The translations under genes were made by a program, and so were the position numbers. This document shows positions 1 through 57,826 of a DNA stretch of 57,826 bases, piece after piece. The notes under the pieces were generated by a model. It saw nothing but the letters and a program-made list of their open reading frames with translations, did not search any database and was not told the origin of the DNA. The DNA is from a bacterium. Its GTDB lineage: Bacteria > Ratteibacteria > UBA8468 > B48-G9 > JAFGKM01. The stretch covers positions 1 through 57,826 of the forward strand of contig JAOAIL010000007.1 of assembly GCA_026414725.1 (NCBI GenBank), written 5' to 3'. Each line of letters opens with the position of its first letter. Positions within the stretch are counted from its first letter, which is position 1.

Positions 1-769
1 GGTCTATTGACTGCAACTAATGGGCCCGGTTAGGACCACTCGCTTTCGCTACGGCTTCTCCGCTAAAGCGGATTAACCTCGCTACAGTCAATAACTCGCC
101 GGCTCATTCTTCAATAGGCACGCCGTCATCCACCTCCACCGAAGCTTTGGTGGACTCCGACTGCTTGTAGGCATATAGTTTCAGGTTCTATTTCACTCCC
201 CTCCCGGGGTTCTTTTCACCTTTCCCTCGCGGTACTCGTGCACTATCGGTCGAAACCTTGTATTTAGCCTTGGGAGGTGGTCCTCCCGGATTCCTACGGA
301 GCTCCTCGGTTCCTCCGTAGTACTTAGGTATCTGGCACAGGCGTTTTCAGAATTTTGTCTACAGGACTTTCACCTTCTATGGTTGACCTTTCCATGCCAT
401 TCAACTATCCTGAAAAACTTTTAGACCTGTTGAGAGAGTAGGTTCTCTCATGCCAGACCCTGCAACCCCGTATAATGAACACACCTACGTTATTACCATT
501 ATACGGTTTAGGCTCTTCCCCTTTCGCTCGCCGCTACTAAGGGAATCGAAAATTTCTTTCTTTTCCTCAGGGTACTGAGATGGTTCACTTCCCCTGGTTC
601 GCCTTCGTCTTGCGACGAATCTCCATCCTTACGGACAGAGGGGTTGCCCCATTCGGGAATCCCCGGATCACAGGTTGCTTGCACCTTCCCGGGGCTTTTC
701 GCAGCTTGCCACGCCCTTCATCGCCATGTTTCGCCTAGGCATTCACTATATGCCCTTATTAGCTTGACC
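1..769 (-). rRNA. rrl: 23S rRNA, 5' part (truncated by window start)
   Basis: The reverse complement carries conserved 5'-domain 23S signatures: the opening helix strand GGTCAAGCTAATAAGGGCAT at about 769-750, then segments matching the E. coli GATGAAGGACGTG and CCGAATGGGGAAACCC regions, and further in the segment around AAAAGAACCCCGGGAGGGGAG. The first ~770 nt of the gene are present; the 3' two thirds lie outside the window. No 16S gene lies upstream; a protein gene and tRNA-Ala occupy that side. The open frames inside it are not genes. Confidence 0.96.
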
Positions 770-820
770 ATAAATTTTAAATTGTCAAAGAACATCTCAA
801 AGATTATTAAAAGGAAGGTT

Positions 821-849
821 ATTATACTCCCTTTTTTTATCTGTGTCAA
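821..849 (-). promoter_or_regulatory. Consensus sigma-70 promoter for 23S rRNA
   Basis: On the minus strand TTGACA (849-844) is followed after exactly 17 nt by TATAAT (826-821), a perfect match to the housekeeping consensus. Transcription would start near 814, leaving a ~45-nt leader before the 23S 5' end at ~769. The leader contains a second TTGACA-like run (CTTTGACAATTTAAA) of the kind often seen just before mature 23S ends. It implies the 23S gene is transcribed independently of any 16S gene. Confidence 0.85.
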
Positions 850-864
850 ATTATTTTACCCTTT

Positions 865-2220
865 TTAAACCACCCTGTCAAGAGAACTTATTTTAGTATA
901 AGAAGATATTAGATTGCAAATAATCTCTTTTTCAGTAGCACCACATCTTTCCTTTAAAAAGTTACCAATTTCATTAACTGCTTTTTTAGGACCCTGTATC
1001 ATTATTTCTACATTTTCGTTTGATAAACCTTCTCTTATGTCAGGAATGGCTATCATCATCTCCACTGTGCTTTTTAAGTTATATTTATTTCTATTGTAGT
1101 AAAGGTATGTATCTAATCTATATTTTTCTGCTATCTGAGTAACAGGCATTATTGGTCTTATGTGAAAGTCCTCTATTCTGTAAGAGTAAAGTATAAGTTT
1201 TTTTGTAGAATAGATAAATTCATCTGCATCCATACCCATTTTTCTGAATATCTTTGCAGAGACTTCCCTTCCCATAATAAGGAAAAATACAGAATAATTG
1301 AGAACAAATTCTCTTAAAGTTTCTTTTATTGCATTGTTTGATACCAAACGAGAAATTTGAGAGTATGTAGAATATCTCCTTACTTTGTCACTATGCCTTT
1401 CATAGAAATGTGCAAGTGCCTTACCCATCTCTAAAAGGTGTAGAGATATAGCCACATGACTTCTTATCTTTTTTATATCAGGGTAGGTATTCTCTATCTC
1501 TGTGTTTTTAAGGAATGTATCATAGAGTGACTCAATCTGGTTAAGTATTGACCTGTATTTCTCCATTACTTCTTCTGTAATTTCTTCTTCTGATTTTATA
1601 CCACATACGAAGGTATTAAATACCTCAGTGCTTTCAAGAAATTTTACCAGGATGCCAACTGCTCTTTCTTCTTTTTCTTTTATTGTATCTTCTTCAATAT
1701 CAGGAGGAAGGATTTTCTTCTGGATTTCTATTAGCATTTTCTTCTTGATATATCTTTCTTTTGTTTTTTTAACTCCAATTTTTAATGCTTCTTCCTGTAA
1801 TGCTTCTCCAAGATTTTTCAGCGCATTTAAATAAAGAGATATCGTCTCTTTTATCTTCTTAATAAATCTCTCTTTTTCTCGTTCAGAGATTTCAAGGTTA
1901 TAACTTTTTACCCTTGCCAGGATATGTAGTCCTTGAAATATAGTAATGTTTATCCATCTTATAGAACCAATCAACTCTCTAAAATAAAAAAACTTTCTGT
2001 TGTGAGAAGCACCATAATCATCAAGGAATGTTTCTATTTCTTCTACTTCCCGCATCACAGAGAATATAAGTTCTCTGTCAGGGAAGGACTTTTTATTTAT
2101 AATCTCTTCAAAAATTATAAGGAGTGTTTTACTTATAGAATTAAGGCGAGGGATAAAATCGTTCTCTATCTCCTTTTCACTCATTATCTTAACCAGCGAA
2201 TCTGTTTTTTTATCTTTCAT
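865..2220 (-). CDS. Hypothetical protein, 451 aa, helical
   Basis: I do not recognise the family. The frame could open 36 codons further upstream, but that stretch runs into tRNA-Ala, so I place the start at the internal Met (MKDKKTDSLVK), preceded by AAGGAA at a good distance. The protein is Lys/Glu-rich and looks mostly alpha-helical, with no signal peptide or clear membrane segment. The C-terminal ~60 residues hold a compact segment (IMIQGPKKAVNEIGNFLKERCG). It lies between tRNA-Ala and the 23S gene on the same strand and is probably transcribed from the tRNA-Ala promoter. Its stop lies only 16 nt from the -35 box of the 23S promoter. Confidence 0.75.
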   Translation of the reverse strand: MKDKKTDSLVKIMSEKEIENDFIPRLNSISKTLLIIFEEIINKKSFPDRELIFSVMREVEEIETFLDDYGASHNRKFFYFRELIGSIRWINITIFQGLHILARVKSYNLEISEREKERFIKKIKETISLYLNALKNLGEALQEEALKIGVKKTKERYIKKKMLIEIQKKILPPDIEEDTIKEKEERAVGILVKFLESTEVFNTFVCGIKSEEEITEEVMEKYRSILNQIESLYDTFLKNTEIENTYPDIKKIRSHVAISLHLLEMGKALAHFYERHSDKVRRYSTYSQISRLVSNNAIKETLREFVLNYSVFFLIMGREVSAKIFRKMGMDADEFIYSTKKLILYSYRIEDFHIRPIMPVTQIAEKYRLDTYLYYNRNKYNLKSTVEMMIAIPDIREGLSNENVEIMIQGPKKAVNEIGNFLKERCGATEKEIICNLISSYTKISSLDRVV

Positions 2221-2287
2221 AAAAATTCCTTTTAATAAATTAAAAATAACAGTTATAGGATATTTTAATCTATTTTTAAAAAATAAG

Positions 2288-2359
2288 TGGAGATAGCGGG
2301 AGTTGAACCCGCAACCTTCCGCGTGCAAGGCGGACGCTCTCCCTTTGAGCTATATCCCC
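2288..2359 (-). tRNA. tRNA-Ala (TGC)
   Basis: The 72-nt minus-strand cloverleaf has acceptor GGGGATA/TATCTCC, D-arm GCTC/GAGC, anticodon loop CTTGCAC (TGC, reads GCA) and T-arm GCGGG-TTCAACT-CCCGC, with discriminator A. The 3' CCA is not encoded. tRNA-Ala(TGC) is a usual resident of the 16S-23S spacer; here it lies ~1.5 kb upstream of a 23S gene with a protein gene between them. Confidence 0.95.
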
Positions 2360-2409
2360 ATTTCCTAATAGTTTAATTGCTACAAAATTAACAGTATTTA
2401 TTGTATATT

Positions 2410-2437
2410 ATTATATCAAAAACATAGGGACAGTCAA
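2410..2437 (-). promoter_or_regulatory. Promoter of tRNA-Ala
   Basis: Minus strand TTGACT (2437-2432), 16-nt spacer, TATAAT (2415-2410). The start point would be near 2403, about 44 nt before the tRNA. It probably also drives the 451-aa gene downstream, since no terminator is visible between them. Confidence 0.65.
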
Positions 2438-2454
2438 CATCGGTGTTAAGAATT

Positions 2455-2484
2455 TTGGAAATAAGAAAGATAAGAGTATATAAT
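2455..2484 (+). promoter_or_regulatory. Putative promoter with very short leader
   Basis: TTGGAA (2455-2460), 18-nt spacer, TATAAT (2479-2484). The ATG of the next gene lies 10 nt after the -10 box, leaving about 3 nt of leader and no room for a Shine-Dalgarno sequence. Confidence 0.5.
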
Positions 2485-2494
2485 AAAAGTAATT

Positions 2495-4291
2495 ATGAAC
2501 CACAAAAAACTTATTTTATTTCTGGCATCCTTAACACCTCTGATATTTCTGCCATACCTTAGAAACACCTTTTATGTTCCTAAAATTGTTTGGATTTTTC
2601 TGATAACTATATTGATTTCTACTGTGTGCATAAAGTATAAATTGTTTGGGTACAGAAACACCTTTATTATACCTATAGGTCTAATAACTTTCTGGTATTT
2701 AATATCTTTAAATCGTTGTGTAAACATTTTTGAAGGGATATATGCAGTTTTAATTTTTATACTTTTTATTACCTTTTACATTTCATTAGAGGATTTAGTA
2801 TCAAAGGATGTTGCAGTTATAGATATTTTTATAGGTTATTTGGTCCTGGTAAGTTTCATGGTTTCTTTATATGGGATATTACAGATATGTGGTATAGATT
2901 TTTTAAGGTGGGAGGTGGAAAGGACTGCATTAAGTACATTAGGGAGGCGAAACTTTGCTGGTGAGTATCTTGTAATGGTGATTCCATATGTTTATTATTT
3001 ATTATATAAGGAAAAGAAGTGGTATCTGTATATAGTTTTATTGTTTTTAATTTCCCATCTGGTTTTTACATTTACCCGTGCCAGTTATATTGCCTTTTTT
3101 GTTTCAAGTGTTGTATTTTTCATTCTGGTAAGTAAAAGAATCTCGTTAAATAAGAAAGCAATAATATTTCTCTGTATATTGCTTTTTTCTTATAATGCCT
3201 TTTCTGATATCAAGACATTTGAGAAAGGGACAGTAAAAAGCAGATTTCTTATCTGGAGTATAACATTGAAGATGATTAAGTCCAATCCTTTGATGGGTGT
3301 AGGTCCTGGTAATTTTTTTGTTATGTATCCTTACTATGCAATAGGTGAAGAAAAGGCGCTCAGGGGTATATCTCTTGTAGTGGACAGGGCACACAATGAC
3401 TATTTAGATATATGTGCTGAGACAGGAATAACAGGAATTTTTCTTTTCCTCTATCTTCTATATTGTTTTTTCAAGGTATGTATTATTTTGTATAGAGATA
3501 TAGATAGAAAAAGGAAGTTATTGATAGCAGGTATTATTTCTTCAGTTGTTGCTATGTGTATCAATGCTTTAGCATCCTTCCCATTCAACAATCCAGCTAC
3601 ACTTTTTTTATTCTGGACTAATGTATCATTTGCTGGTGGTATATACAGAAAGGTGAAAGGTGAAAGGTCTGTGAAGGTGAGCTATTCTATAGTTAAATTT
3701 TATCTGGTAATTTTTGCTATTACAGGTATTGTTTTAAGTTATAGAGGTATAAAAGCGGGTAGATGTGCCTTTCTTGCTAAAGTTTTTAAAGGAAAGCAAT
3801 CCCTTCAATTTGCAGAAAGCGCTGTAGCTTACAACCCTTTCTCTTTCAAATATTTACATTTTGCAGGGACTACCGCTCTGAACTTAGGGGAATATCAAAA
3901 AGCATATGAATTGTTGACAAAAGGAATTAATTTACATCCTTACTATGATTCAACTCATAATAATCTTGGTTTAATATATCTTTTCATAGGCGATATAGAA
4001 AAAGCAGAGAGTTCATTTTTCACTGCCCTTAAGTTAAATCCTGATAACTATGAGTTTAACAACAATATTGGCTTTTTATATCTTACTACAAAAGATTATG
4101 AGAAAGCCATTAATTATTTGACAAAAGCAATTCAACTAAAACCGGATGCCTATCTTTCTTTTTACAGTTTAGGAGTGGCTTATTATATGAAAAAACAATA
4201 CAGTGAAGCAAAAGAACAGTTCAGAAAAGTGCTTGAAATAAATCCTGATTTTTATCCAGCAAAAGAATATCTTGAAAAAATATCCCGTTAA
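2495..4291 (+). CDS. O-antigen ligase/polymerase family membrane protein with C-terminal TPRs
   Basis: Residues 1-~430 form roughly ten to twelve hydrophobic segments with the Wzy_C-type core: a periplasmic loop containing GVGPGNF and, near residue 300, [17 protein letters not shown], characteristic of O-antigen ligases and polymerases (WaaL/Wzy superfamily), which join or polymerise undecaprenyl-linked glycans at the outer face of the inner membrane. About residues 455-595 are TPR repeats (pattern [19 protein letters not shown], then two more), presumably periplasmic. Fusions of this kind are common in deep-branching Gram-negatives. The stop overlaps the convergent GH4 gene by 4 nt. Substrate cannot be read from sequence. 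Confidence 0.85.
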
Positions 4292-5610
4292 AAGCGGATA
4301 CTTTTAAATTGTGGAAGATAGTCCTTATTTTTTTCAAGCATCTCTTTTACCATCTGTCTTATCTCCGCAAGTGAAAGAACACTTGCAGTTAAAGGGTCAT
4401 AACATATCGCATGATAGACCATCTCTGCATTACCTGTCAATGCTGCCTCAACTGCCATCTCTTCTACCGCTATATTTATATTGTTGAGTGCGGCACACTG
4501 CGGAGGAAGTGGTCCAACATATATAGTATTAAATCCTCTTTTATCTGCAAGCACTGGAACTTCTACACAGGCATTATAAGGCAGATTTGGGATAATGCCT
4601 GTGTTTGGAACATTACCATTGAATACAAATGGTTCTCCACCCATATAAGCATTTATTATGCTTGCCGCATATTCATGACCTCTTTTAAGATTAATGGGTT
4701 CTTTCAGCCACTTTTTAATATCATCTCTCCATGTATCTTCTCTTTTAAGATATTCATCAAGAATATATCTATGGACTCCAGGGTTCCATCCAGTCCCATG
4801 TGTACAGTATTTTTCTATCAATTCGGGTCTTTTTCTGAACCACCAGTTATACTCTGAGTTATGTCCACTTGATTCAGTTACATAGTAACCGAGTGCAAGG
4901 AACATTTCATTTCTTACAATTTCTTCTTGATATATCTCTTTATTTTCTTTTATTGCTTTTCTTATAAGTGGATAAGCATCCTTCCCGTTTTTCTTAAATT
5001 CAATATACCATGCCTGATGGTTAATCCCTCCACATACATATGTGATCTCATCCATTTTTGCTCCAATCCATCTTGCAAGCATCTCAGCGGTTCCCTGAAC
5101 ACTGTGACAGAGTCCTGTTACCTTTAAAGAGGTTTTTTTCTGCATTGCCCTGCATAGCATAGCCATAGGATTTGTGTAGTTAAGAAATATAGCATCAGGA
5201 CAAATCTTTTCAATATCTTTGCAGATATCCAACATCACAGGAATGGTTCTTAATGCTCTAAAAATACCTGCTGCTCCTCTTGTGTCGCCGACATTAAAAT
5301 CCACACCATACCTCTTTGGTATCTCTATATCATGCCTCCATATATGGACATCACCAGCTAGGATTGTACATATAACAGCATCAGCACCTTTCAGCGCTTT
5401 TTTTCTGTCCATCGTTACTTCAAGTTTTGCGGGATATTTACCAACGGATATAATCTTCTCCACTGCCTCTTTTATAAAACCTAAACGCTCTTTATCAATA
5501 TCCATCAGACATATAGTTGCATCTTTAAGGAGTGGAAAGGTAAGAATATCCTTTATCAATGTTCTTGTAAATCCAAAACTTCCAGCACCTATGAAAGATA
5601 TCTTTGCCAT
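4288..5610 (-). CDS. Glycoside hydrolase family 4 (alpha-galactosidase/alpha-glucosidase-like)
   Basis: 440 aa, the usual GH4 size. The N-terminal Rossmann motif ([15 protein letters not shown]) binds NAD+. Family signatures follow: [15 protein letters not shown] (Cys and His used for metal binding in MelA-type enzymes) and [10 protein letters not shown]4 enzymes cleave glycosides by a redox-assisted elimination using NAD+ and Mn2+. The MelA-like CHSVQ motif favours alpha-galactosidase or alpha-glucosidase rather than a 6-phospho enzyme, but specificity is inferred. No signal peptide, so it acts in the cytoplasm. A strong RBS (AGGAGG) precedes the ATG. Confidence 0.88.
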
Positions 5611-5645
5611 TGTTTCCTCCTCTTTGAAATTTTATTTAAACTTTA

Positions 5646-5673
5646 ATTATAGAATTTTCATTTACTTTGTCAA
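5646..5673 (-). promoter_or_regulatory. Promoter of the GH4 gene
   Basis: Minus strand TTGACA (5673-5668), 16-nt spacer, TATAAT (5651-5646). It sits back-to-back with the prepilin peptidase promoter, the two -35 boxes being 6 nt apart. Confidence 0.75.
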
Positions 5674-5679
5674 ATTAAA

Positions 5680-5708
5680 TTGACTTATGAAATTTTTATA
5701 GATAAAAT
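5680..5708 (+). promoter_or_regulatory. Promoter of prepilin peptidase operon, leaderless arrangement
   Basis: TTGACT (5680-5685), 17-nt spacer, TAAAAT (5703-5708), then 6 nt and the ATG at 5715. The predicted start of transcription coincides with the start codon. No Shine-Dalgarno is present. Confidence 0.7.
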
Positions 5709-5714
5709 AGTGAT

Positions 5715-6491
5715 ATGGGAATATTAATTTTTATACTTGGACTGGCTTTTGGAAGTTTTGCAAATGTGGTTATATATCGTTTACCAAAAGGTAAGTCTAT
5801 AATATATCCTGGTTCTCAATGTCCTTCCTGTGGTAAAAATATCCTATGGTATGATAATATACCTCTTTTAAGTTACCTGCTACTTAAAGGTAAATGCCGT
5901 TTCTGTAAAGCAAAAATATCCTGTAGATATTTTGTTGTAGAATTGATTACAGGACTGCTATTTCTGTCTTTATATTTGAAGTTTGGTCTGACGGTAAACC
6001 TTTTAATATATGCCTTTTTTGTTTGCTGCCTTTTAATAATGGGTTTTATAGATATAGATACCTATCTTATATCTGATGTAATTGTTCTTCCTGGAATTGT
6101 TATCGGACTTTTATGTGCTATTTTCTTCCCCCAGATACATTATGATATAACGAAGATAGGAAGTATATGGTATTCATTCACAGGAATTCTGCTGGGAAGT
6201 GGTATTCTTATATTTCTGGCTATGATAGGTAAACTACTTTTCAAAAAGGAAGCAATGGGAGGAGGGGACATAAAACTTCTTGCTATGATAGGAGCATTTC
6301 TTGGATGGAAATGTGTTTTTATTACCATATTTTTTGCCTCTCTATTAGGGACAGTTATAAGTTTGTCCCTTATAGCACTAAAGAAAAAGAAGATGGAGGA
6401 TTATGTTCCATTCGGCCCATATTTAGGATTAGGAGCGATTGTATCTCTTTTTTATAAAGGAACAACTTTTCTCGGGTTTTTTATAAACTAA
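5715..6491 (+). CDS. pilD: Prepilin peptidase / N-methyltransferase (A24)
   Basis: 258-aa polytopic membrane protein. The cytoplasmic zinc-binding loop has C36/C39 and C61/C64. The two aspartates of the A24 aspartic protease active site sit in FIDIDTYLISD (D113) and GGGDIKLL (D185). It cleaves the leader at the KGFTLIE motif of type IV pilins and pseudopilins and methylates the new N-terminus. Likely clients in this window are the three pseudopilins at 39.4, 45.5 and 47.8 kb. It heads an apparently single transcript through 10905. The ATG lies 6 nt after its -10 box. Confidence 0.95.
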   Translation: MGILIFILGLAFGSFANVVIYRLPKGKSIIYPGSQCPSCGKNILWYDNIPLLSYLLLKGKCRFCKAKISCRYFVVELITGLLFLSLYLKFGLTVNLLIYAFFVCCLLIMGFIDIDTYLISDVIVLPGIVIGLLCAIFFPQIHYDITKIGSIWYSFTGILLGSGILIFLAMIGKLLFKKEAMGGGDIKLLAMIGAFLGWKCVFITIFFASLLGTVISLSLIALKKKKMEDYVPFGPYLGLGAIVSLFYKGTTFLGFFIN

Positions 6492-6515
6492 AATTTAAGA
6501 AGAAAAGCAGAATAG

Positions 6516-7058
6516 ATGATTATGAGTCAGGCAAGTATTGAAATTGTTAAAGAATTTTTCTTAATCCATAATTTTTTCGTCCTTAAAAGGGATGATATTC
6601 TTTTTGTTAAAAATGCTGAAATTATAGAATCAGAAGAAACAGAAAAGTTTATTCTCTCAGGAAGTGAAATATGTAAGGTTGTTAAAAATGCTGTTTTAAA
6701 GCCGGTCTGCTGGCATACAATGAAATTTACTCCTGTCGTTCTTTCCCGTTTTCCTGAGATATTTGAATTTGTAAGAGGTAAATATATAACGGAAAGTAAA
6801 AAGTTTTTTCAAGGAGATGTTTATAAAAAAATACTTGTTATCCCTTCTCTTCCTGCTTCAGATAATCTTCGTAAGGAAAGTATAAATATAATGAAGGTAA
6901 AAGGTATTGACCATATTGTTATATTTCCTTCTATTATTGCTTCTCTAATTGACAGTATAGATGCAAGGAATGTATATCTTTCTTCTGTAAATGAGATATT
7001 AAGGGTTCTTAAATTTTATAAATTTTTTACTGATAAAGAACAGAAACTCCCATTTTAA
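6516..7058 (+). CDS. Hypothetical protein, 180 aa
   Basis: Not recognised. Soluble mixed alpha/beta protein without signal peptide or membrane segment. It is embedded between the prepilin peptidase (24 nt upstream) and RecG (2 nt downstream), so it is co-transcribed. An internal Met two codons in (MSQASIEIVKEFF) is an equally good start. The central part (KYITESKKFFQGDVYKK, then KKILVIPSLPAS and IDHIVIFPSIIASL) suggests alternating strands and helices. Any nuclease-like reading would be speculation. Confidence 0.7.
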   Translation: MIMSQASIEIVKEFFLIHNFFVLKRDDILFVKNAEIIESEETEKFILSGSEICKVVKNAVLKPVCWHTMKFTPVVLSRFPEIFEFVRGKYITESKKFFQGDVYKKILVIPSLPASDNLRKESINIMKVKGIDHIVIFPSIIASLIDSIDARNVYLSSVNEILRVLKFYKFFTDKEQKLPF

Positions 7059-7060
7059 CA

Positions 7061-9085
7061 ATGAATGTAACGTTGGATACACCACTTATATACCTGCCTT
7101 CTGTTGGAGAAAAACGTGCTAAATCACTTGAAAAACTTGGGTTGAAAAAGGTATGTGATTTACTTTTTCTTTTCCCCCGTAAATACCTTGACCTCAGAAA
7201 TTTTAAGAAGATAGGAGCGCTTATTCCTGATGAGTTTGTATCTGTAAAAGGGAAGGTAATGGCGAGAGAAGAGAAGGTAATACCTGTAAGGTATGGAAAG
7301 TCATATCTAAAGGTTGCAATATCAGATGGTTCAGGGGTTCTTTTTCTTGTTTTTTTTAACCAGCCGTATCTTAAAAATACCTTTGCTTTAAATAAAGATT
7401 TTTTTGTAAATGGTAAGGTAGAGATATTTAATGGGCAGATGCAGATGGTGAATCCTTTATATGAAGAGTATAAGGAAATAAAAAGGGACTGGATTTTACC
7501 CGTCTATCCACTTTCTTCCGGACTTACACAAAAATATATGAGAAAACTGATAAAGTTTATTCTCCATAAAATTGAAGAATATCCTCCTGAAGTCCTCCCT
7601 TTAGAAGAGAGACAGGGTTTGAATCTTTCTAATATAAAATTTGCACTTCAAAATATACACTTTCCAAAGTCGGATATGAATCTTGAGAAGGCAAGAAACT
7701 ACCTTATTTTTCGTGAATTCTTTATTCTCCAGATGGGGCTCCTTTTGAAAAAAGCAAAAGGGAAGAGAGTATTTTCAGAGGTTCCTTTCAATACAGAAGA
7801 AAATGTTATTGAGATATTTCAGTCATATCTTCCTTTCAAACTCACAAAGCCACAGATTCAGGCGATGAAAGATATTTTGGAAGATATAAAAGAAGGGAAA
7901 GTTATAAGTAGGATGGTACATGGTGAGGTTGGTTCTGGCAAAACAATTGTTGCTGTTTTTGCATTATGGGTTTTTTCGCGGGCAGGTTATCAGTCAGCAC
8001 TTCTTGCTCCTACAGAGATACTTGCAGAACAGCACTATATCAATTGGCAGAAGTTTTTCTTAGAGCAGGACATTTCTGTGTCTTTATTAGTTGGACAGTT
8101 ATCAGAGGCAGAAAAGAAAAGGATAAGAGAAGGAGTTAAAAATGGAGATATAAAGGTTCTTATAGGAACACATACACTTCTAACAGAGACATTAGAATTT
8201 AAAAATCTTAAAATAGCAGTTGTGGATGAACTGCATAAGTTTGGAGTAAAACAGAGAGAGCGGTTAAAAGAAAAAGGGGAGGATGTTCACTACATTGTGA
8301 TGAGCGCTACTCCTATACCGAGAAGTATTGCTCTTACTTTTTATGGTGCACTTGATGTTTCAGTAATAGGAGAGATACCAAAAGGTGAGAGGAAGGTTAT
8401 ATCATACATATTTCCTGTGGAAGAGAAAGATAATGTGTATCAATTTATTGAGTATCAGAGTTCTCAAGGTAAACAGGGTTATATTGTCACACCTGCAATA
8501 GAGGGTAATGAAAGTATTGAATCAGCAATTAAGGAATACAACTATCTGAAAGAAAAACTTCCTCATATTTCTGTTGCTTTACTCCATGGCAGGATGTCAT
8601 ATAAAGAAAAAGATGAAATAATGAAAAATTTTAGAGCAAATGAAATATCAGTTCTCGTAGCAACATCCGTAATAGAGTCAGGGATAGATGTTCCTTCTGC
8701 TACATATATTATTATTGAACAAGCAGAAAGATTTGGATTGGCACAACTACATCAATTGAGAGGTAGGGTTGGAAGAGCAGGGGATGTAGGTTATTGTATA
8801 CTTGTTCCATATTCTTTTACTGATAGAGAGATAATGGAACGGCTTGAAAGTTTTGTGGAAACAGAAAGTGGTTTTGAAATAGCAGAGATTGATTTAAAAA
8901 TAAGAGGGCAGGGAGACCTGCTCGGTGTGAGACAGCATGGTGTCCCACCTCTAAAGATAGGTGATATAGTGAGGGATATGGAACTTCTCAATGTAGCGAG
9001 AGAAAAAGCAGAAAGGGTTATAAAGGAAATCCCTGCAGATATTCTTAAAGAAAAGTTTTTAAAAGAGGTCTTTATAAATGAATAA
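7061..9085 (+). CDS. recG: ATP-dependent DNA helicase RecG
   Basis: 674 aa, typical for RecG, which remodels stalled replication forks and branches Holliday junctions. The N-terminal wedge/OB domain (about 1-230) is followed by helicase motifs: Walker A GEVGSGKT (about 287-294), DEXH box DELHKFG (about 388-394; most RecGs read DEQHRFG), SATPIPR, and motif VI QLRGRVGRAG. The C-terminal RecG signature GQGDLLGVRQHG is present. It starts 2 nt after the upstream stop, and its 3' end overlaps the next start by 8 nt. Confidence 0.97.
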   Translation: MNVTLDTPLIYLPSVGEKRAKSLEKLGLKKVCDLLFLFPRKYLDLRNFKKIGALIPDEFVSVKGKVMAREEKVIPVRYGKSYLKVAISDGSGVLFLVFFNQPYLKNTFALNKDFFVNGKVEIFNGQMQMVNPLYEEYKEIKRDWILPVYPLSSGLTQKYMRKLIKFILHKIEEYPPEVLPLEERQGLNLSNIKFALQNIHFPKSDMNLEKARNYLIFREFFILQMGLLLKKAKGKRVFSEVPFNTEENVIEIFQSYLPFKLTKPQIQAMKDILEDIKEGKVISRMVHGEVGSGKTIVAVFALWVFSRAGYQSALLAPTEILAEQHYINWQKFFLEQDISVSLLVGQLSEAEKKRIREGVKNGDIKVLIGTHTLLTETLEFKNLKIAVVDELHKFGVKQRERLKEKGEDVHYIVMSATPIPRSIALTFYGALDVSVIGEIPKGERKVISYIFPVEEKDNVYQFIEYQSSQGKQGYIVTPAIEGNESIESAIKEYNYLKEKLPHISVALLHGRMSYKEKDEIMKNFRANEISVLVATSVIESGIDVPSATYIIIEQAERFGLAQLHQLRGRVGRAGDVGYCILVPYSFTDREIMERLESFVETESGFEIAEIDLKIRGQGDLLGVRQHGVPPLKIGDIVRDMELLNVAREKAERVIKEIPADILKEKFLKEVFINE

Positions 9086-9791
9086 AGAAATAGCGGTTTT
9101 AATTCCTGCACATAATGAAGAAAAAGCCATTGGTGGTCTCATATCAGAACTTAAAAAAAAGTTTGAAACAGTTATTGTAGTTGACGATGGCTCTTCAGAC
9201 AGAACAGGAATATTAGCGAGAGAAAATGGTGCTATTGTTTTGAGGCATCCTGTATGTAAGGGGAAAGGAGAGGCGCTAAAAACAGGGTTCCGCTATGTAC
9301 TTGAAAAAGGAGAAGGTATATCTGCTATCCTCACAATGGACGGAGATGGACAGCATAGAATAGAAGATATAGAAAATTTTATAAGGGGATACTACCGAAA
9401 TAAAAATATCTCTATATGGGTGGGGAAGAGAAAGATAAAAGGGACAAAGATGCCCTTTATAAGACGGCTTACCAATATCTCTATGTCATTGAGTATTTCT
9501 TTTTTTTCCCTCCAGTGGATACCCGATACACAGTGTGGATTCCGTCTTATAAAAAAGGATGTAATTAAAAATATACGTCTTTTAACCTCACATTTTGAAA
9601 CAGAATCAGAATTATTGATAAAAGCAGGATGGAAGATGTACAGGATTGGCTCTGTCCCTATATCTACTATATACAGTGAAGAGAAGAGTAAAATTAATCC
9701 TACGAGGGATACATTGAGATTTTTCGGTATGCTTTTAATTATATTCTTTCCACTCCTGCTGAAAGTAAAATGGAAGAGGCGGCTTTTATAA
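9078..9791 (+). CDS. Glycosyltransferase family 2 (polyprenyl-phosphate sugar transferase-like)
   Basis: 237 aa GT-A fold: nucleotide-binding VVDDGSSDRT near residue 40 and the metal-binding DGDGQH near residue 90, followed by a DTQCGFRL acceptor motif typical of dolichol-phosphate-mannose-synthase-like enzymes. One C-terminal hydrophobic helix (FFGMLLIIFFPLLLKV) probably anchors it to the membrane. It likely transfers a sugar to a lipid carrier for surface glycan assembly. Its 5' end overlaps recG by 8 nt and its 3' end overlaps pcm by 22 nt. Confidence 0.88.
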   Translation: MNKEIAVLIPAHNEEKAIGGLISELKKKFETVIVVDDGSSDRTGILARENGAIVLRHPVCKGKGEALKTGFRYVLEKGEGISAILTMDGDGQHRIEDIENFIRGYYRNKNISIWVGKRKIKGTKMPFIRRLTNISMSLSISFFSLQWIPDTQCGFRLIKKDVIKNIRLLTSHFETESELLIKAGWKMYRIGSVPISTIYSEEKSKINPTRDTLRFFGMLLIIFFPLLLKVKWKRRLL

Positions 9792-10426
9792 AATTAAGAA
9801 GGCGAATGGTAGAGGAACAGATTGTTGCAAGAGGTATAAGAGACAAAAAGGTTATAGATTCCTTTTTGAATGTTCCGAGAGAAAGATTTGTTCCAGAACA
9901 TCTTAAGGAATATGCTTATGAGGATGGTCCACTTTCAATAGGTAAAGGGCAGACCATAAGCCAGCCATATATTGTGGCACTTATGACAGAGGCGCTTGAC
10001 CTTAGCGGTGGAGAGAAGGTCCTTGAAATAGGCACAGGTAGTGGTTATCAGTCAGCAATCCTTGCAGAGATGGGGTGTGAGGTATATTCAGTAGAAAGAA
10101 TACCTGAACTTGCAGAAAGGGCGAGAAAGATATTTATAGAACTTGGATACAATGTAAAAATAAAGATTGGTGATGGTACACTCGGCTGGGATGAGTTTGC
10201 TCCCTATGACAGAATTATTGTAACTGCAGCAGGTCCTGACGTCCCTCCTTCTTTATGTGCTCAACTTAAGGATGGTGGGTCTCTTATAATGCCTGTAGGT
10301 GATAGATACTTTCAGGACTTAATACTTGTAAAGAAGGTAGGTAACCGGATGGAAAGGAAAAGTTATGGGGGATGTCAGTTTGTACTTCTTAAAGGTGCTG
10401 AGGGTTGGAAAAATGAGGGGGAATAG
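9770..10426 (+). CDS. pcm: Protein-L-isoaspartate O-methyltransferase
   Basis: 218 aa class I SAM-dependent methyltransferase that repairs isoaspartyl residues in aged proteins. Diagnostic segments are RERFVPE, the substrate loop GQTISQPYIVALM, and SAM-binding VLEIGTGSGYQSAILAEM. It begins inside the 3' end of the glycosyltransferase gene (22-nt overlap) and shares one base of its stop codon with the following GTG start. Confidence 0.95.
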   Translation: MEEAAFIKLRRRMVEEQIVARGIRDKKVIDSFLNVPRERFVPEHLKEYAYEDGPLSIGKGQTISQPYIVALMTEALDLSGGEKVLEIGTGSGYQSAILAEMGCEVYSVERIPELAERARKIFIELGYNVKIKIGDGTLGWDEFAPYDRIIVTAAGPDVPPSLCAQLKDGGSLIMPVGDRYFQDLILVKKVGNRMERKSYGGCQFVLLKGAEGWKNEGE

Positions 10427-10905
10427 TGATAGAACAAATAACTTCTTATTTATCAGGACTACCTAAAGAATTTATAATATTAATTCTATCTATGCTACCT
10501 ATTTCAGAACTGCGAGGTGCAATTCCTTATGGTGTATACAATAACATACCATTTTTAAAGGTACTTGTTATTTCAATAGCAGGTAATCTCGTTCCTGTTA
10601 TTCCTCTTTATTTTTTTCTTAACAGAATACTTATCTTCATAGACAGGTTCAGATATGGTAAAAGATTTTCTACCTGGCTTGTAAGGCATACCCTTAAAAA
10701 GTCAAAGATGATAGAGTTATATGAGATGCTCGGACTAATTATATTTGTTGGAATTCCTCTTCCGATGACAGGTGCATGGACAGGAACTATTGCATCAGTG
10801 CTTCTGAAACTAAAATCCAGATATTATTTCATAGGGATTATATGTGGTGTTCTCCTTGCTGCTATTATTGTCTCCTTAATTGTCTTTCTTTTTCACCTAC
10901 CATAA
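10426..10905 (+). CDS. Small multidrug-export-type membrane protein (COG2426)
   Basis: 159 aa with about four membrane helices. The motif PISELRGAIPYGVY after the first helix is the hallmark of the 'small multi-drug export protein' family, whose transport role is weakly established. It starts with GTG, overlapping the pcm stop as TAGTG, and is the last gene of the plus-strand operon beginning at 5715. No terminator hairpin is visible before the convergent gene at 10928. Confidence 0.82.
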   Translation: MIEQITSYLSGLPKEFIILILSMLPISELRGAIPYGVYNNIPFLKVLVISIAGNLVPVIPLYFFLNRILIFIDRFRYGKRFSTWLVRHTLKKSKMIELYEMLGLIIFVGIPLPMTGAWTGTIASVLLKLKSRYYFIGIICGVLLAAIIVSLIVFLFHLP

Positions 10906-10927
10906 AAGTATTGAAAGGATAAAGATT

Positions 10928-11425
10928 TTATAAAGAAAAGGCAGTATCAATTGCTTCTTCAGGTGTCTTTACAATAATGGGTTTTTTCTTGAATGTTTGG
11001 AGGAAATTTTCTTTTGAAAGTAAGTCCGCTACCCCACCGCTTCCGTCTATAACTATTGTGGGTTTCCCAATACCGAGAGCCATTGCTATTTCATTGAGTG
11101 TCCCCCATCTCCCGCAGATACCTATAACACAGTCAGCACAGTTGACAATGATATTGTTTCTATAAAAACCAATTCCTGTACCTATCGGGATGTCTATATA
11201 AGGATTTGCTGAGTTTTTATCCCATGGTAGTATCCCCACAGTAATACCATTTCCTTGCTTTGCGCCTTTTGCTGCCGCTTCCATAATTCCACCGAGACCA
11301 CCACAGACAAGAATACCACCTTTTTTAGCAATCAGATAACCTGTTTCCTCAGCAATTTTCAGTATTTCCTCTGTAAGGTTATCATCACCTGAATTACTTC
11401 CAGACACCGCTATAATTTTTCTCAT
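10928..11425 (-). CDS. LOG/TIGR00725-type nucleotide-binding protein
   Basis: 165 aa Rossmann-like protein of the SLOG superfamily: N-terminal IIAVSGSNSGD, glycine-rich GGLGGIMEAAAKGAKQ, and a C-terminal strand-loop with GRWGTLNEIAMAL. Family members bind nucleotides or related ligands; some are annotated as molybdenum-cofactor carrier proteins or cytokinin-type LOG phosphoribohydrolases. Function here is unassigned. It starts 3 nt after the PEP carboxykinase stop and is co-transcribed with it. Confidence 0.8.
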   Translation of the reverse strand: MRKIIAVSGSNSGDDNLTEEILKIAEETGYLIAKKGGILVCGGLGGIMEAAAKGAKQGNGITVGILPWDKNSANPYIDIPIGTGIGFYRNNIIVNCADCVIGICGRWGTLNEIAMALGIGKPTIVIDGSGGVADLLSKENFLQTFKKKPIIVKTPEEAIDTAFSL

Positions 11426-11428
11426 TTT

Positions 11429-13315
11429 TTATACTATTTCAAATACCTCAGGTGATATATAATCCCCATATTCTTTTTGTGCTTTTAGTAGACGTTCTTT
11501 CTGTTCTTCCAATACAGTAAACAGTTCCTCAGGGACATCAGAAAGTTTTTTCCAGAATGCCCATACCCTTTCAATCTTCATCAAATTTTCAGGTACCCTT
11601 ATTGTGAACTGTTTTTCGTAATCATCTTTTGTATAGTTTTTCTTCCGTATCTCATTGAAAAGAGGAGCGATATCTTCATAAAGAGGTATAAGTCCTGTAG
11701 GGGTCATCCTTGCCTTCACTTCATTATTTACTCTTAACGCCATCCATTTTACCCACACATGTTTATCTTTCCTCTCATTCAGGAATTCCCCGGTTTTTAA
11801 ATCTCTAAGGAAGTAGTTAACGCCGAATATCAATGGTTTCTCTTTTAGCCCTTCTCCGAACTTAAGATAATTCTTTACATACTGTCCTAATGGTATGGAA
11901 ACAAAGTCCTGAATACTCATAATATTTATTTCATACTTTCCTTCAGTGCCAACTGTAGCAAATGTTGTCTCTGTTTCAAGCGCTGCACCATATACAATAA
12001 TTCCATGTTCCCATGAGAAACCCTGTTGTACCGGGACATATGCCTTATAGTCCCTTCCACCATACATTATACCGTCTAATTTGACACCTTCAGGGTTATC
12101 CACTTCCGGGTCACAGTTAGCGAGGGCTTTTAGTTTTACAGTATATCTCGCATTTTTATGGGCAGGTAAAATTTTTTCACCCTTCTCATCTGTCTTTCCT
12201 TCATACCACCATCCAGAGTAGTTCTTTCCCTCTTTGGGTAATGGTTCTCCCATCCCTAACCACCATGTCCTTCCATCTTTTACAAGTATATTTGAAAAGA
12301 TAACCTCTCCTGGAGTGGTGAGTATCTGGTATATAAGAGGGTCATCATTAAAATTTACATCCTGTATAATACCGAATATACCTGCTTCTACATTTACTGC
12401 TTTGCACTCTCCATTAATATTCTTTACATAAGCAATATCATCTGAAAGTATTGTCTCTCCTTCAAGCATAGCAGTAGATGTTTTTCCGCAGGCACTCGGG
12501 AACGCACCTGCAAGATATGTCTTTCTGTTATTTTTTGTATGAACTCCTATTATCATAAAGTGTTCTGCAAGCCATCCATTTCTATGAGATTCTCTTATAG
12601 CGAGACGAAGAGCAAGTTTCTTAAACCCCACAGAATTTCCTGCATACTGTGTATTAACGCTATATACAATGTTTTTTGTATAGTCAATATAAATTCTTTT
12701 TTTATCATAGTCCACGCTTACCATATTCTCATCAGTTCTACCAGATGAATGCAGTGTTTTGAATATTATTGAATTATCAGAAATATTACAAAATGCTTCA
12801 TATCCCTTTCTATATAAAAGGTCAACAGAGTGTGCTACATACCAGGAGTCAGTGCATTCCATACAGTGAATTGTAAAGGGAGAATTAGCAGGTCCTAATG
12901 TAAGGAACCGTACAATCATTATCTTCCCTTTCATAGAGCCCTTAAGAAGAGAGAGTATTTCTTCAAGTCCCTTTTCTCTTTCAATTTGATTGAGATTGGG
13001 GCTTAAATGTTCTCCTTCAGGAACAAGGAATTTTGTTACTTCTCTATCTCTCCCTTGGTCGTAATATCCATCAAAGTGGAATGTATGCCCTGGAATAAGA
13101 AGTGCTGCTGATTCTTCACCGGATACAATTGCCATATTTTTTATATATGCAGTTTCATCGGGTGTATCACTGCATATAAAGACATCTTTTGGTTTGCATA
13201 GTGTAACTGCATCAGCAATGAATTTATAGACAGAGATATTATTAATCTTTAATAACTTTTCCAGTTCTTCTTTCCTTAATTTTTTTTCAAGTTTACGGAT
13301 ATACTTATTTTCCAT
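11429..13315 (-). CDS. pckG: Phosphoenolpyruvate carboxykinase (GTP)
   Basis: 628 aa, the length of GTP-type enzymes, which interconvert oxaloacetate + GTP with PEP + CO2 + GDP. The kinase-1a P-loop is GAFPSACGKTS (about 270-280), containing the reactive cysteine typical of the GTP class. Other conserved blocks are ILSDDIAYVK, the nucleotide/substrate region FGVNYFLRD and a long C-terminal domain. The GTP class is common in anaerobes, where it can run towards PEP or fix CO2. RBS AAGGAGG precedes the ATG. Confidence 0.95.
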   Translation of the reverse strand: MENKYIRKLEKKLRKEELEKLLKINNISVYKFIADAVTLCKPKDVFICSDTPDETAYIKNMAIVSGEESAALLIPGHTFHFDGYYDQGRDREVTKFLVPEGEHLSPNLNQIEREKGLEEILSLLKGSMKGKIMIVRFLTLGPANSPFTIHCMECTDSWYVAHSVDLLYRKGYEAFCNISDNSIIFKTLHSSGRTDENMVSVDYDKKRIYIDYTKNIVYSVNTQYAGNSVGFKKLALRLAIRESHRNGWLAEHFMIIGVHTKNNRKTYLAGAFPSACGKTSTAMLEGETILSDDIAYVKNINGECKAVNVEAGIFGIIQDVNFNDDPLIYQILTTPGEVIFSNILVKDGRTWWLGMGEPLPKEGKNYSGWWYEGKTDEKGEKILPAHKNARYTVKLKALANCDPEVDNPEGVKLDGIMYGGRDYKAYVPVQQGFSWEHGIIVYGAALETETTFATVGTEGKYEINIMSIQDFVSIPLGQYVKNYLKFGEGLKEKPLIFGVNYFLRDLKTGEFLNERKDKHVWVKWMALRVNNEVKARMTPTGLIPLYEDIAPLFNEIRKKNYTKDDYEKQFTIRVPENLMKIERVWAFWKKLSDVPEELFTVLEEQKERLLKAQKEYGDYISPEVFEIV

Positions 13316-13385
13316 TTATCCTCCTTTTTGTTTGATTTATAAAAGATAAAAAAACTGTGGAAAAGAGCGGTTATGATGTGAAGTT

Positions 13386-13414
13386 TTGAATATTATAATA
13401 ACATATGGTAATAT
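13386..13414 (+). promoter_or_regulatory. Putative promoter of aminotransferase gene
   Basis: TTGAAT (13386-13391), 17-nt spacer, TAATAT (13409-13414), followed by a ~25-nt leader with a perfect AGGAGG. The -10 match is moderate. The TTG of this -35 also opens the reading frame, but it is not the translation start. Confidence 0.45.
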
Positions 13415-13439
13415 ATATGTCAAAAAAAAGGAGGAGATA

Positions 13440-14585
13440 ATGATTTCTGAAAAAGCAAAGAATATAAAACCATCAGCAACATTAGAGATTAACAAGAAAG
13501 CAAAAGAACTGAAGGCAAAAGGTGTGGATGTTATAAACCTTTCAGTAGGAGAGCCGGATTTTGATACGCCTGATATTATAAAGGAGTTTGCTATAAAATC
13601 AATAAAGGATGGATTTACAAAGTATACAGACACAGCAGGCATTCTTGAATTGAGAGAGGCAATCTGTGAAAAACTTGAAAAGGAAAATGGACTTTCTTAT
13701 GCACCATCCCAGATAGTTGTTTCAAATGGAGCTAAACATTCTTTATACAACATATTTCTTGCAATACTTAATGATGGCGATGAGGTTATTATTCCTGCCC
13801 CTTACTGGGTAAGTTATCCTGAAATGGTCTCTCTCGCTGGTGGAGTTCCTGTTTTTTGTAAATGGGATAAAAATTTTAAAATAGATATGGAACATTTGAA
13901 ATCGCTTATCAACAAAAGGACAAAGGCGCTTGTTTTGAATAGTCCTTCCAATCCTACAGGTATTGTATATGATAAAGAAGAGATAGATAGTATAGCAGAA
14001 ATTCTGCTTAAGAATAATATTATATGTATATCAGATGAGGTCTATGAGAAAATTATGTATGATGGGAAACAGCATATAAGTATTGCTTCATATTCACCTG
14101 AAATGAAAAAGATTACAGTGGTTGTAAATGCTGTTTCAAAGACATTTGCTATGACTGGTTGGCGTATTGGATATATAGCAGCAGAAAAAGAGATTGCAGA
14201 TGCAATTAATAAAATACAGGGACAAACCACATCCGCGCCCTCTTCTATTTCACAGAAGGCAGCGGTAATTGCTATAAAGGAAGGGGAACGGCTTTATACT
14301 GATATGGTAAAGGAATTCCAAAAAAGAAGGGACTATCTTTTGAAAAGTATACCGGAAGAGTTTTCTTATCCAGTTCCTATGGGTGCTTTTTATTTATTCT
14401 GCAGTTATAAAGAGATGGATTCTATGGTACTCTGTAAACGGCTACTTGAGGAGAAGTTTCTCGCTGCAGTCCCTGGTGTGGAATTTGGTGCAGATAAGTT
14501 TATCCGTATTTCCTATGCGACGAGTATGAAAAATCTTGAGGTTACAGTTGAACGACTTAAAGAGTTTGTAAAGGAGAACAGATGA
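13440..14585 (+). CDS. aspC: Pyridoxal-phosphate aminotransferase, class I (aspartate type)
   Basis: 381 aa fold-type I aminotransferase. NLSVGEPDFDTPD at the N-terminus, SPSNPTG (cofactor-proximal), and the Schiff-base lysine in VNAVSKTFAMTGWRIGY (SKxxAMTGWR) identify the aspartate/aromatic aminotransferase subgroup. It likely transfers amino groups between aspartate or another amino acid and 2-oxoglutarate. The start is placed at MISEKAKN because AGGAGG sits 5 nt upstream; the frame extends 18 codons further to a TTG that is part of the promoter. It overlaps the following gene by 4 nt. Confidence 0.92.
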   Translation: MISEKAKNIKPSATLEINKKAKELKAKGVDVINLSVGEPDFDTPDIIKEFAIKSIKDGFTKYTDTAGILELREAICEKLEKENGLSYAPSQIVVSNGAKHSLYNIFLAILNDGDEVIIPAPYWVSYPEMVSLAGGVPVFCKWDKNFKIDMEHLKSLINKRTKALVLNSPSNPTGIVYDKEEIDSIAEILLKNNIICISDEVYEKIMYDGKQHISIASYSPEMKKITVVVNAVSKTFAMTGWRIGYIAAEKEIADAINKIQGQTTSAPSSISQKAAVIAIKEGERLYTDMVKEFQKRRDYLLKSIPEEFSYPVPMGAFYLFCSYKEMDSMVLCKRLLEEKFLAAVPGVEFGADKFIRISYATSMKNLEVTVERLKEFVKENR

Positions 14586-15400
14586 AAACAAAGATTTTTT
14601 TGTACCTGTTGGTATTCATTATAGGGTGTTTATCTTTTAGTTTTTCAGAACCACTTTATAGGTTTTCTCCGGAAAAACCCCTTTTCTATAGTTTCAAAAT
14701 AGAGGGGGATATAACCTATAAATATGAAGGTATATCAGAAGAGACACTCAATGTTTCTTCTAAAGGGATAGTTAAACTTGAAACAATAGGGATGAAAGAT
14801 GATAGATATATTATAAAGATAACTCCTTATAAGACAATTATTAAAATTAATGATGGCATTCTGGAAGACATTACAGATATAGAGACCGCCATATCAAATG
14901 TTATCTCAACATCTATTATGGAAATAAAACCAAACGGAGAGATAATGAGTGTAAAGGAAGAGAGAACAGGGATTTTAGATATTGCTCAGATGTTTATGTT
15001 GGTACCTGCCTTCCCTGAAAAACTTAAGACTCCATGGAAACAAAAAGTTCCTGCATTCAGTATACCTGGTGTTCCTATGTGCTCCCTTACATTTACATAT
15101 TTATACAGTCCTGTAAAGGAAGGGATGTCAAAGATACAACTTCTTTCCAATCAGAGTATAAAAGAGGAGAGGAAAGAACAGGATGTAGTTGTAATCTTTA
15201 CAGGAAAGAATTCTTCAAATGGTGAGTTTTACTTTGATGAGAATATAGGAGAATTAAAAAGTTTCAAAGGATTGGTAGACCTTATCTTGAATATTGTTTT
15301 TAAAGTGCCTTCTTCTCCTGAAAAGAAGTTGTCAACAAAACAGAGCATTCCCTTAAAAATAGGAGTAAAACTTAATATAGAAGTGATAAATAAAAATTAA
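14582..15400 (+). CDS. Hypothetical exported protein, possible lipoprotein
   Basis: 272 aa; family not recognised. The N-terminus is a signal peptide with a lipobox-like IIGC (Cys16), though cleavage after the later SFS is also possible. The remainder is predicted beta-rich (alternating strands such as KGIVKLETIG and RYIIKITPYK), with the look of a periplasmic or outer-membrane-associated protein. ATGA overlap with the aminotransferase gene indicates co-transcription. It ends 4 nt inside the convergent ftsW gene. Confidence 0.7.
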   Translation: MKTKIFLYLLVFIIGCLSFSFSEPLYRFSPEKPLFYSFKIEGDITYKYEGISEETLNVSSKGIVKLETIGMKDDRYIIKITPYKTIIKINDGILEDITDIETAISNVISTSIMEIKPNGEIMSVKEERTGILDIAQMFMLVPAFPEKLKTPWKQKVPAFSIPGVPMCSLTFTYLYSPVKEGMSKIQLLSNQSIKEERKEQDVVVIFTGKNSSNGEFYFDENIGELKSFKGLVDLILNIVFKVPSSPEKKLSTKQSIPLKIGVKLNIEVINKN

Positions 15401-16521
15401 CGGAGAGAGATAACTGGTATCTCAACTTTTTCAATATTTTCTTCTGTGCATACCTTTCTGGCAATATTCAATAACACACCCAGTGCAAGGATATTTATAA
15501 GGAAGGAAGACCCACCTACACTGAAAAAAGGAAGTGTTGTTCCTTTAGCAGGTACAAGATTTAAAACAACACATGCATGAAGGAGGAACTGAAAGCCAAA
15601 GAGTCCCCCTATACCTGCACTTAAGAATTTAAGATAGTTATCAGAGGTTAGATTTGTTATTGTAAAGGCAGAGAAAACGAGTATTGCAAATAAAAGGAGT
15701 ATAAAAGTGGTTCCTATAAAGCCCATCTCTTCCCCTACTACAGCATATATATAGTCCTTATGTGCTTCAGGTAAAAACTTGAGTTTTCTTTCTCCTGCAC
15801 CAAGCCCTTTTCCTGTAATACCTCCTGAACCGATAGTAATGAGTGATTGGATTGTTTGGTACCCACTTCCGTGAGTATCCGCAGATGGATTAAGGTATGT
15901 TTTAATTCTCTGGATTCTATAGGGGAACATTAATATAAGTAAACAGACGAGTATAATCCCAGCAAGAATAATGAGTGTTATATGTTTAAGTTTTACTCCT
16001 GCAAGAAATGTAAGAAGAATAAAGGTAAAAAAGATAATGACAAATGTTCCTATATCCTTCTGTGTTTGTAGAATACCCGTAATAATAAGTAAAAAGATAA
16101 TTGGTACAATCAATGTTTTAAAATTGCCGATATTTATTTGCTTCCTTTTGAAATAATCAGCGAGATATATTATAAATGTAAATTTTACCAGTTCTGCTGG
16201 TTGGAAACTTAAAGGTCCTAATTTTATCCATCTTAATTCTCCAAAAAATCGTGGTAGAGGGAGTAAAAGCATTGAAAAAAGAAAAATGTGGAAACTGTAT
16301 TTTTCAATATATTTTATATCTTTTTTGTTGATGAACCATACTCCTATAATACCTATTACAAGCCATACGAGATGTTTTGTGAAGTAATATGTAGGATTTC
16401 CTGTCCGAGATATTCCATAAATAGAACTTGAACTTAAAACAAAAACACTACCCAGTAGAATTAATATCGTTCCTGAAATCAATATCTTAAAGTAGAGAGA
16501 AAACCTCTTTTTTAAAAGCAT
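15397..16521 (-). CDS. ftsW: Cell-division lipid II polymerase FtsW
   Basis: 374-aa SEDS-family protein with about ten membrane helices: GLGAGERKLKFLPEAHKDYIYAVVGEEMGF and the terminal GGSSFLINILALG are diagnostic. FtsW polymerises glycan strands at the septum with its cognate class B PBP, encoded upstream in this cluster. The start is chosen at MLLKKRFS because AAGGAG lies 8 nt upstream; it overlaps murD by 35 nt. It is the last gene of the cluster in this window. Confidence 0.93.
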   Translation of the reverse strand: MLLKKRFSLYFKILISGTILILLGSVFVLSSSSIYGISRTGNPTYYFTKHLVWLVIGIIGVWFINKKDIKYIEKYSFHIFLFSMLLLPLPRFFGELRWIKLGPLSFQPAELVKFTFIIYLADYFKRKQINIGNFKTLIVPIIFLLIITGILQTQKDIGTFVIIFFTFILLTFLAGVKLKHITLIILAGIILVCLLILMFPYRIQRIKTYLNPSADTHGSGYQTIQSLITIGSGGITGKGLGAGERKLKFLPEAHKDYIYAVVGEEMGFIGTTFILLLFAILVFSAFTITNLTSDNYLKFLSAGIGGLFGFQFLLHACVVLNLVPAKGTTLPFFSVGGSSFLINILALGVLLNIARKVCTEENIEKVEIPVISLR

Positions 16522-17845
16522 CTCCCCGCTCCTTATAATTGTTAAACATATCAAATGATGTACATCCAGGAGAAAACATCACTATATTACCTGTTTTTGC
16601 ATTTTTTAATGCTTTTTCAACTGCTTCTTTAAGGGTATCAACCTTTATCAAGGGTAGACCTGTAGTACTGAATTCTTTCGCAAGTTCTTCTTTTGCTTCT
16701 CCTAACAGAATGATAAGGAAGACCTTTTTCTGGAAATGGGGTATAACTCCGGAGAAAGACATATCTTTATTCCTTCCGCCCATAATAAGTATCGTTTCTG
16801 TATTATTGTCTATACTGTCAAGTGCATTTATTACAGAGTGAGGATTAGTTGATTTAGAATCATTTATGAATAAGACACCATTTATTTCTGCTACTTTTTC
16901 AAGACGGTGGGGCAGGGGGGTGAATGAATAGATTGCCTCTTTTATATCATCCGGAGATAGATTGCATAAAAGTCCTATAAGTGTGGATGCCATCATATTT
17001 TCAATATTTCCCTTGCCCCAGAGGTTTGTTTTTGTAATGTTAAGAACTTCTTCTAAATTTTTAATATTTGAAAAGATATGTTTCCCGCTGATATATGCAC
17101 CTTTTTCTTTTATTATTCTATGACTGAAGAAAAACAGGTTTGATTTTATATCAGGAACTATTTCCTGACAGTAATTGTCATCATAGTTGATAATTGCAAA
17201 ATCATTTTTATCCTGATTGGCAAATATCTTTTTCTTTGCCTCTATATATTTTTTCATTGTTTTATGCCTGTCGATATGGTCTTCTGCTATATTCAAAAGA
17301 CAGGCAATAGATGGTTTGAAGGTTATGGTTCTTTCCAATTGAAAGCTACTTGTTTCAAGTACAACATATGTATCTTCTGTGAGGTTTTCAATCTCCCCTA
17401 TGAAAGGATTGCCTATATTACCACATACATTAACAGGAAAACCTGCTTTTTGTAATATATGTCCTGTAAGAGCAGTTGTAGTTGTCTTACCATTAGTGCC
17501 TGTAATTGCTATAATTTTATTGGTAGGGGAGAAGTTAAAAGCAAGTTCTAATTCACTTATTACAGGAATATTTTTACTTTCAGCATATTTTACAGGGAGA
17601 GCATCATCAGGGACACCAGGACTTACTATAAGAAGTTCCATATTTTCAAGAAATGCTTCTGTATGTCCTCCAATCTCTGTTTTAATACCTTTTTCATTAA
17701 GCAGAGAAGCATTTTTATAAATTTCGTCGGTTACCTTTGCCTCTGTTAAAAAAACATCTGCACCTTTCTTATAAAGAAAAATAGCGGTTTCAAAACCAGT
17801 TTTCCCTAATCCTATTATTACTACTTTTTTATCTTTTACATCCAT
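16487..17845 (-). CDS. murD: UDP-MurNAc-L-alanine:D-glutamate ligase
   Basis: 452 aa Mur ligase adding D-Glu to UDP-MurNAc-L-Ala in the cytoplasm. N-terminal Rossmann-like GLGKTGFETA, ATP-binding AITGTNGKTTTTAL, catalytic HIDRHKTMKKYIEAK with the family's conserved His and carbamylated-Lys region, and C-terminal FINDSKSTNPHS are all present. It sits between mraY and ftsW, the canonical division-cluster order. Confidence 0.96.
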   Translation of the reverse strand: MDVKDKKVVIIGLGKTGFETAIFLYKKGADVFLTEAKVTDEIYKNASLLNEKGIKTEIGGHTEAFLENMELLIVSPGVPDDALPVKYAESKNIPVISELELAFNFSPTNKIIAITGTNGKTTTTALTGHILQKAGFPVNVCGNIGNPFIGEIENLTEDTYVVLETSSFQLERTITFKPSIACLLNIAEDHIDRHKTMKKYIEAKKKIFANQDKNDFAIINYDDNYCQEIVPDIKSNLFFFSHRIIKEKGAYISGKHIFSNIKNLEEVLNITKTNLWGKGNIENMMASTLIGLLCNLSPDDIKEAIYSFTPLPHRLEKVAEINGVLFINDSKSTNPHSVINALDSIDNNTETILIMGGRNKDMSFSGVIPHFQKKVFLIILLGEAKEELAKEFSTTGLPLIKVDTLKEAVEKALKNAKTGNIVMFSPGCTSFDMFNNYKERGDAFKKEVFSLL

Positions 17846-17860
17846 TGAAAGTTTATCCTC

Positions 17861-18931
17861 TCATCGTATTTTTAATGTTACGAGAGTGAAGAGTGCAAAT
17901 ATGATACCGAGTATCCATAAACGCACAGTAACTTTTGGTTCAGGAATACCTTTAAGTTCAAAATGGTGATGTATGGGGGTCATAAGAAATACACGTTTGC
18001 CACGTGTTTTGAAAGATATCACCTGAATAATTACAGAGAATGCCTCTATAAAGAAAATTCCCCCCATTATAATAAGAGATAGTTCCTGTTTTACAATAAT
18101 TGCAAGGAGGCCTATAAGTCCTCCTAACATAAGAGACCCAGTATCTCCCATGAATATTTCTGCGGGATAGCAGTTATACCATAAAAATCCGAGGGATGCT
18201 CCTATAAGTGCTCCTGAAAATACAGTAACCTCTTCAGCACCTTTTATGAAAGGGACATTTAGATAGTTGGCAAATTTTACATTGCTGACAACATATGAAA
18301 TAGCACCATATGTAAGAGCAACCATAAGAACAGAAGCGATTGCAAGACCGTCCATGCCATCTGTAAGATTTACAGCGTTTGAAGTAGCAACAATAATAAG
18401 TGTAGCAAACAGTATATAATACACTCCGAGAGGAAACACAATATTTTTCAGGAAAGGCATATACACAGAGGTGTTAAAATTCAGAGAGGGATGATAATAT
18501 AAAATTAATCCTATTATAAATCCAATACTGATCTGTCCTAATATCTTTACCAGTGGTCTTAATCCTTTGTGACTCTTTTGACGAAGTTTTATATAATCAT
18601 CCCAAAAACCGAAAGATGCCAGCCAGATGGATAGAAAAATTAGAAGGAAGATATATATGTTCTTAAGGTCTGCCCATAATATTGTTGAGATAAGGATACT
18701 ACCGAGTATAAGCAGACCTCCCATAGTCGGTATATTCTCTTTACTGTCCACCCTGAAATTAAGCATATTAGGATGACAGAGATGTCTCAATGCACTTATG
18801 GTTTTTTTTCCAAAAATAATGGTTATAAACAGGGAAGTGAGAGTGGCAAAAACAGTTCTTACTGTCACATATCTGAAAACATTAAATCCAAACCAGTATG
18901 ATGTGAATTGGTAAAGAAATTTATATAACAC
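17861..18931 (-). CDS. mraY: Phospho-MurNAc-pentapeptide transferase
   Basis: 356-aa polytopic enzyme that makes lipid I from UDP-MurNAc-pentapeptide and undecaprenyl phosphate. Conserved signatures: TMGGLL, DDYIKL, NAVNLTDGMDGLA, GDTGSLMLGG and the terminal HHHFELKG with the catalytic histidine cluster. About ten membrane segments. It follows murF by 2 nt. Confidence 0.96.
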   Translation of the reverse strand: MLYKFLYQFTSYWFGFNVFRYVTVRTVFATLTSLFITIIFGKKTISALRHLCHPNMLNFRVDSKENIPTMGGLLILGSILISTILWADLKNIYIFLLIFLSIWLASFGFWDDYIKLRQKSHKGLRPLVKILGQISIGFIIGLILYYHPSLNFNTSVYMPFLKNIVFPLGVYYILFATLIIVATSNAVNLTDGMDGLAIASVLMVALTYGAISYVVSNVKFANYLNVPFIKGAEEVTVFSGALIGASLGFLWYNCYPAEIFMGDTGSLMLGGLIGLLAIIVKQELSLIIMGGIFFIEAFSVIIQVISFKTRGKRVFLMTPIHHHFELKGIPEPKVTVRLWILGIIFALFTLVTLKIR

Positions 18932-18933
18932 GT

Positions 18934-20289
18934 TTATCCTCCATATTGTTCCAACAGGTAGTTTCTTGTGCTGTCCAGATTCATAATTCTTGACCCTTTG
19001 ATTAAAATGGCATCACCCTTTTTTATAATTTTAGATAAGTATTTATTCAGCGTATCAATATCCATAAAATGTTTCCATTTTTTATCTGCAATTTCTCCCA
19101 TCTGTTTACTTTTATCCCCTATAGTAATCAACATATCTATATCTAATTTTCTGATAAACATACCTGTATTTCTGTGATATAAAGAAGATAATTTCCCAAG
19201 CTCTGCCATATCTCCTATAACTGCTATTTTCCTGTTAAACTGTTTCTTATGGAAACTATAAAGAGATGCTTTTAGAGATTGAGGGTTACAGTTATATGTT
19301 TCGTCAATAATAGCAATATCTTTCAAGTAGTAAATTTTTCCTCTTCCCGGTAATGGTTGTATCTCTTCGAATATATTTACCATACTGTGTGTTCCTATAC
19401 CGAATTTTTTACCTAATCCGAATGCTATAAGAGCAGGATATATAATGGATGTATTCCAGAAATTTATTCTGAAAGGACTATCTTCTCCCTCAATATAAAA
19501 TGTGAAGAAGTCATTGCCTTCTTCTGCTATAATACCTCTTATATCAGCCCCTTCTTTTATTCCAAAACTTAAGACCCTTGCCGATGCCTTTTTTTTCAAA
19601 AAAGAGAAGAACTTATTATCATAATTTAGCAAACACAATTTTTCGCCTTCCAGAGTTTCTATTAATTCTGACTTAGCCTCTGCTATCTCTGTTAAACTTC
19701 TGAAAAATCCTATATGTGCAGGACCGATGGTTGTAATAACCCCTGCCTGTGGTTGTGCTATTTTGCTAAGATATCGTATTTCACCCCGTCTGTTCATCCC
19801 CATTTCAAGTACACAGAAGTCCGTTTTTTCAGTTATGTTGAATATAGATAAAGGGAGTCCTATGAAGTTATTAAAATTTCCTTCAGTACCACTTGTATTA
19901 TATTTTACAGAAAGGGTTTTTTTAATAAATTCTTTTGTGGTTGTTTTTCCATCACTACCAGTTATTCCAATTACATAAACATCAAATTTATTTCTATATC
20001 CTCTCGCTATATCACCGAGTGCCTTTAGTGTATCTTTTACCTTTATGATTTTTTTGCTATCGGAGATGAAATTGTCTGGAACTACAGCAGCCACAGCTCC
20101 TTTCTGTAATACTAAATTAACAAATGATGTTCCATCAAATCTTTCTCCCTTAAGTGCTACAAAAACTTCTCCCTTTTTTATCTGTCTGCTATCAGTGGAT
20201 ATTCCATAACAGTATCTTTTAAGAATACTTTTATCAGGTACGGTTCCTCTACACCATTTTACGATGCTTTCAATTTGAACCTCTTCCAT
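18934..20289 (-). CDS. murF: UDP-MurNAc-tripeptide:D-Ala-D-Ala ligase
   Basis: 451 aa. Adds D-Ala-D-Ala to complete the UDP-MurNAc-pentapeptide. ATP site ITGSDGKTTTKEF (TGS rather than the TGT of MurD/E, as expected for MurF), LEMGMNRRGEI, and IDETYNCNPQSL are family-specific. A gap of about 43 nt separates it from murE upstream. Confidence 0.95.
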   Translation of the reverse strand: MEEVQIESIVKWCRGTVPDKSILKRYCYGISTDSRQIKKGEVFVALKGERFDGTSFVNLVLQKGAVAAVVPDNFISDSKKIIKVKDTLKALGDIARGYRNKFDVYVIGITGSDGKTTTKEFIKKTLSVKYNTSGTEGNFNNFIGLPLSIFNITEKTDFCVLEMGMNRRGEIRYLSKIAQPQAGVITTIGPAHIGFFRSLTEIAEAKSELIETLEGEKLCLLNYDNKFFSFLKKKASARVLSFGIKEGADIRGIIAEEGNDFFTFYIEGEDSPFRINFWNTSIIYPALIAFGLGKKFGIGTHSMVNIFEEIQPLPGRGKIYYLKDIAIIDETYNCNPQSLKASLYSFHKKQFNRKIAVIGDMAELGKLSSLYHRNTGMFIRKLDIDMLITIGDKSKQMGEIADKKWKHFMDIDTLNKYLSKIIKKGDAILIKGSRIMNLDSTRNYLLEQYGG

Positions 20290-20332
20290 AATGACTATCC
20301 ACTTATCAACGTTAATCTACAAATTTTTCAAT

Positions 20333-21826
20333 TTAACTTTTTAATCTCTCTCTTATAGCTTTTCTCGCTTCTTCTCTGTCATCAAATGGAACAACGGTAT
20401 TTTTCAATATCTGAAATGTTTCATGTCCCTTACCTGCGATAACCACACAATCATTTTCTCTGGCAATGGAGATTGCTTCTTTTATCGCCTGTTTTCTGTC
20501 TATAATTGCTACATATTTCTTCCTTAGATAGAAAGGAATACCTTTTTCTATATCATCTATAATATCCTGTGGGTCTTCAGAACGTGGATTATCAGATGTA
20601 ATAAATACAATATCAGCCATCTTTACAGCGATATTTCCCATAAGAGGTCTCTTGGTTTTATCTCTGTCACCACCACATCCGAAGACAAGTATAATTCTTT
20701 TAGGATGGAGTTCTTTAACAGAATGTAACAGGTTAGAAAGGGCATGGTGTGTATGGGCATAGTCAACTATAACATCAAAGTTTTGTCCTTCATCAACTGA
20801 TTCAAACCTTCCAGATACATATGTTATAGATGCAAGTGCTTCTTTCAAAATATCTATTGGTATCCCTTCAGAAATACCGAAAGAAATTCCTGCTAAACTA
20901 TTGTATATATTACCCAGTCCTTTTAGATTTGTATAGAATTCAATTCTTGTCCCTTTTGTTTCCACTATAAGATAGTTCCCATCCTTTTTCATTGCATAAT
21001 CTACAATCTGTATATCGGATTTCTTCCTGCCATAGGTTATACATTCTATTCCATTTTTTTTCAGACATTTTATAAAATAACCTGCACATTTATCGTCATT
21101 ATTTACAATCCCTACCTTTCTTTCTTTTTCACTTTCTTTTAAATAATAATTAAAAAATTTCAGTTTTGCATTTAGATAGTTTCTAAAACTTTTATGATAG
21201 TCAAGATGTTCATGGGAGGCAATGTTTGTAAATATCCCTGTATCAAAATTTATTTTAGAAATCCTCCCCTGTGCTATACCATGGGAAGATACTTCCATTA
21301 CAGCCCAGTTACAACCTGCCTCTACCATGTCATAGAAAAGTTTCTGGATATCAAGTGACTCAGGGGTTGTATTGACAGAACTGATGGCCCTTTCACCTAT
21401 CTGATATGATATAGTTCCTATAAGTCCACATTTATTTCCTGATTTTTCAAGTATGTGTTTGATAATAAATGAGGTTGTGGTCTTTCCATTAGTTCCTGTT
21501 ATTCCAACAACTCTTAATTTTTTAGAAGGATGTCCATAAAACTCTGCTGCGATAGTATGCAGGGCTTCTCTTGTATCTTCAACAACAATTTCTCCTACAT
21601 CTGATGGTAAAACAGGACTTTTTTTACTTACAACGATTATTTTAGCCCCTCTGGATATAGCGTCGTTTATAAAATGATGACCATCAAAAGTGGTACCTTT
21701 TAAAGCAACAAATATGAATTTCTCTTTTACTTTACGAGAATCATACGCGATACCATTCACTTCAGGGTTATTCAGATTATATAACCGTTTGTAATCTAAA
21801 TTTTTAATAATGTCTTTCAACTTCAT
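20333..21826 (-). CDS. murE: UDP-MurNAc-L-Ala-D-Glu:meso-diaminopimelate ligase
   Basis: 497 aa. ATP site GITGTNGKTTTSF; the C-terminal domain holds TSDNPRSEDP, and the DNPR motif is the accepted marker for meso-diaminopimelate rather than lysine specificity. So the peptidoglycan here is predicted to be the DAP type usual in Gram-negatives. The start overlaps the ftsI stop by 4 nt. Confidence 0.95.
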   Translation of the reverse strand: MKLKDIIKNLDYKRLYNLNNPEVNGIAYDSRKVKEKFIFVALKGTTFDGHHFINDAISRGAKIIVVSKKSPVLPSDVGEIVVEDTREALHTIAAEFYGHPSKKLRVVGITGTNGKTTTSFIIKHILEKSGNKCGLIGTISYQIGERAISSVNTTPESLDIQKLFYDMVEAGCNWAVMEVSSHGIAQGRISKINFDTGIFTNIASHEHLDYHKSFRNYLNAKLKFFNYYLKESEKERKVGIVNNDDKCAGYFIKCLKKNGIECITYGRKKSDIQIVDYAMKKDGNYLIVETKGTRIEFYTNLKGLGNIYNSLAGISFGISEGIPIDILKEALASITYVSGRFESVDEGQNFDVIVDYAHTHHALSNLLHSVKELHPKRIILVFGCGGDRDKTKRPLMGNIAVKMADIVFITSDNPRSEDPQDIIDDIEKGIPFYLRKKYVAIIDRKQAIKEAISIARENDCVVIAGKGHETFQILKNTVVPFDDREEARKAIRERLKS

Positions 21827-23571
21827 TTTTTCATCACCAATTTATGTTCTTCTTCAAGTAATTCAGGTGGAATATTAAGATACTGTAATGACCTCCACAT
21901 TATATTTTTAAATGCAGGTGCAGCAACCAACCCCCCATAATATACTGGTTTTGGTTCATCAACTTTTACTAAAACCAGCATTTTTGCATCTTTGTGCTGA
22001 AGGAAACCTACAAAAGAAGAAACAAACCTGTCCTTTGAATAATATCCATTTACAATTTTTTGAGCTGTACCTGTTTTACCACTGATATTGTAACCAGGTA
22101 TATTTGCAAGTGGAGCAGTCCCTTCTGGTCCTGTTACTTCCTGAAGTATCTTTGTAAGAGTTTCACAGGTAGCACTGGAAAGAATCTGTTGTTTTTCCTT
22201 CCCCTTCCATAGTATAAGTGTTTCAGGATTATCCGCTTTAAATCCTTTAAGGACATGTGGCTGGATTAAATAACCACCATTTGCAATCACTGCCATTGCT
22301 GTAATCCCCTGTAATGCATTGATTCCCACTTCCTGTCCTATAGGAACAGCAGTAATTGAATAACTTGACCATGCATTGAGAGGTCTCAATATACCACTTA
22401 TCTCTCCCGGCAGGTCAACCCCTGTAGGTACGCCAAATCCAAATTTCTTACAGTACTCATAAAGTTTTTTTTCTCCTAATTTCATTGCTATCTTTACTGT
22501 TCCGATATTACTTGATTTTTCTATTATTTCACTTACTGTTAATCTCCCATATTTATGTACATCTCTAAGATAATGGTTTCTTACAAACCACTTACCATTT
22601 TCACAGTTTATAACATCATCAGGAGATATAATTTTTTCTTCAATTGCTGATGCAGCAGTCACTATCTTAAATGTTGAACCGGGTTCAAAAAGGTCAGTAA
22701 CAGCTCTATTTCTTAAGTTTGACAGAGGAAATTTGTCTGGTCTATTAGGGTCATATTTTGGTATATTCGCAAGGGCAAGGATTTCTCCTGTATCATAATC
22801 AATCACTATTGCAGATACACTTGCAGCGTTATATTTATGATATACGTTTTCAATCTCTTCCTCTACGATATACTGAAGATTACTGTCTATTGTAAGATAG
22901 ATATCCTTACCAGGTTTTGAAGGAGATATTTTCTTTTCAACCGAATAGATAAGGTCTCCTGTTCCGTCTTTTAATATCAATGATATGCCTTTTTCTCCTT
23001 TGAGTATATTGTCGTAATAGAGTTCTACACCTTCAAGACCATTACCGTAGTTTCCTCCTGCGAATCCCAGTACATGACAGGCAAGTGTTCCATTTGGATA
23101 AGTCCTTTTATATGAAGGGAGGAAAACAATACCGGGTAGGTTTTTTCCCGAAAGTGTTTTGTATTCCTCCACAGAAAGTTCTTTTTTAATGAGAGGATAT
23201 CTATTCTGTAGTTTTTTTTCTATCTCTGTTTTAGATATTTTTAGTATATCAATAAGTTCTTTCTTTAACTCTTCAGGATAAGATGGATTTTTCTTTTTTT
23301 GATGGTTTACTTTCCATGAATCAATATATAAGGAATAATAGGGAACACTCATAGCAAGAATTTTTCCATTTCTGTCGTATATTGTACCTCTCGGAACAGG
23401 AATTTCTACCTTCTCATATGTACCTGTTGTTTCTTCCGGAGGGTTGATAATCTGGATTTTTACAAGAAAACATAAAACAACGGTAAACATAATACCAAAT
23501 AATATCTGTATAAAGGACAACCTTTTATTTAAAACGTTTTTTTTATTAAATTCCTGCTTCAGCAGTATCAT
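21823..23571 (-). CDS. ftsI: Class B penicillin-binding protein (FtsI/PBP3-like)
   Basis: 582 aa: short cytoplasmic tail, one membrane helix (about 20-40), dimerisation domain, then a transpeptidase with EPGSTFK (active Ser near 299), SSNIGT (SxN) and SGKTGTAQK (KTG near 495). No PASTA repeats. As the septal transpeptidase it cross-links glycan made by FtsW. It follows an FtsL-like gene, overlapping it by 26 nt. Confidence 0.95.
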   Translation of the reverse strand: MILLKQEFNKKNVLNKRLSFIQILFGIMFTVVLCFLVKIQIINPPEETTGTYEKVEIPVPRGTIYDRNGKILAMSVPYYSLYIDSWKVNHQKKKNPSYPEELKKELIDILKISKTEIEKKLQNRYPLIKKELSVEEYKTLSGKNLPGIVFLPSYKRTYPNGTLACHVLGFAGGNYGNGLEGVELYYDNILKGEKGISLILKDGTGDLIYSVEKKISPSKPGKDIYLTIDSNLQYIVEEEIENVYHKYNAASVSAIVIDYDTGEILALANIPKYDPNRPDKFPLSNLRNRAVTDLFEPGSTFKIVTAASAIEEKIISPDDVINCENGKWFVRNHYLRDVHKYGRLTVSEIIEKSSNIGTVKIAMKLGEKKLYEYCKKFGFGVPTGVDLPGEISGILRPLNAWSSYSITAVPIGQEVGINALQGITAMAVIANGGYLIQPHVLKGFKADNPETLILWKGKEKQQILSSATCETLTKILQEVTGPEGTAPLANIPGYNISGKTGTAQKIVNGYYSKDRFVSSFVGFLQHKDAKMLVLVKVDEPKPVYYGGLVAAPAFKNIMWRSLQYLNIPPELLEEEHKLVMKK

Positions 23572-23872
23572 TATTGTTCCCTTTTATATCTTTTATCATT
23601 ATATCTACATAACACCATTCAGAAGGATTGATTAGTTCAATACCGGCGTTTCTTACTATCATCAGAAGATTTTCAGGAGAAGATAATTTTAGAATTTCTG
23701 CATTATAATTTTTATTTATCATATTTAACTCTTCATACTTTCTTTTTATTTCTTCCATTCTGTATCCAATAGCAATAATTTTACAGGATAAAAGTACATA
23801 AAGGCATAGAAATATCCACATAAGCCCCATAATAACTGCTACTGTTGGCAATGGTTTTCTACGAGTTTTCAT
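23546..23872 (-). CDS. ftsL: FtsL-like divisome protein
   Basis: 108 aa with a short basic cytoplasmic N-terminus, one membrane helix (about 10-32) and a periplasmic coiled coil (MEEIKRKYEELNMINKNYN) ending in LSSPENLLMIVRNAG. This is the FtsL layout and position (between rsmH and ftsI), although sequence conservation in the family is low. It would bridge FtsB/FtsQ and FtsW/FtsI. ATGA overlap with rsmH. Confidence 0.85.
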   Translation of the reverse strand: MKTRRKPLPTVAVIMGLMWIFLCLYVLLSCKIIAIGYRMEEIKRKYEELNMINKNYNAEILKLSSPENLLMIVRNAGIELINPSEWCYVDIMIKDIKGNNNDTAEAGI

Positions 23873-24732
23873 ATTTTCTCACTTACCCTCATTTTTGCAC
23901 TTCTACTCCTGGGATTAACTGCTATCTCTTCTAATGCAGGTAGTACAGGTTTTTTTGTCAGAACCTTTAATTGTTTATTATTCCGAAAAAAATGTTTTAC
24001 AGTTCTATCTTCAAGAGAATGAAAAGAAATTACAACGAGCCGACCGTTCGTTTTCAAAAACATTACTGCTTTCTTCAACCCTTCTTTTAATATCTCTATC
24101 TCATTATTAACTGCAATTCTTAAAGCCATAAAGAACTTCGTTGCTGGATGGATTTTACCAACTTTTTTATAATATCTTGCTATAAAATCAGCAAGTTCTC
24201 TTGTTGTTTCAAATTGTTTCTTTTTCCTCTGTTCAATAATCGCCTCAACAATTTTCCCTGCTTTATTAATTTCTCCATAATTTTCAAAAATCCATAAAAT
24301 TTCTTTTTTGTTCCATCTGTTAATTATCTCTTTTGCTGTTAAAGGTGTTTTTCTATCATATCTCATATCCAGAGGACCATCTACCTGAAAACTGAATCCT
24401 CTTTCTCCATCTTTTATCTGATTTGTTGAAAAACCGAGGTCCATCAATATTCCATCTACTTTTTCCACATTTTCTTTTCCGAGTACTATATCCATATTTT
24501 CATATCCAGAGTGTATTGCCTTGAAGTTTTTAAAATCAGCAAGTGCCATGGATATGTGTTTTATAGCATCTTCATCTTTATCCAGTCCATAAAGAATTAT
24601 ATCTTTATTTGTTTCAAGAATATATCTGCTATGTCCTCCGTATCCACAGGTTGCGTCTATATATATACCCCCATCTTTAAGATTAAGGTATTTCAACACA
24701 TACTCTTTCATTACCGGATAATGTTCTACCAT
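23869..24732 (-). CDS. rsmH: 16S rRNA (cytosine-1402-N4)-methyltransferase
   Basis: 287 aa. RsmH (MraW) methylates C1402 in the decoding centre of 16S rRNA. Signatures: EYVLKYLNLKDGGIYIDATCGYGGHS, GILMDLGFSTNQ, GPLDMRYD and VISFHSLEDRTVKHFF, plus a C-terminal NPRSRSAKMRVSEKI. Second gene of the cluster, 2 nt after mraZ. Confidence 0.97.
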   Translation of the reverse strand: MVEHYPVMKEYVLKYLNLKDGGIYIDATCGYGGHSRYILETNKDIILYGLDKDEDAIKHISMALADFKNFKAIHSGYENMDIVLGKENVEKVDGILMDLGFSTNQIKDGERGFSFQVDGPLDMRYDRKTPLTAKEIINRWNKKEILWIFENYGEINKAGKIVEAIIEQRKKKQFETTRELADFIARYYKKVGKIHPATKFFMALRIAVNNEIEILKEGLKKAVMFLKTNGRLVVISFHSLEDRTVKHFFRNNKQLKVLTKKPVLPALEEIAVNPRSRSAKMRVSEKI

Positions 24733-24734
24733 TT

Positions 24735-25175
24735 TTATAATTCCATTAATTTTTCTGAAATATCCTCATAGACCTTTAATGATTCTTCGTAATAATTATC
24801 CCACCTCTTTTCATCCCATATCTCAACCCTTGTACCCGCACCTATTATTACTACACTTTCTTTTATCCCCGCATAGGTAAGTAGATTGGATGGGATAAGA
24901 ACCCTTCCCTGTTTATCAATATGGGATTGAAAGGCACCCGAAAAGAAAAGGCGGGTGAAGGTTCTCGGGTCTCCCTTTGTAAAGGGAAGGTCTTTTAGTT
25001 TTGTGCTCTGGTTCTCCCACATCTGTTCAGAAAAAATGAAGAGACAGTTTTCCAGTCCTTTGGTTATATAAACTGCTCCATTTTTTTTAACTGAGAGCAG
25101 ATTTCTCATCTTTGATGGAATAACAATTCTTCCCTGTTTATCTACCTTTCCCCTGAATTCACCAAAATATACCAT
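24735..25175 (-). CDS. mraZ: Transcriptional regulator MraZ
   Basis: 146 aa with two AbrB/SpoVT-like swapped-hairpin repeats, KVDKQGRIVIPSKMR (N-terminal half) and HIDKQGRVLIPSNLL (C-terminal half). MraZ binds repeated TGGG boxes upstream of its own cluster and modulates it. Only one TGGG is seen between the -35 and -10 of the promoter, so classic tandem boxes are not obvious. RBS AAAGGAA precedes the ATG. Confidence 0.95.
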   Translation of the reverse strand: MVYFGEFRGKVDKQGRIVIPSKMRNLLSVKKNGAVYITKGLENCLFIFSEQMWENQSTKLKDLPFTKGDPRTFTRLFFSGAFQSHIDKQGRVLIPSNLLTYAGIKESVVIIGAGTRVEIWDEKRWDNYYEESLKVYEDISEKLMEL

Positions 25176-25193
25176 TTTGTTCCTTTCTGCTAT

Positions 25194-25222
25194 ATTAAAT
25201 ACCCAAAAGTTTTTTTTGTCAA
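25194..25222 (-). promoter_or_regulatory. Promoter of the division/cell-wall cluster
   Basis: Minus strand TTGACA (25222-25217), 17-nt spacer, TTTAAT (25199-25194), followed by a short leader with a Shine-Dalgarno before mraZ. Confidence 0.65.
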
Positions 25223-25261
25223 GTAGAATTTTTGCAGTGTGTTTTTAAAAAAAGGTAGATA

Positions 25262-26470
25262 CTATCTTCTTTCTATTTTTTTCTGATATCCACTTTCAAT
25301 ATATGCCTTTACAGGGTCTACCGGAAGTCCCTTTTCTATCCGTGCCTGTGCAACAATAGGTCGGACATCTGCATTGAGGAGAGCATTATTAAATAGCCTG
25401 TTAGCAAGGATAATTTCATCTTTTTCCATCAGGTTTGCTATTTTTTCACTATCTACTATGGCTGCCTTTGCAAGTGAGATTTGAAGTGAATCTATTGAAT
25501 GCAGCAGTGCGTGTATTCTGTTTTCTCTTCCACTTGCCTGGTCTATCATATATGCCCATTTCTTATTTCCAATTACAACATCTCCCTTAACAAGTTCATA
25601 GAAAATCCTTGCTACCTGTGGATTGGGTTCTACTGCATGGTCATCATCTGCTACATATCTTGTATTGAAGTGGAAACCACATTTGATGTTTTCAGTAATG
25701 AGTATTGCGACTATCTGTTCTATATTAGTTCCATGGTGATGGTGTCCTAAATCAATAAGAACACCTACATTTTTTCCTAATGAACTTGCTAAGAGAAATG
25801 ATGTTCCCCAATCAGGTATTGTTGTGCTATATGTTCCTGGTTCAAAAACCTTATATTCAATAAGTATATGTACATCCTTTGAAATTTTTTTATAACTTTC
25901 AAGTAGAGATTCCTTCATTCTTATATAAGCGGTAGAAAGGTCTATCTGACCGGGATATAAAGAACCATCAGGAAACCATAAATTTATTATACCATTACCG
26001 AGTTCTTTTGCTATCTTTCCTGCTAATATTGTCTGTTCTATATATCTTTTTCTTACAGATTCTGAAGGAGAAGTAAAACTTCCTTTTTCAGAGCCGGTAA
26101 GAAAATATGTTGGGTTAATAGTTCCTAATTTCATTCCCCTCTCTTCACATATTTTTTTAACCCTGACGGCTATCTCATAATCTCCTTCAATTCCATCTTC
26201 AGAAAAATCCCATAAGATGTGTGTGGATATGTATGGAGTACTACCCGTGAGAGAATGGATAAATGCACCGTCATCAATCTTCTGCTCAATACTTTTTGCA
26301 TAACCTGGAGGTGTATAGTTTCCAAATCTACCGCCTCCAAATGGTCCAAGTGCCCAGCTGGGTATTTCTACTTCAAACTTCTTAATCATCTCAACGGCTT
26401 TATTTATCTTTCTCTCCCCGAACTCTTCCTTTAAATTTTTCAGTCCATTTTCTATCCATTTGCTATCCAT
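25262..26470 (-). CDS. rhaI: L-rhamnose isomerase-like sugar isomerase
   Basis: 402 aa TIM-barrel isomerase resembling the RhaI (Pseudomonas stutzeri/Streptomyces-type) enzymes rather than E. coli RhaA. Metal and substrate segments visible: IEYKVFEPG, GVLIDLGHHHHGTNIEQI and HFNTRYVADDDH, the Glu/Asp/His cluster that binds two divalent metals. It interconverts L-rhamnose and L-rhamnulose or related aldoses and ketoses. RBS AAGGAG before the ATG. RNase P RNA lies just upstream on the same strand. No kinase or aldolase is adjacent, so the true sugar is uncertain. Confidence 0.85.
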   Translation of the reverse strand: MDSKWIENGLKNLKEEFGERKINKAVEMIKKFEVEIPSWALGPFGGGRFGNYTPPGYAKSIEQKIDDGAFIHSLTGSTPYISTHILWDFSEDGIEGDYEIAVRVKKICEERGMKLGTINPTYFLTGSEKGSFTSPSESVRKRYIEQTILAGKIAKELGNGIINLWFPDGSLYPGQIDLSTAYIRMKESLLESYKKISKDVHILIEYKVFEPGTYSTTIPDWGTSFLLASSLGKNVGVLIDLGHHHHGTNIEQIVAILITENIKCGFHFNTRYVADDDHAVEPNPQVARIFYELVKGDVVIGNKKWAYMIDQASGRENRIHALLHSIDSLQISLAKAAIVDSEKIANLMEKDEIILANRLFNNALLNADVRPIVAQARIEKGLPVDPVKAYIESGYQKKIERR

Positions 26471-26523
26471 TATTTGCTCCTTTATATAGAAATTTACAGA
26501 ATTTTTAAAACTCCTGATTGATT

Positions 26524-26865
26524 TATGGGGTAGTTCGTAAGCCGGATTCTGTTTAAGCGGTCATTCATCTTGACCTGAGGTCACCCTCAGGTTCATGCAG
26601 TCAACCCGAACCTTTTAGGGCAGGGACCCATTGGTTCTGCTTGACCTTGCTCCGGATGGGGTTTACCTTTCCACTCGTAGTTACCTACCAGCGGGTGAGC
26701 TCTTACCTCACCATTTCACCCTTACCTTCCTGTAATGTAGGGAAGGTGGTATGATTTCTGTGGCACTTTCCAGTCATTTCTGACTGCTCCTGTTAGGAGC
26801 CATCCTCCCTGCAGGAGTCCGGACTTTCCTCCCTGAAAGTCAGAGCGACCGCCCGACTACCCCAT
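26524..26865 (-). ncRNA. rnpB: RNase P RNA, bacterial class A
   Basis: The minus strand begins ATGGGGTAGTCGGG (26865) and soon gives the invariant GAGGAAAGTCCGGACT core; the 3' end carries GAATCCGGCTTACGAACTACCCCAT. The terminal P1 helix pairs 26865-26856 with 26534-26525. Length ~342 nt, short for class A but with the expected core. It cleaves 5' leaders from pre-tRNAs. The ends are set by P1 and the -10 box. Confidence 0.95.
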
Positions 26866-26871
26866 AGTAAT

Positions 26872-26877
26872 ATTATA
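26872..26877 (-). promoter_or_regulatory. -10 box of rnpB
   Basis: Minus strand TATAAT lies 6 nt before the predicted 5' end of RNase P RNA, the right spacing for a start at about 26865. A weak -35 (TTCTGA) lies 16 nt further upstream. Confidence 0.55.
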
Positions 26878-26902
26878 AACTTAAAACACAAAATCAGAAA
26901 CG

Positions 26903-27304
26903 TCAGATATTATCCTGGAGAGAATTTTGTGCAACCTTATCTGCCTCTTTGTTTTCTTCTCGCGGAATATGGATGAATGAAACATTATTATATAGCGCAA
27001 TAAGATGGGTTGCTATAAAGTATAATTTCTGAAGATATTTATCTCTTACTCTATAACTACCCTGCATCTGTCTTATGAGAATCTGGCTATCACTTCGTAT
27101 CTCCAGTTTTTCTGGCTTATATTGGAGGCATTCTATAAGGGCTGTTATAAGTGCAGTATATTCAGCTATATTGTTAGTAGCTTCTCCTATACTTGCGCTA
27201 ATTTTTTTCAAAAGTACACCTTCTGAATATATAACAATTCCTATTGATGCTTTTCCTGGATTCCCTTTTGAAGCACCATCAATATATGCAGTGATTTCTT
27301 TCAT
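26903..27304 (-). CDS. rnhA: Ribonuclease HI family protein
   Basis: 133 aa, the compact RNase H fold. Catalytic acids are D9 (YIDGASKGNPG), E48 (NNIAEYTAL), D72 (RSDSQ) and D122 (PREENKEAD). It degrades RNA in RNA-DNA hybrids; members of this short subfamily are also annotated as reverse-transcriptase-like RNases. Its ATG overlaps the stop of the zinc-ribbon gene (TAATG), so the two are translationally coupled, and rnpB follows 38 nt downstream. Confidence 0.92.
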   Translation of the reverse strand: MKEITAYIDGASKGNPGKASIGIVIYSEGVLLKKISASIGEATNNIAEYTALITALIECLQYKPEKLEIRSDSQILIRQMQGSYRVRDKYLQKLYFIATHLIALYNNVSFIHIPREENKEADKVAQNSLQDNI

Positions 27305-28005
27305 TAGTAGAGTATTCTGCTACAGTTTTCACAGTGAACAATTTCTTTTTTTGCCTTAACTTTTTCAACCACATAGACAGGAACAAACATTGAACATCCC
27401 CTACAGCTCTGTCCTTCCAGTTTACATATAGCAATACCATCTTTTTTCCCTGCTCTTATTCTTTCATAAATCTCATATATATCTTTATTTATTTCTGATA
27501 CAACCTTTGTCCTTTCTGATAATGTCTCTTCTAATTTTTTCTTTATCTCCTCTACTTTTTTCGCTTCTTCAACTATTTTTTCTTCAATCTCCTTTTTTTC
27601 TTCTTCAGATTTCTTAGAAAACGTATTCAATTTTCTATTTATCTGGTCTTCTTTTTCCATAAGAAGAAGAATGCTATCTTCTATCTCTATTTTCTTTTTC
27701 TTTTGATTTTCTATTTCTGCAAGCAGAGAAGTATATTCTTTATTTGTTTTTACTTCATCCATCTGTTTCTGTAGTTTTTTAATTCCATTTTCAATACTTT
27801 CCAGTTCAAGTTCTCTCTCTTTCCGTTCCACCTGTATCTTCTTCAGTTCTTTCTTAATCAAAGAGATATCCTGAGATGTATTTTCAATGGACTTTTCCAT
27901 CTGGTGTTTCCATTCAGGGAATTTATCTATGACTTTTCTATATGCAAGAATTTCATTATCTATTTCCTGGAGACAAATCAGTTTTTCTATATCATCTTTT
28001 AACAT
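27304..28005 (-). CDS. Coiled-coil protein with C4 zinc ribbon
   Basis: 233 aa: residues 1-~190 are almost entirely heptad-type coiled coil (long Glu/Lys-rich helices), and the C-terminus has CKLEGQSCRGCSMFVP ... VHCENCSRIL, two CxxC pairs forming a zinc ribbon. This matches the CT398/zf-RING_7 family, often linked to RNase H and suggested to bind nucleic acid or sigma factors; function is not established. The ATG lies 8 nt after a TATTAT -10 box, with no Shine-Dalgarno. Confidence 0.88.
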   Translation of the reverse strand: MLKDDIEKLICLQEIDNEILAYRKVIDKFPEWKHQMEKSIENTSQDISLIKKELKKIQVERKERELELESIENGIKKLQKQMDEVKTNKEYTSLLAEIENQKKKKIEIEDSILLLMEKEDQINRKLNTFSKKSEEEKKEIEEKIVEEAKKVEEIKKKLEETLSERTKVVSEINKDIYEIYERIRAGKKDGIAICKLEGQSCRGCSMFVPVYVVEKVKAKKEIVHCENCSRILY

Positions 28006-28013
28006 AGGGAAAA

Positions 28014-28042
28014 ATAATACCCTATATAAAAAAATATGTCAA
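28014..28042 (-). promoter_or_regulatory. Promoter of the zinc-ribbon/RNase HI operon, nearly leaderless
   Basis: Minus strand TTGACA (28042-28037), 17-nt spacer, TATTAT (28019-28014), 8 nt to the ATG at 28005. The -35 box directly abuts the right end of a hairpin-rich repeat element. Confidence 0.75.
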
Positions 28043-28140
28043 TAATTCGTACGGAAATATAAAAATAACTCTTTAAATCATTTCCCTTTTCTTTGAGGGG
28101 AGAGTAGGATGGTGAGGATGAGTCCTTTCCTGTACTTTCC
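28043..28140 (-). repeat. Intergenic hairpin repeat, copy B
   Basis: Read on the minus strand: GGAAAGTACAGGAAAGGACT, then CATCCTCACC, CTCTCCCCTCAAAG, AAGGGAAATGATTTAAAG, and TTATTTTTATATTTCCGTACGAA, ending at TTGACA. The same order of blocks occurs in the copies at 46350-46511 and 55303-55735. Orientation is towards the zinc-ribbon gene. Confidence 0.7.
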
Positions 28141-28146
28141 ATCCTT

Positions 28147-28173
28147 TTGTCTTTACTTATAATATATTATAAT
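28147..28173 (+). promoter_or_regulatory. Putative promoter of the GGDEF gene, leaderless arrangement
   Basis: Perfect -10 TATAAT (28168-28173) sits 6 nt before the ATG at 28180. The best -35 candidate is TTGTCT (28147-28152) at a short 15-nt spacing. No Shine-Dalgarno precedes the ATG. Confidence 0.5.
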
Positions 28174-28179
28174 AAACGT

Positions 28180-30924
28180 ATGAAGAAAAGAGATGATATT
28201 TCTTCAATAGTAAAGAAGATAATTCCGAGAAATATACTTTCAGGACGTCTTTTATATTTTATAATACCTATAATCCTCACAATTATTATAATCAGTTCTA
28301 CAAGTTATCTTTTGAATCTATTTGTTTCCAGGGAGGATGAACGTGTAAGGAAAGAACTTATAGATAAAGCGAAAGATGTGGTTGTTATGCTTAATCCTGA
28401 AAGGGTAAGAAAACTTACCTTCACTCCTTCTGATATTAACCTTCCAGAGTATAGAAGATTGCATAACCAACTGGTATGTATAGCCAAATTTAAAGAGATT
28501 GGTTTTGGTAAGGTATATACAATAAAGATGAAGCCAGATGGATTTTATTTTGGTCCTGAAGGATATGAACCTGATGACCCTCTTGCTTCTCCTCCAGGGA
28601 CGAAATATGAAAAAGCACCAGCAGAGATTGAAAAAGTATTTATAGATAAAATACCTATAACAGTAGGTCCTTATACAGATGAATATGGAAGTTTTATATC
28701 TGCCTTTGTCCCTTTTATAGACCCACTTACACAGGATGTTCTTATGGTAGTAGGTATTGATACTGAAGTAAATATCTGGAAGGATAGATTATCTGCTGTT
28801 AAAAAGGTTCCACTTATTGTATGCTGGGCTTTACTTTTGATAGTTTATACAGGAACATTTCTTTTATGGCAGAGGCAGAGGATGACTACGGCGAAGAAAT
28901 GGAAGATGAGGTTTGTAGAGTCAGGTATTACTTTATGTATAGGTTTAATTTTAACTCTCCTGATTGCCTATAATGTTTACATTAATGAAATAAATATTAA
29001 GACAGATGAGTTTTTCAGATTAGGAAGAGTTGTTGCATCTCATATAAAGGTAAATTTTGTAAAGGTAAGAGAAAGAATATATGTAATAAACAATTTTTTT
29101 GCTTCAAGTGAATATGTAAGTAAGGATGAGTTTGAGAGATTTTGTATTGCTTTGATGGAGACAGATAATTTTATATCTTCCATAGGATTTGTCTCCATTG
29201 TACCTGCCGATGACATTCAGAAGCATATAATAAAACAAAAATCCAGCGGTATAAATAACTATAATATTTTCCAGATAACAAATGATAATAAAAAAATAAA
29301 TGTAAAAAAAGATGTGTATTATCCTATAGATTATCTTGTATCTAATAATAACAGAGAGGTATTATCTATTGGATTTGATATAAGTTCTATTCCTGAAGCA
29401 TATAATGCGATTAAGGAAACTTTGTCTACCGGGCTTCCTACTTCCACTGTCCCTATTATTTCTCCTGTTTTCCCAGGGTATGGAAGTATATTGATTTTTA
29501 GCAAGGTTGCATCTCACAAACAGGAAGGACTTATTGTAACGGAAGTAAGATTAAGTTCTGCTATTTCTTCAGGTATGGAATTAATAACTGATAATATAGG
29601 AATTGATGTTTATCATCTTTCAATGGATAATATAAATAAGGAGCATATATTTTCTGTTGATTATAGACGAAAAGGGAAAACAGATAAAAATAACAGGTTC
29701 CATATTTCACTTCCTTTATTTTTCTTCGGAAAGGTATATTTTTTGAAGATTTCAGGAGAAAATCTATTAGACACAGATGCTTTAAATAATTGGTCAGTCA
29801 TATTAACTGCAGGATTGTTACTGACATTGATTATGTCTCTGGTTATCTATTATTTAACCACAAAACAGATTGTTTTAGAAAGAGAAGTATTTCTCAGAAC
29901 AGAGGATTTAAGGAGGCAGATACAGTTTGAAAAATTTGTAGCAGAAATATCTTCTATGTTATTTAAAATAACACATACGGACGCACAATATCGTATTACT
30001 TTAGTATTAAAGATGTTGGGGGAGTTTGTAGATGTGGATAGGGCATATATAAACTTACTATCTGAGGATAGTACTACTGTTTCATTAGTATATGAATGGT
30101 GCAGAGAAGGTGTAAAGTCACAGATGCCTTTCTTTCAACAGATTCCAGTAGATATGTTCCCCACTTTAAAAAAGTATCTATGGAATAACTTAATTATTGA
30201 AATACCGGATATAAAAGATGTAGTTATAGATAAAGATATGACTGAAGTAGAAAGAAATGAACTTAAAAGAGAAGGAGTAACTGGTATGCTGGCTATCCCA
30301 CTGGTATGGGAGAATAGAACAATAGGATTTATGGGATTTGATACAGTGAACAGAAAAAAAGAGTGGGGTGAGACCTGTCATACACTTCTAAAAGTTATTG
30401 CAGGACAGATTACAGCACTTATTATGAAACTGAAAGCGGAAGATAGAATCTGGTATCTAAGCATTCATGACACGCTTACAGGTCTTTATAACCGAGCATA
30501 TTTAGAAGAAGAGATGGAACGGCTGGATACCGAGAGACAGTTGCCTTTAAGTATGATAATGGTGGACCTCAATAATCTAAAAAAGATGAATGATACATAT
30601 GGACATATAGCAGGTGATGAAATGTTAAAAAAGGTAGCCGATATTTTAAAAATCTCCTGTAGGAAAGAAGATATTGTTGCCCGCTGGGGAGGAGATGAAT
30701 TCGTTATATTTCTACCCCAGACAGATGTAAATACAGTTATAAGTATATGTAATCGGATAATTGAAAATTGTAAAGAGATTTATGTGAAAGGAGAAAAGAT
30801 ATCAATAGCAATAGGTTGTTCTACTAAAGAGAACATAGAAAAAGATTTAATGACGGTGTTGAATGAAGCAGAAGAAAAGATGTATAAACATAAAGCAATT
30901 GTAAAAGGAAATCTAAATAGATAA
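28180..30924 (+). CDS. Membrane diguanylate cyclase with CHASE and GAF domains
   Basis: 914 aa from the ATG at 28180 (the frame continues 11 codons upstream to a TTG inside the promoter). Order: N-terminal membrane helix (about 20-45), a periplasmic sensor region, membrane helices near 215-265, a CHASE-like domain (about 275-540, with NNFFASSEYVSKDEFERF), another helix, a GAF domain (about 590-745) and a GGDEF domain. The active-site GGDEF is intact (about 836-840) and RKED five residues before it is a canonical inhibitory I-site. It should make c-di-GMP in response to an extracellular ligand. Confidence 0.92.
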   Translation: MKKRDDISSIVKKIIPRNILSGRLLYFIIPIILTIIIISSTSYLLNLFVSREDERVRKELIDKAKDVVVMLNPERVRKLTFTPSDINLPEYRRLHNQLVCIAKFKEIGFGKVYTIKMKPDGFYFGPEGYEPDDPLASPPGTKYEKAPAEIEKVFIDKIPITVGPYTDEYGSFISAFVPFIDPLTQDVLMVVGIDTEVNIWKDRLSAVKKVPLIVCWALLLIVYTGTFLLWQRQRMTTAKKWKMRFVESGITLCIGLILTLLIAYNVYINEINIKTDEFFRLGRVVASHIKVNFVKVRERIYVINNFFASSEYVSKDEFERFCIALMETDNFISSIGFVSIVPADDIQKHIIKQKSSGINNYNIFQITNDNKKINVKKDVYYPIDYLVSNNNREVLSIGFDISSIPEAYNAIKETLSTGLPTSTVPIISPVFPGYGSILIFSKVASHKQEGLIVTEVRLSSAISSGMELITDNIGIDVYHLSMDNINKEHIFSVDYRRKGKTDKNNRFHISLPLFFFGKVYFLKISGENLLDTDALNNWSVILTAGLLLTLIMSLVIYYLTTKQIVLEREVFLRTEDLRRQIQFEKFVAEISSMLFKITHTDAQYRITLVLKMLGEFVDVDRAYINLLSEDSTTVSLVYEWCREGVKSQMPFFQQIPVDMFPTLKKYLWNNLIIEIPDIKDVVIDKDMTEVERNELKREGVTGMLAIPLVWENRTIGFMGFDTVNRKKEWGETCHTLLKVIAGQITALIMKLKAEDRIWYLSIHDTLTGLYNRAYLEEEMERLDTERQLPLSMIMVDLNNLKKMNDTYGHIAGDEMLKKVADILKISCRKEDIVARWGGDEFVIFLPQTDVNTVISICNRIIENCKEIYVKGEKISIAIGCSTKENIEKDLMTVLNEAEEKMYKHKAIVKGNLNR

Positions 30925-31329
30925 TTTTTTCAAGGATGATTTTCTGATATAGGTTGACTCTATTATTGATTTTATACCGCCACGTGGATTAAATTCTCCT
31001 TTAATTTTTAACCAATTGGGTTTGCATGCTTTTATAATATCCTGTTTAATCCGGTTTACAGCATTCTCATAAAATATACCTAAATTTCTGAAACTTTGAA
31101 TATATGTCTTTAATGACTTCAGTTCTAATACCAGTTTATCCGGTTCATACTCAATTGTAAGAGTTCCAAAATCTGGTTGTCCTGTTTTAGGACATAGCGA
31201 GGTATATTCAGGAATGATGATGGTTATTGTATATTTATTAAATTGGTTTCTGAAACATTCAATATCAGGGAGTTTTACATCAAGTCCTGCTTTTTCAAAT
31301 TTTTTATATTCACTTTTTATCTTTTTCAT
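30913..31329 (-). CDS. queF: NADPH-dependent preQ0 (7-cyano-7-deazaguanine) reductase
   Basis: 138 aa single-domain (type I) QueF. The motif EYTSLCPKTGQPDFG provides the nucleophile C46 and the acid D53, seven residues apart as in the Bacillus subtilis enzyme. It reduces preQ0 to preQ1 in queuosine biosynthesis. No queC, queD or queE is in the window. The 3' end overlaps the convergent GGDEF gene by 12 nt. Confidence 0.93.
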   Translation of the reverse strand: MKKIKSEYKKFEKAGLDVKLPDIECFRNQFNKYTITIIIPEYTSLCPKTGQPDFGTLTIEYEPDKLVLELKSLKTYIQSFRNLGIFYENAVNRIKQDIIKACKPNWLKIKGEFNPRGGIKSIIESTYIRKSSLKKLSI

Positions 31330-31330
31330 T

Positions 31331-31603
31331 TTAAAATGTTATTTCAAAAGAACTGAATGTTCCTGTATATGCTTTTTCTATTTCTTCTATATTTGTTATA
31401 TTCCTGCCTAAATATCCTTCCTTCAGTTTTTTCAGAAATGTTTGTATTTCTTCTTTGCTACCCTCTGCTACTATTTCAACCTTTCCGTTAGAAAGATTTT
31501 TTACCCATCCAGTTACACCTGTTTTTGTAGCAATATCCTTCGTATAGAATCTAAACCCAACTCCCTGTACCTTGCCATCTATTATAATATGAAGTCGTTT
31601 CAT
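31331..31603 (-). CDS. acyP: Acylphosphatase
   Basis: 90 aa, full length. The catalytic Arg is in GKVQGVGFRFYTK and the Asn in GWVKNLSNGKVE. It hydrolyses acyl phosphates such as 1,3-bisphosphoglycerate. It is followed by queF 1 nt later. Upstream lies the groEL terminator, only 10 nt before the ATG, and the region before the ATG is weak in Shine-Dalgarno character (TTCTTTTAA). Confidence 0.92.
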   Translation of the reverse strand: MKRLHIIIDGKVQGVGFRFYTKDIATKTGVTGWVKNLSNGKVEIVAEGSKEEIQTFLKKLKEGYLGRNITNIEEIEKAYTGTFSSFEITF

Positions 31604-31613
31604 TTAAAAGAAA

Positions 31614-31643
31614 TAGACCCCGCCGTAGATAAAGCGGGGTCTA
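31614..31643 (-). terminator. Rho-independent terminator after groEL
   Basis: A perfect 10-bp stem, TAGACCCCGC / GCGGGGTCTA, with a 10-nt loop, followed on the minus strand by TTTCTTTT. It is the only strong intrinsic terminator I see in the window. It lies 16 nt after the groEL stop and 10 nt before the acylphosphatase start. Confidence 0.8.
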
Positions 31644-31658
31644 TTTTTATGTATTTAA

Positions 31659-33296
<1,638 letters not shown>

Positions 33297-33599
33297 TTAT
33301 TTGTCTTCAATAACAGCAAGGACATCCTCTTCTCTCAAGATCATATATTCCTTGCCTTCAATAGTTATCTCTGTCCCGGCATATTTACCATACAGAACTT
33401 TATCTCCGACCTTCACTTCCATCGGGATTAATTTCCCGCTTTCGTCGGTTTTTCCTTTACCGACCGCTACAACCTTTCCTTCCTGTGGTTTTTCTTTTGC
33501 TGTGTCAGGAAGAATAATACCTCCTTTGGTCTTTTCTTCTGCCTCAAGTGGTTCAACTACTATCCTGTCGCCGAGCGGTCTTAACTTCATCTTTCCCAT
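33297..33599 (-). CDS. groES: Co-chaperonin GroES
   Basis: 100 aa. [27 protein letters not shown] includes the mobile loop that docks on Gro[16 protein letters not shown] follows. The start at 33599 is supported by AAGGAGG 7 nt upstream. The promoter region has a consensus sigma-70 promoter and no CIRCE inverted repeat, so HrcA control is not evident. Confidence 0.97.
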
Positions 33600-33667
33600 A
33601 CATCCCTCCTTGTTAAATTAAATAAATTGGTAATTTTTGTGGTTTTTTTTGGCTTTTCAAAATATAA

Positions 33668-33695
33668 ATTATACCTTTTAAATAAAAACTGTCAA
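33668..33695 (-). promoter_or_regulatory. Promoter of groES-groEL
   Basis: Minus strand TTGACA (33695-33690), 16-nt spacer, TATAAT (33673-33668), with a ~60-nt leader. No TTAGCACTC-N9-GAGTGCTAA element is found around it. Confidence 0.75.
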
Positions 33696-33748
33696 GAGAT
33701 ATAGAATTATTTTGAAGATTGATATAAAATATAAAAAAGGGGGCTATT

Positions 33749-34144
33749 ATGGAAAAAGAAACGAAAAGATACAGGGTGCGTCCGAAAAGATATCTGTGTT
33801 TTTCCCCTGAAGAAGCAGTAAATACAGGAATTAGTGTTGGAGAAGAAACAGTTGAGGAATTGTTATTGATAAAGGGACTGGTATTTGGGAGTTTACTGTA
33901 TGCTTCTATAAGAGAGATTGATGAGTACGAACTTATGAAGATGTCTGTTGAGGAAAGGAAAGAACGGCTTTTTGATTCCAGAAAAGAAGCAGTGAAGTAT
34001 ATTTCAGAGAACAATACTGATGGGACACTCTATCTTTATGGTGTAAAGGAAATAAGGAGTGTTCCGAGAGAAATGATAGGAGAGTTTGAAAGAGGTTCAT
34101 CAGGTATCATAGATGAATTACAAAAGTTCAATAAGAGGGATTAG
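33749..34144 (+). CDS. Hypothetical protein, 131 aa
   Basis: Not recognised. Small charged soluble protein (N-terminal RYRVRPKRYLCFSPEEAVN, a central helix around VEELLLIKGLVFG, and a Glu/Arg-rich C-terminus). RBS-like GGGGG lies 6 nt before the ATG. It stands alone between the groES promoter region and tRNA-Gly. Confidence 0.65.
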   Translation: MEKETKRYRVRPKRYLCFSPEEAVNTGISVGEETVEELLLIKGLVFGSLLYASIREIDEYELMKMSVEERKERLFDSRKEAVKYISENNTDGTLYLYGVKEIRSVPREMIGEFERGSSGIIDELQKFNKRD

Positions 34145-34148
34145 TTGG

Positions 34149-34177
34149 TTGACACGGATATAACCAGAAGGTAAAAT
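34149..34177 (+). promoter_or_regulatory. Promoter of tRNA-Gly
   Basis: TTGACA (34149-34154), 17-nt spacer, TAAAAT (34172-34177), 9 nt before the tRNA 5' end. Confidence 0.75.
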
Positions 34178-34186
34178 TTTTTGTAT

Positions 34187-34257
34187 GCGGGATTAACTCA
34201 GGGGTAGAGTACGAGCTTCCCAAGCTCGGAGCGCGGGTTCGAATCCCGTATCCCGCT
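34187..34257 (+). tRNA. tRNA-Gly (CCC)
   Basis: 71 nt: acceptor GCGGGAT/ATCCCGC, D-arm ACTC/GAGT, anticodon stem CGAGC/GCTCG with loop TTCCCAA (CCC, reads GGG), and T-loop TTCGAAT. No encoded CCA. The transcript would begin only a few nt before the mature 5' end. Confidence 0.95.
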
Positions 34258-34273
34258 CTTTGATGGATAAAAT

Positions 34274-34732
34274 TCAGTTTTTATTTTTTAATGTAGCTAT
34301 CAATTTCTGCATCCTTCTTTGAGAAGGAAGATATCTTATCCCAATGGAAAGGTTTAATATAATAAAAACAACCATCCATGAGATATTCCCACAGATAAGG
34401 AAGCCCATAAAACCTGTTATGGAAATGATATTTAATAGCCATATAGTAAAGAGCACATAAAGAAGATAGAAATGGGTAGTATCTTTCACTGCTGAAGATA
34501 ACCGTTTACTGAAGAAATCAGATATTCCATCACAGAAGAAAAATATGCCGGCTCCTGTAGCAAAAAGAACATACTGGATAAATTTTGCCGGTCCTTCCTC
34601 ATAATTTTCAACTATTCCTGTAAAACCATTTTTATGAAGTATAACTCCCACTATTAATAGTAAGAAAGGGGTGATGAAAGAGATAATGCCCGATATCTTT
34701 ATATTCCTCCACAAAAGATTATTTTTCTCCAT
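34274..34732 (-). CDS. Hypothetical membrane protein, 152 aa
   Basis: Not recognised. Four predicted membrane helices (about 13-33, 53-70, 90-108, 112-132) and a basic C-terminal tail (PSQRRMQKLIATLKNKN). It overlaps the upstream small gene by 14 nt and is probably translated from the same message. Confidence 0.65.
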   Translation of the reverse strand: MEKNNLLWRNIKISGIISFITPFLLLIVGVILHKNGFTGIVENYEEGPAKFIQYVLFATGAGIFFFCDGISDFFSKRLSSAVKDTTHFYLLYVLFTIWLLNIISITGFMGFLICGNISWMVVFIILNLSIGIRYLPSQRRMQKLIATLKNKN

Positions 34733-34913
34733 TTAGTCCTTTTTTCTCTCCAAAATAGTCCATTGACATCAATTCCTGACGGATTGCTGATATACGGGTT
34801 TTAATCAGTAAAGTAGAATAAATACTTTTCATATTTTCAAGTCCATATTTTTGCATAATCTCATAGACACATTCATTTGCCTTTTCAAATTGTATGATTC
34901 TCTTGCTACCCAT
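34719..34913 (-). CDS. Small hypothetical protein, 64 aa
   Basis: Basic, helical, no membrane segment. Supported as a gene by a weak RBS (AAGAGGG), a promoter 100 nt upstream and translational overlap with the following membrane protein gene. Family unknown. Confidence 0.5.
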   Translation of the reverse strand: MGSKRIIQFEKANECVYEIMQKYGLENMKSIYSTLLIKTRISAIRQELMSMDYFGEKKGLNGEK

Positions 34914-35014
34914 GCCCTCTTTTCAGGATGCAACTGTGAGTACTGTAGATTTCCATGAGGCAAAAAAATTATTCCTGTTTTTTAAATAACAATCCCTTCT
35001 TAAAGATACATAGT

Positions 35015-35042
35015 ATTTTATGTATTCATGATATTTTGTCAA
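35015..35042 (-). promoter_or_regulatory. Promoter of the two small hypothetical genes
   Basis: Minus strand TTGACA (35042-35037), 16-nt spacer, TAAAAT (35020-35015). It leaves a ~95-nt leader. The divergent tRNA-Arg promoter begins 9 nt away. Confidence 0.65.
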
Positions 35043-35050
35043 ATTTTATA

Positions 35051-35079
35051 TTGACGGCTGATGTTTCAAAAGTTAAAAT
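35051..35079 (+). promoter_or_regulatory. Promoter of tRNA-Arg(TCT) and possibly pyrE
   Basis: TTGACG (35051-35056), 17-nt spacer, TAAAAT (35074-35079). No terminator separates the tRNA from pyrE, so the unit may be tRNA-Arg-pyrE-tRNA-Arg. Confidence 0.7.
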
Positions 35080-35097
35080 AAGAGAAGAATATAAAAA

Positions 35098-35170
35098 GCG
35101 CCTGTAGCTCAATGGATAGAGCATCTGCCTTCTAAGCAGAGGGCTGCCTGTTCGAGTCAGGCCAGGCGCA
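35098..35170 (+). tRNA. tRNA-Arg (TCT)
   Basis: 73 nt: acceptor GCGCCTG/CAGGCGC, anticodon loop CTTCTAA (TCT, reads AGA), T-loop TTCGAGT, discriminator A, no encoded CCA. Confidence 0.95.
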
Positions 35171-35210
35171 CTACCAATCTTTGTAAATAAATCAAAAAGG
35201 AGATTATATT

Positions 35211-35798
35211 ATGACCTGCCAGAAAGAAAAAAGTTTAGGAGAAATGAAGGTTCGGCTTTTAAATCTTATAAAAGAAAGAGCGCTTTTTTTAGGTCCGAGG
35301 AAACTTGCATCCGGTAAAATGAGTAATTGTTATATTGATGGAAAACTGATTACATGTGACCCTGAGGGAATCTACCTTGTGTCAAAAATTATCCTTTCAA
35401 TGATAGAAAATGAAAAGATAGATGCAATAGGTGGTATGACAATGGGGGCAGACCCTATTTCAGCAGGTGTTGCTGTTTTAAGTTATATTGAAGGCAGACC
35501 TATCAAGGCATTTATAGTAAGAACTGCTCCTAAAGACCATGGGATGGGAAAACTTATAGAAGGGCATATCCAGAAGGGTTGGTCTGTAGTCATAGTTGAA
35601 GATGTTGTTACTACAGGTGGTTCTGCCTTAAAGGCAATCAAAGCAGTTGAAGAGGCAGGAGCAGTTGTTAAGAAAGTTATTGCCATAGTAGACCGTCTTG
35701 AAGGAGCAAAGGAATCACTTGCAGAGAAAAATATTCCCCTCCAATCAATCTTTACAAAAGATGATGTTGATTTCAGCAGTTTACTTTCTTCCAAATAA
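35211..35798 (+). CDS. pyrE: Orotate phosphoribosyltransferase
   Basis: 195 aa. PRPP-binding motif VVIVEDVVTTGGSALKAI and the N-terminal LASGKMSNCYIDGKL identify PyrE, which makes orotidine 5'-monophosphate from orotate and PRPP in pyrimidine synthesis. It is a short form lacking extra domains. RBS AAGGAG sits 9 nt before the ATG. It lies between two tRNA-Arg genes on the same strand. Confidence 0.95.
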   Translation: MTCQKEKSLGEMKVRLLNLIKERALFLGPRKLASGKMSNCYIDGKLITCDPEGIYLVSKIILSMIENEKIDAIGGMTMGADPISAGVAVLSYIEGRPIKAFIVRTAPKDHGMGKLIEGHIQKGWSVVIVEDVVTTGGSALKAIKAVEEAGAVVKKVIAIVDRLEGAKESLAEKNIPLQSIFTKDDVDFSSLLSSK

Positions 35799-35806
35799 TA
35801 TATTAT

Positions 35807-35880
35807 GCGCTTGTAGCTCAACTGGATAGAGCGTTGGCCTCCGGAGCCAGAGGTTGTGAGTTCAAATCTCACCAAGCGCA
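35807..35880 (+). tRNA. tRNA-Arg (CCG)
   Basis: 74 nt: acceptor GCGCTTG/CAAGCGC, anticodon loop CTCCGGA (CCG, reads CGG), T-loop TTCAAAT. No CCA encoded. It begins 8 nt after the pyrE stop, so it is probably processed from the pyrE transcript. Confidence 0.95.
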
Positions 35881-36061
35881 CACTTTATCCGATGGATATT
35901 TCATTTATTACCTTTGCTATTACAGAAAGTGGTTGTTATCTATTTTCAGAGTGTATTCTCATATATATAGTAAAAATAATCCTGCAAACTTTAAAATTGA
36001 TTTTTCAAAATGGTATGACAGATAGGAGTAAAAGGAAAGGTATAGGATATCCTTTATGTTT

Positions 36062-36089
36062 TTGTATTTTTTATAAAAATAAGTATAAT
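36062..36089 (+). promoter_or_regulatory. Putative promoter of tRNA-Lys
   Basis: TATAAT at 36084-36089, 12 nt before the tRNA; the -35 (TTGTAT at 36062-36067, 16-nt spacer) is weak. The preceding 36 kb gap (35881-36061) shows nothing else. Confidence 0.5.
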
Positions 36090-36101
36090 ATAGACCTATA
36101 T

Positions 36102-36173
36102 GGGCCGTTAGCTCAATGGCAGAGCAGGGCACTCTTAATGCCAAGGTTGGAGGTTCAAGTCCTCCACGGCCTA
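36102..36173 (+). tRNA. tRNA-Lys (CTT)
   Basis: 72 nt: acceptor GGGCCGT/ACGGCCT (first pair G-U), anticodon loop CTCTTAA (CTT, reads AAG), T-loop TTCAAGT, discriminator A. The anticodon stem has a G-A at its top pair. No encoded CCA. A run of Ts follows and could help end transcription. Confidence 0.93.
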
Positions 36174-36177
36174 TTTT

Positions 36178-36765
36178 TTATTTTGTGAATGTTATTAAGA
36201 AAAATCCATCCTCATCAATACCTTTTATGAATTTAAATCCAAAGGGTTCAATGAAGTTTATCAGTGTAGGTATGTTTTTTATAACATCCTCTTTTATAAT
36301 GGGATGTGCCCTTTGATGTAATTCATTTATAAATTTTCTTCCGGTTGGATGAGAGATAATGAAAAGTCCTCCTGTCTTCAATATCCGATATATCTCCCTT
36401 AAAACAGATGGTTTTTCTTCAAAGTGTGGATAACAGGAGTTTACAATAATTCTATCAAAAAATTCATTTTCAAAGGATGTCTTTCTGATATCCATTACAT
36501 ATGGTTTTACATTTGGAGGAAAATTTTTCGCTCTTAATTTCTCTATCATCCTTTCTGCAAAGTCAATGGCATAGACATTTACTTCCTTTTCTTTCTCAAG
36601 GATATAAGGGATGAGAATTCCTGTTCCGGTCCCCACATCTAATATATTCTGCCCTTTTCTAATATCTGCTTCAGAGATAATTCTTCTGTATTTTTCATTA
36701 CTTACAATATCCTCTTCATCCCACCTGTCCGCAAGGTTATTGAAAAATTCTTTTTTAGTTATCAT
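36178..36765 (-). CDS. Class I SAM-dependent methyltransferase
   Basis: 195 aa UbiE-like fold: ILDVGTGTGILIPYIL (SAM site), YAIDFAERMI, and the post-core FDRIIVNSCYPHFEEK, LREIYRILKTGGLFIISHPTG. Substrate unknown. Its ATG overlaps the metal-transporter permease gene by 11 nt, so it is the last gene of that operon; methyltransferases of this sort often accompany metal importers, but the link is only positional. It ends 5 nt from the convergent tRNA-Lys. Confidence 0.85.
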   Translation of the reverse strand: MITKKEFFNNLADRWDEEDIVSNEKYRRIISEADIRKGQNILDVGTGTGILIPYILEKEKEVNVYAIDFAERMIEKLRAKNFPPNVKPYVMDIRKTSFENEFFDRIIVNSCYPHFEEKPSVLREIYRILKTGGLFIISHPTGRKFINELHQRAHPIIKEDVIKNIPTLINFIEPFGFKFIKGIDEDGFFLITFTK

Positions 36766-37567
36766 TTCTTATCCTTTTTGGAGAAAGTAGAACAGATATT
36801 ATAAATATAAATGTTGATATAATCACTATAGATGCCCCTGCTGGAATATTAAAACGTGTTGAAAGAAAAAGTCCGCCCCATCCAGATAAAATTCCAAAAA
36901 TTGAAGAAAGGATATACATCTTTTTCAAAGAATATGTTATCTGGTAGGCGGAAGCAGAAGGGTTTACTACAAGTGCAAATACAAGAAGTCCTCCAACTGA
37001 TTTAAGTGTTGTACTTATTGTCATCCCTGTAAGAAATAATAGTATATAAAAGAATATAGTAGCAGGTATTCCACTTGCCTTTGCCAGTTCTCTGTTAAAT
37101 ATAACTGACTGGATTTCCTTGAAAAAAAGAGAAGTGAGGATTATGAGTATTACAACTGTAATAACAAGAAGACAGATATCTTTTGAATTTACAGTAAGAA
37201 TACTTCCCCATAAAAGATTTAGTGCCTGACTTTTTGCTTCGGGTAAAATTCCCATAAATAGGAAAGCAAGTCCTAATGTTGAAGAAAATATTATCCCTAT
37301 GGAGGTATCAGGATGTAATTGCCCTTTATCAGAAAGAGGTCCAAGAACAGCACACGCGAGGAAACTGAAAGAAAATGCGAAAGGAATGACTGGTTTACCT
37401 AAAACAAGTCCTAAAAGTGCCCCAGCAAAAGCAGAGTGTGAGATGGCAACCCCTATAAAAGAAATTCTCATCGTTACTATCCAAACACCTACTATACCAC
37501 AGGCAATACCTGCAAGGAATGCCGAGATAAGGGCCCTCTGAAAGAATGTAAATCCTATCAATTCCAT
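36755..37567 (-). CDS. Metal ABC transporter permease (ZnuB/MntB family)
   Basis: 270 aa, about eight membrane helices, ABC-3 family. Typical segments: GVWIVTMRISFIGVAISHSAFAGALLG and SVGGLLVFALVVNPSASAYQ. It forms the channel for Zn2+ or Mn2+ (or Fe2+) import. 10-nt overlap with the ATPase gene upstream. Confidence 0.9.
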   Translation of the reverse strand: MELIGFTFFQRALISAFLAGIACGIVGVWIVTMRISFIGVAISHSAFAGALLGLVLGKPVIPFAFSFSFLACAVLGPLSDKGQLHPDTSIGIIFSSTLGLAFLFMGILPEAKSQALNLLWGSILTVNSKDICLLVITVVILIILTSLFFKEIQSVIFNRELAKASGIPATIFFYILLFLTGMTISTTLKSVGGLLVFALVVNPSASAYQITYSLKKMYILSSIFGILSGWGGLFLSTRFNIPAGASIVIISTFIFIISVLLSPKRIRNDN

Positions 37568-38277
37568 TTTTTTGTTTTTATATTTTTCAAAAATCCTTCT
37601 CTTCCACCATCAAAAATCACTTTTCCTTCTTCCATCCATATTACCCTTGAACAGAGTTTTTCTATCATTTCTATATCGTGGGATACAAAAAATGTTGTAA
37701 GTTTTCTTTCCTTATGAATCATGCTGATTATGTCAACTACTTTTTCCATCATCTTCACATCCAGCCATGCAAATATCTCGTCAAGAAGAAGAATCTCTGG
37801 TTCTTTCATAAGAGACCTTGCTATAAGAACTCTTTTTTTCTCTCCTCCTGAAAGTTGTCCGAATGGCTTTTTGAGTAGATAGTTTATCTCAAGCAGGTCT
37901 GCTATCTCATCTGCGAGTTTTTTTTCTTTTTTTTCAGGGTATTTTAAAAGTCCAATCTTTCCATAACATCCCATAAATACAACCTCTTCTGCAAGTACAG
38001 GGATTTTAAGGTCAATATCAAAGTGTTGAGGAACATAACCAATAATTCTTCTAAATCTGTTTTCATTAAAGATATTAAACTCTGTATTGTTTATATAAAC
38101 CTTCCCTTTCTTTATTCTGGCAAGTCCATTTATAGCACAAAGGAGTGTTGTTTTTCCCGCACCATTAGGTCCAAATATACCAACAAATTCACCCTCTTCT
38201 ATTTCAAGAGATAGGTCTCTAATTACTGTTTCTGTTAAATATCCCACTGATATATTATCTAATTTTATTTTTCTCAT
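37558..38277 (-). CDS. Metal ABC transporter ATP-binding protein
   Basis: 239 aa. Walker A GPNGAGKTTL (about 35-44), Q-loop YVPQHFDID, signature LSGGEKKRVLIARSL, Walker B ILLLDEIFAWLD (usually DEP; here DEI), H-loop VSHD. Energises the ZnuB-type permease. Overlaps the binding-protein gene by 23 nt. Confidence 0.92.
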   Translation of the reverse strand: MRKIKLDNISVGYLTETVIRDLSLEIEEGEFVGIFGPNGAGKTTLLCAINGLARIKKGKVYINNTEFNIFNENRFRRIIGYVPQHFDIDLKIPVLAEEVVFMGCYGKIGLLKYPEKKEKKLADEIADLLEINYLLKKPFGQLSGGEKKRVLIARSLMKEPEILLLDEIFAWLDVKMMEKVVDIISMIHKERKLTTFFVSHDIEMIEKLCSRVIWMEEGKVIFDGGREGFLKNIKTKKWN

Positions 38278-39079
38278 ATGCCTCTATTATCCTTTGAGTA
38301 TTTACATATAATGTGTCTCTAAGAGTCGGGGTATCAGGAAGTGCTTCAGGAAAGTTTGATATTGTAATATGGGGTATTCTTAGTTCCTCTGCTATTCCCT
38401 TCCCTGTATCAGGACCTGCCTGCAGGTTGTCAATTACGAGAGATACTTTTTCTTTTCTACCAATTTCTATAAGTTTTTTTATCTGTGAAGGAGAAAGGTC
38501 TTCTTTTCTGCCATATGTTGCTATGACCTCTAATCCGAGGTATTCAAGCATATTTTTAATATATCCGTTGCATATGACGGATATGCCTGCAACCTGCTTC
38601 TTCTTTATTATATTTTTTATCTTTTTATCTGTTTCTTCTATCTCTAAAAGAGTTTTTTTAGAATTGGTTTCAAAAAAATCCTTGTACTGTGGAAATTTCT
38701 CAGATAGAATTTTTGTAAGTTCATTATATATCTTTTTTTGGTTTTCCAGAGAGAAGCAGGTTCCCTCTGTTTTTATAATAATAGGAGAGAAACCTTCTTT
38801 TTTAATTGAGTTTTTTATCTGGTCAAGATATGGTTCAAATCCATGTGCAAAAAGGAGTCCACTTTTTTCTATCTCTGCAAGGTGTTTAACCTTTATATCA
38901 GAGTGTCCAGGGCAATATCCGGATGGGACAAGATTTTCCACTTTTAATTTACCCTTTACAATCTCTTTTACAGCAGAAGAAAGAACACTTGTAGTTGTAA
39001 TAATCTCCTGGGCAAACAAATTACTTATATATAATAAAAGAAGGAGTATATATGTTAAAAAACATCTTCTTATCTTCAT
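38255..39079 (-). CDS. Metal ABC transporter substrate-binding protein (ZnuA/TroA family)
   Basis: 274 aa from MKIRRCF (an in-frame Met 7 codons upstream has its RBS too close). Signal peptide about 1-27. Cluster A-I fold with a long backbone helix; candidate metal ligands are the His in SGYCPGHSDIK and FAHGFEPYL, and later HITISNFPEALPDTP. The His-rich loop of classical ZnuA is missing, so Zn versus Mn cannot be decided. No Zur or Fur box seen; the gene's 5' side is occupied by repeat copy D. Confidence 0.86.
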   Translation of the reverse strand: MKIRRCFLTYILLLLLYISNLFAQEIITTTSVLSSAVKEIVKGKLKVENLVPSGYCPGHSDIKVKHLAEIEKSGLLFAHGFEPYLDQIKNSIKKEGFSPIIIKTEGTCFSLENQKKIYNELTKILSEKFPQYKDFFETNSKKTLLEIEETDKKIKNIIKKKQVAGISVICNGYIKNMLEYLGLEVIATYGRKEDLSPSQIKKLIEIGRKEKVSLVIDNLQAGPDTGKGIAEELRIPHITISNFPEALPDTPTLRDTLYVNTQRIIEAYEKNKIR

Positions 39080-39084
39080 TTTAT

Positions 39085-39425
39085 TTTCCCCTTTCTTCAT
39101 CCCTCTTCCTTGATGGGAGATGGGCAGGGTGAGGGTGAAACCGTCGTTTCACTTTCCACCCCCACCTATATCCTCCCCCCTCATATGGGGAGGATTTGCT
39201 TTACTCCCTCTCCCTTGAGGGGAGAGGGGTGCTATCTTTGTTAATTCTCCCCTCCCTCAGAGGGGAGGGGATTAAGGGGAGGGTGAGACCTTTGCTACTC
39301 TTTTCTCCCTCATCCTTTCCTTCTCCCCCCATAGGGAGAAGGAATACTACCTTCCACCCCTACCTATCATCCTCCCCCCTCGTATGGGGAGGAACTGTCT
39401 TTTTTTCTCTCACACGTTGCTTAAT
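39085..39425 (-). repeat. Intergenic hairpin repeat array, copy D
   Basis: This whole interval between the znuA-like gene and the pseudopilin gene is hairpins. Inverted repeats: 39171-39194 (TCCTCCCC...GGGGAGGA), 39206-39228 (CCTCTCCC...GGGAGAGG), 39247-39270 (CCCTCC...GGAGGGG), 39319-39342 (CCTTCTCC...GGAGAAGG) and 39370-39393 (TCCTCCCC...GGGGAGGA). The first and last are flanked by the same CTTTCCACCCC(C/T)ACCTAT block, so units are reiterated. Read on the minus strand the block order matches copies A-C, pointing to the znuA-like gene. No protein gene is seen here. Confidence 0.75.
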
Positions 39426-39438
39426 ATTAATATATATT

Positions 39439-40137
39439 TTAATATGATGTGTCCCAGTATTTTCTCCAGTCAGGTGCTATAACAGTTCCTACTGTGCCTG
39501 TTCCATCTGCATTACTGTGGTATTCCTCAGGTCTCATCCATTTTACACTACCATCACCAAAAAGTACATTGCTTCCCCCTGAATGAATCCTGCATACAGT
39601 CCAGTAGGATGTTGCACCACCCCCGAGAATGCCAGAAGGACTTAAAGTTCCACTTAAATCACTGTATGGTGGTCCTGCATTACATCCCCCTTGACCATCA
39701 GAAGGTCTTCCCCATTCCACTACAACTATTTTATTTGAGATATTTCTTATCTGTCCTTCTTTTCTTCCTACAAAACCAGGGATTGCACCAGAGCCGATAT
39801 TATATCCCTGCCCATAGAACCAGTTACTGTAAGATATGGTTTTTCCATGTCTGCTGGGGCAGTAGCATATCTTGTTTCTCATATCAGCAGAGACATAACT
39901 CCACAGGTTTGTTTTCCAGCCAGGATTTGCAGGATATCTCGTATCCCAGTCCATCTTGTACATTTCAAATGCAAATCCCACCTGTTTCAGATTGGTCATA
40001 CAGACCACCCCACGCGCCTTTTCTCTTGCCTGGCTGAGTGCTGGAAGGAGCATACCTGCCAGGATGGCAATGATTGCCACCACGACAAGCAGCTCTATAA
40101 GAGTAAAGCCCTTCTTCACAATAAGACATCTTTCCAT
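39439..40137 (-). CDS. Pseudopilin with H-X9-DG C-terminal signature
   Basis: 232 aa. Class III signal [27 protein letters not shown]: cleavage before Phe by the prepilin peptidase leaves a hydrophobic N-terminal helix. The C-terminus has [17 protein letters not shown], the H-X9-DG 'prepilin-type processing-associated' motif found in large paralogous families of Planctomycetes, Lentisphaerae and relatives. Role unknown; likely part of a type II secretion-like or surface assembly. RBS AAGGAGG. Confidence 0.88.
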
Positions 40138-40166
40138 CTTACCTCCTTTGTTTATTTGGTGCTACA

Positions 40167-40195
40167 ATTTTAACATTCGTGCTACTACTTGTCAA
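40167..40195 (-). promoter_or_regulatory. Promoter of pseudopilin gene (minus)
   Basis: Minus strand TTGACA (40195-40190), 17-nt spacer, TAAAAT (40172-40167). Divergent from the GH172-like gene promoter, with the -35 boxes 9 nt apart. Confidence 0.75.
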
Positions 40196-40204
40196 GTAAA
40201 ATTT

Positions 40205-40233
40205 TTGTAAAGGATAATAAAACTTTATAAAAT
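40205..40233 (+). promoter_or_regulatory. Promoter of the DUF2961 gene
   Basis: TTGTAA (40205-40210), 17-nt spacer, TAAAAT (40228-40233), followed by a leader with GGGAGGA before the ATG at 40258. Confidence 0.6.
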
Positions 40234-40257
40234 ATATAAAAAACAAAGGGAGGAAAG

Positions 40258-41424
40258 ATGGCAGGGATATTAAAAGAACTGTATAAGATGAAGAATGCGA
40301 TAACAAAAAGAATATCAAGTTATGATGTAAATGGTAGAAATCAGGATTCATGGAGGATTGAACCTGGGGAAAGAAAAATACTTGCAGAGATAGATGGTCC
40401 TGGATGTATTACACATATATGGATGACACAGGGAGGGGGAACATATCTTTATAGAGAAGTTCTTCTAAAAATCTACTGGGATGGAGAAAAGAATCCGAGT
40501 ATCAATGTACCTCTTGGTGATTTTTTCTGTTTGGGACACTCTCTCGTTAATTCTTTCTGTAGTTTACCTTTCACTGCTTCTACCAACTCACCCTATACAT
40601 TTGGTGCTGGCTGTGCCTTAAACTGCTATCTTCAGATGCCATTCAGGAAAAATGTGAAGGTAGAACTTGTCAATGAGGGTAAAAACCCGTATAATCAGTA
40701 CTTTTATATTGACTATGAACTTTATAAGGAACAGTTTGGAGAGGATGTTGGATATTTACATGCTCAATGGAAAAGGGAAAATCCTACACCTGGATGGGGT
40801 CCTGAGATACGGGTAAATACACCAGAAGCAGATATTGTAAATAAAGAAAAGATTGCTTATAACAACAATTATGTGATTCTTGAAGCAGAAGGAAGAGGAC
40901 ACTATATCGGCTGTAATCTTTCTGTAACGAATTTTCATGGGACATGGTGGGGTGAAGGAGATGATATGATATGGGTGGATGGATATAAGTGGCCTCCTGA
41001 CCTGCATGGAACCGGTAGTGAGGACTATTTTAATCAGGCGTGGGGTATGCAGGACAATGCCTTTCTTTTTAATGGTTCATCTATCTTTGAAGAAAAGACA
41101 GTATCAGGGCACGGACTGTATGATGGGAAGATGTGTGGTGGATATCAGACATCCTATGTTTTTCACCTTACCAATCCAGTCCACTTTAAAAAGTCCATAA
41201 AGGTAACAATAGAACATGGACATGGAAACCATACAGCCAATGACTATTCATCAACTGCCTACTGGTATCAGATAGAACCCCATAAAAGTTTTGATGTACT
41301 GCCAGTGGAAAAGCGGCTTCCTGTGATTCTTGAGTTTAACAATAAAAATTCATTACATACCAGAGGTAGAAAACTTATAATTACTCCGGAGATGGAGAAG
41401 ATGAAACGAAAAAAGAAGGGTTAA
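40258..41424 (+). CDS. DUF2961 / GH172-like glycosidase
   Basis: 388 aa. Matches DUF2961, now GH172, whose characterised members act on difructose anhydride or as alpha-D-arabinofuranosidases/fructofuranosidases. Visible blocks: SWRIEPGERKILAEIDGPGCITHIWMT, the acidic motif DLHGTGSEDYF (E255 a likely catalytic residue), and SKVT-like C-terminal IEHGHGNHTANDYSSTAYWYQ. No signal peptide, so probably cytoplasmic. The convergent ABC permease gene overlaps by 4 nt. Substrate inferred only. Confidence 0.85.
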   Translation: MAGILKELYKMKNAITKRISSYDVNGRNQDSWRIEPGERKILAEIDGPGCITHIWMTQGGGTYLYREVLLKIYWDGEKNPSINVPLGDFFCLGHSLVNSFCSLPFTASTNSPYTFGAGCALNCYLQMPFRKNVKVELVNEGKNPYNQYFYIDYELYKEQFGEDVGYLHAQWKRENPTPGWGPEIRVNTPEADIVNKEKIAYNNNYVILEAEGRGHYIGCNLSVTNFHGTWWGEGDDMIWVDGYKWPPDLHGTGSEDYFNQAWGMQDNAFLFNGSSIFEEKTVSGHGLYDGKMCGGYQTSYVFHLTNPVHFKKSIKVTIEHGHGNHTANDYSSTAYWYQIEPHKSFDVLPVEKRLPVILEFNNKNSLHTRGRKLIITPEMEKMKRKKKG

Positions 41425-43079
41425 CCGATACGGAAAAATTCTCCAATTCTTTTTGCGACAAGACGGGATGATATATAGTATGAAAGTCCTACAATAATCA
41501 TTCCAATAACTCCAAGTGCAGATGCAACATATGGTCCATCTGTAATCCTTCCAGCAAGTGTATATATCACTTTGGCGATAGGGTAGTGTTGTTCTTTAAT
41601 GGCAAGTATGATACTGCTGCTTACTTCCATCACTGAGAAGGCGAAGGTAAGGATTGCTCCTGCAAAAAGTCCTGGACTTATAAGTGGAAATGTAATTCTT
41701 CTAAATGTTGTAAATGTAGTTGCTCCAAGTGAGTAAGATGCTTCTTCAACTGAATTCCCTAACTGCTGGAATGATGAGTATACACTTCTTACGATATATG
41801 GTAGCCGTCTGATACTATAACTTACTACAAGAAGGAGATAAGGGTTGTTCCTCGGGTCAAGAACTGTTCCAGTAAATATCGTAAAATATCCGAAAGACAT
41901 TACTATTCCAGGGATTGCTAAAGGTAGCATAGTAAGAAAGTCAAGGAGATTTTTTCCTTTTATCTTCGTTCTGGCAAGTAAAAATCCAATAGTAAAACCC
42001 AGTATTACATCTAAAAAAGTACTTATCCCACTTAAAAATAAACTATTAAATATCCCTGTTCTGGTAAGATGATGGGTAAAAACCGTATGGTAAAACTCTC
42101 CTGTAAATTCTGATGGGAATACAGTAAAGAACCACTTTTTTGAGAGAGAGGTTAAAATGATGCTTATATGGGGAAGCAGACCTGCCCCGAGCAGAAGTAA
42201 AAGTATGATATACACAAAAAGTAATTGCTTACCTGAAAGTTTTTTCTCTATAGAAGTTGCTGTTCTTTCTGTTGTGTAGGGGTGTCTTGTAATATATCTT
42301 TTGGTTAATCCAAAGAGAAGAAGAGTAATTACTATAACAATAAACACCAACACATATCCCTGTGGATTAAGGTTTATATCTTTAAGTGAATTAAATATCT
42401 GGACTGCAAGTAGTTCTCTGTATTCAAAGACAAGTGGTGTTCCGAGGTCTGTAAGTGTCCAGATGAAAATTATAGATGAGGCAGCAAAATATCCAGGAAG
42501 AATTAAAGGGAATGTTATTTTCCTGAATGTCTGAAAGAAAGAGGCACCGAGATTGTAGGATGCCTCTTCTACAGAAATATCAAAATTGTTAAGTGCAACA
42601 GAGGTATTCAGAAACATTATGGGATAAAGGTGCAGGGTTTCAAGGATAAATATCCCTAAAAGTCCAGACCCCAGCCAAGAGATAGGATGATGTAATATTC
42701 CGAGTTTCATAAGAAATATATTTAAACTACCAAACCTTGAAAGAACCTGTGTCATACCAATTGCACCTACAAAGGGACTTGCTATAAGTGGCAAAAAGCA
42801 TAAAGCCCTTAAAAAACTTTTGCCAGGGAAATTATATCTGACAAATAAGAAGGCAAGAGGAACACCTATAATAGATGTAGAAATCACCACTGCTATACTG
42901 AGGATGAAACTGTTAAGAAGAGAATGCATTATTACATAATTTTCTAATGCGGTTGTAAATATCTTAAAACTTATCTTACCTTCAAGGGCAAAACTGTTGA
43001 TAGATATATATATGAGAGGATACAGAATAAAATAACTGAGAAATACCAGACATAATGTATAAATAAGTTTTATCCTCAT
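41421..43079 (-). CDS. ABC transporter permease, fused double unit (Fe3+/polyamine type)
   Basis: 552 aa, about twelve membrane helices, two BPD_transp_1 modules in tandem, each with an EAA loop: VEEASYNLGASFFQTFRKITFPLI (first half) and the very similar EEASYSLGATTFTTFRRITFPLI (second half). This FbpB/ThiP-like architecture serves Fe3+, thiamine, phosphonate or sulphate-type importers. 4-nt overlap with the ATPase gene. Confidence 0.92.
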   Translation of the reverse strand: MRIKLIYTLCLVFLSYFILYPLIYISINSFALEGKISFKIFTTALENYVIMHSLLNSFILSIAVVISTSIIGVPLAFLFVRYNFPGKSFLRALCFLPLIASPFVGAIGMTQVLSRFGSLNIFLMKLGILHHPISWLGSGLLGIFILETLHLYPIMFLNTSVALNNFDISVEEASYNLGASFFQTFRKITFPLILPGYFAASSIIFIWTLTDLGTPLVFEYRELLAVQIFNSLKDINLNPQGYVLVFIVIVITLLLFGLTKRYITRHPYTTERTATSIEKKLSGKQLLFVYIILLLLLGAGLLPHISIILTSLSKKWFFTVFPSEFTGEFYHTVFTHHLTRTGIFNSLFLSGISTFLDVILGFTIGFLLARTKIKGKNLLDFLTMLPLAIPGIVMSFGYFTIFTGTVLDPRNNPYLLLVVSYSIRRLPYIVRSVYSSFQQLGNSVEEASYSLGATTFTTFRRITFPLISPGLFAGAILTFAFSVMEVSSSIILAIKEQHYPIAKVIYTLAGRITDGPYVASALGVIGMIIVGLSYYISSRLVAKRIGEFFRIG

Positions 43080-44134
43080 TGTTCAGAAAAAATGATAATG
43101 TTATCAGGAGCGATAGAAAAAGTAATCTCACAATCTTTTTTTATATTTTTAATCTCTGATGAGAGTACCCTTAAAAAGAGGTTGTTCCCTTTTTTCGTTT
43201 TTACTTTTATTTTTGCTGTCTCTCCAGAGTATTCAATATCTTTTACATTACCTGTTATTATATTATTACTTTCAGACGAACTTATTTTTGCATTTTCAGG
43301 TCTGAATCCAATCTCTATATCCTTCCCTACAGGCAATATTTTATCTACAGAGAATTTACCTTCATCAGTTATTACTTCTGTATAATTATCTATAACCCTT
43401 TCAACCTTCCCTCTGATTATATTTATTTCACCTAAAAATTCTGCTGTAAACCTATTCTTGGGTTGAAAATATAATTCTATTGGAGAACCAATCTCTACAA
43501 TTTTCCCTTCATTCATTACAGCAATCTTTGTCCCTGTAGATACTGCTTCTTTTCTATCATGTGTGACATAAATCATTGTAATACCTGTTTCCTTTTGTAT
43601 TCTCTGGATTTCTGTTCTCATCTCATCTTTCAGTTTTGCATCAAGGTTGCTTAAAGGTTCATCAAGGAGCAATACCTCTGGTTCATTTATAATTGCTCTC
43701 GCGAGTGCCACTCGTTGTTGCTGTCCTCCTGAAAGTTTTGTAGGGTAGTAATCTTTGAAAGGGACAAGTTTGGTTATCTCAAGGATTCTCTGGACCTTCT
43801 CTTGTATTATTCTGTAAGGGTATCTTTTTACCTCAAGTCCGTAAGAGATATTCTTCCATACAGAAAGGTGTGGCCATAGCGCATAATTTTGAAAGACAAT
43901 ACCAATATTCCTTTTTGAAGGCGGGAGTCCTGTAATATCTTTTCCGTTAAGGAATATCTTACCTGAATCAGGGGGGATAAATCCCGCTATAATCCTTAAA
44001 AGTGTTGTCTTGCCACAGCCAGAAGGACCGAGAAGGAAGAATATCTCATTTTCTTCTACAGAGAAAGAGACCTCTTTAATTACCTCTAAATTTCCTAACT
44101 TTTTTGAAATACCTTTAATTTCAATCTTTGTCAT
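43076..44134 (-). CDS. ABC transporter ATP-binding protein (FbpC/PotA type)
   Basis: 352 aa from MTKIEIKG, whose ATGA overlaps the upstream stop (the frame extends 20 codons into the binding-protein gene). Walker A GPSGCGKTTLLR, Q-loop IVFQNYALWPH, signature LSGGQQQRVALARA, Walker B VLLLDEPLSNLD, H-loop THDRKEA. A C-terminal TOBE-like domain (about 270-350) follows. Works with the fused permease. Confidence 0.93.
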   Translation of the reverse strand: MTKIEIKGISKKLGNLEVIKEVSFSVEENEIFFLLGPSGCGKTTLLRIIAGFIPPDSGKIFLNGKDITGLPPSKRNIGIVFQNYALWPHLSVWKNISYGLEVKRYPYRIIQEKVQRILEITKLVPFKDYYPTKLSGGQQQRVALARAIINEPEVLLLDEPLSNLDAKLKDEMRTEIQRIQKETGITMIYVTHDRKEAVSTGTKIAVMNEGKIVEIGSPIELYFQPKNRFTAEFLGEINIIRGKVERVIDNYTEVITDEGKFSVDKILPVGKDIEIGFRPENAKISSSESNNIITGNVKDIEYSGETAKIKVKTKKGNNLFLRVLSSEIKNIKKDCEITFSIAPDNIIIFSEQ

Positions 44135-45435
44135 TTTTTCAATTCTATCTGCTGTTTTATTGTTTTGAACTTCTCCCTTGAAAATTTCATCCATTCATTT
44201 ATATATTGATTACGGAATACAGGATTGTTCCAGTTTTCCCATAGAAATTTCTGGTCTTTTTCCTCCACAGGAATTTCAAAAAATAATTTTTTCAGTGCTT
44301 CATCATCCTTTATTATACTCCATATCTTTGTTAATACTGTATGCTGGTCTATTACAAATGCTCCGAGCATATCATTTAAAAGGTTCCATCTTTTTGATGC
44401 AAGGGCAAAGTCATATTTAAGAGTACCTTTAAGTGTATATGGATTAAAAATACCTGTATTTTTTACAGCAGGGTTCTCGTATATATCAGGTCTTATGCTG
44501 AACCTGTTTAAAGAGTATGTCACAGGTCCTCCTGTGGTTCCTTTCTTCAACATCCATAAGAGTTGTCCTTCATAAGAAAGAAGATAATCAATAAGTCGTT
44601 GTGCCACTTTAAGATTAGGAGCGCCTTTCAAAATTCCTATACCGTCAGGGTTTATTACAGTGAGGTTTTCAGGAAGGACAAACCCCATATTTTCAGAACC
44701 ATTGGTTTCTATCTGAGCGAGAGCATAGGAGTCAATACAGAGAGAAGCAGCCACTTCTCCGAGTGAAGTATTTTTCGCAACAGAAGAGGCACTCGCTGTA
44801 AATGTTTTGGTATTGCCTGCAATAGCGAAGATGATTTCCCATCCTTTTTGCCATCCATACGCCTGAAGGATTATCTCATACATCATATGCAAACTTCCAC
44901 TGTGTCTCGGGTCCCCATTTCCCACCCAACTATAGTATCTTTTATCTGTGAGAGATTCCCAGGAGGAAGGATAGGGAAGGGAAAGATAATCTAAAACCTT
45001 TTTGTTATAAAGGATACCAAATCCACTTAAAACAACTCCATACCAGTAGAAGTTCTTATCGTAGTTAGGTATTCCTGCACAGCGGGTAGGTATGTCTCTT
45101 AAAATTTCTGGATGCACTTTATATGGTTGTAATAATCCTTTCTCTTTAAGTGTAAGATATGGATTTATTCCACCTCCAAAGAACAGGTCAATACCTATAC
45201 CTTCAGGGTTTTTCTTAAAAAGGGACTCTACGAACTTCAAGTCATCAGATGTTCCACCCTGGTCAATCCATTCTATCTCTACCTTTTCTCCATAATTCTT
45301 AACATACCAGTTATTGAATGCTCTTTCAACTTCAATCCGTACACCTTCCCAGTGTGGAGAGATAATAATAAGTTTTTCATCAGCAGTCCCGAAGGTTACC
45401 ATCAGGAATGATAGGAAAAATAAAAGATACTTCAT
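44131..45435 (-). CDS. ABC transporter extracellular solute-binding protein
   Basis: 434 aa from MKYLLFFL; six in-frame codons further upstream overlap the -10 box and are unlikely to be translated. Signal peptide about 1-19. Type 2 periplasmic-binding fold of the Fe3+/2-aminoethylphosphonate/polyamine group (IIISPHWEGVRIEVERAF, GIDLFFGGG, WYGVVLSGFGILYNKKVL). No tyrosine cluster diagnostic of Fe3+ is evident, so an organic solute such as a sugar derivative is possible. Confidence 0.85.
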   Translation of the reverse strand: MKYLLFFLSFLMVTFGTADEKLIIISPHWEGVRIEVERAFNNWYVKNYGEKVEIEWIDQGGTSDDLKFVESLFKKNPEGIGIDLFFGGGINPYLTLKEKGLLQPYKVHPEILRDIPTRCAGIPNYDKNFYWYGVVLSGFGILYNKKVLDYLSLPYPSSWESLTDKRYYSWVGNGDPRHSGSLHMMYEIILQAYGWQKGWEIIFAIAGNTKTFTASASSVAKNTSLGEVAASLCIDSYALAQIETNGSENMGFVLPENLTVINPDGIGILKGAPNLKVAQRLIDYLLSYEGQLLWMLKKGTTGGPVTYSLNRFSIRPDIYENPAVKNTGIFNPYTLKGTLKYDFALASKRWNLLNDMLGAFVIDQHTVLTKIWSIIKDDEALKKLFFEIPVEEKDQKFLWENWNNPVFRNQYINEWMKFSREKFKTIKQQIELKK

Positions 45436-45444
45436 AATGTATTT

Positions 45445-45472
45445 ATTATACATGGTATCTTCTCTCTTACAA
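45445..45472 (-). promoter_or_regulatory. Promoter of ABC transporter operon, nearly leaderless
   Basis: Minus strand TTGTAA (45472-45467), 16-nt spacer, TATAAT (45450-45445), then 9 nt to the ATG at 45435. No Shine-Dalgarno. Confidence 0.65.
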
Positions 45473-45480
45473 AAACATAC

Positions 45481-45509
45481 TTGACAAAGTTTAAAATTTA
45501 TGACATAAG
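45481..45509 (+). promoter_or_regulatory. Putative promoter of second pseudopilin gene
   Basis: TTGACA (45481-45486), 17-nt spacer, CATAAG (45504-45509; imperfect). Leader contains AAGGAGG before the ATG at 45534. Confidence 0.5.
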
Positions 45510-45533
45510 AAAATAAGAAAGGAGGGAAAGAAG

Positions 45534-46154
45534 ATGAAAGGGATAAAAGGATTTACTTTGATAGAGTTGCTTGTAGTGGTGGCAATCATTGCGATTTTAG
45601 CAGCAATGTTGCTACCTGCACTTTCTCAGGCAAGGGAAAGGGCAAGAGCGGCAAAGTGTATAAGTAACTTAAAACAGATTGGGGTTGCTTATCTGATGTA
45701 TTGTGATGACTATGATGGCTGGGGACCGCGCATCAAGGACACGGACCCGGTAGCGGGTTATCATTGGGGATGGTTCTTAGTTAATTATCAATACCTTTCT
45801 AACCGAGAATGTTTGCTTTGCCCAAGTGTAGCAGGTAGAAGGAAGTTTATCAATTATAGTGAGACCTATGGTTATTTATTAGATTGGGGAGAAGGGCATC
45901 CGTTGGGTTATCCATGCGTCAAAAGGATGAGTAAAACTCCGAGCAATGCCGGAATTATATTTGATTCAGCCAAGAATTCTTTAACAGGTATTATGAATGC
46001 ATTTGTTTACAGTTATTATAATTCTAGTGACCTATGTCTCGTGGCTAAACGTCATAATGGAATAGCAAATGCTTTATTTTTGGATGGTCATGTGGAGGGA
46101 TGTAATAGTACCAGGTTAAGAACTTTAGAAAAACAGGTAACTGCCAGTTGGTAA
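45534..46154 (+). CDS. Pseudopilin, H-X9-DG family, paralogue 1 of a duplicated pair
   Basis: 206 aa. Leader [29 protein letters not shown] and C-terminal [16 protein letters not shown] (H-X9-DG). The first ~70 residues and the segment around [25 protein letters not shown] are almost identical to the gene at 47779, including at DNA level, while the middle (about 70-120) and parts near residue 160 differ. The gene-to-gene similarity points to a recent duplication or conversion. RBS AAGGAGG. Confidence 0.88.
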
Positions 46155-46349
46155 TTAAAAGGAAAAGTATATATAGAGTAGATGTTCTTTTAATTATTTC
46201 ACAAAGATTATCAGTCTAATTTTTTCCTCTTTATTTTCCTTATTTAATCTCTCCCTTACTATTGAGAAAATCCAGTACAGTCCATATTTTATTCCAGTGC
46301 AATATATAGAATGGAAAATTTGACATACATAGAATAGATATTATAGATA

Positions 46350-46511
46350 GGGTAGCAGAAGTAATGAGGTTATAGGATTTCTTCCCATATTATAGAGGTG
46401 CTGGTGGGGTTGGAGAGTAAATGAAAGGTCTCATCCTCACCTTTATCCTCTTTCCTCAAAGGAGAGGGAAATGGTTTAAAGTATTATTTATCTCCTTATC
46501 TGTATGAGTAC
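46350..46511 (+). repeat. Intergenic hairpin repeat, copy A (short)
   Basis: Begins GGTAGCAGAAGTAATGAGG and runs through CTTCCCATAT, GGAGAGTAAATGAAAGGTCT, CATCCTCACCTTTATCCTC, TTTCCTCAAAGGAGAGG (hairpin), GGTTTAAAGTATTATTTATC and CTGTATGAGTAC, ending exactly at the TTGACA of the regulator gene promoter. The remainder of the 46155-46349 gap shows no other feature. Confidence 0.75.
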
Positions 46512-46540
46512 TTGACAAAAATTTTTCTGTATGATATAAT
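46512..46540 (+). promoter_or_regulatory. Promoter of the GntR/LacI regulator gene
   Basis: TTGACA (46512-46517), 17-nt spacer, TATAAT (46535-46540): a perfect consensus. The leader is ~25 nt with a weak AGGA before the ATG. The -35 starts at the first base after repeat copy A. Confidence 0.8.
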
Positions 46541-46571
46541 ACAATTAGAAAAATATAACAATAGGAACAAA

Positions 46572-47741
46572 ATGTATATCCCTAAGATAAGAAGAGAAGA
46601 TAAAAGACCATATTATGTACAGATAGAGAGTGCCTTAAGAGAAGCAATTATAACAGGCAGGATACCTTATGATACAAAACTACCTCCTGTTAGGAGATGG
46701 GCATCTCTCATTGGTGTAAACGTTCATACACTGAACAGGGTACTCAACAATCTTGAAAAAGAAGGATTATTAAGTAGAAAGACAAAGATTGGGACATATG
46801 TGCGTTATCAAAAAGACAGAAAGATTATTAAAGAGCAGAATAGAAATAAAATACTTGTCATATGCCCTGACGATAAACGGCTTGAGCATCTTTATACTCA
46901 GGAAGTTCTTAGAGGAATAGAAGAGGAGGCAGAGATATACAGGTTTAATATAGATATACACTGTGTGAAAGAAAATGCCTACTCAGGATTGAAAGAGATA
47001 TTAAATGAGAAAAAGCCATATGGGCTCATTATTGATAAAGAGGGACTTCCTGATATTCTATGTATGGAACTACTGGAGGACTTTACAGGTCCGAAAGTAA
47101 TTATCAATTCCACTTTCCATTTAAATACAGATATCTCTTCCGTAGTGATAAACTATGAATCCAGTGGATTTATTGCCACAGAATACCTTATTAAGAAAGG
47201 ACATAAGAGGATTGCTATTGTTATAAGGAGTTCAAAGGATATGTGGCAATATAGAAGTGATAGTGCAATGATATCTGGATACAGAACAGCATTAGGAAAA
47301 TATGGATATCCTGTAAAAAAGGAGTATGAAAAAGATGGTGTTTATTATGATGTAGAAAGGATAAAAAAGGCAACTGAAGAATTAATAACATTAGATAGTC
47401 CACCTACAGCAATATTTGCTACAGATGACCTTATTGCATTTAAGATATTCCAGATACTACAGAATAAAAAGATAAGAGTTCCTGATGATATTTCTATTAT
47501 AGGGTTCCACAACCTTTTATATTCCAGAACGACATCTCCACAGATAACAACAATAAGAACGCCTAATATAGAGTTGGGGAGAAAAGCAGTAGAACTTATT
47601 ATAAAACACAGAAGAGAACACGTGCTTCTTGAAGGAGAACTTATTGAAAGAGGAAGTGTAAAGGAGGTGAGTGAGGGAAAGGGAAAGATAGAAAACAAAA
47701 AGGTAAATGGGCTTCCAACCCAGATGCAGGTAAACACATAG
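46572..47741 (+). CDS. GntR-type HTH / LacI-type sensor regulator (AraR-like)
   Basis: 389 aa from MYIPKIRR (20 upstream in-frame codons lie within the promoter). Residues ~10-75: GntR winged helix (PYYVQIESALREAIITGRIP, then PPVRRWASLIGVNVHTLNRVLNNLEKEGLL). Residues ~90-370: a LacI/GalR-like periplasmic-binding fold (GLIIDKEGLPD, YLIKKGHKRIAIV, PTAIFATDDLIAFKIFQIL, DDISIIGFHN). This is the AraR arrangement, used by sugar-responsive repressors. It sits between the two nearly identical pseudopilins and just upstream of a secreted glycosidase, so those are its probable targets. Confidence 0.9.
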   Translation: MYIPKIRREDKRPYYVQIESALREAIITGRIPYDTKLPPVRRWASLIGVNVHTLNRVLNNLEKEGLLSRKTKIGTYVRYQKDRKIIKEQNRNKILVICPDDKRLEHLYTQEVLRGIEEEAEIYRFNIDIHCVKENAYSGLKEILNEKKPYGLIIDKEGLPDILCMELLEDFTGPKVIINSTFHLNTDISSVVINYESSGFIATEYLIKKGHKRIAIVIRSSKDMWQYRSDSAMISGYRTALGKYGYPVKKEYEKDGVYYDVERIKKATEELITLDSPPTAIFATDDLIAFKIFQILQNKKIRVPDDISIIGFHNLLYSRTTSPQITTIRTPNIELGRKAVELIIKHRREHVLLEGELIERGSVKEVSEGKGKIENKKVNGLPTQMQVNT

Positions 47742-47778
47742 ATAAAATTGAAATAAAGGGAGAAAGGAGGAAAATAAG

Positions 47779-48387
47779 ATGGAAAGGAGAAAAGGATTTA
47801 CATTAATAGAGTTGTTAGTAGTGGTGGCAATTATTGCGATTTTAGCAGCAATGTTGCTACCGGCGCTATCCCAGGCGAGGGAAAGGGCAAGAGCGGCAAA
47901 GTGTATAAGTAATTTAAAACAGATTGGGGTTGCTTATTTAATGTACTGTGATGACTATGATGGCTGGGGACCGCTTGTTAATGATAGCGTTACCTGGTAT
48001 AAACATTGGGGATGGCAGTTAGTTAATAGTAATTACATTAACGGAACTAATAGAGATTGTTTAATTTGTCCCAGTGGACCAAGAAAAAAATTCGTAAATT
48101 ATGACGAGACCTATGGTTTTTTAACAGCATGGTCATGGGGTCATCCATGCGTCAAAAGGATGAGTAGAACTCCGAGCAATGCTGGAATTATATTTGATTC
48201 AGCCAGAGGTTCTTTAACTGGTAGCATGTGCAAATATGTCTACACTGGTTCTAATTCTGGCGATCCAAATCAGGTAGCTAAACGTCATAATGGAATAGCG
48301 AATGTTTTATTTTTGGATGGTCATGTAGAAGGATGTAATAGTGAAAGATTAAAAACTCTGGAAAGACCGGTAAGTTATAGTTTTTAA
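47779..48387 (+). CDS. Pseudopilin, H-X9-DG family, paralogue 2
   Basis: 202 aa. [28 protein letters not shown] leader, H-X9-DG near the end ([16 protein letters not shown]). It begins 37 nt after the regulator stop, with GAAAGGAGG as RBS, and is followed by the secreted glycosidase after 27 nt, so the three look like one transcript. Compared with the gene at 45534, both ends are nearly identical and the centre differs. Confidence 0.88.
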
Positions 48388-48414
48388 TTTTTAATTAAAG
48401 AGAGGAAGTGTTAT

Positions 48415-50343
48415 ATGAATAAAAAGGGGAGGTATTGGTTTATACTGCTGGCATGTTTTTTCACTATATCAAATTTCTGTTTCGGTGCAGGTTGGTGTGA
48501 TAAGGATGGTAAACTAATTTTTCTGCGAGGGGTCGGGTTTTCACCCTGGCATAAAACAGAAGGATGGAACCGTTCAGAAGAAACAATCAAACTTGATATA
48601 AAGTTTCTGAAAGATGTTCATGCCAATGCATTGAGGGTCTGGGGACCTGCCTCTCCAGAGGGGGTTAAAGCAAATCTTTCTAATGGTTTTTATACTCTCC
48701 CAACTGTCCATTGTGAAGGAGGGATGTCAGCGGAATTCTCTAACGGGAGCAAACACAGTATTGCATTCAGTGACCCAGAGACACAGCAGAAGTTTGCACA
48801 GCAGTGCGAAGAGTATGCAGAGAAAATAAAGGGTATTCAAGGTGTACCAGCGGTGCTTTTGGGAAATGAATATACAGGTGTTGGGTACAATTCTGCCACC
48901 AAGAATTATGAATATGTTGGTTTTGAAGCACCAACACAGGAGAGATTCCGTACATGGCTTGCTAAAAGATTCAAGACGATAGAATCTCTAAATAAATATT
49001 GCGGGACAAACTTTAAGGACTTTAAAGAGGTTACGCCATTAGCAACCCGACGGCTCAGATATGAGTTCTGGTTATTCCAGAATAGAAGTTTTGAAGAATT
49101 TATTAAAGCTGGCCATGATGCTATAAAAAGAGTGGATTCCGAGAGATTGACCTCTTATGGTAAGTTGATGGGCAATCGCTGGGACCCTTGTACTGAGGAT
49201 GCACAATTATCCTTTCTGGATTTTCCCGGAGACCAGATTTACTGGCACTGGATAGATGACTGGGCGAAATTCAACAGGTTTGTCAATGACTTTATTGCGA
49301 CAGGGAAGGGGAAGCCAGTCCTTATAACCGAGACAGGGATATCTACCTTTAATAAAAATGAAGATTATGCAGCCCGATTATTAAAACAGAATATCTGGAA
49401 TGTATTACTTCATCCTGAAGTTGCAGGTATCTTTGTTTTTGAGTATTGTGATGAGTGGTATAAAGGGTGTAAGCCAGATGAACTGGACCATCAAGAAGAT
49501 GGATGGGGACTTGTAACTGCTGACAGGATTCCAAAGAAGTCATACTATGTATTAAAAGAGATTTATGAATTCATAGAGAAAATGAACGATTTCTTTGTCA
49601 ATCGGCAGTCCACACCTGTTGTAGCAGTTTCTAACCAATCTCTGGACTTTCTGGTTGCAGACAAGGGTACAGGGCTACCTCTTGAGATTGATAAGGTACT
49701 CTATTCAAAGGGTGTTTCATTCAGGCATATAACCCCTGATGATGTGTATGATTTAAGTCCAGAAAAGACACCTCGGATAATCTTCTGTGATGAATATTTC
49801 AACTGCGAGCCCGATGGTTCACGTTCTGCTCTCACTTCTTTTTTAAACTACCTGGAGAAGGGTGGTAAGGTTCTTTATCTGTGTACAAATCCCTGGCAAC
49901 TTCCATATGGAAAAGCAAATATCCCTGAACCATTGCGTTTTGATACCAGTAAAACAGAACTTACAGAAGTAAACTATGGTAAGGGAACAATCTATTTCCT
50001 GCCAAAAGACAAATTCAACTTAAAGGAACTTTCTGACCTTTTATTACAATTTCTTAAGGAAACCGGTGCTCCTGAGGTTCTCAATATACAAAATGTTGAA
50101 CCGGTAGAAAAACAGTTTGAGGTATTCTGCAGGATGTTTAAGAGTAAGGACAGGCAGATAATTTTAATAGTTAATTCAAGTGATAAAATAATAAACAACT
50201 TCCAGATAGATGTGTTAGGAGTAAAATGGGCAAAACTACTTTTTGCAGATGGTGCTACACTCAGTTCCTCACAGCAGGAGAACGTCCTGCATCTGAACTT
50301 ACAGAATATTGATACATATGCCCTCGTGGAGGTTGGAAACTAG
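48415..50343 (+). CDS. Secreted glycoside hydrolase (GH42/GH2-clan A-like)
   Basis: 642 aa. Signal peptide about 1-24 (ends NFCFG). TIM barrel about 30-400 starting FLRGVGFSPWHKTEGWNRSEE; candidate acid/base E152 in LLGNEYTG and nucleophile E306 in LITETGIS, at the strand-4 and strand-7 positions of clan GH-A. About 420-560 (DEYFNCEPDGSRSALTSFLNYLEKGG) resembles the glutamine-amidotransferase-like trimerisation domain of GH42 beta-galactosidases, then a short beta-rich tail. Exported; specificity unknown. Partner of the pseudopilin and regulator upstream. Confidence 0.82.
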   Translation: MNKKGRYWFILLACFFTISNFCFGAGWCDKDGKLIFLRGVGFSPWHKTEGWNRSEETIKLDIKFLKDVHANALRVWGPASPEGVKANLSNGFYTLPTVHCEGGMSAEFSNGSKHSIAFSDPETQQKFAQQCEEYAEKIKGIQGVPAVLLGNEYTGVGYNSATKNYEYVGFEAPTQERFRTWLAKRFKTIESLNKYCGTNFKDFKEVTPLATRRLRYEFWLFQNRSFEEFIKAGHDAIKRVDSERLTSYGKLMGNRWDPCTEDAQLSFLDFPGDQIYWHWIDDWAKFNRFVNDFIATGKGKPVLITETGISTFNKNEDYAARLLKQNIWNVLLHPEVAGIFVFEYCDEWYKGCKPDELDHQEDGWGLVTADRIPKKSYYVLKEIYEFIEKMNDFFVNRQSTPVVAVSNQSLDFLVADKGTGLPLEIDKVLYSKGVSFRHITPDDVYDLSPEKTPRIIFCDEYFNCEPDGSRSALTSFLNYLEKGGKVLYLCTNPWQLPYGKANIPEPLRFDTSKTELTEVNYGKGTIYFLPKDKFNLKELSDLLLQFLKETGAPEVLNIQNVEPVEKQFEVFCRMFKSKDRQIILIVNSSDKIINNFQIDVLGVKWAKLLFADGATLSSSQQENVLHLNLQNIDTYALVEVGN

Positions 50344-50477
50344 GAATACTGAAAAAATTTACGATGAATAAATGATGATATCTCGGGAGGGGAAACATTA
50401 TACCACTTTAAAGAAATATCTCTCTTTACACATAAAATAATCCGATTTACCAATACAGTATTTAATAAGCAATGGGT

Positions 50478-50485
50478 AAACGTTT
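50478..50485. promoter_or_regulatory. AAACGTTT palindrome, possible LacI-family operator
   Basis: An 8-bp perfect palindrome with the central CG typical of LacI-family operators, directly before a weak promoter-like TTGAGT (50485-50490) and TATATA (50510-50515; long 19-nt spacer). It lies 52 nt before the M14-like gene. Regulator unknown. Confidence 0.3.
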
Positions 50486-50536
50486 TGAGTTTGTTAAAAG
50501 GGATGATACTATATAAAAAAGAACAGGTATTATTAG

Positions 50537-51538
50537 ATGAAGATGAGTAAACCAGAGAAGATAAACAGAGATATTTTTAGATGGGCAAGGGACTATACTG
50601 ACATTGTAAGGATAGATGAAGAAACCCAGTTTACAGGGGATAAGGTATATGCAATAACTGTAGAGAAAAGGAATAATCTTCCAAAAAGAAATCTTTTAGT
50701 TGCAGTTCCTCATGCCCATGAGCCAGCAGGGACAGTAGCAATTATGGAGTTTCTAAGTGAACTGATTACAGGGAAAGATGCAGAAGGGAATGTATCTCAA
50801 CTTCCGAGAGAAGAAATCCTGAAGAATATCCGGCTTACCTGTATTCCCATAGGCAATCCGTTTGGCAGGAAGAACTCACCTGTGGAGTTCTGGGATGGAA
50901 CAAGATTTTCTTTAGAAGAGTTCATTTATATTATGGTTGGTAGATTGATGGGTAATCCTCCACCTAATATAGTTAATGAGTTCTGGCATAACCATCCTGT
51001 ATTCAACCAGGAGGTGGAAAGATTAGAAGAGATTGGGATTGTATGGGAGAAACTTTCAGAGAAATGGTATGGAGAACCACATTTTTATAAGGGATGTACC
51101 TGGTGGAAGCTGGTTGAGAGGATATCTGATGAGTTTCAATACAGTAAAGATGACTTGTTTTTAGAACTTCATCAGACAGAGATGTATCCCGATAAGGACT
51201 GTATGGTAATCCACCCGAGAGAGGCATGGATACCTCCTGATGCAATTGCAAGAGCGGATGAGATAGAAGAGAAGATAAACAGAAGATGGAGGGAGGTTGG
51301 TGGGAGTCCATATCAGGATAAAGAGTATTACACACGGCTGGTGGAAAGGGATAAGGATTTAAACAATCCTAAAGAAAGGAGGAAGATTTCCATTGACTGG
51401 CTTACGATGAAAACAGGGACTCCATGTATTACTATAGAAGTTCAGATGCATAATCCGAATACACCAGCACAGAAACAGATACTACTTGAAAAGGTTGCTA
51501 TTGAAGTATGTGTAGAACTTTTACTTAAAGGGGGATAG
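50537..51538 (+). CDS. M14-like zinc carboxypeptidase / deacylase
   Basis: 333 aa with the M14 layout: zinc ligands H59 and E62 in PHAHEPAG (HxxE), third ligand H212 in FLELHQTEM, and catalytic-base candidate E301 in CITIEVQMH. Basic substrate-binding residues such as R in IGNPFGRKNS are also visible. Family members are metallocarboxypeptidases and succinylglutamate-desuccinylase/aspartoacylase-type amidases. No signal peptide, so cytoplasmic. It is 3 nt upstream of the methyltransferase gene, in an operon. Confidence 0.8.
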   Translation: MKMSKPEKINRDIFRWARDYTDIVRIDEETQFTGDKVYAITVEKRNNLPKRNLLVAVPHAHEPAGTVAIMEFLSELITGKDAEGNVSQLPREEILKNIRLTCIPIGNPFGRKNSPVEFWDGTRFSLEEFIYIMVGRLMGNPPPNIVNEFWHNHPVFNQEVERLEEIGIVWEKLSEKWYGEPHFYKGCTWWKLVERISDEFQYSKDDLFLELHQTEMYPDKDCMVIHPREAWIPPDAIARADEIEEKINRRWREVGGSPYQDKEYYTRLVERDKDLNNPKERRKISIDWLTMKTGTPCITIEVQMHNPNTPAQKQILLEKVAIEVCVELLLKGG

Positions 51539-51541
51539 AAA

Positions 51542-53008
51542 ATGGGCTTTAGATGGCTTGTTCCGAAATGTGCAGAGTTTGATAGAGAGGATATAGAAAA
51601 GATTGTGGATGCATCAATACGTATTTTAAGAGAAGTGCCGTGGACAATAGATGGAACAGTAGAGTTTATGGAGTACTTGAGAAATTTTGGGTTTCAGATA
51701 GAAGGTAATAAAGTAAGGTTCACTCCAGAAGTGATAGAAAAGACATTAGCCAGGATTAAAGAAGAGAAGCAGAAGAATCTTTCCAGAGGTGGAGATAAGT
51801 ATCCAGTAGCACCGCAGGAAATAAGATATGCAGCATCAGGACAGGCACTATGGGCACATGATATAGAAAAAGATACAATAAGACCTGCAACAAAGGATGA
51901 CCTGGCTGACTTTTCTCGTGTAGTCAATACCTATCCCGGACTTGATAGAACCCATCCTACCTTTATTCCTACAGATGCACCACTTAAAACGAGGGAATTG
52001 CATGCATATATAACGATTATGCTTAATAGTGATAAACCGTATCGTGTCTCCTGTTATTCTCCTGAAATACTGGATTATTTTGTAGAGGCGAACACCATAT
52101 ATTATGGTTCAAGAGAGGAAGGGATTAAAAAATTACTTTTACCCTGTAAGGTCTGGATAAACACACCTTTTATGATATCCAGAGATGGTATAGAAGCGGC
52201 GATGAAGTTGAGAGCACTTACAGGTAGAACTCTGGATTATACAGCCATGCCTGTCTGTGGTGTTGCAACCCCTGTTACCTATGATGGCGCTTTAACACTG
52301 ATAACCGCTGAGGTTATAGGAGTGAATGCCATAGGACTTGCTGTGGATAGTGTTTTACCGCGGTGGATGACAGGAATAATGGGTTTTGATATGAAAGGGG
52401 GGATATTTAGAGAATGGAGCCCCCAGACACTAATTTTGAATACTGCTGGTGCTCAGATTTCTTCTTATCTCTTTGGTACATCTCCTTTTGGGATGTCCAC
52501 CGGAAATCTTTTTTATACCAGCGCTAAAAAACCAGGACTGCAGAGTGCTATGGAAAAAGCATTTGGTATGGCTATAGTATTTGCTTCAGGGGGCAGGAAT
52601 TTTGGTGCATTAGGGACACTGGCAGACGGGGATGTGGGAAGTATTTTACAGTTGGTTATAGATATGGAACTTATATCAGCAATTAAAGAATTTGTGAAGG
52701 GGTTTGATATAAGTGATGAGACAATAGGAGAAGATTTGATTAAAGAGATTTCAGTAAGAGGTGCATATTTCCTTGACTCAATGCATACATTTCAATACTA
52801 TAGAAGATATGGATGGATTTCAGAACTTATGGATACCCAGTTTCCATCAGCGTGGATAAACAATCCTAAGGAGATGCTGGATAATGCGAGAGAAAAGGCG
52901 AGAGAACTCATAAAGAACGCACCTAACAGGTGTCCACTTGATGAGAATAAAAAGAAAGAACTTTTAAATCTTCTTAAGATAGCGGATGAAAAATTAGGAG
53001 AAAGATAA
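51542..53008 (+). CDS. MttB-superfamily methyltransferase (non-pyrrolysine)
   Basis: 488 aa TIM-barrel protein of the trimethylamine methyltransferase family. The N-terminal segment (REDIEKIVDASIRILREV ... GTVEFMEYLRNFGF ... VRFTPEVIEKTLARI) is typical of MttB relatives. The frame contains no in-frame TAG, so the pyrrolysine of true MttB is absent; such homologues demethylate quaternary amines (glycine betaine, carnitine, proline betaine). No corrinoid protein or reactivase gene is adjacent. It lies between two peptidase-like genes, hinting at a methylated amide or amino-acid conjugate as substrate. Confidence 0.82.
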   Translation: MGFRWLVPKCAEFDREDIEKIVDASIRILREVPWTIDGTVEFMEYLRNFGFQIEGNKVRFTPEVIEKTLARIKEEKQKNLSRGGDKYPVAPQEIRYAASGQALWAHDIEKDTIRPATKDDLADFSRVVNTYPGLDRTHPTFIPTDAPLKTRELHAYITIMLNSDKPYRVSCYSPEILDYFVEANTIYYGSREEGIKKLLLPCKVWINTPFMISRDGIEAAMKLRALTGRTLDYTAMPVCGVATPVTYDGALTLITAEVIGVNAIGLAVDSVLPRWMTGIMGFDMKGGIFREWSPQTLILNTAGAQISSYLFGTSPFGMSTGNLFYTSAKKPGLQSAMEKAFGMAIVFASGGRNFGALGTLADGDVGSILQLVIDMELISAIKEFVKGFDISDETIGEDLIKEISVRGAYFLDSMHTFQYYRRYGWISELMDTQFPSAWINNPKEMLDNAREKARELIKNAPNRCPLDENKKKELLNLLKIADEKLGER

Positions 53009-53017
53009 GGATTAGAG

Positions 53018-54697
53018 ATGGGAAATATAAGAAAGAGTATAGAGTATATATGTAAACAGATTGGACACAGAGCACCTGGTAGTAAAAATGAATATGAATG
53101 TGCAGGATATCTTAAAGAACGATTAGAGAAAATGGGTCTGGATGTATGTATGGAGGAGTTTGATTCACCATCTCATATAGCCACCTCATCCTTTCTTATA
53201 TCAGTAGAAGACAATAAGAAATTTACATCCTTACCTGTCCAGTTTTCTCCTGTAGGGAAAGTAGAAGGAGAACTTGTATTTTTAGGGAGTGCGGATACTC
53301 CTTTACCTGAAACAGAGCAGATAAAAGGTAGGATAGGACTACTTCTATCTGAGACAGATAGATTTACAAGACACAGAACAGTTATCTCACTTGAGGAAAG
53401 AGGACTTATAGGACTTGTTGTGGTCTCTTCCCATTTTGGCACAATAGACACAAAAGTAGTTAGGGAGCCAGATATTAAAATGCCTGTAGTAGCAGTAAGT
53501 ATGGAAGATGGATATGAATTAAAGAGATACGAAGGGAAGAAGTTTATAATGAGTGTTGAAGGGGAGAAAGAAAAAAGGAATAAGTCCCAGAATGTTGTGG
53601 TAAAGATAGAAGGAAAGAGTAAGGAATGGTTTGTTATAGGTGCGCACTATGACAGTACTCCATTCATTGAAGGGGCACTGGATAACGCCTCCGGGACTGC
53701 AGTGGTATTAGAGGTTGCCCGCATACTCTCACAAAAACGTATGAATAATACAGTTTATATCTTATTTACAGGGAGCAAGGAGTATGGAGGTAATGACTGT
53801 ACAGGCAGAGGCGCACAGAATTTTTTCAAAAGGCGAACTGCTGAGATAAAACACTGTACTGGATATATTGATGTAGATGGTGTGGGAGATATAACAGGAA
53901 TACCAACACTTATTATAGACGGAAACGAAAGGTTTAAGAGTTTTGTTAGAGGGATAACATTAAGCCAGAGATATCAGATTAAAAAGAGAGAGTCCCCTGG
54001 TGGAGATAATGGAGTTGCATATCAGTACGGCGTTCCGTATATCTGGTTTACAGATGCAATTTTATTTGGAAAAAACTATCTCCATACCACCTATGACAGA
54101 GTAGAACTTATTGATTTTGATAAACTTGAAGTTTATGTCAATGATGTTGTTAAAGTTGCTGAAGAGATGGACAGGCAAGGGTGTTTTTTCCCATATTTGG
54201 AAGATAGAGGGATTACTATCAGACAGGCACGGTTTAGTGATATACCCTCTATTCTTGAGATTACCCGCCTTGCCTTTGAAGGATACAGTTTAGGAAAGAT
54301 ACAGGAAGAGTTTTATGGAGAGAAATTGGGTGGTAAAGAGTGGTATGAATATAAAAACATGGAGGTTGAAGGATACTTTAAAGGGAATATCTACTGCTGT
54401 ATAGTTGCAGAGATAGAAGGCAAGATAGTGGGGTATGCGACATATTATAAGGATGGAGAAAGAGGGATTGGTACTATCGGGAACAATGCTGTTCATCCTT
54501 CATATCAGGGAAGGGGTATAGGTACACTTTTGCAGAAAGAGATAAAAAGACGGATGGAAGAAGATGGATTTAAAAGGTTCAGTGTTTCAACACTTTCTAT
54601 TGATATACCAGCACAAAAGATGTATGAGAAGATGGGGTATAAAAAGGTGGTAGATACAATCCACTATATGAAAAAGCAAGATAAAGATGAAAAATAG
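53018..54697 (+). CDS. M28 aminopeptidase fused to GNAT N-acetyltransferase
   Basis: 559 aa. Residues 1-~390 are an M28 peptidase: GAHYDST (about 208-214) and DNASG (about 222-226) carry metal ligands, YIDVDGVGD follows, and LHTTYDRVELID (about 352-363) gives the last His. The usual catalytic Glu-Glu reads FTGSKEYGG here, i.e. Lys-Glu. Residues ~397-559 are a GNAT domain (ITIRQARFSDIPSILEITRLAF; acetyl-CoA motif YQGRGIGTLLQ near 497). No signal peptide. The fusion suggests release of an amino acid or amine and acetylation by the same protein. It starts 9 nt after the MttB-like gene. Confidence 0.85.
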   Translation: MGNIRKSIEYICKQIGHRAPGSKNEYECAGYLKERLEKMGLDVCMEEFDSPSHIATSSFLISVEDNKKFTSLPVQFSPVGKVEGELVFLGSADTPLPETEQIKGRIGLLLSETDRFTRHRTVISLEERGLIGLVVVSSHFGTIDTKVVREPDIKMPVVAVSMEDGYELKRYEGKKFIMSVEGEKEKRNKSQNVVVKIEGKSKEWFVIGAHYDSTPFIEGALDNASGTAVVLEVARILSQKRMNNTVYILFTGSKEYGGNDCTGRGAQNFFKRRTAEIKHCTGYIDVDGVGDITGIPTLIIDGNERFKSFVRGITLSQRYQIKKRESPGGDNGVAYQYGVPYIWFTDAILFGKNYLHTTYDRVELIDFDKLEVYVNDVVKVAEEMDRQGCFFPYLEDRGITIRQARFSDIPSILEITRLAFEGYSLGKIQEEFYGEKLGGKEWYEYKNMEVEGYFKGNIYCCIVAEIEGKIVGYATYYKDGERGIGTIGNNAVHPSYQGRGIGTLLQKEIKRRMEEDGFKRFSVSTLSIDIPAQKMYEKMGYKKVVDTIHYMKKQDKDEK

Positions 54698-55255
54698 ATA
54701 GTGGATAAAAAATTAATGTTTTGGAAGAACTGGTGCAGCAATATAAAGAAGATATAGAAGAGGCAAAGAAGAAGTTTAATGTAGATGTTCAGTTAAATAG
54801 TATCATCTGATGGTTTGATAAACCTAAGAGATGACAACTACTTTATAGATTATGGTTTGATATAGGCCCTTCAGCAAAAGGATTATGTTTGGACCCTCCT
54901 ATAATAATATCTTCTGAGATATCACCGAGGATTGTGTCAATACTTTAAGAAACAAAGGATAGATTAAACTTCAAAGTTATTTAACCAGAAGGACTGAAAC
55001 AGATATTAGAGTTTGATACAACATTATATGAAAGATGCGGGAAGAACTGGAGGGGATTATATAAAGATGGACCATCTGAAAATAACTTCAGGATATTTGA
55101 AGATGAATTAAGAATCAATTGTATACAGGTGGCTGGAATTTTGTTGAGAAGGTGAAGGCAAGGTTGAGAGAGGTATAAAAGATTGCAGGAATGTGTGGTG
55201 GCTTTAATATTCGCGATAGGGTAAGAAGACATATGTAGGGACTTCTCCAGAGGTG
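54698..55255 (+). pseudogene. Decayed coding remnant, possibly uroporphyrinogen-decarboxylase-family
   Basis: No intact frame, but fragments read as protein in the plus direction and are broken by stops and frameshifts. About 54721-54811: EELVQQYKEDIEEAKKKFN, then a stop. About 54982-55157: PEGLKQILEFDTTLYERCG, WRGLYKDGPS and RIFEDELRI, then a stop. About 55147-55237: FVEKVKARLREV, then KIAGMCGGFNIRDRV. The order (…LYERCGKNWRGL…EDELRI…VKARLRE…GG) vaguely matches URO-D-like methyltransferases that partner MttB proteins. Identity is uncertain; decay is clear. Confidence 0.4.
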
Positions 55256-55302
55256 CTTATAGAACTTGATTTGAGATGCATGGGAACACCTGCATTATAA
55301 AT

Positions 55303-55735
55303 AAGGTAGCAGAAGTAAGGATATAGAAATTCCTTCCCATATGAGCGGGGAAAGTAAAGGGGAAGGTCTCACCCTCACCCTGCCCCTCTCCCCTCAAGGG
55401 AGAGGAGATAAAGCAATCCTCCCCATATGAGGGGGAGGATACTGGTGCGACGGGTAAGGAGCACCGTATAGCACAGAGGGCGAGATGGTGAGCCCGTTGA
55501 CTGAAGCCCGTCAGGGCAAGAACAGGTGGAGATAGAGAAGAATGAAAGGTTTCACCCTCCCTCTGGCTCTCTCCCCTCAAGGGCGAGGGGAAAAGAGCAA
55601 TTCCTCCTCATATGAGGGGGGAGGAATTAGGTGGGGGTGGAAAGTAAAGAAAAGGGTTCACACTCACCTTTGTCCTACCCATTCGAGGTAGAGGATAATA
55701 ATTTAAACTATTATCTATCTACTCTATTCGTATGA
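55303..55735 (+). repeat. Intergenic hairpin repeat array, copy C (long)
   Basis: Starts GGTAGCAGAAGTAAGGATAT like copy A. Contains hairpins at 55384-55405 (CCTCTCCCC...GGGAGAGG), 55418-55440 (TCCTCCCC...GGGGGAGGA) and 55601-55624 (TTCCTCCTC...GGGGGGAGGAA), two CACCCTC blocks, a GC-rich insertion (55444-55520), and ends AATTTAAACTATTATCTATC then TATTCGTATGATTAC, the same right end as copies A and B. The regulator promoter follows about 30 nt later. The open frame on the opposite strand within it is not credible. Confidence 0.75.
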
Positions 55736-55749
55736 TTACAAAATTGAAC

Positions 55750-55761
55750 TTAATCGGTTAA
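55750..55761. promoter_or_regulatory. Candidate LacI-family operator
   Basis: TTAATCGGTTAA is symmetrical at 10 of 12 positions around a central CG, the hallmark of LacI-family operators. It lies 3 nt upstream of the -35 box of the lacI-type gene, consistent with autoregulation. Confidence 0.45.
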
Positions 55762-55764
55762 CTA

Positions 55765-55792
55765 TTGACAAAAATGGCATCGTAAGTATAAT
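55765..55792 (+). promoter_or_regulatory. Promoter of lacI-type gene, leaderless arrangement
   Basis: TTGACA (55765-55770), 16-nt spacer, TATAAT (55787-55792), then 6 nt and the ATG at 55799. Predicted start of transcription coincides with the start codon. Confidence 0.8.
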
Positions 55793-55798
55793 GTTAAT

Positions 55799-56809
55799 AT
55801 GAAAACAATGCGAGAGATATCAGAAGAGTTAGGGGTTTCTATAGCGACTGTGTCTTATGTATACAACGATAGGTGGAAGGAGAAAAAAATAAGTAGGGAA
55901 CTAGCTGAAAGGATTAAAAGGAAACTTGAAGAAGAGGAGTATAACCCCAATATCCTTTCTCTCCAGTTTATGACACAAAAAACCCAGAGTATCGGGATTA
56001 TTCTTGGAGACCTTTCAAGGATTTTTAATCTGAATATCCTCTGCGGAATAGAGAAGGTGTTGAGCAAGGAAGATTATGTGAGTATTGTAGTAAGTTCTGA
56101 ATTGGGGAAAAAAGAAAAGCAGTATCTTAAAATAATGGAGTCAAGAAGAGTAGACGGTATTATTTTTGCACCTCATAATAACAGGGAGATACAGTTTATT
56201 AAAAGATTTTGTAAGAATACATCTTTGGTTTTTGTGGATAATTATCTGCCAGAGATAAATACGAGTTTTGTTGTAAGTGATAACTGGTACGGTGTATATG
56301 AAGCAGTGAAATATCTTATTAAAAAGGGAAGAAAGAAAATTGCATATGCTGGTAGTAATAAAGAACTGATAGTACTGAAAGAAAGATTTAAAGGATATAA
56401 AGATGCTTTAAGAGATGCTGACTTAAATATAGATAATAAACTTATCTGGAAAGTGTCTGATAGTTCTGAGTATCCTGCTATACTTAATGAGATGTTTTCT
56501 AAGATAAACCCGGATGCGATATTTGTTGAAAGTTTACTTTATTTTAAGAAAGGATTCAGATTTTTTTATGAAAAGGGAATTAAAATTCCTGATGATGTAC
56601 TGATAGCAGGATTTGACCCTGTAGATTTGAGTTTAAGTGAGATGTCAGAAGTGGGTCTTCATCTGGTAGTAAGAGGGACTATTCCTTTTGTTGAGCAGAG
56701 AGGAGAGGAGATGGGGAAAAAGGCGGCAGAGATTTTACTCGGAATGTTAAATGGAAAAAAGGAGATACAGCAGATATTTATAAAGCCAGAGTTGAAAAAC
56801 TTTAAATAA
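55799..56809 (+). CDS. LacI-family transcriptional regulator
   Basis: 336 aa. N-terminal HTH (TMREISEELGVSIATVSYVYND) and hinge helix region, then a periplasmic-binding sensor domain (SIGIILGDLSRIFN, RVDGIIFAPHNNRE, AVKYLIKKGRKKIAYAGS, DDVLIAGFDPVDLS). Likely a sugar- or metabolite-responsive repressor of itself and of the MDR dehydrogenase 14 nt downstream. The ATG follows the -10 box by 6 nt with no Shine-Dalgarno. Confidence 0.93.
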   Translation: MKTMREISEELGVSIATVSYVYNDRWKEKKISRELAERIKRKLEEEEYNPNILSLQFMTQKTQSIGIILGDLSRIFNLNILCGIEKVLSKEDYVSIVVSSELGKKEKQYLKIMESRRVDGIIFAPHNNREIQFIKRFCKNTSLVFVDNYLPEINTSFVVSDNWYGVYEAVKYLIKKGRKKIAYAGSNKELIVLKERFKGYKDALRDADLNIDNKLIWKVSDSSEYPAILNEMFSKINPDAIFVESLLYFKKGFRFFYEKGIKIPDDVLIAGFDPVDLSLSEMSEVGLHLVVRGTIPFVEQRGEEMGKKAAEILLGMLNGKKEIQQIFIKPELKNFK

Positions 56810-56823
56810 CAGAAAGGAGTGAG

Positions 56824-57826
56824 ATGTACGAGAAAGGTAAAGCAATAATTTTTAAGAGACCCCGGGAGGTAGAGGTAAGGGAAATAAAATTTGCAGAAAT
56901 GGATGATGAAACGATAGTAATAAAGACAAAATACAGCGGGATATCTATAGGGACAGAGATGGCGGTGTATAGAGGTGAGGCAGGCGGAGAAGGTGTATGG
57001 TATCCCTGTGTGCCTGGATATGAGGAGGTAGGAGAGGTTGTTTATGTGGGGAAGAATGCGCCTAAAACAAATACAGGAGAGACACTGAAGGTTGGGGATA
57101 GGGTGATGGCAAATGAGATAAGGTACTATCCTGACTATATGGCTGCATGGGGAGGTCAGTGTGAATATGCAATAGAGAATCCTAAAACCGCTCCTTTCCC
57201 TATGGATAGACCTGCAAAGATTCCAGACAATGTAAGTTATCAAGAGGCAGTAGTGGCATATCTTTCTGCTGTGGCAAAGAAGGGTATAGACAGGGTAAAG
57301 GTATATCCGGGAGAAACAGTACTTGTGATAGGGATGGGAGTGATTGGACTTTCTGCTGTTCAACTTGCGAAGTTATATGGTGCTGGGAAGGTAATTGCTA
57401 CTGATATACTTGATGAGCGGCTAAAACTTGCAAAGAAGTATACTGAGTATCTTGTAAATGGAAGCAATCCAAAGTCAACCAGAGAGATATTTGATATAAA
57501 TGATGGTAAGCAGGTGGATGTGGTTATAGAATGCAGCGGGGATGTTTCTGCAGTAAATAAACTTTTTGACTATGTAAGACCTGGAGGTAGGGTCCATCTT
57601 CAGGGACAGTACAGACAGCCGATAATTATTACAAGATATGCGAGATGGAACTGCAGTGACCTGGCAGTGACTGCAACAATTGCCATCAACCCTGGAGGGA
57701 AGGAAGAGATATTAAAACTTATATCAGAAGGGAAGTTTGATGCAAAATCACTTTATACAGAAGAGATGTATGTAGAGGATGCGCCGAAGGCGTATAAGAA
57801 ACTGGATGAAAACAGAGAGATACTTA
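56824..57826 (+). CDS. Zinc-type MDR alcohol dehydrogenase (partial, runs off window)
   Basis: 334 codons visible, 3' end missing. GroES-like domain (about 1-150; YSGISIGTEMAVYRGE, with Ile/Ser where the catalytic Cys of zinc ADHs usually lies, and VPGYEEVGEVVYVG), then a Rossmann domain with GMGVIGLSAVQLAKLYGA (about 173-190), CSGD, and GGRVHLQGQY. This is the BchC/'2-desacetyl-2-hydroxyethyl bacteriochlorophyllide' subgroup of MDR proteins, many of which oxidise sugars or polyols and lack the catalytic cysteine. RBS AAAGGAG before the ATG; co-transcribed with the lacI-type gene. Confidence 0.88.
   Translation, partial: MYEKGKAIIFKRPREVEVREIKFAEMDDETIVIKTKYSGISIGTEMAVYRGEAGGEGVWYPCVPGYEEVGEVVYVGKNAPKTNTGETLKVGDRVMANEIRYYPDYMAAWGGQCEYAIENPKTAPFPMDRPAKIPDNVSYQEAVVAYLSAVAKKGIDRVKVYPGETVLVIGMGVIGLSAVQLAKLYGAGKVIATDILDERLKLAKKYTEYLVNGSNPKSTREIFDINDGKQVDVVIECSGDVSAVNKLFDYVRPGGRVHLQGQYRQPIIITRYARWNCSDLAVTATIAINPGGKEEILKLISEGKFDAKSLYTEEMYVEDAPKAYKKLDENREIL

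Follow-up and report, generated by a model that had tools for sequence, protein, structure and literature searches.

The rRNA operon of the lineage represented by this genome has very probably been broken into single-copy autonomous transcription units that operate by the mechanism proposed below. The stretch of DNA analysed (the window, 57,826 nt) comprises bases 1–57826 of contig C7 of a 96% complete MAG of 1.52 Mb in 76 contigs, from an uncultured bacterium. An earlier note on this DNA had described a 23S rRNA gene with its own perfect promoter, apparently unlinked from 16S. Its coordinates were correct, and to these findings are now added a detached 5S gene, tandem 23S promoters and the class-wide occurrence of the trait.

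Structure of the 23S rRNA locus

The features of the locus are collected in Table 1. The Rfam match to LSU_rRNA_bacteria begins at window position 769 on the reverse strand, in agreement with the 5′ end of about 769 given previously, and its 3′ side ends at the window edge. As the window starts at base 1 of its contig, only a 5′ fragment of the gene is present. The 3′ part (model positions 2479–2925) was located at C1:1–458 of the same genome, and the middle (model positions 716–2478, about 1.76 kb) was not found anywhere in the assembly. Each piece stops where its contig does, as usually happens at a short-read break, and the genome holds one 5′ piece and one 3′ piece. We accordingly infer the integrity of the gene from its relatives. 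To locate 23S genes in this genome and its relatives, the two pieces themselves served as DNA queries.

Table 1. Features at the 23S end of the window (positions are those of the window)
Feature	Position	Strand	Basis
23S rRNA gene, 5′ part (model 1–715)	1–769	−	cmscan RF02541, 593.8 bits
boxA-like antitermination motif in 23S leader, TGTTCTTTGACAA	782–794	−	read from sequence
Proximal 23S promoter, TTGACA-17-TATAAT (12/12)	821–849	−	sequence match
Distal 23S promoter, TTGACA-17-TAAAAT (11/12)	853–881	−	consensus match
Protein gene between tRNA-Ala and 23S, 451 aa, uncharacterised	865–2220	−	ORF
tRNA-Ala (TGC)	2287–2359	−	tRNA and Rfam search
Predicted tRNA-Ala promoter, TTGACT-16-TATAAT, TG before −10	2410–2437	−	consensus match only

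The exact promoter reported before the 23S gene is present in the sequence. The distal promoter, whose −35 element overlaps the last codons of the upstream protein gene, was absent from the earlier description. An intrinsic terminator (ACAGGGAAGA...TCTTCCCTGT-T9) directly follows the 23S 3′ end, and the 23S leader and trailer are weakly complementary, likewise in intact relatives.

The window contains 5 exact matches to TTGACA-N16–18-TATAAT, where shuffled sequence would give 0.11, and the genome as a whole contains 40, where the reversed pattern used as a control gives 4. Exact promoters are therefore real and moderately common here; among random 150-nt stretches drawn from the window, 0.5% attain a 12/12 promoter match. 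These counts are well above chance, yet rRNA genes are not the only ones in this genome with a perfect promoter. The strong evidence lies in position and conservation. An exact TTGACA-16-TATAAT also stands at window positions 5673–5646 (−), directly before a family 4 glycosidase gene, which shows that such promoters stand before other genes as well.

The ORF and tRNA searches confirmed that a protein gene and tRNA-Ala, not 16S, lie upstream of the 23S gene, and an Rfam scan found no 16S within the 57,826-nt window. The C-terminus of the protein is weakly HPr-like (PTS phosphocarrier), with an invariant H-x-R-P resembling the HPr active site; this gene before 23S is conserved in the order and has distant homologues in Nitrospinota and Planctomycetota. 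Elsewhere in the window are a class A RNase P RNA (26522–26864, −) and genes for tRNA-Gly, two tRNA-Arg and tRNA-Lys (34187–36174).

The 16S and 5S rRNA loci

The 16S gene is complete and lies mid-contig in the 46.6-kb contig C11 (23300–24852, −), and no 23S was found in the 23.3 kb downstream of it on that contig. The two genes are therefore on separate contigs and at least 23 kb apart, which bears out the apparent lack of linkage. In total, the genome contains one 16S and one 5S, with a single 5′ end and a single 3′ end of 23S. The 16S gene is preceded by a perfect consensus promoter (TTGACA-18-TATAAT), and its leader, like that of 23S, has a boxA-like motif. The leader sequence GGAGGTATTCGGACCTC pairs with its own trailer at 16/17 positions. 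A terminator, GCAAGGG-TATAAAAG-CCCTTGC-TTTTTTTTT (T9), lies within 90 nt of the gene, and next after it comes a reading frame that reads from its sequence as dnaJ-like. A short ORF that is predicted to have a single membrane stretch and that ends in a Pro/Gly-rich tail stands just before the 16S promoter (L002, ~9974–10180, −); in most relatives, similar Pro/Gly-rich tails end at the same place.

The single 5S gene (C1:131756–131871) and the 3′ end of 23S are separated by 131 kb. A perfect TTGACA-17-TATAAT precedes 5S, so that all three rRNA genes of the genome carry a predicted perfect-consensus promoter. The 5S unit (L004:1501–1631, −) looks almost leaderless, with a predicted start ~3 nt before the model start; 5S helix I is followed immediately by AUUUUUUAUUU, and f1 relatives are similar.

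Comparison across the class

The search covered as many as 34 genomes from five families (f1–f5) of the same class. Database records that name the closest relatives do so as Candidatus Omnitrophota, Elusimicrobia, TA06 or just bacterium, and we take these relatives to belong to the GTDB phylum Ratteibacteria. In every one of the 19 genomes of the class that include the 5′ end of 23S, a promoter with at least 11/12 consensus bases lay within 200 nt of the gene; it was perfect in 15/19, and two or more promoters in tandem were found in 12/19. For 16S, a promoter with at least 11/12 bases was present in 17/19 genomes (14 perfect), and only one genome had two. The boxA-like sequence TC[TA]TTGA was found in 38/38 leaders (19 of 23S and 19 of 16S), against a chance expectation of ~1.4% per leader, mostly 20–60 nt before the rRNA gene. 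The 5S promoters of 25 genomes matched 10–12 of 12 consensus bases and lay 5–14 nt before the 5S model start, which places the predicted transcription start close to the mature 5′ end. Several f1 genomes have a T-rich run directly after the 5S terminal helix.

No 23S was detected in the available downstream flank of 18 class 16S loci, 4 of which are cut off inside 16S and are uninformative for the downstream side. The genes for 16S, 23S and 5S lie on contigs C8, C11 and C3 of G007 (about 10 contigs), on C29, C12 and C63 of G016, and on C49, C96/C115 and C32 of G029. The three genes are dispersed wherever contigs of the class are long enough to tell; some relatives are too fragmented to exclude 16S–23S linkage, e.g. 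G028, in which both genes are near contig ends. The outgroup G036, from outside the class, has a normal operon (16S-tRNA-tRNA-23S-5S) within 5.3 kb.

The order tRNA-Ala, protein gene, 23S occurs in G000, G003 and G013, and the protein gene also adjoins 23S in G012 and G014. A fixed unit of the three genes was considered and rejected, as the protein gene has no 23S after it in G001, G008 and G009. In G001, which is of the same genus, unrelated sequence follows tRNA-Ala and the protein gene (L040:1989–3011); this contig is of low coverage and 3 kb long.

Absence of RNase III has been reported for genomes with unlinked rRNA genes, according to work cited in PMC7761764. Such an absence was rejected for this lineage, as RNase III is encoded in this genome and in most relatives of the class. 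In several class members (loci L111, L112, L114, L115, L088, L096 and L105), the 3′ half of 23S contains group I introns, some with LAGLIDADG endonuclease genes, and one 23S gene in G033 has about four. The missing 23S middle of the present genome could hide some introns.

Proposed mechanism and alternative explanations

The observed gene positions, motifs, complementarity and conservation suggest how transcription, antitermination, processing and rRNA balance would proceed. RNA polymerase with the housekeeping sigma factor would start at the tandem pair of consensus promoters that closely precedes 23S, and boxA in the short leader would serve to bring in the NusB/NusE antitermination complex. 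A processing stem formed by leader and trailer would be cut by RNase III, and the intrinsic terminator would end the unit. The 16S gene would form an equivalent unit with one promoter, boxA, a processing stem and a terminator, and 5S a minimal unit with a predicted start ~3 nt from its mature 5′ end. As the units are separate, rRNA balance would have to come from matched promoter output in place of co-transcription. A more tentative proposal, to which we give somewhat less than even credence, is that the whole class has three autonomous single-copy units with a near-leaderless 5S, and that promoter architecture (tandem for 23S, one for 16S) sets the 16S:23S:5S balance, possibly offsetting losses from a 23S that is longer and, in several relatives, intron-interrupted.

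The earlier note had itself raised the prospect of a misassembly at this point, or of a second complete rrn operon; neither was found, and the assembly has no second rrn operon. A misassembly or contamination that joined a foreign 23S fragment to the contig, the real 23S following 16S, would fit a 23S gene that lies at a contig edge with its middle missing. It is nevertheless very unlikely, close to negligible, because the separate assemblies of relatives show the same gene order and promoters: the protein gene and 23S adjoin in G003, G012, G013 and G014, and promoter and boxA are common to 23S leaders across the class. The mid-contig position of 16S, with 23.3 kb of 23S-free sequence downstream, and the single 23S 5′ end of the genome also argue against it. 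Collapse of rRNA repeats in short-read assemblies, together with the missing 23S middle, might point instead to a linked rrn operon that went unassembled, the window 23S being a rearranged extra copy. This is highly improbable given that the 16S copy lies whole in the middle of its contig with a terminator of its own behind it, and that no linked copy was found in any class relative, including G007.

The 23S gene might also still belong to an operon in which most of its transcription starts at the tRNA-Ala promoter and continues through the protein gene, the consensus promoters being secondary. Since the protein gene is on the same strand as 23S, no terminator is evident between the two, and a good predicted promoter precedes tRNA-Ala, some read-through into 23S is possible. 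As the main source of 23S transcripts it is improbable, however, as the tandem 23S promoters are conserved and the 23S genes of f2, f4 and f5 keep their own promoters beside other neighbours; in f2, tRNA-Ala and the protein gene remain together with 23S elsewhere. The 23S promoter is also perfect in G008 and G009, where the protein gene is not before 23S, and in G001 no 23S follows tRNA-Ala and the protein gene.

Possible origin of the split

For the autonomous units preferred here, the neighbouring tRNA genes point to an origin. In f2 and f5, tRNA-Ile(GAT) follows 16S, past the terminator where one was found. In f4, a tRNA-Ile-like start, unrecognised by any of the tRNA programs, lies after 16S in G028, and G030 has tRNA-Ala(TGC) directly upstream of 23S with a promoter between them. 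In f1, the protein gene stands between the upstream tRNA-Ala and 23S in the three genomes named above. As tRNA-Ile and tRNA-Ala are the classical 16S–23S spacer tRNAs, the simplest reading is a break between them. This would suggest that an ancestral 16S-Ile-Ala-23S-5S operon split between the two tRNAs, that the tRNA-Ala of the window is probably a remnant of its 16S–23S spacer, and that after the break each piece may have gained its own promoter and terminator.

Relation to known rRNA gene arrangements

The arrangement differs from the canonical rrn operon, in which 23S is directly downstream of 16S in one unit, as a terminator comes right after 16S. It is of the unlinked type, defined in PMC8172020 by 16S and 23S genes more than about 2 kb apart and not co-transcribable; the separation recurs in the class, and this 96%-complete MAG has no linked copy elsewhere. 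A split of the Helicobacter type (16S / 23S-5S) does not apply, given the terminator after 23S and the distant 5S. The genes of this genome, and of G007, G016 and G029, are fully dispersed (16S / 23S / 5S). Since separation of 23S and 5S is described in PMC8172020 as very unusual in bacteria, the genome is assigned to the unlinked kind in its rarer, fully dispersed form. A literature search turned up no paper that connects the phylum by name with unlinked rRNA genes.

Unlinked rRNA genes in Bacteria and Archaea were reportedly described by Brewer et al. in ISME J in 2020, a study cited in PMC8172020, and are also treated in the survey PMC7761764. Those genomes are like the present one in their distant 16S and 23S, low copy number and small AT-rich genome; here 5S is detached too, and promoters, boxA, terminators and processing stems are traced across a class. 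Leptospira, in which 16S, 23S and 5S are all separate, shares the three dispersed genes and belongs to a different phylum. The same applies to Thermoplasma acidophilum, with 16S, 23S and 5S all separate (PMC7761764). Unlinked rRNA genes, which the earlier note stated to be known in several deep or streamlined lineages, are well documented (PMC7761764 and PMC8172020, both of which cite earlier work). In Helicobacter pylori, Borrelia, Wolbachia and Brachyspira (for the last, PMC3532143), 16S is apart as here, whereas their 23S and 5S stay together. Each rRNA precursor of H. pylori matures independently with RNase III, according to work cited in PMC7761764. CPR bacteria, a different lineage, are alike in clade-specific unlinking, in a 5S that is sometimes separate and in having homing endonucleases among their rRNA genes (PMC8172020).

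The arrangement is therefore known but uncommon; its form here is unusually complete and conserved, and apparently extends across the whole class. Its less usual aspects are the class-wide conservation, the detached and near-leaderless 5S, and tandem promoters on 23S versus one on 16S.

In the textbook view, bacteria keep their rRNAs equimolar by co-transcription. The rRNA genes of this lineage have probably been independent for long enough to have conserved promoters, boxA motifs and terminators, which makes it a good system for studying rRNA balance without an operon. With one family in which tRNA-Ala still adjoins 23S, it is also a good system for how an operon breaks. Amplicon methods that span 16S-ITS-23S would miss these bacteria.

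Follow-up and report, generated by a model that had tools for sequence, protein, structure and literature searches.

The repeats closest to those described here are the BoxC/PIT/TM_ECO elements, whose units have the consensus CCCTCNCCC-N3-6-GGGNGAGGG-N3-GGGNGAGGG with free loops in the class II purine-motif order, lie between genes, form inverted pairs of two types, are tied to local rearrangement and have no known transposase (Holder et al. 2015, PMC4666352). An oligonucleotide of the TM motif gave a triplex in vitro by NMR, DMS footprinting in E. coli gave no triplex in vivo, and work on the E. coli motif revealed no function, whether as promoter, terminator or otherwise (PMC4666352). Also comparable are the REP/BIME/REPIN elements with their RAYT transposases (PMC3116915, PMC3733652), which are short intergenic palindromes of alternating orientation in mosaic clusters, and MITEs, which are short, dispersed and non-coding.

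A repeat family in a 57,826-nt window of a genome from the Ratteibacteria (the whole stretch analysed, on contig JAOAIL010000007.1) shares the consensus and the other listed features of BoxC/PIT/TM_ECO and is a diversified mosaic variant of that known repeat kind. Unlike those elements, it combines several sequence-distinct classes in mosaic arrays in which stem and third strand covary, and its composite arrays are oriented with genes, whereas the E. coli elements are reported to lack strand bias (a reported property rather than part of their definition). The host also differs, belonging to a small phylum (35 genomes examined) and not to the Proteobacteria. We consider it probable that the family is made up of intrastrand-triplex repeats of the BoxC/PIT/TM type in mosaic arrays, that is, of short non-coding DNA units in intergenic spacers.

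Re-reading of the sequence confirmed the positions and strands of four repeat copies reported in a preliminary description of the window (A, C and D as listed in Table 1; B at 39085-39425). The same ordered blocks had been described for all four, but in copy B this holds only for the CACCCTCACC-hairpin blocks, and the TTTAAAG...GTATGA right end is missing from it. This right end is common to A, C and D and to a further copy that lies outside the window (C9:24606-24778, here called C9), which is 86% identical to window positions 46345-46520. An alignment of A, C, C9 and D shows shared ends and no clear inverted repeat. The C/C9 pair resembles MITEs in keeping both ends, but no clear terminal inverted repeats or target duplications were seen in the family, and the number and order of its units vary. 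The hairpin of copy A no longer folds better than shuffled sequences, and the decay of copies A and C was counted against the triplex explanation.

Table 1. Repeat copies, constituent modules and predicted promoters in the window
Feature	Position	Strand	Remarks
Copy A	28043..28140	-	decayed m1 unit plus the right end of C, D and C9 (alignment)
Zinc-ribbon gene promoter, TTGACA-17-TATTAT	28014..28042	-	native, as judged from relatives, where it is found without the repeat
Copy B composite array	39089..39394	-	in gene direction m2, m3, m4 (inverted), m1 hairpin, m2, m1 (inverted); operon spacer, empty in G003
m1 module (BoxC/TM type), copy B	39101..39135	+	2 mismatches to TM_ECO consensus
m2 module TCCTCCCC-ATATGAGG-GGGGAGGA-TAT-AGGTGGGGG, copy B	39159..39194	-	
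m4 module TCCCCTCCC-TCAGAG-GGGAGGGGA-TTA-AGGGGAGGG, copy B	39248..39283	+	
m3 module CCTTCTCCC-TATGGG-GGGAGAAGG-AAA-GGATGAGGG, copy B	39307..39342	-	
m2 module, copy B	39358..39393	-	third strand partly decayed
Copy C	46350..46511	+	decayed m1 (46434-46468, minus); both ends common to C9:24606-24778
GntR/LacI-type regulator promoter, TTGACA-17-TATAAT	46512..46540	+	sequence common to C9
Copy D composite array	55303..55735	+	m1-, m2+, second repeat block, m1-, m2+, decayed unit, right end
m1 module TCCTCTCCC-TTGA-GGGGAGAGGG-GCA-GGGTGAGGG, copy D	55372..55406	-	1 mismatch to TM_ECO consensus
m1 module, copy D	55555..55589	-	2 mismatches
m2 module, copy D	55602..55637	+	
LacI gene promoter, TTGACA-16-TATAAT	55765..55792	+	kept in G002 ortholog beside a different m1 array

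Other repeated sequences were seen as well. A second repeat block (TGGTGCGACGGGTAAGGAGCACC...GAAGCCCGTCAGGGC...) occurs at window positions 55440-55530, at C6:62388-62618 and at C34:465-618 with about 84-87% identity, and stands in place of the third strand in some hairpins. The GntR/LacI-type regulator is flanked by two DUF1559-type pseudopilin genes (45534-46154 and 47779-48387) whose DNA is 81-90% identical over long stretches, so that they probably represent a recent duplication. Copies C and C9 share their promoter too (window 46512-46545; L083 4770-4810) and precede different GntR-type regulators (GntR/LacI-type and GntR/FCD), which suggests that the pair may be a copied upstream region.

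The family extends far beyond the window. The 433-nt sequence of copy D matched 60 places in the 1.52-Mb genome (G000) at E<=1e-3, far beyond chance, and about 54 islands were counted within the stretches read, which were those around copies; 10 of the 54 islands lie at contig ends, and the island counts are lower bounds. Only two of the 54 overlap a called gene. By spacer type there are 29 tandem, 11 divergent and 2 convergent islands, a placement that looks like background. On its purine strand the core unit reads CCCTCTCCC-TTGA-GGGGAGAGGG-N3-GGGTGAGGG, which is the BoxC/PIT/TM_ECO consensus. Searching 281 kb around copies for this consensus, with a second loop of 2-4 nt allowed, gave 15 exact matches and 33 with at most two mismatches; three Markov-shuffled sets gave a single match, with six mismatches, and nothing comparable to the real ones. 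Exact m1 units are present in 11 of the 35 genomes of the phylum, in which a backward-read m1 control pattern had no match. E. coli chromosomes also carry matches to the core unit, at 80-95% identity. A search of Rfam returned no family at the repeats, and searches of plasmids with m5-type units returned weak or partial matches only.

At least four classes of hairpin make up the mosaic islands. Besides m1, these are m2 (TCCTCCCC/GGGGAGGA/AGGTGGGG), m3 (CCTTCTCCC/GGGAGAAGG/GGATGAGGG) and m4 (TCCCCTCCC/GGGAGGGGA/AGGGGAGGG). Relatives add more: the stem/third-strand pairs AAAGGAGGG/GGG(A/T)GGATT, AAAGAGGGG/GGGGAGATT, AAGGAAGG/GGATGGAT and AAAGGGGGG/GGGGGGATT occur in G004 and G008, and the pairs AAAGGGGGA/AGGGGGATT, AGGAGGGGA/AGGGGAGGT and AAGGGAGA/AGAGGGAT in a genome from another family of the order (G025). 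Two pairs already seen, GGGAGAAGG/GGATGAGGG and GGGAGAGGA/AGGTGAGGG, recur in a genome outside the phylum (G039). A backward-read pattern used as control again found none. In the m1 array upstream of the LacI ortholog of G002 (L224, G002:C122), one hairpin is followed by tandem repeats of the purine arm and third strand (GGGAGAGGGTATGGGTGAGGGG...), which looks like amplification of the third-strand part.

Many RNA structures were established through covariation. We took all purine hairpins with a stem of at least 8 from the fetched stretches of five genomes (G000, G001, G003, G004 and G008), blind to the sequence downstream. In the repeated hairpin classes one flank fits the stem in mirror register, with G opposite G and A or T opposite A, as in the stem/third-strand pairs GGGAGAGGG/GGGTGAGGG, GGGAGAAGG/GGATGAGGG, GGGGAGGA/AGGTGGGG, AAAGAGGGG/GGGGAGATT, AAAGGAGGG/GGG(A/T)GGATT and AAGGAAGG/GGATGGAT. 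Among 388 unique readings with asymmetric stems, 156 had a mirror-perfect third strand and 27 a direct-perfect one; when the downstream sequences were re-dealt, 26 ± 4.6 were mirror-perfect (maximum 40 over 200 deals), and because copies within a class are related the 156:26 contrast does not represent 156 independent events. In nine 9-nt classes whose third strands were picked by frequency alone, without regard to the stem, there were 0 mismatches in the mirror register and 27 in the direct register (permuted mean 22.3, minimum 3 in 5000), a class-level test that rests on about 7-12 classes partly related by descent. In leave-one-out counts the third-strand base opposite a stem A was A 255, T 240, G 5 and C 1 times, and that opposite a stem G was G 1265, A 37, T 3 and C 1 times. 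Stem and third strand thus follow the class II purine-motif triplet rule. The stretches surveyed had been found by similarity to m1 and m2, and the third strands of m3-m7 lay outside that query.

At the sequence level, this mirror fit across unrelated stem sequences is three-strand covariation, and a third strand that changes in step with its hairpin is expected if the triple helix itself is kept by evolution. The mirror register also means that the third strand is not simply a second copy of the purine arm that could re-pair with the pyrimidine arm. No prior report of stem/third-strand covariation was found in the literature searched, and Holder et al. do not mention it (PMC4666352).

We considered two other readings of the tail. 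One is that the units are hairpins of the REP/REPIN type, whose tail is kept by pairing with the tail of an inverted neighbour and not by a triplex. Unit orientation does alternate, m1 being opposite to m2 in 53 of 54 cases in five genomes, some tails have a complementary partner nearby, and the G002 unit at the site of copy B is one long hairpin. However, in one class after another the tail matches the stem of its own unit in mirror register, and 100 of 202 modules, many solitary units among them, have a third strand with no complementary partner within 120 nt, so that neighbour pairing cannot explain these. Other traits of REP/BIME/REPIN with RAYT differ as well: the GTAG or CGTC tag at the palindrome end is absent from the module consensus sequences, no Y1 transposase (RAYT) gene was found in G000, G003 or G004 (drafts 79-96% complete) although each has more than 30 repeat matches, and there were no modules near the Y1 genes at six loci examined in relatives. 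A RAYT/REP origin was rejected for lack of the transposase in the host, of the tag and of flanking modules, and the tail-pairing explanation is unlikely. The other reading, a quadruplex built from the G-tracts of purine arm and third strand, was raised as a possibility by Holder et al. (PMC4666352) and fits m1 (GGG-AGA-GGG-N3-GGG-TGA-GGG), but a quadruplex does not require the C-rich arm and predicts neither A or T opposite A at mirrored positions (A 255 and T 240 of 501) nor classes with GG tracts only, such as AAGGAAGG/GGATGGAT. The NMR signals of the E. coli motif were also those of a triplex (PMC4666352). We therefore regard quadruplex repeats as very improbable.

The preliminary description had also argued that the orientation of the copies is not due to chance, and this is borne out for an oriented, dispersed intergenic family. 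In co-directional gene pairs of four genomes, m2-containing islands follow the gene direction in 33 of 36 cases (33:3; two-sided binomial p = 2e-7), and by 16:1 in G000 alone, whereas islands without m2 are oriented 12:12. The orientation rule thus holds for composite, m2-containing arrays. Replication strand was rejected as the cause of this polarity, because polarity flips with gene direction inside single contigs (C7, C20 and C4). One island between divergent genes (L063, C5:3787-4269) consists of two halves, each polarised like its own adjacent gene.

The same description had proposed a mobile promoter-proximal or 5'-leader module, which would bring or tune the promoter of the next gene. 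In its favour, a TTGACA box lies at or close to the end of copies A, C, C9 and D, the promoter sequence is common to C and C9, and composite arrays are aligned with gene direction. In the window the association holds for three of the four copies, directly for A (TTGACA 28042-28037, TATTAT 28019-28014) and C (TTGACA 46512-46517, TATAAT 46535-46540) and after 30 nt for D, which ends at 55735 (TTGACA 55765-55770, TATAAT 55787-55792), but B has no promoter. All four copies lie 5' of a gene as described, but this location carries little weight, since any spacer between co-directional or divergent genes lies upstream of one gene or another. For 14 of the 27 co-directional islands in G000 the next start is within 60 bp, and for 13 the preceding stop is within 60 bp; half of the islands leave no room for a promoter.

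Comparison with relatives argues further against such a module. In G001, G003, G008 and G011 the ortholog of gene A is preceded by a TTGACA-type promoter in the matching position, with no repeat, and G002 keeps the promoter of gene D alongside a different m1 array; as judged from these orthologs, the promoters at A and D are native. No ortholog of gene C was found in the relatives searched. Copy B lies in an operon spacer; the corresponding G003 spacer is empty and shorter than 40 bp, and those of G001 and G002 contain other single units. At A and D about 6-8 nt separate the -10 box from the ATG, which would put the start site at about the ATG, so that the repeat, lying on the upstream side of the promoter, falls outside the leader. 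PIT elements likewise showed no promoter activity (PMC4666352). We thus abandon the module proposal as very unlikely.

In the promoter of the zinc-ribbon (CT398-like) gene (window 28005-28042) about 8 nt lie between the -10 box and the ATG, and the spacing is similar in the orthologs L212, L213, L214, L215 and L216; this suggests that a leaderless transcript is conserved, and the arrangement at the LacI gene at 55799 looks alike. The gene upstream of the zinc-ribbon gene is a divergent GGDEF gene here but not in relatives (window 28140-28180 versus L212, L213 and L214), and this different neighbour implies a rearrangement edge at repeat A.

A role at the RNA level, with intercistronic mRNA hairpins acting on stability or translation, might be expected from the many islands between close co-directional genes and from the orientation of the composite arrays. 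However, folding does not distinguish the sense from the antisense RNA (the sense folded better in 9 of 20 islands), stem G.U versus A.C pairs number 22:12, which is not significant, and purine-motif triplexes are stated not to form in RNA (PMC4666352). An oriented RNA element is therefore quite unlikely, and RNA-level function was rejected for lack of a sense/antisense difference. The triplex alone does not account for the polarity either.

In the intrastrand-triplex explanation, each unit runs from a pyrimidine arm through a loop to a purine arm and then, past a short loop, to a purine-rich third strand. The fold would arise in single-stranded DNA, either on the lagging-strand template or on a strand freed in repair or transcription; the two arms would pair, and the third strand would lie antiparallel in the groove (G.GC, A.AT or T.AT triplets), a step beyond the secondary-structure programs used here, which model the hairpin only. 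The folded DNA rather than its exact sequence would be what is recognised or kept, so that stem and third strand would change together and many sequence classes would arise. Spread probably occurs through a trans-acting factor other than RAYT, or through repair or recombination at the structure; no mobilising enzyme was identified. Empty or replaced repeat sites in relatives show turnover, which is consistent with the instability reported for these motifs (PMC4666352).

A stronger proposal, for and against which we hold the balance to be even, is that intrastrand triplex DNA is under selection. The keeping of third strands by compensatory mirror-register change would then be phylogenetic evidence for a fold used in vivo, probably by a structure-specific factor, and the polarity of composite arrays would be set by transcription.

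What appears to be new here is the three-strand covariation across classes, the polarity of composite arrays and the occurrence of the motif in a phylum where it is seemingly undescribed. The polarity relative to genes is a second constraint beside the fold, and since sense and antisense RNA fold alike we offer no mechanism for it. For intrastrand triplexes, folding in vitro is clear and in vivo probing in E. coli was negative (PMC4666352). Covariation on three DNA strands is independent evidence for a kept fold, and the natural classes m1-m7 are open to direct tests. If this evidence holds, it bears on whether intrastrand triplexes form and matter in cells.
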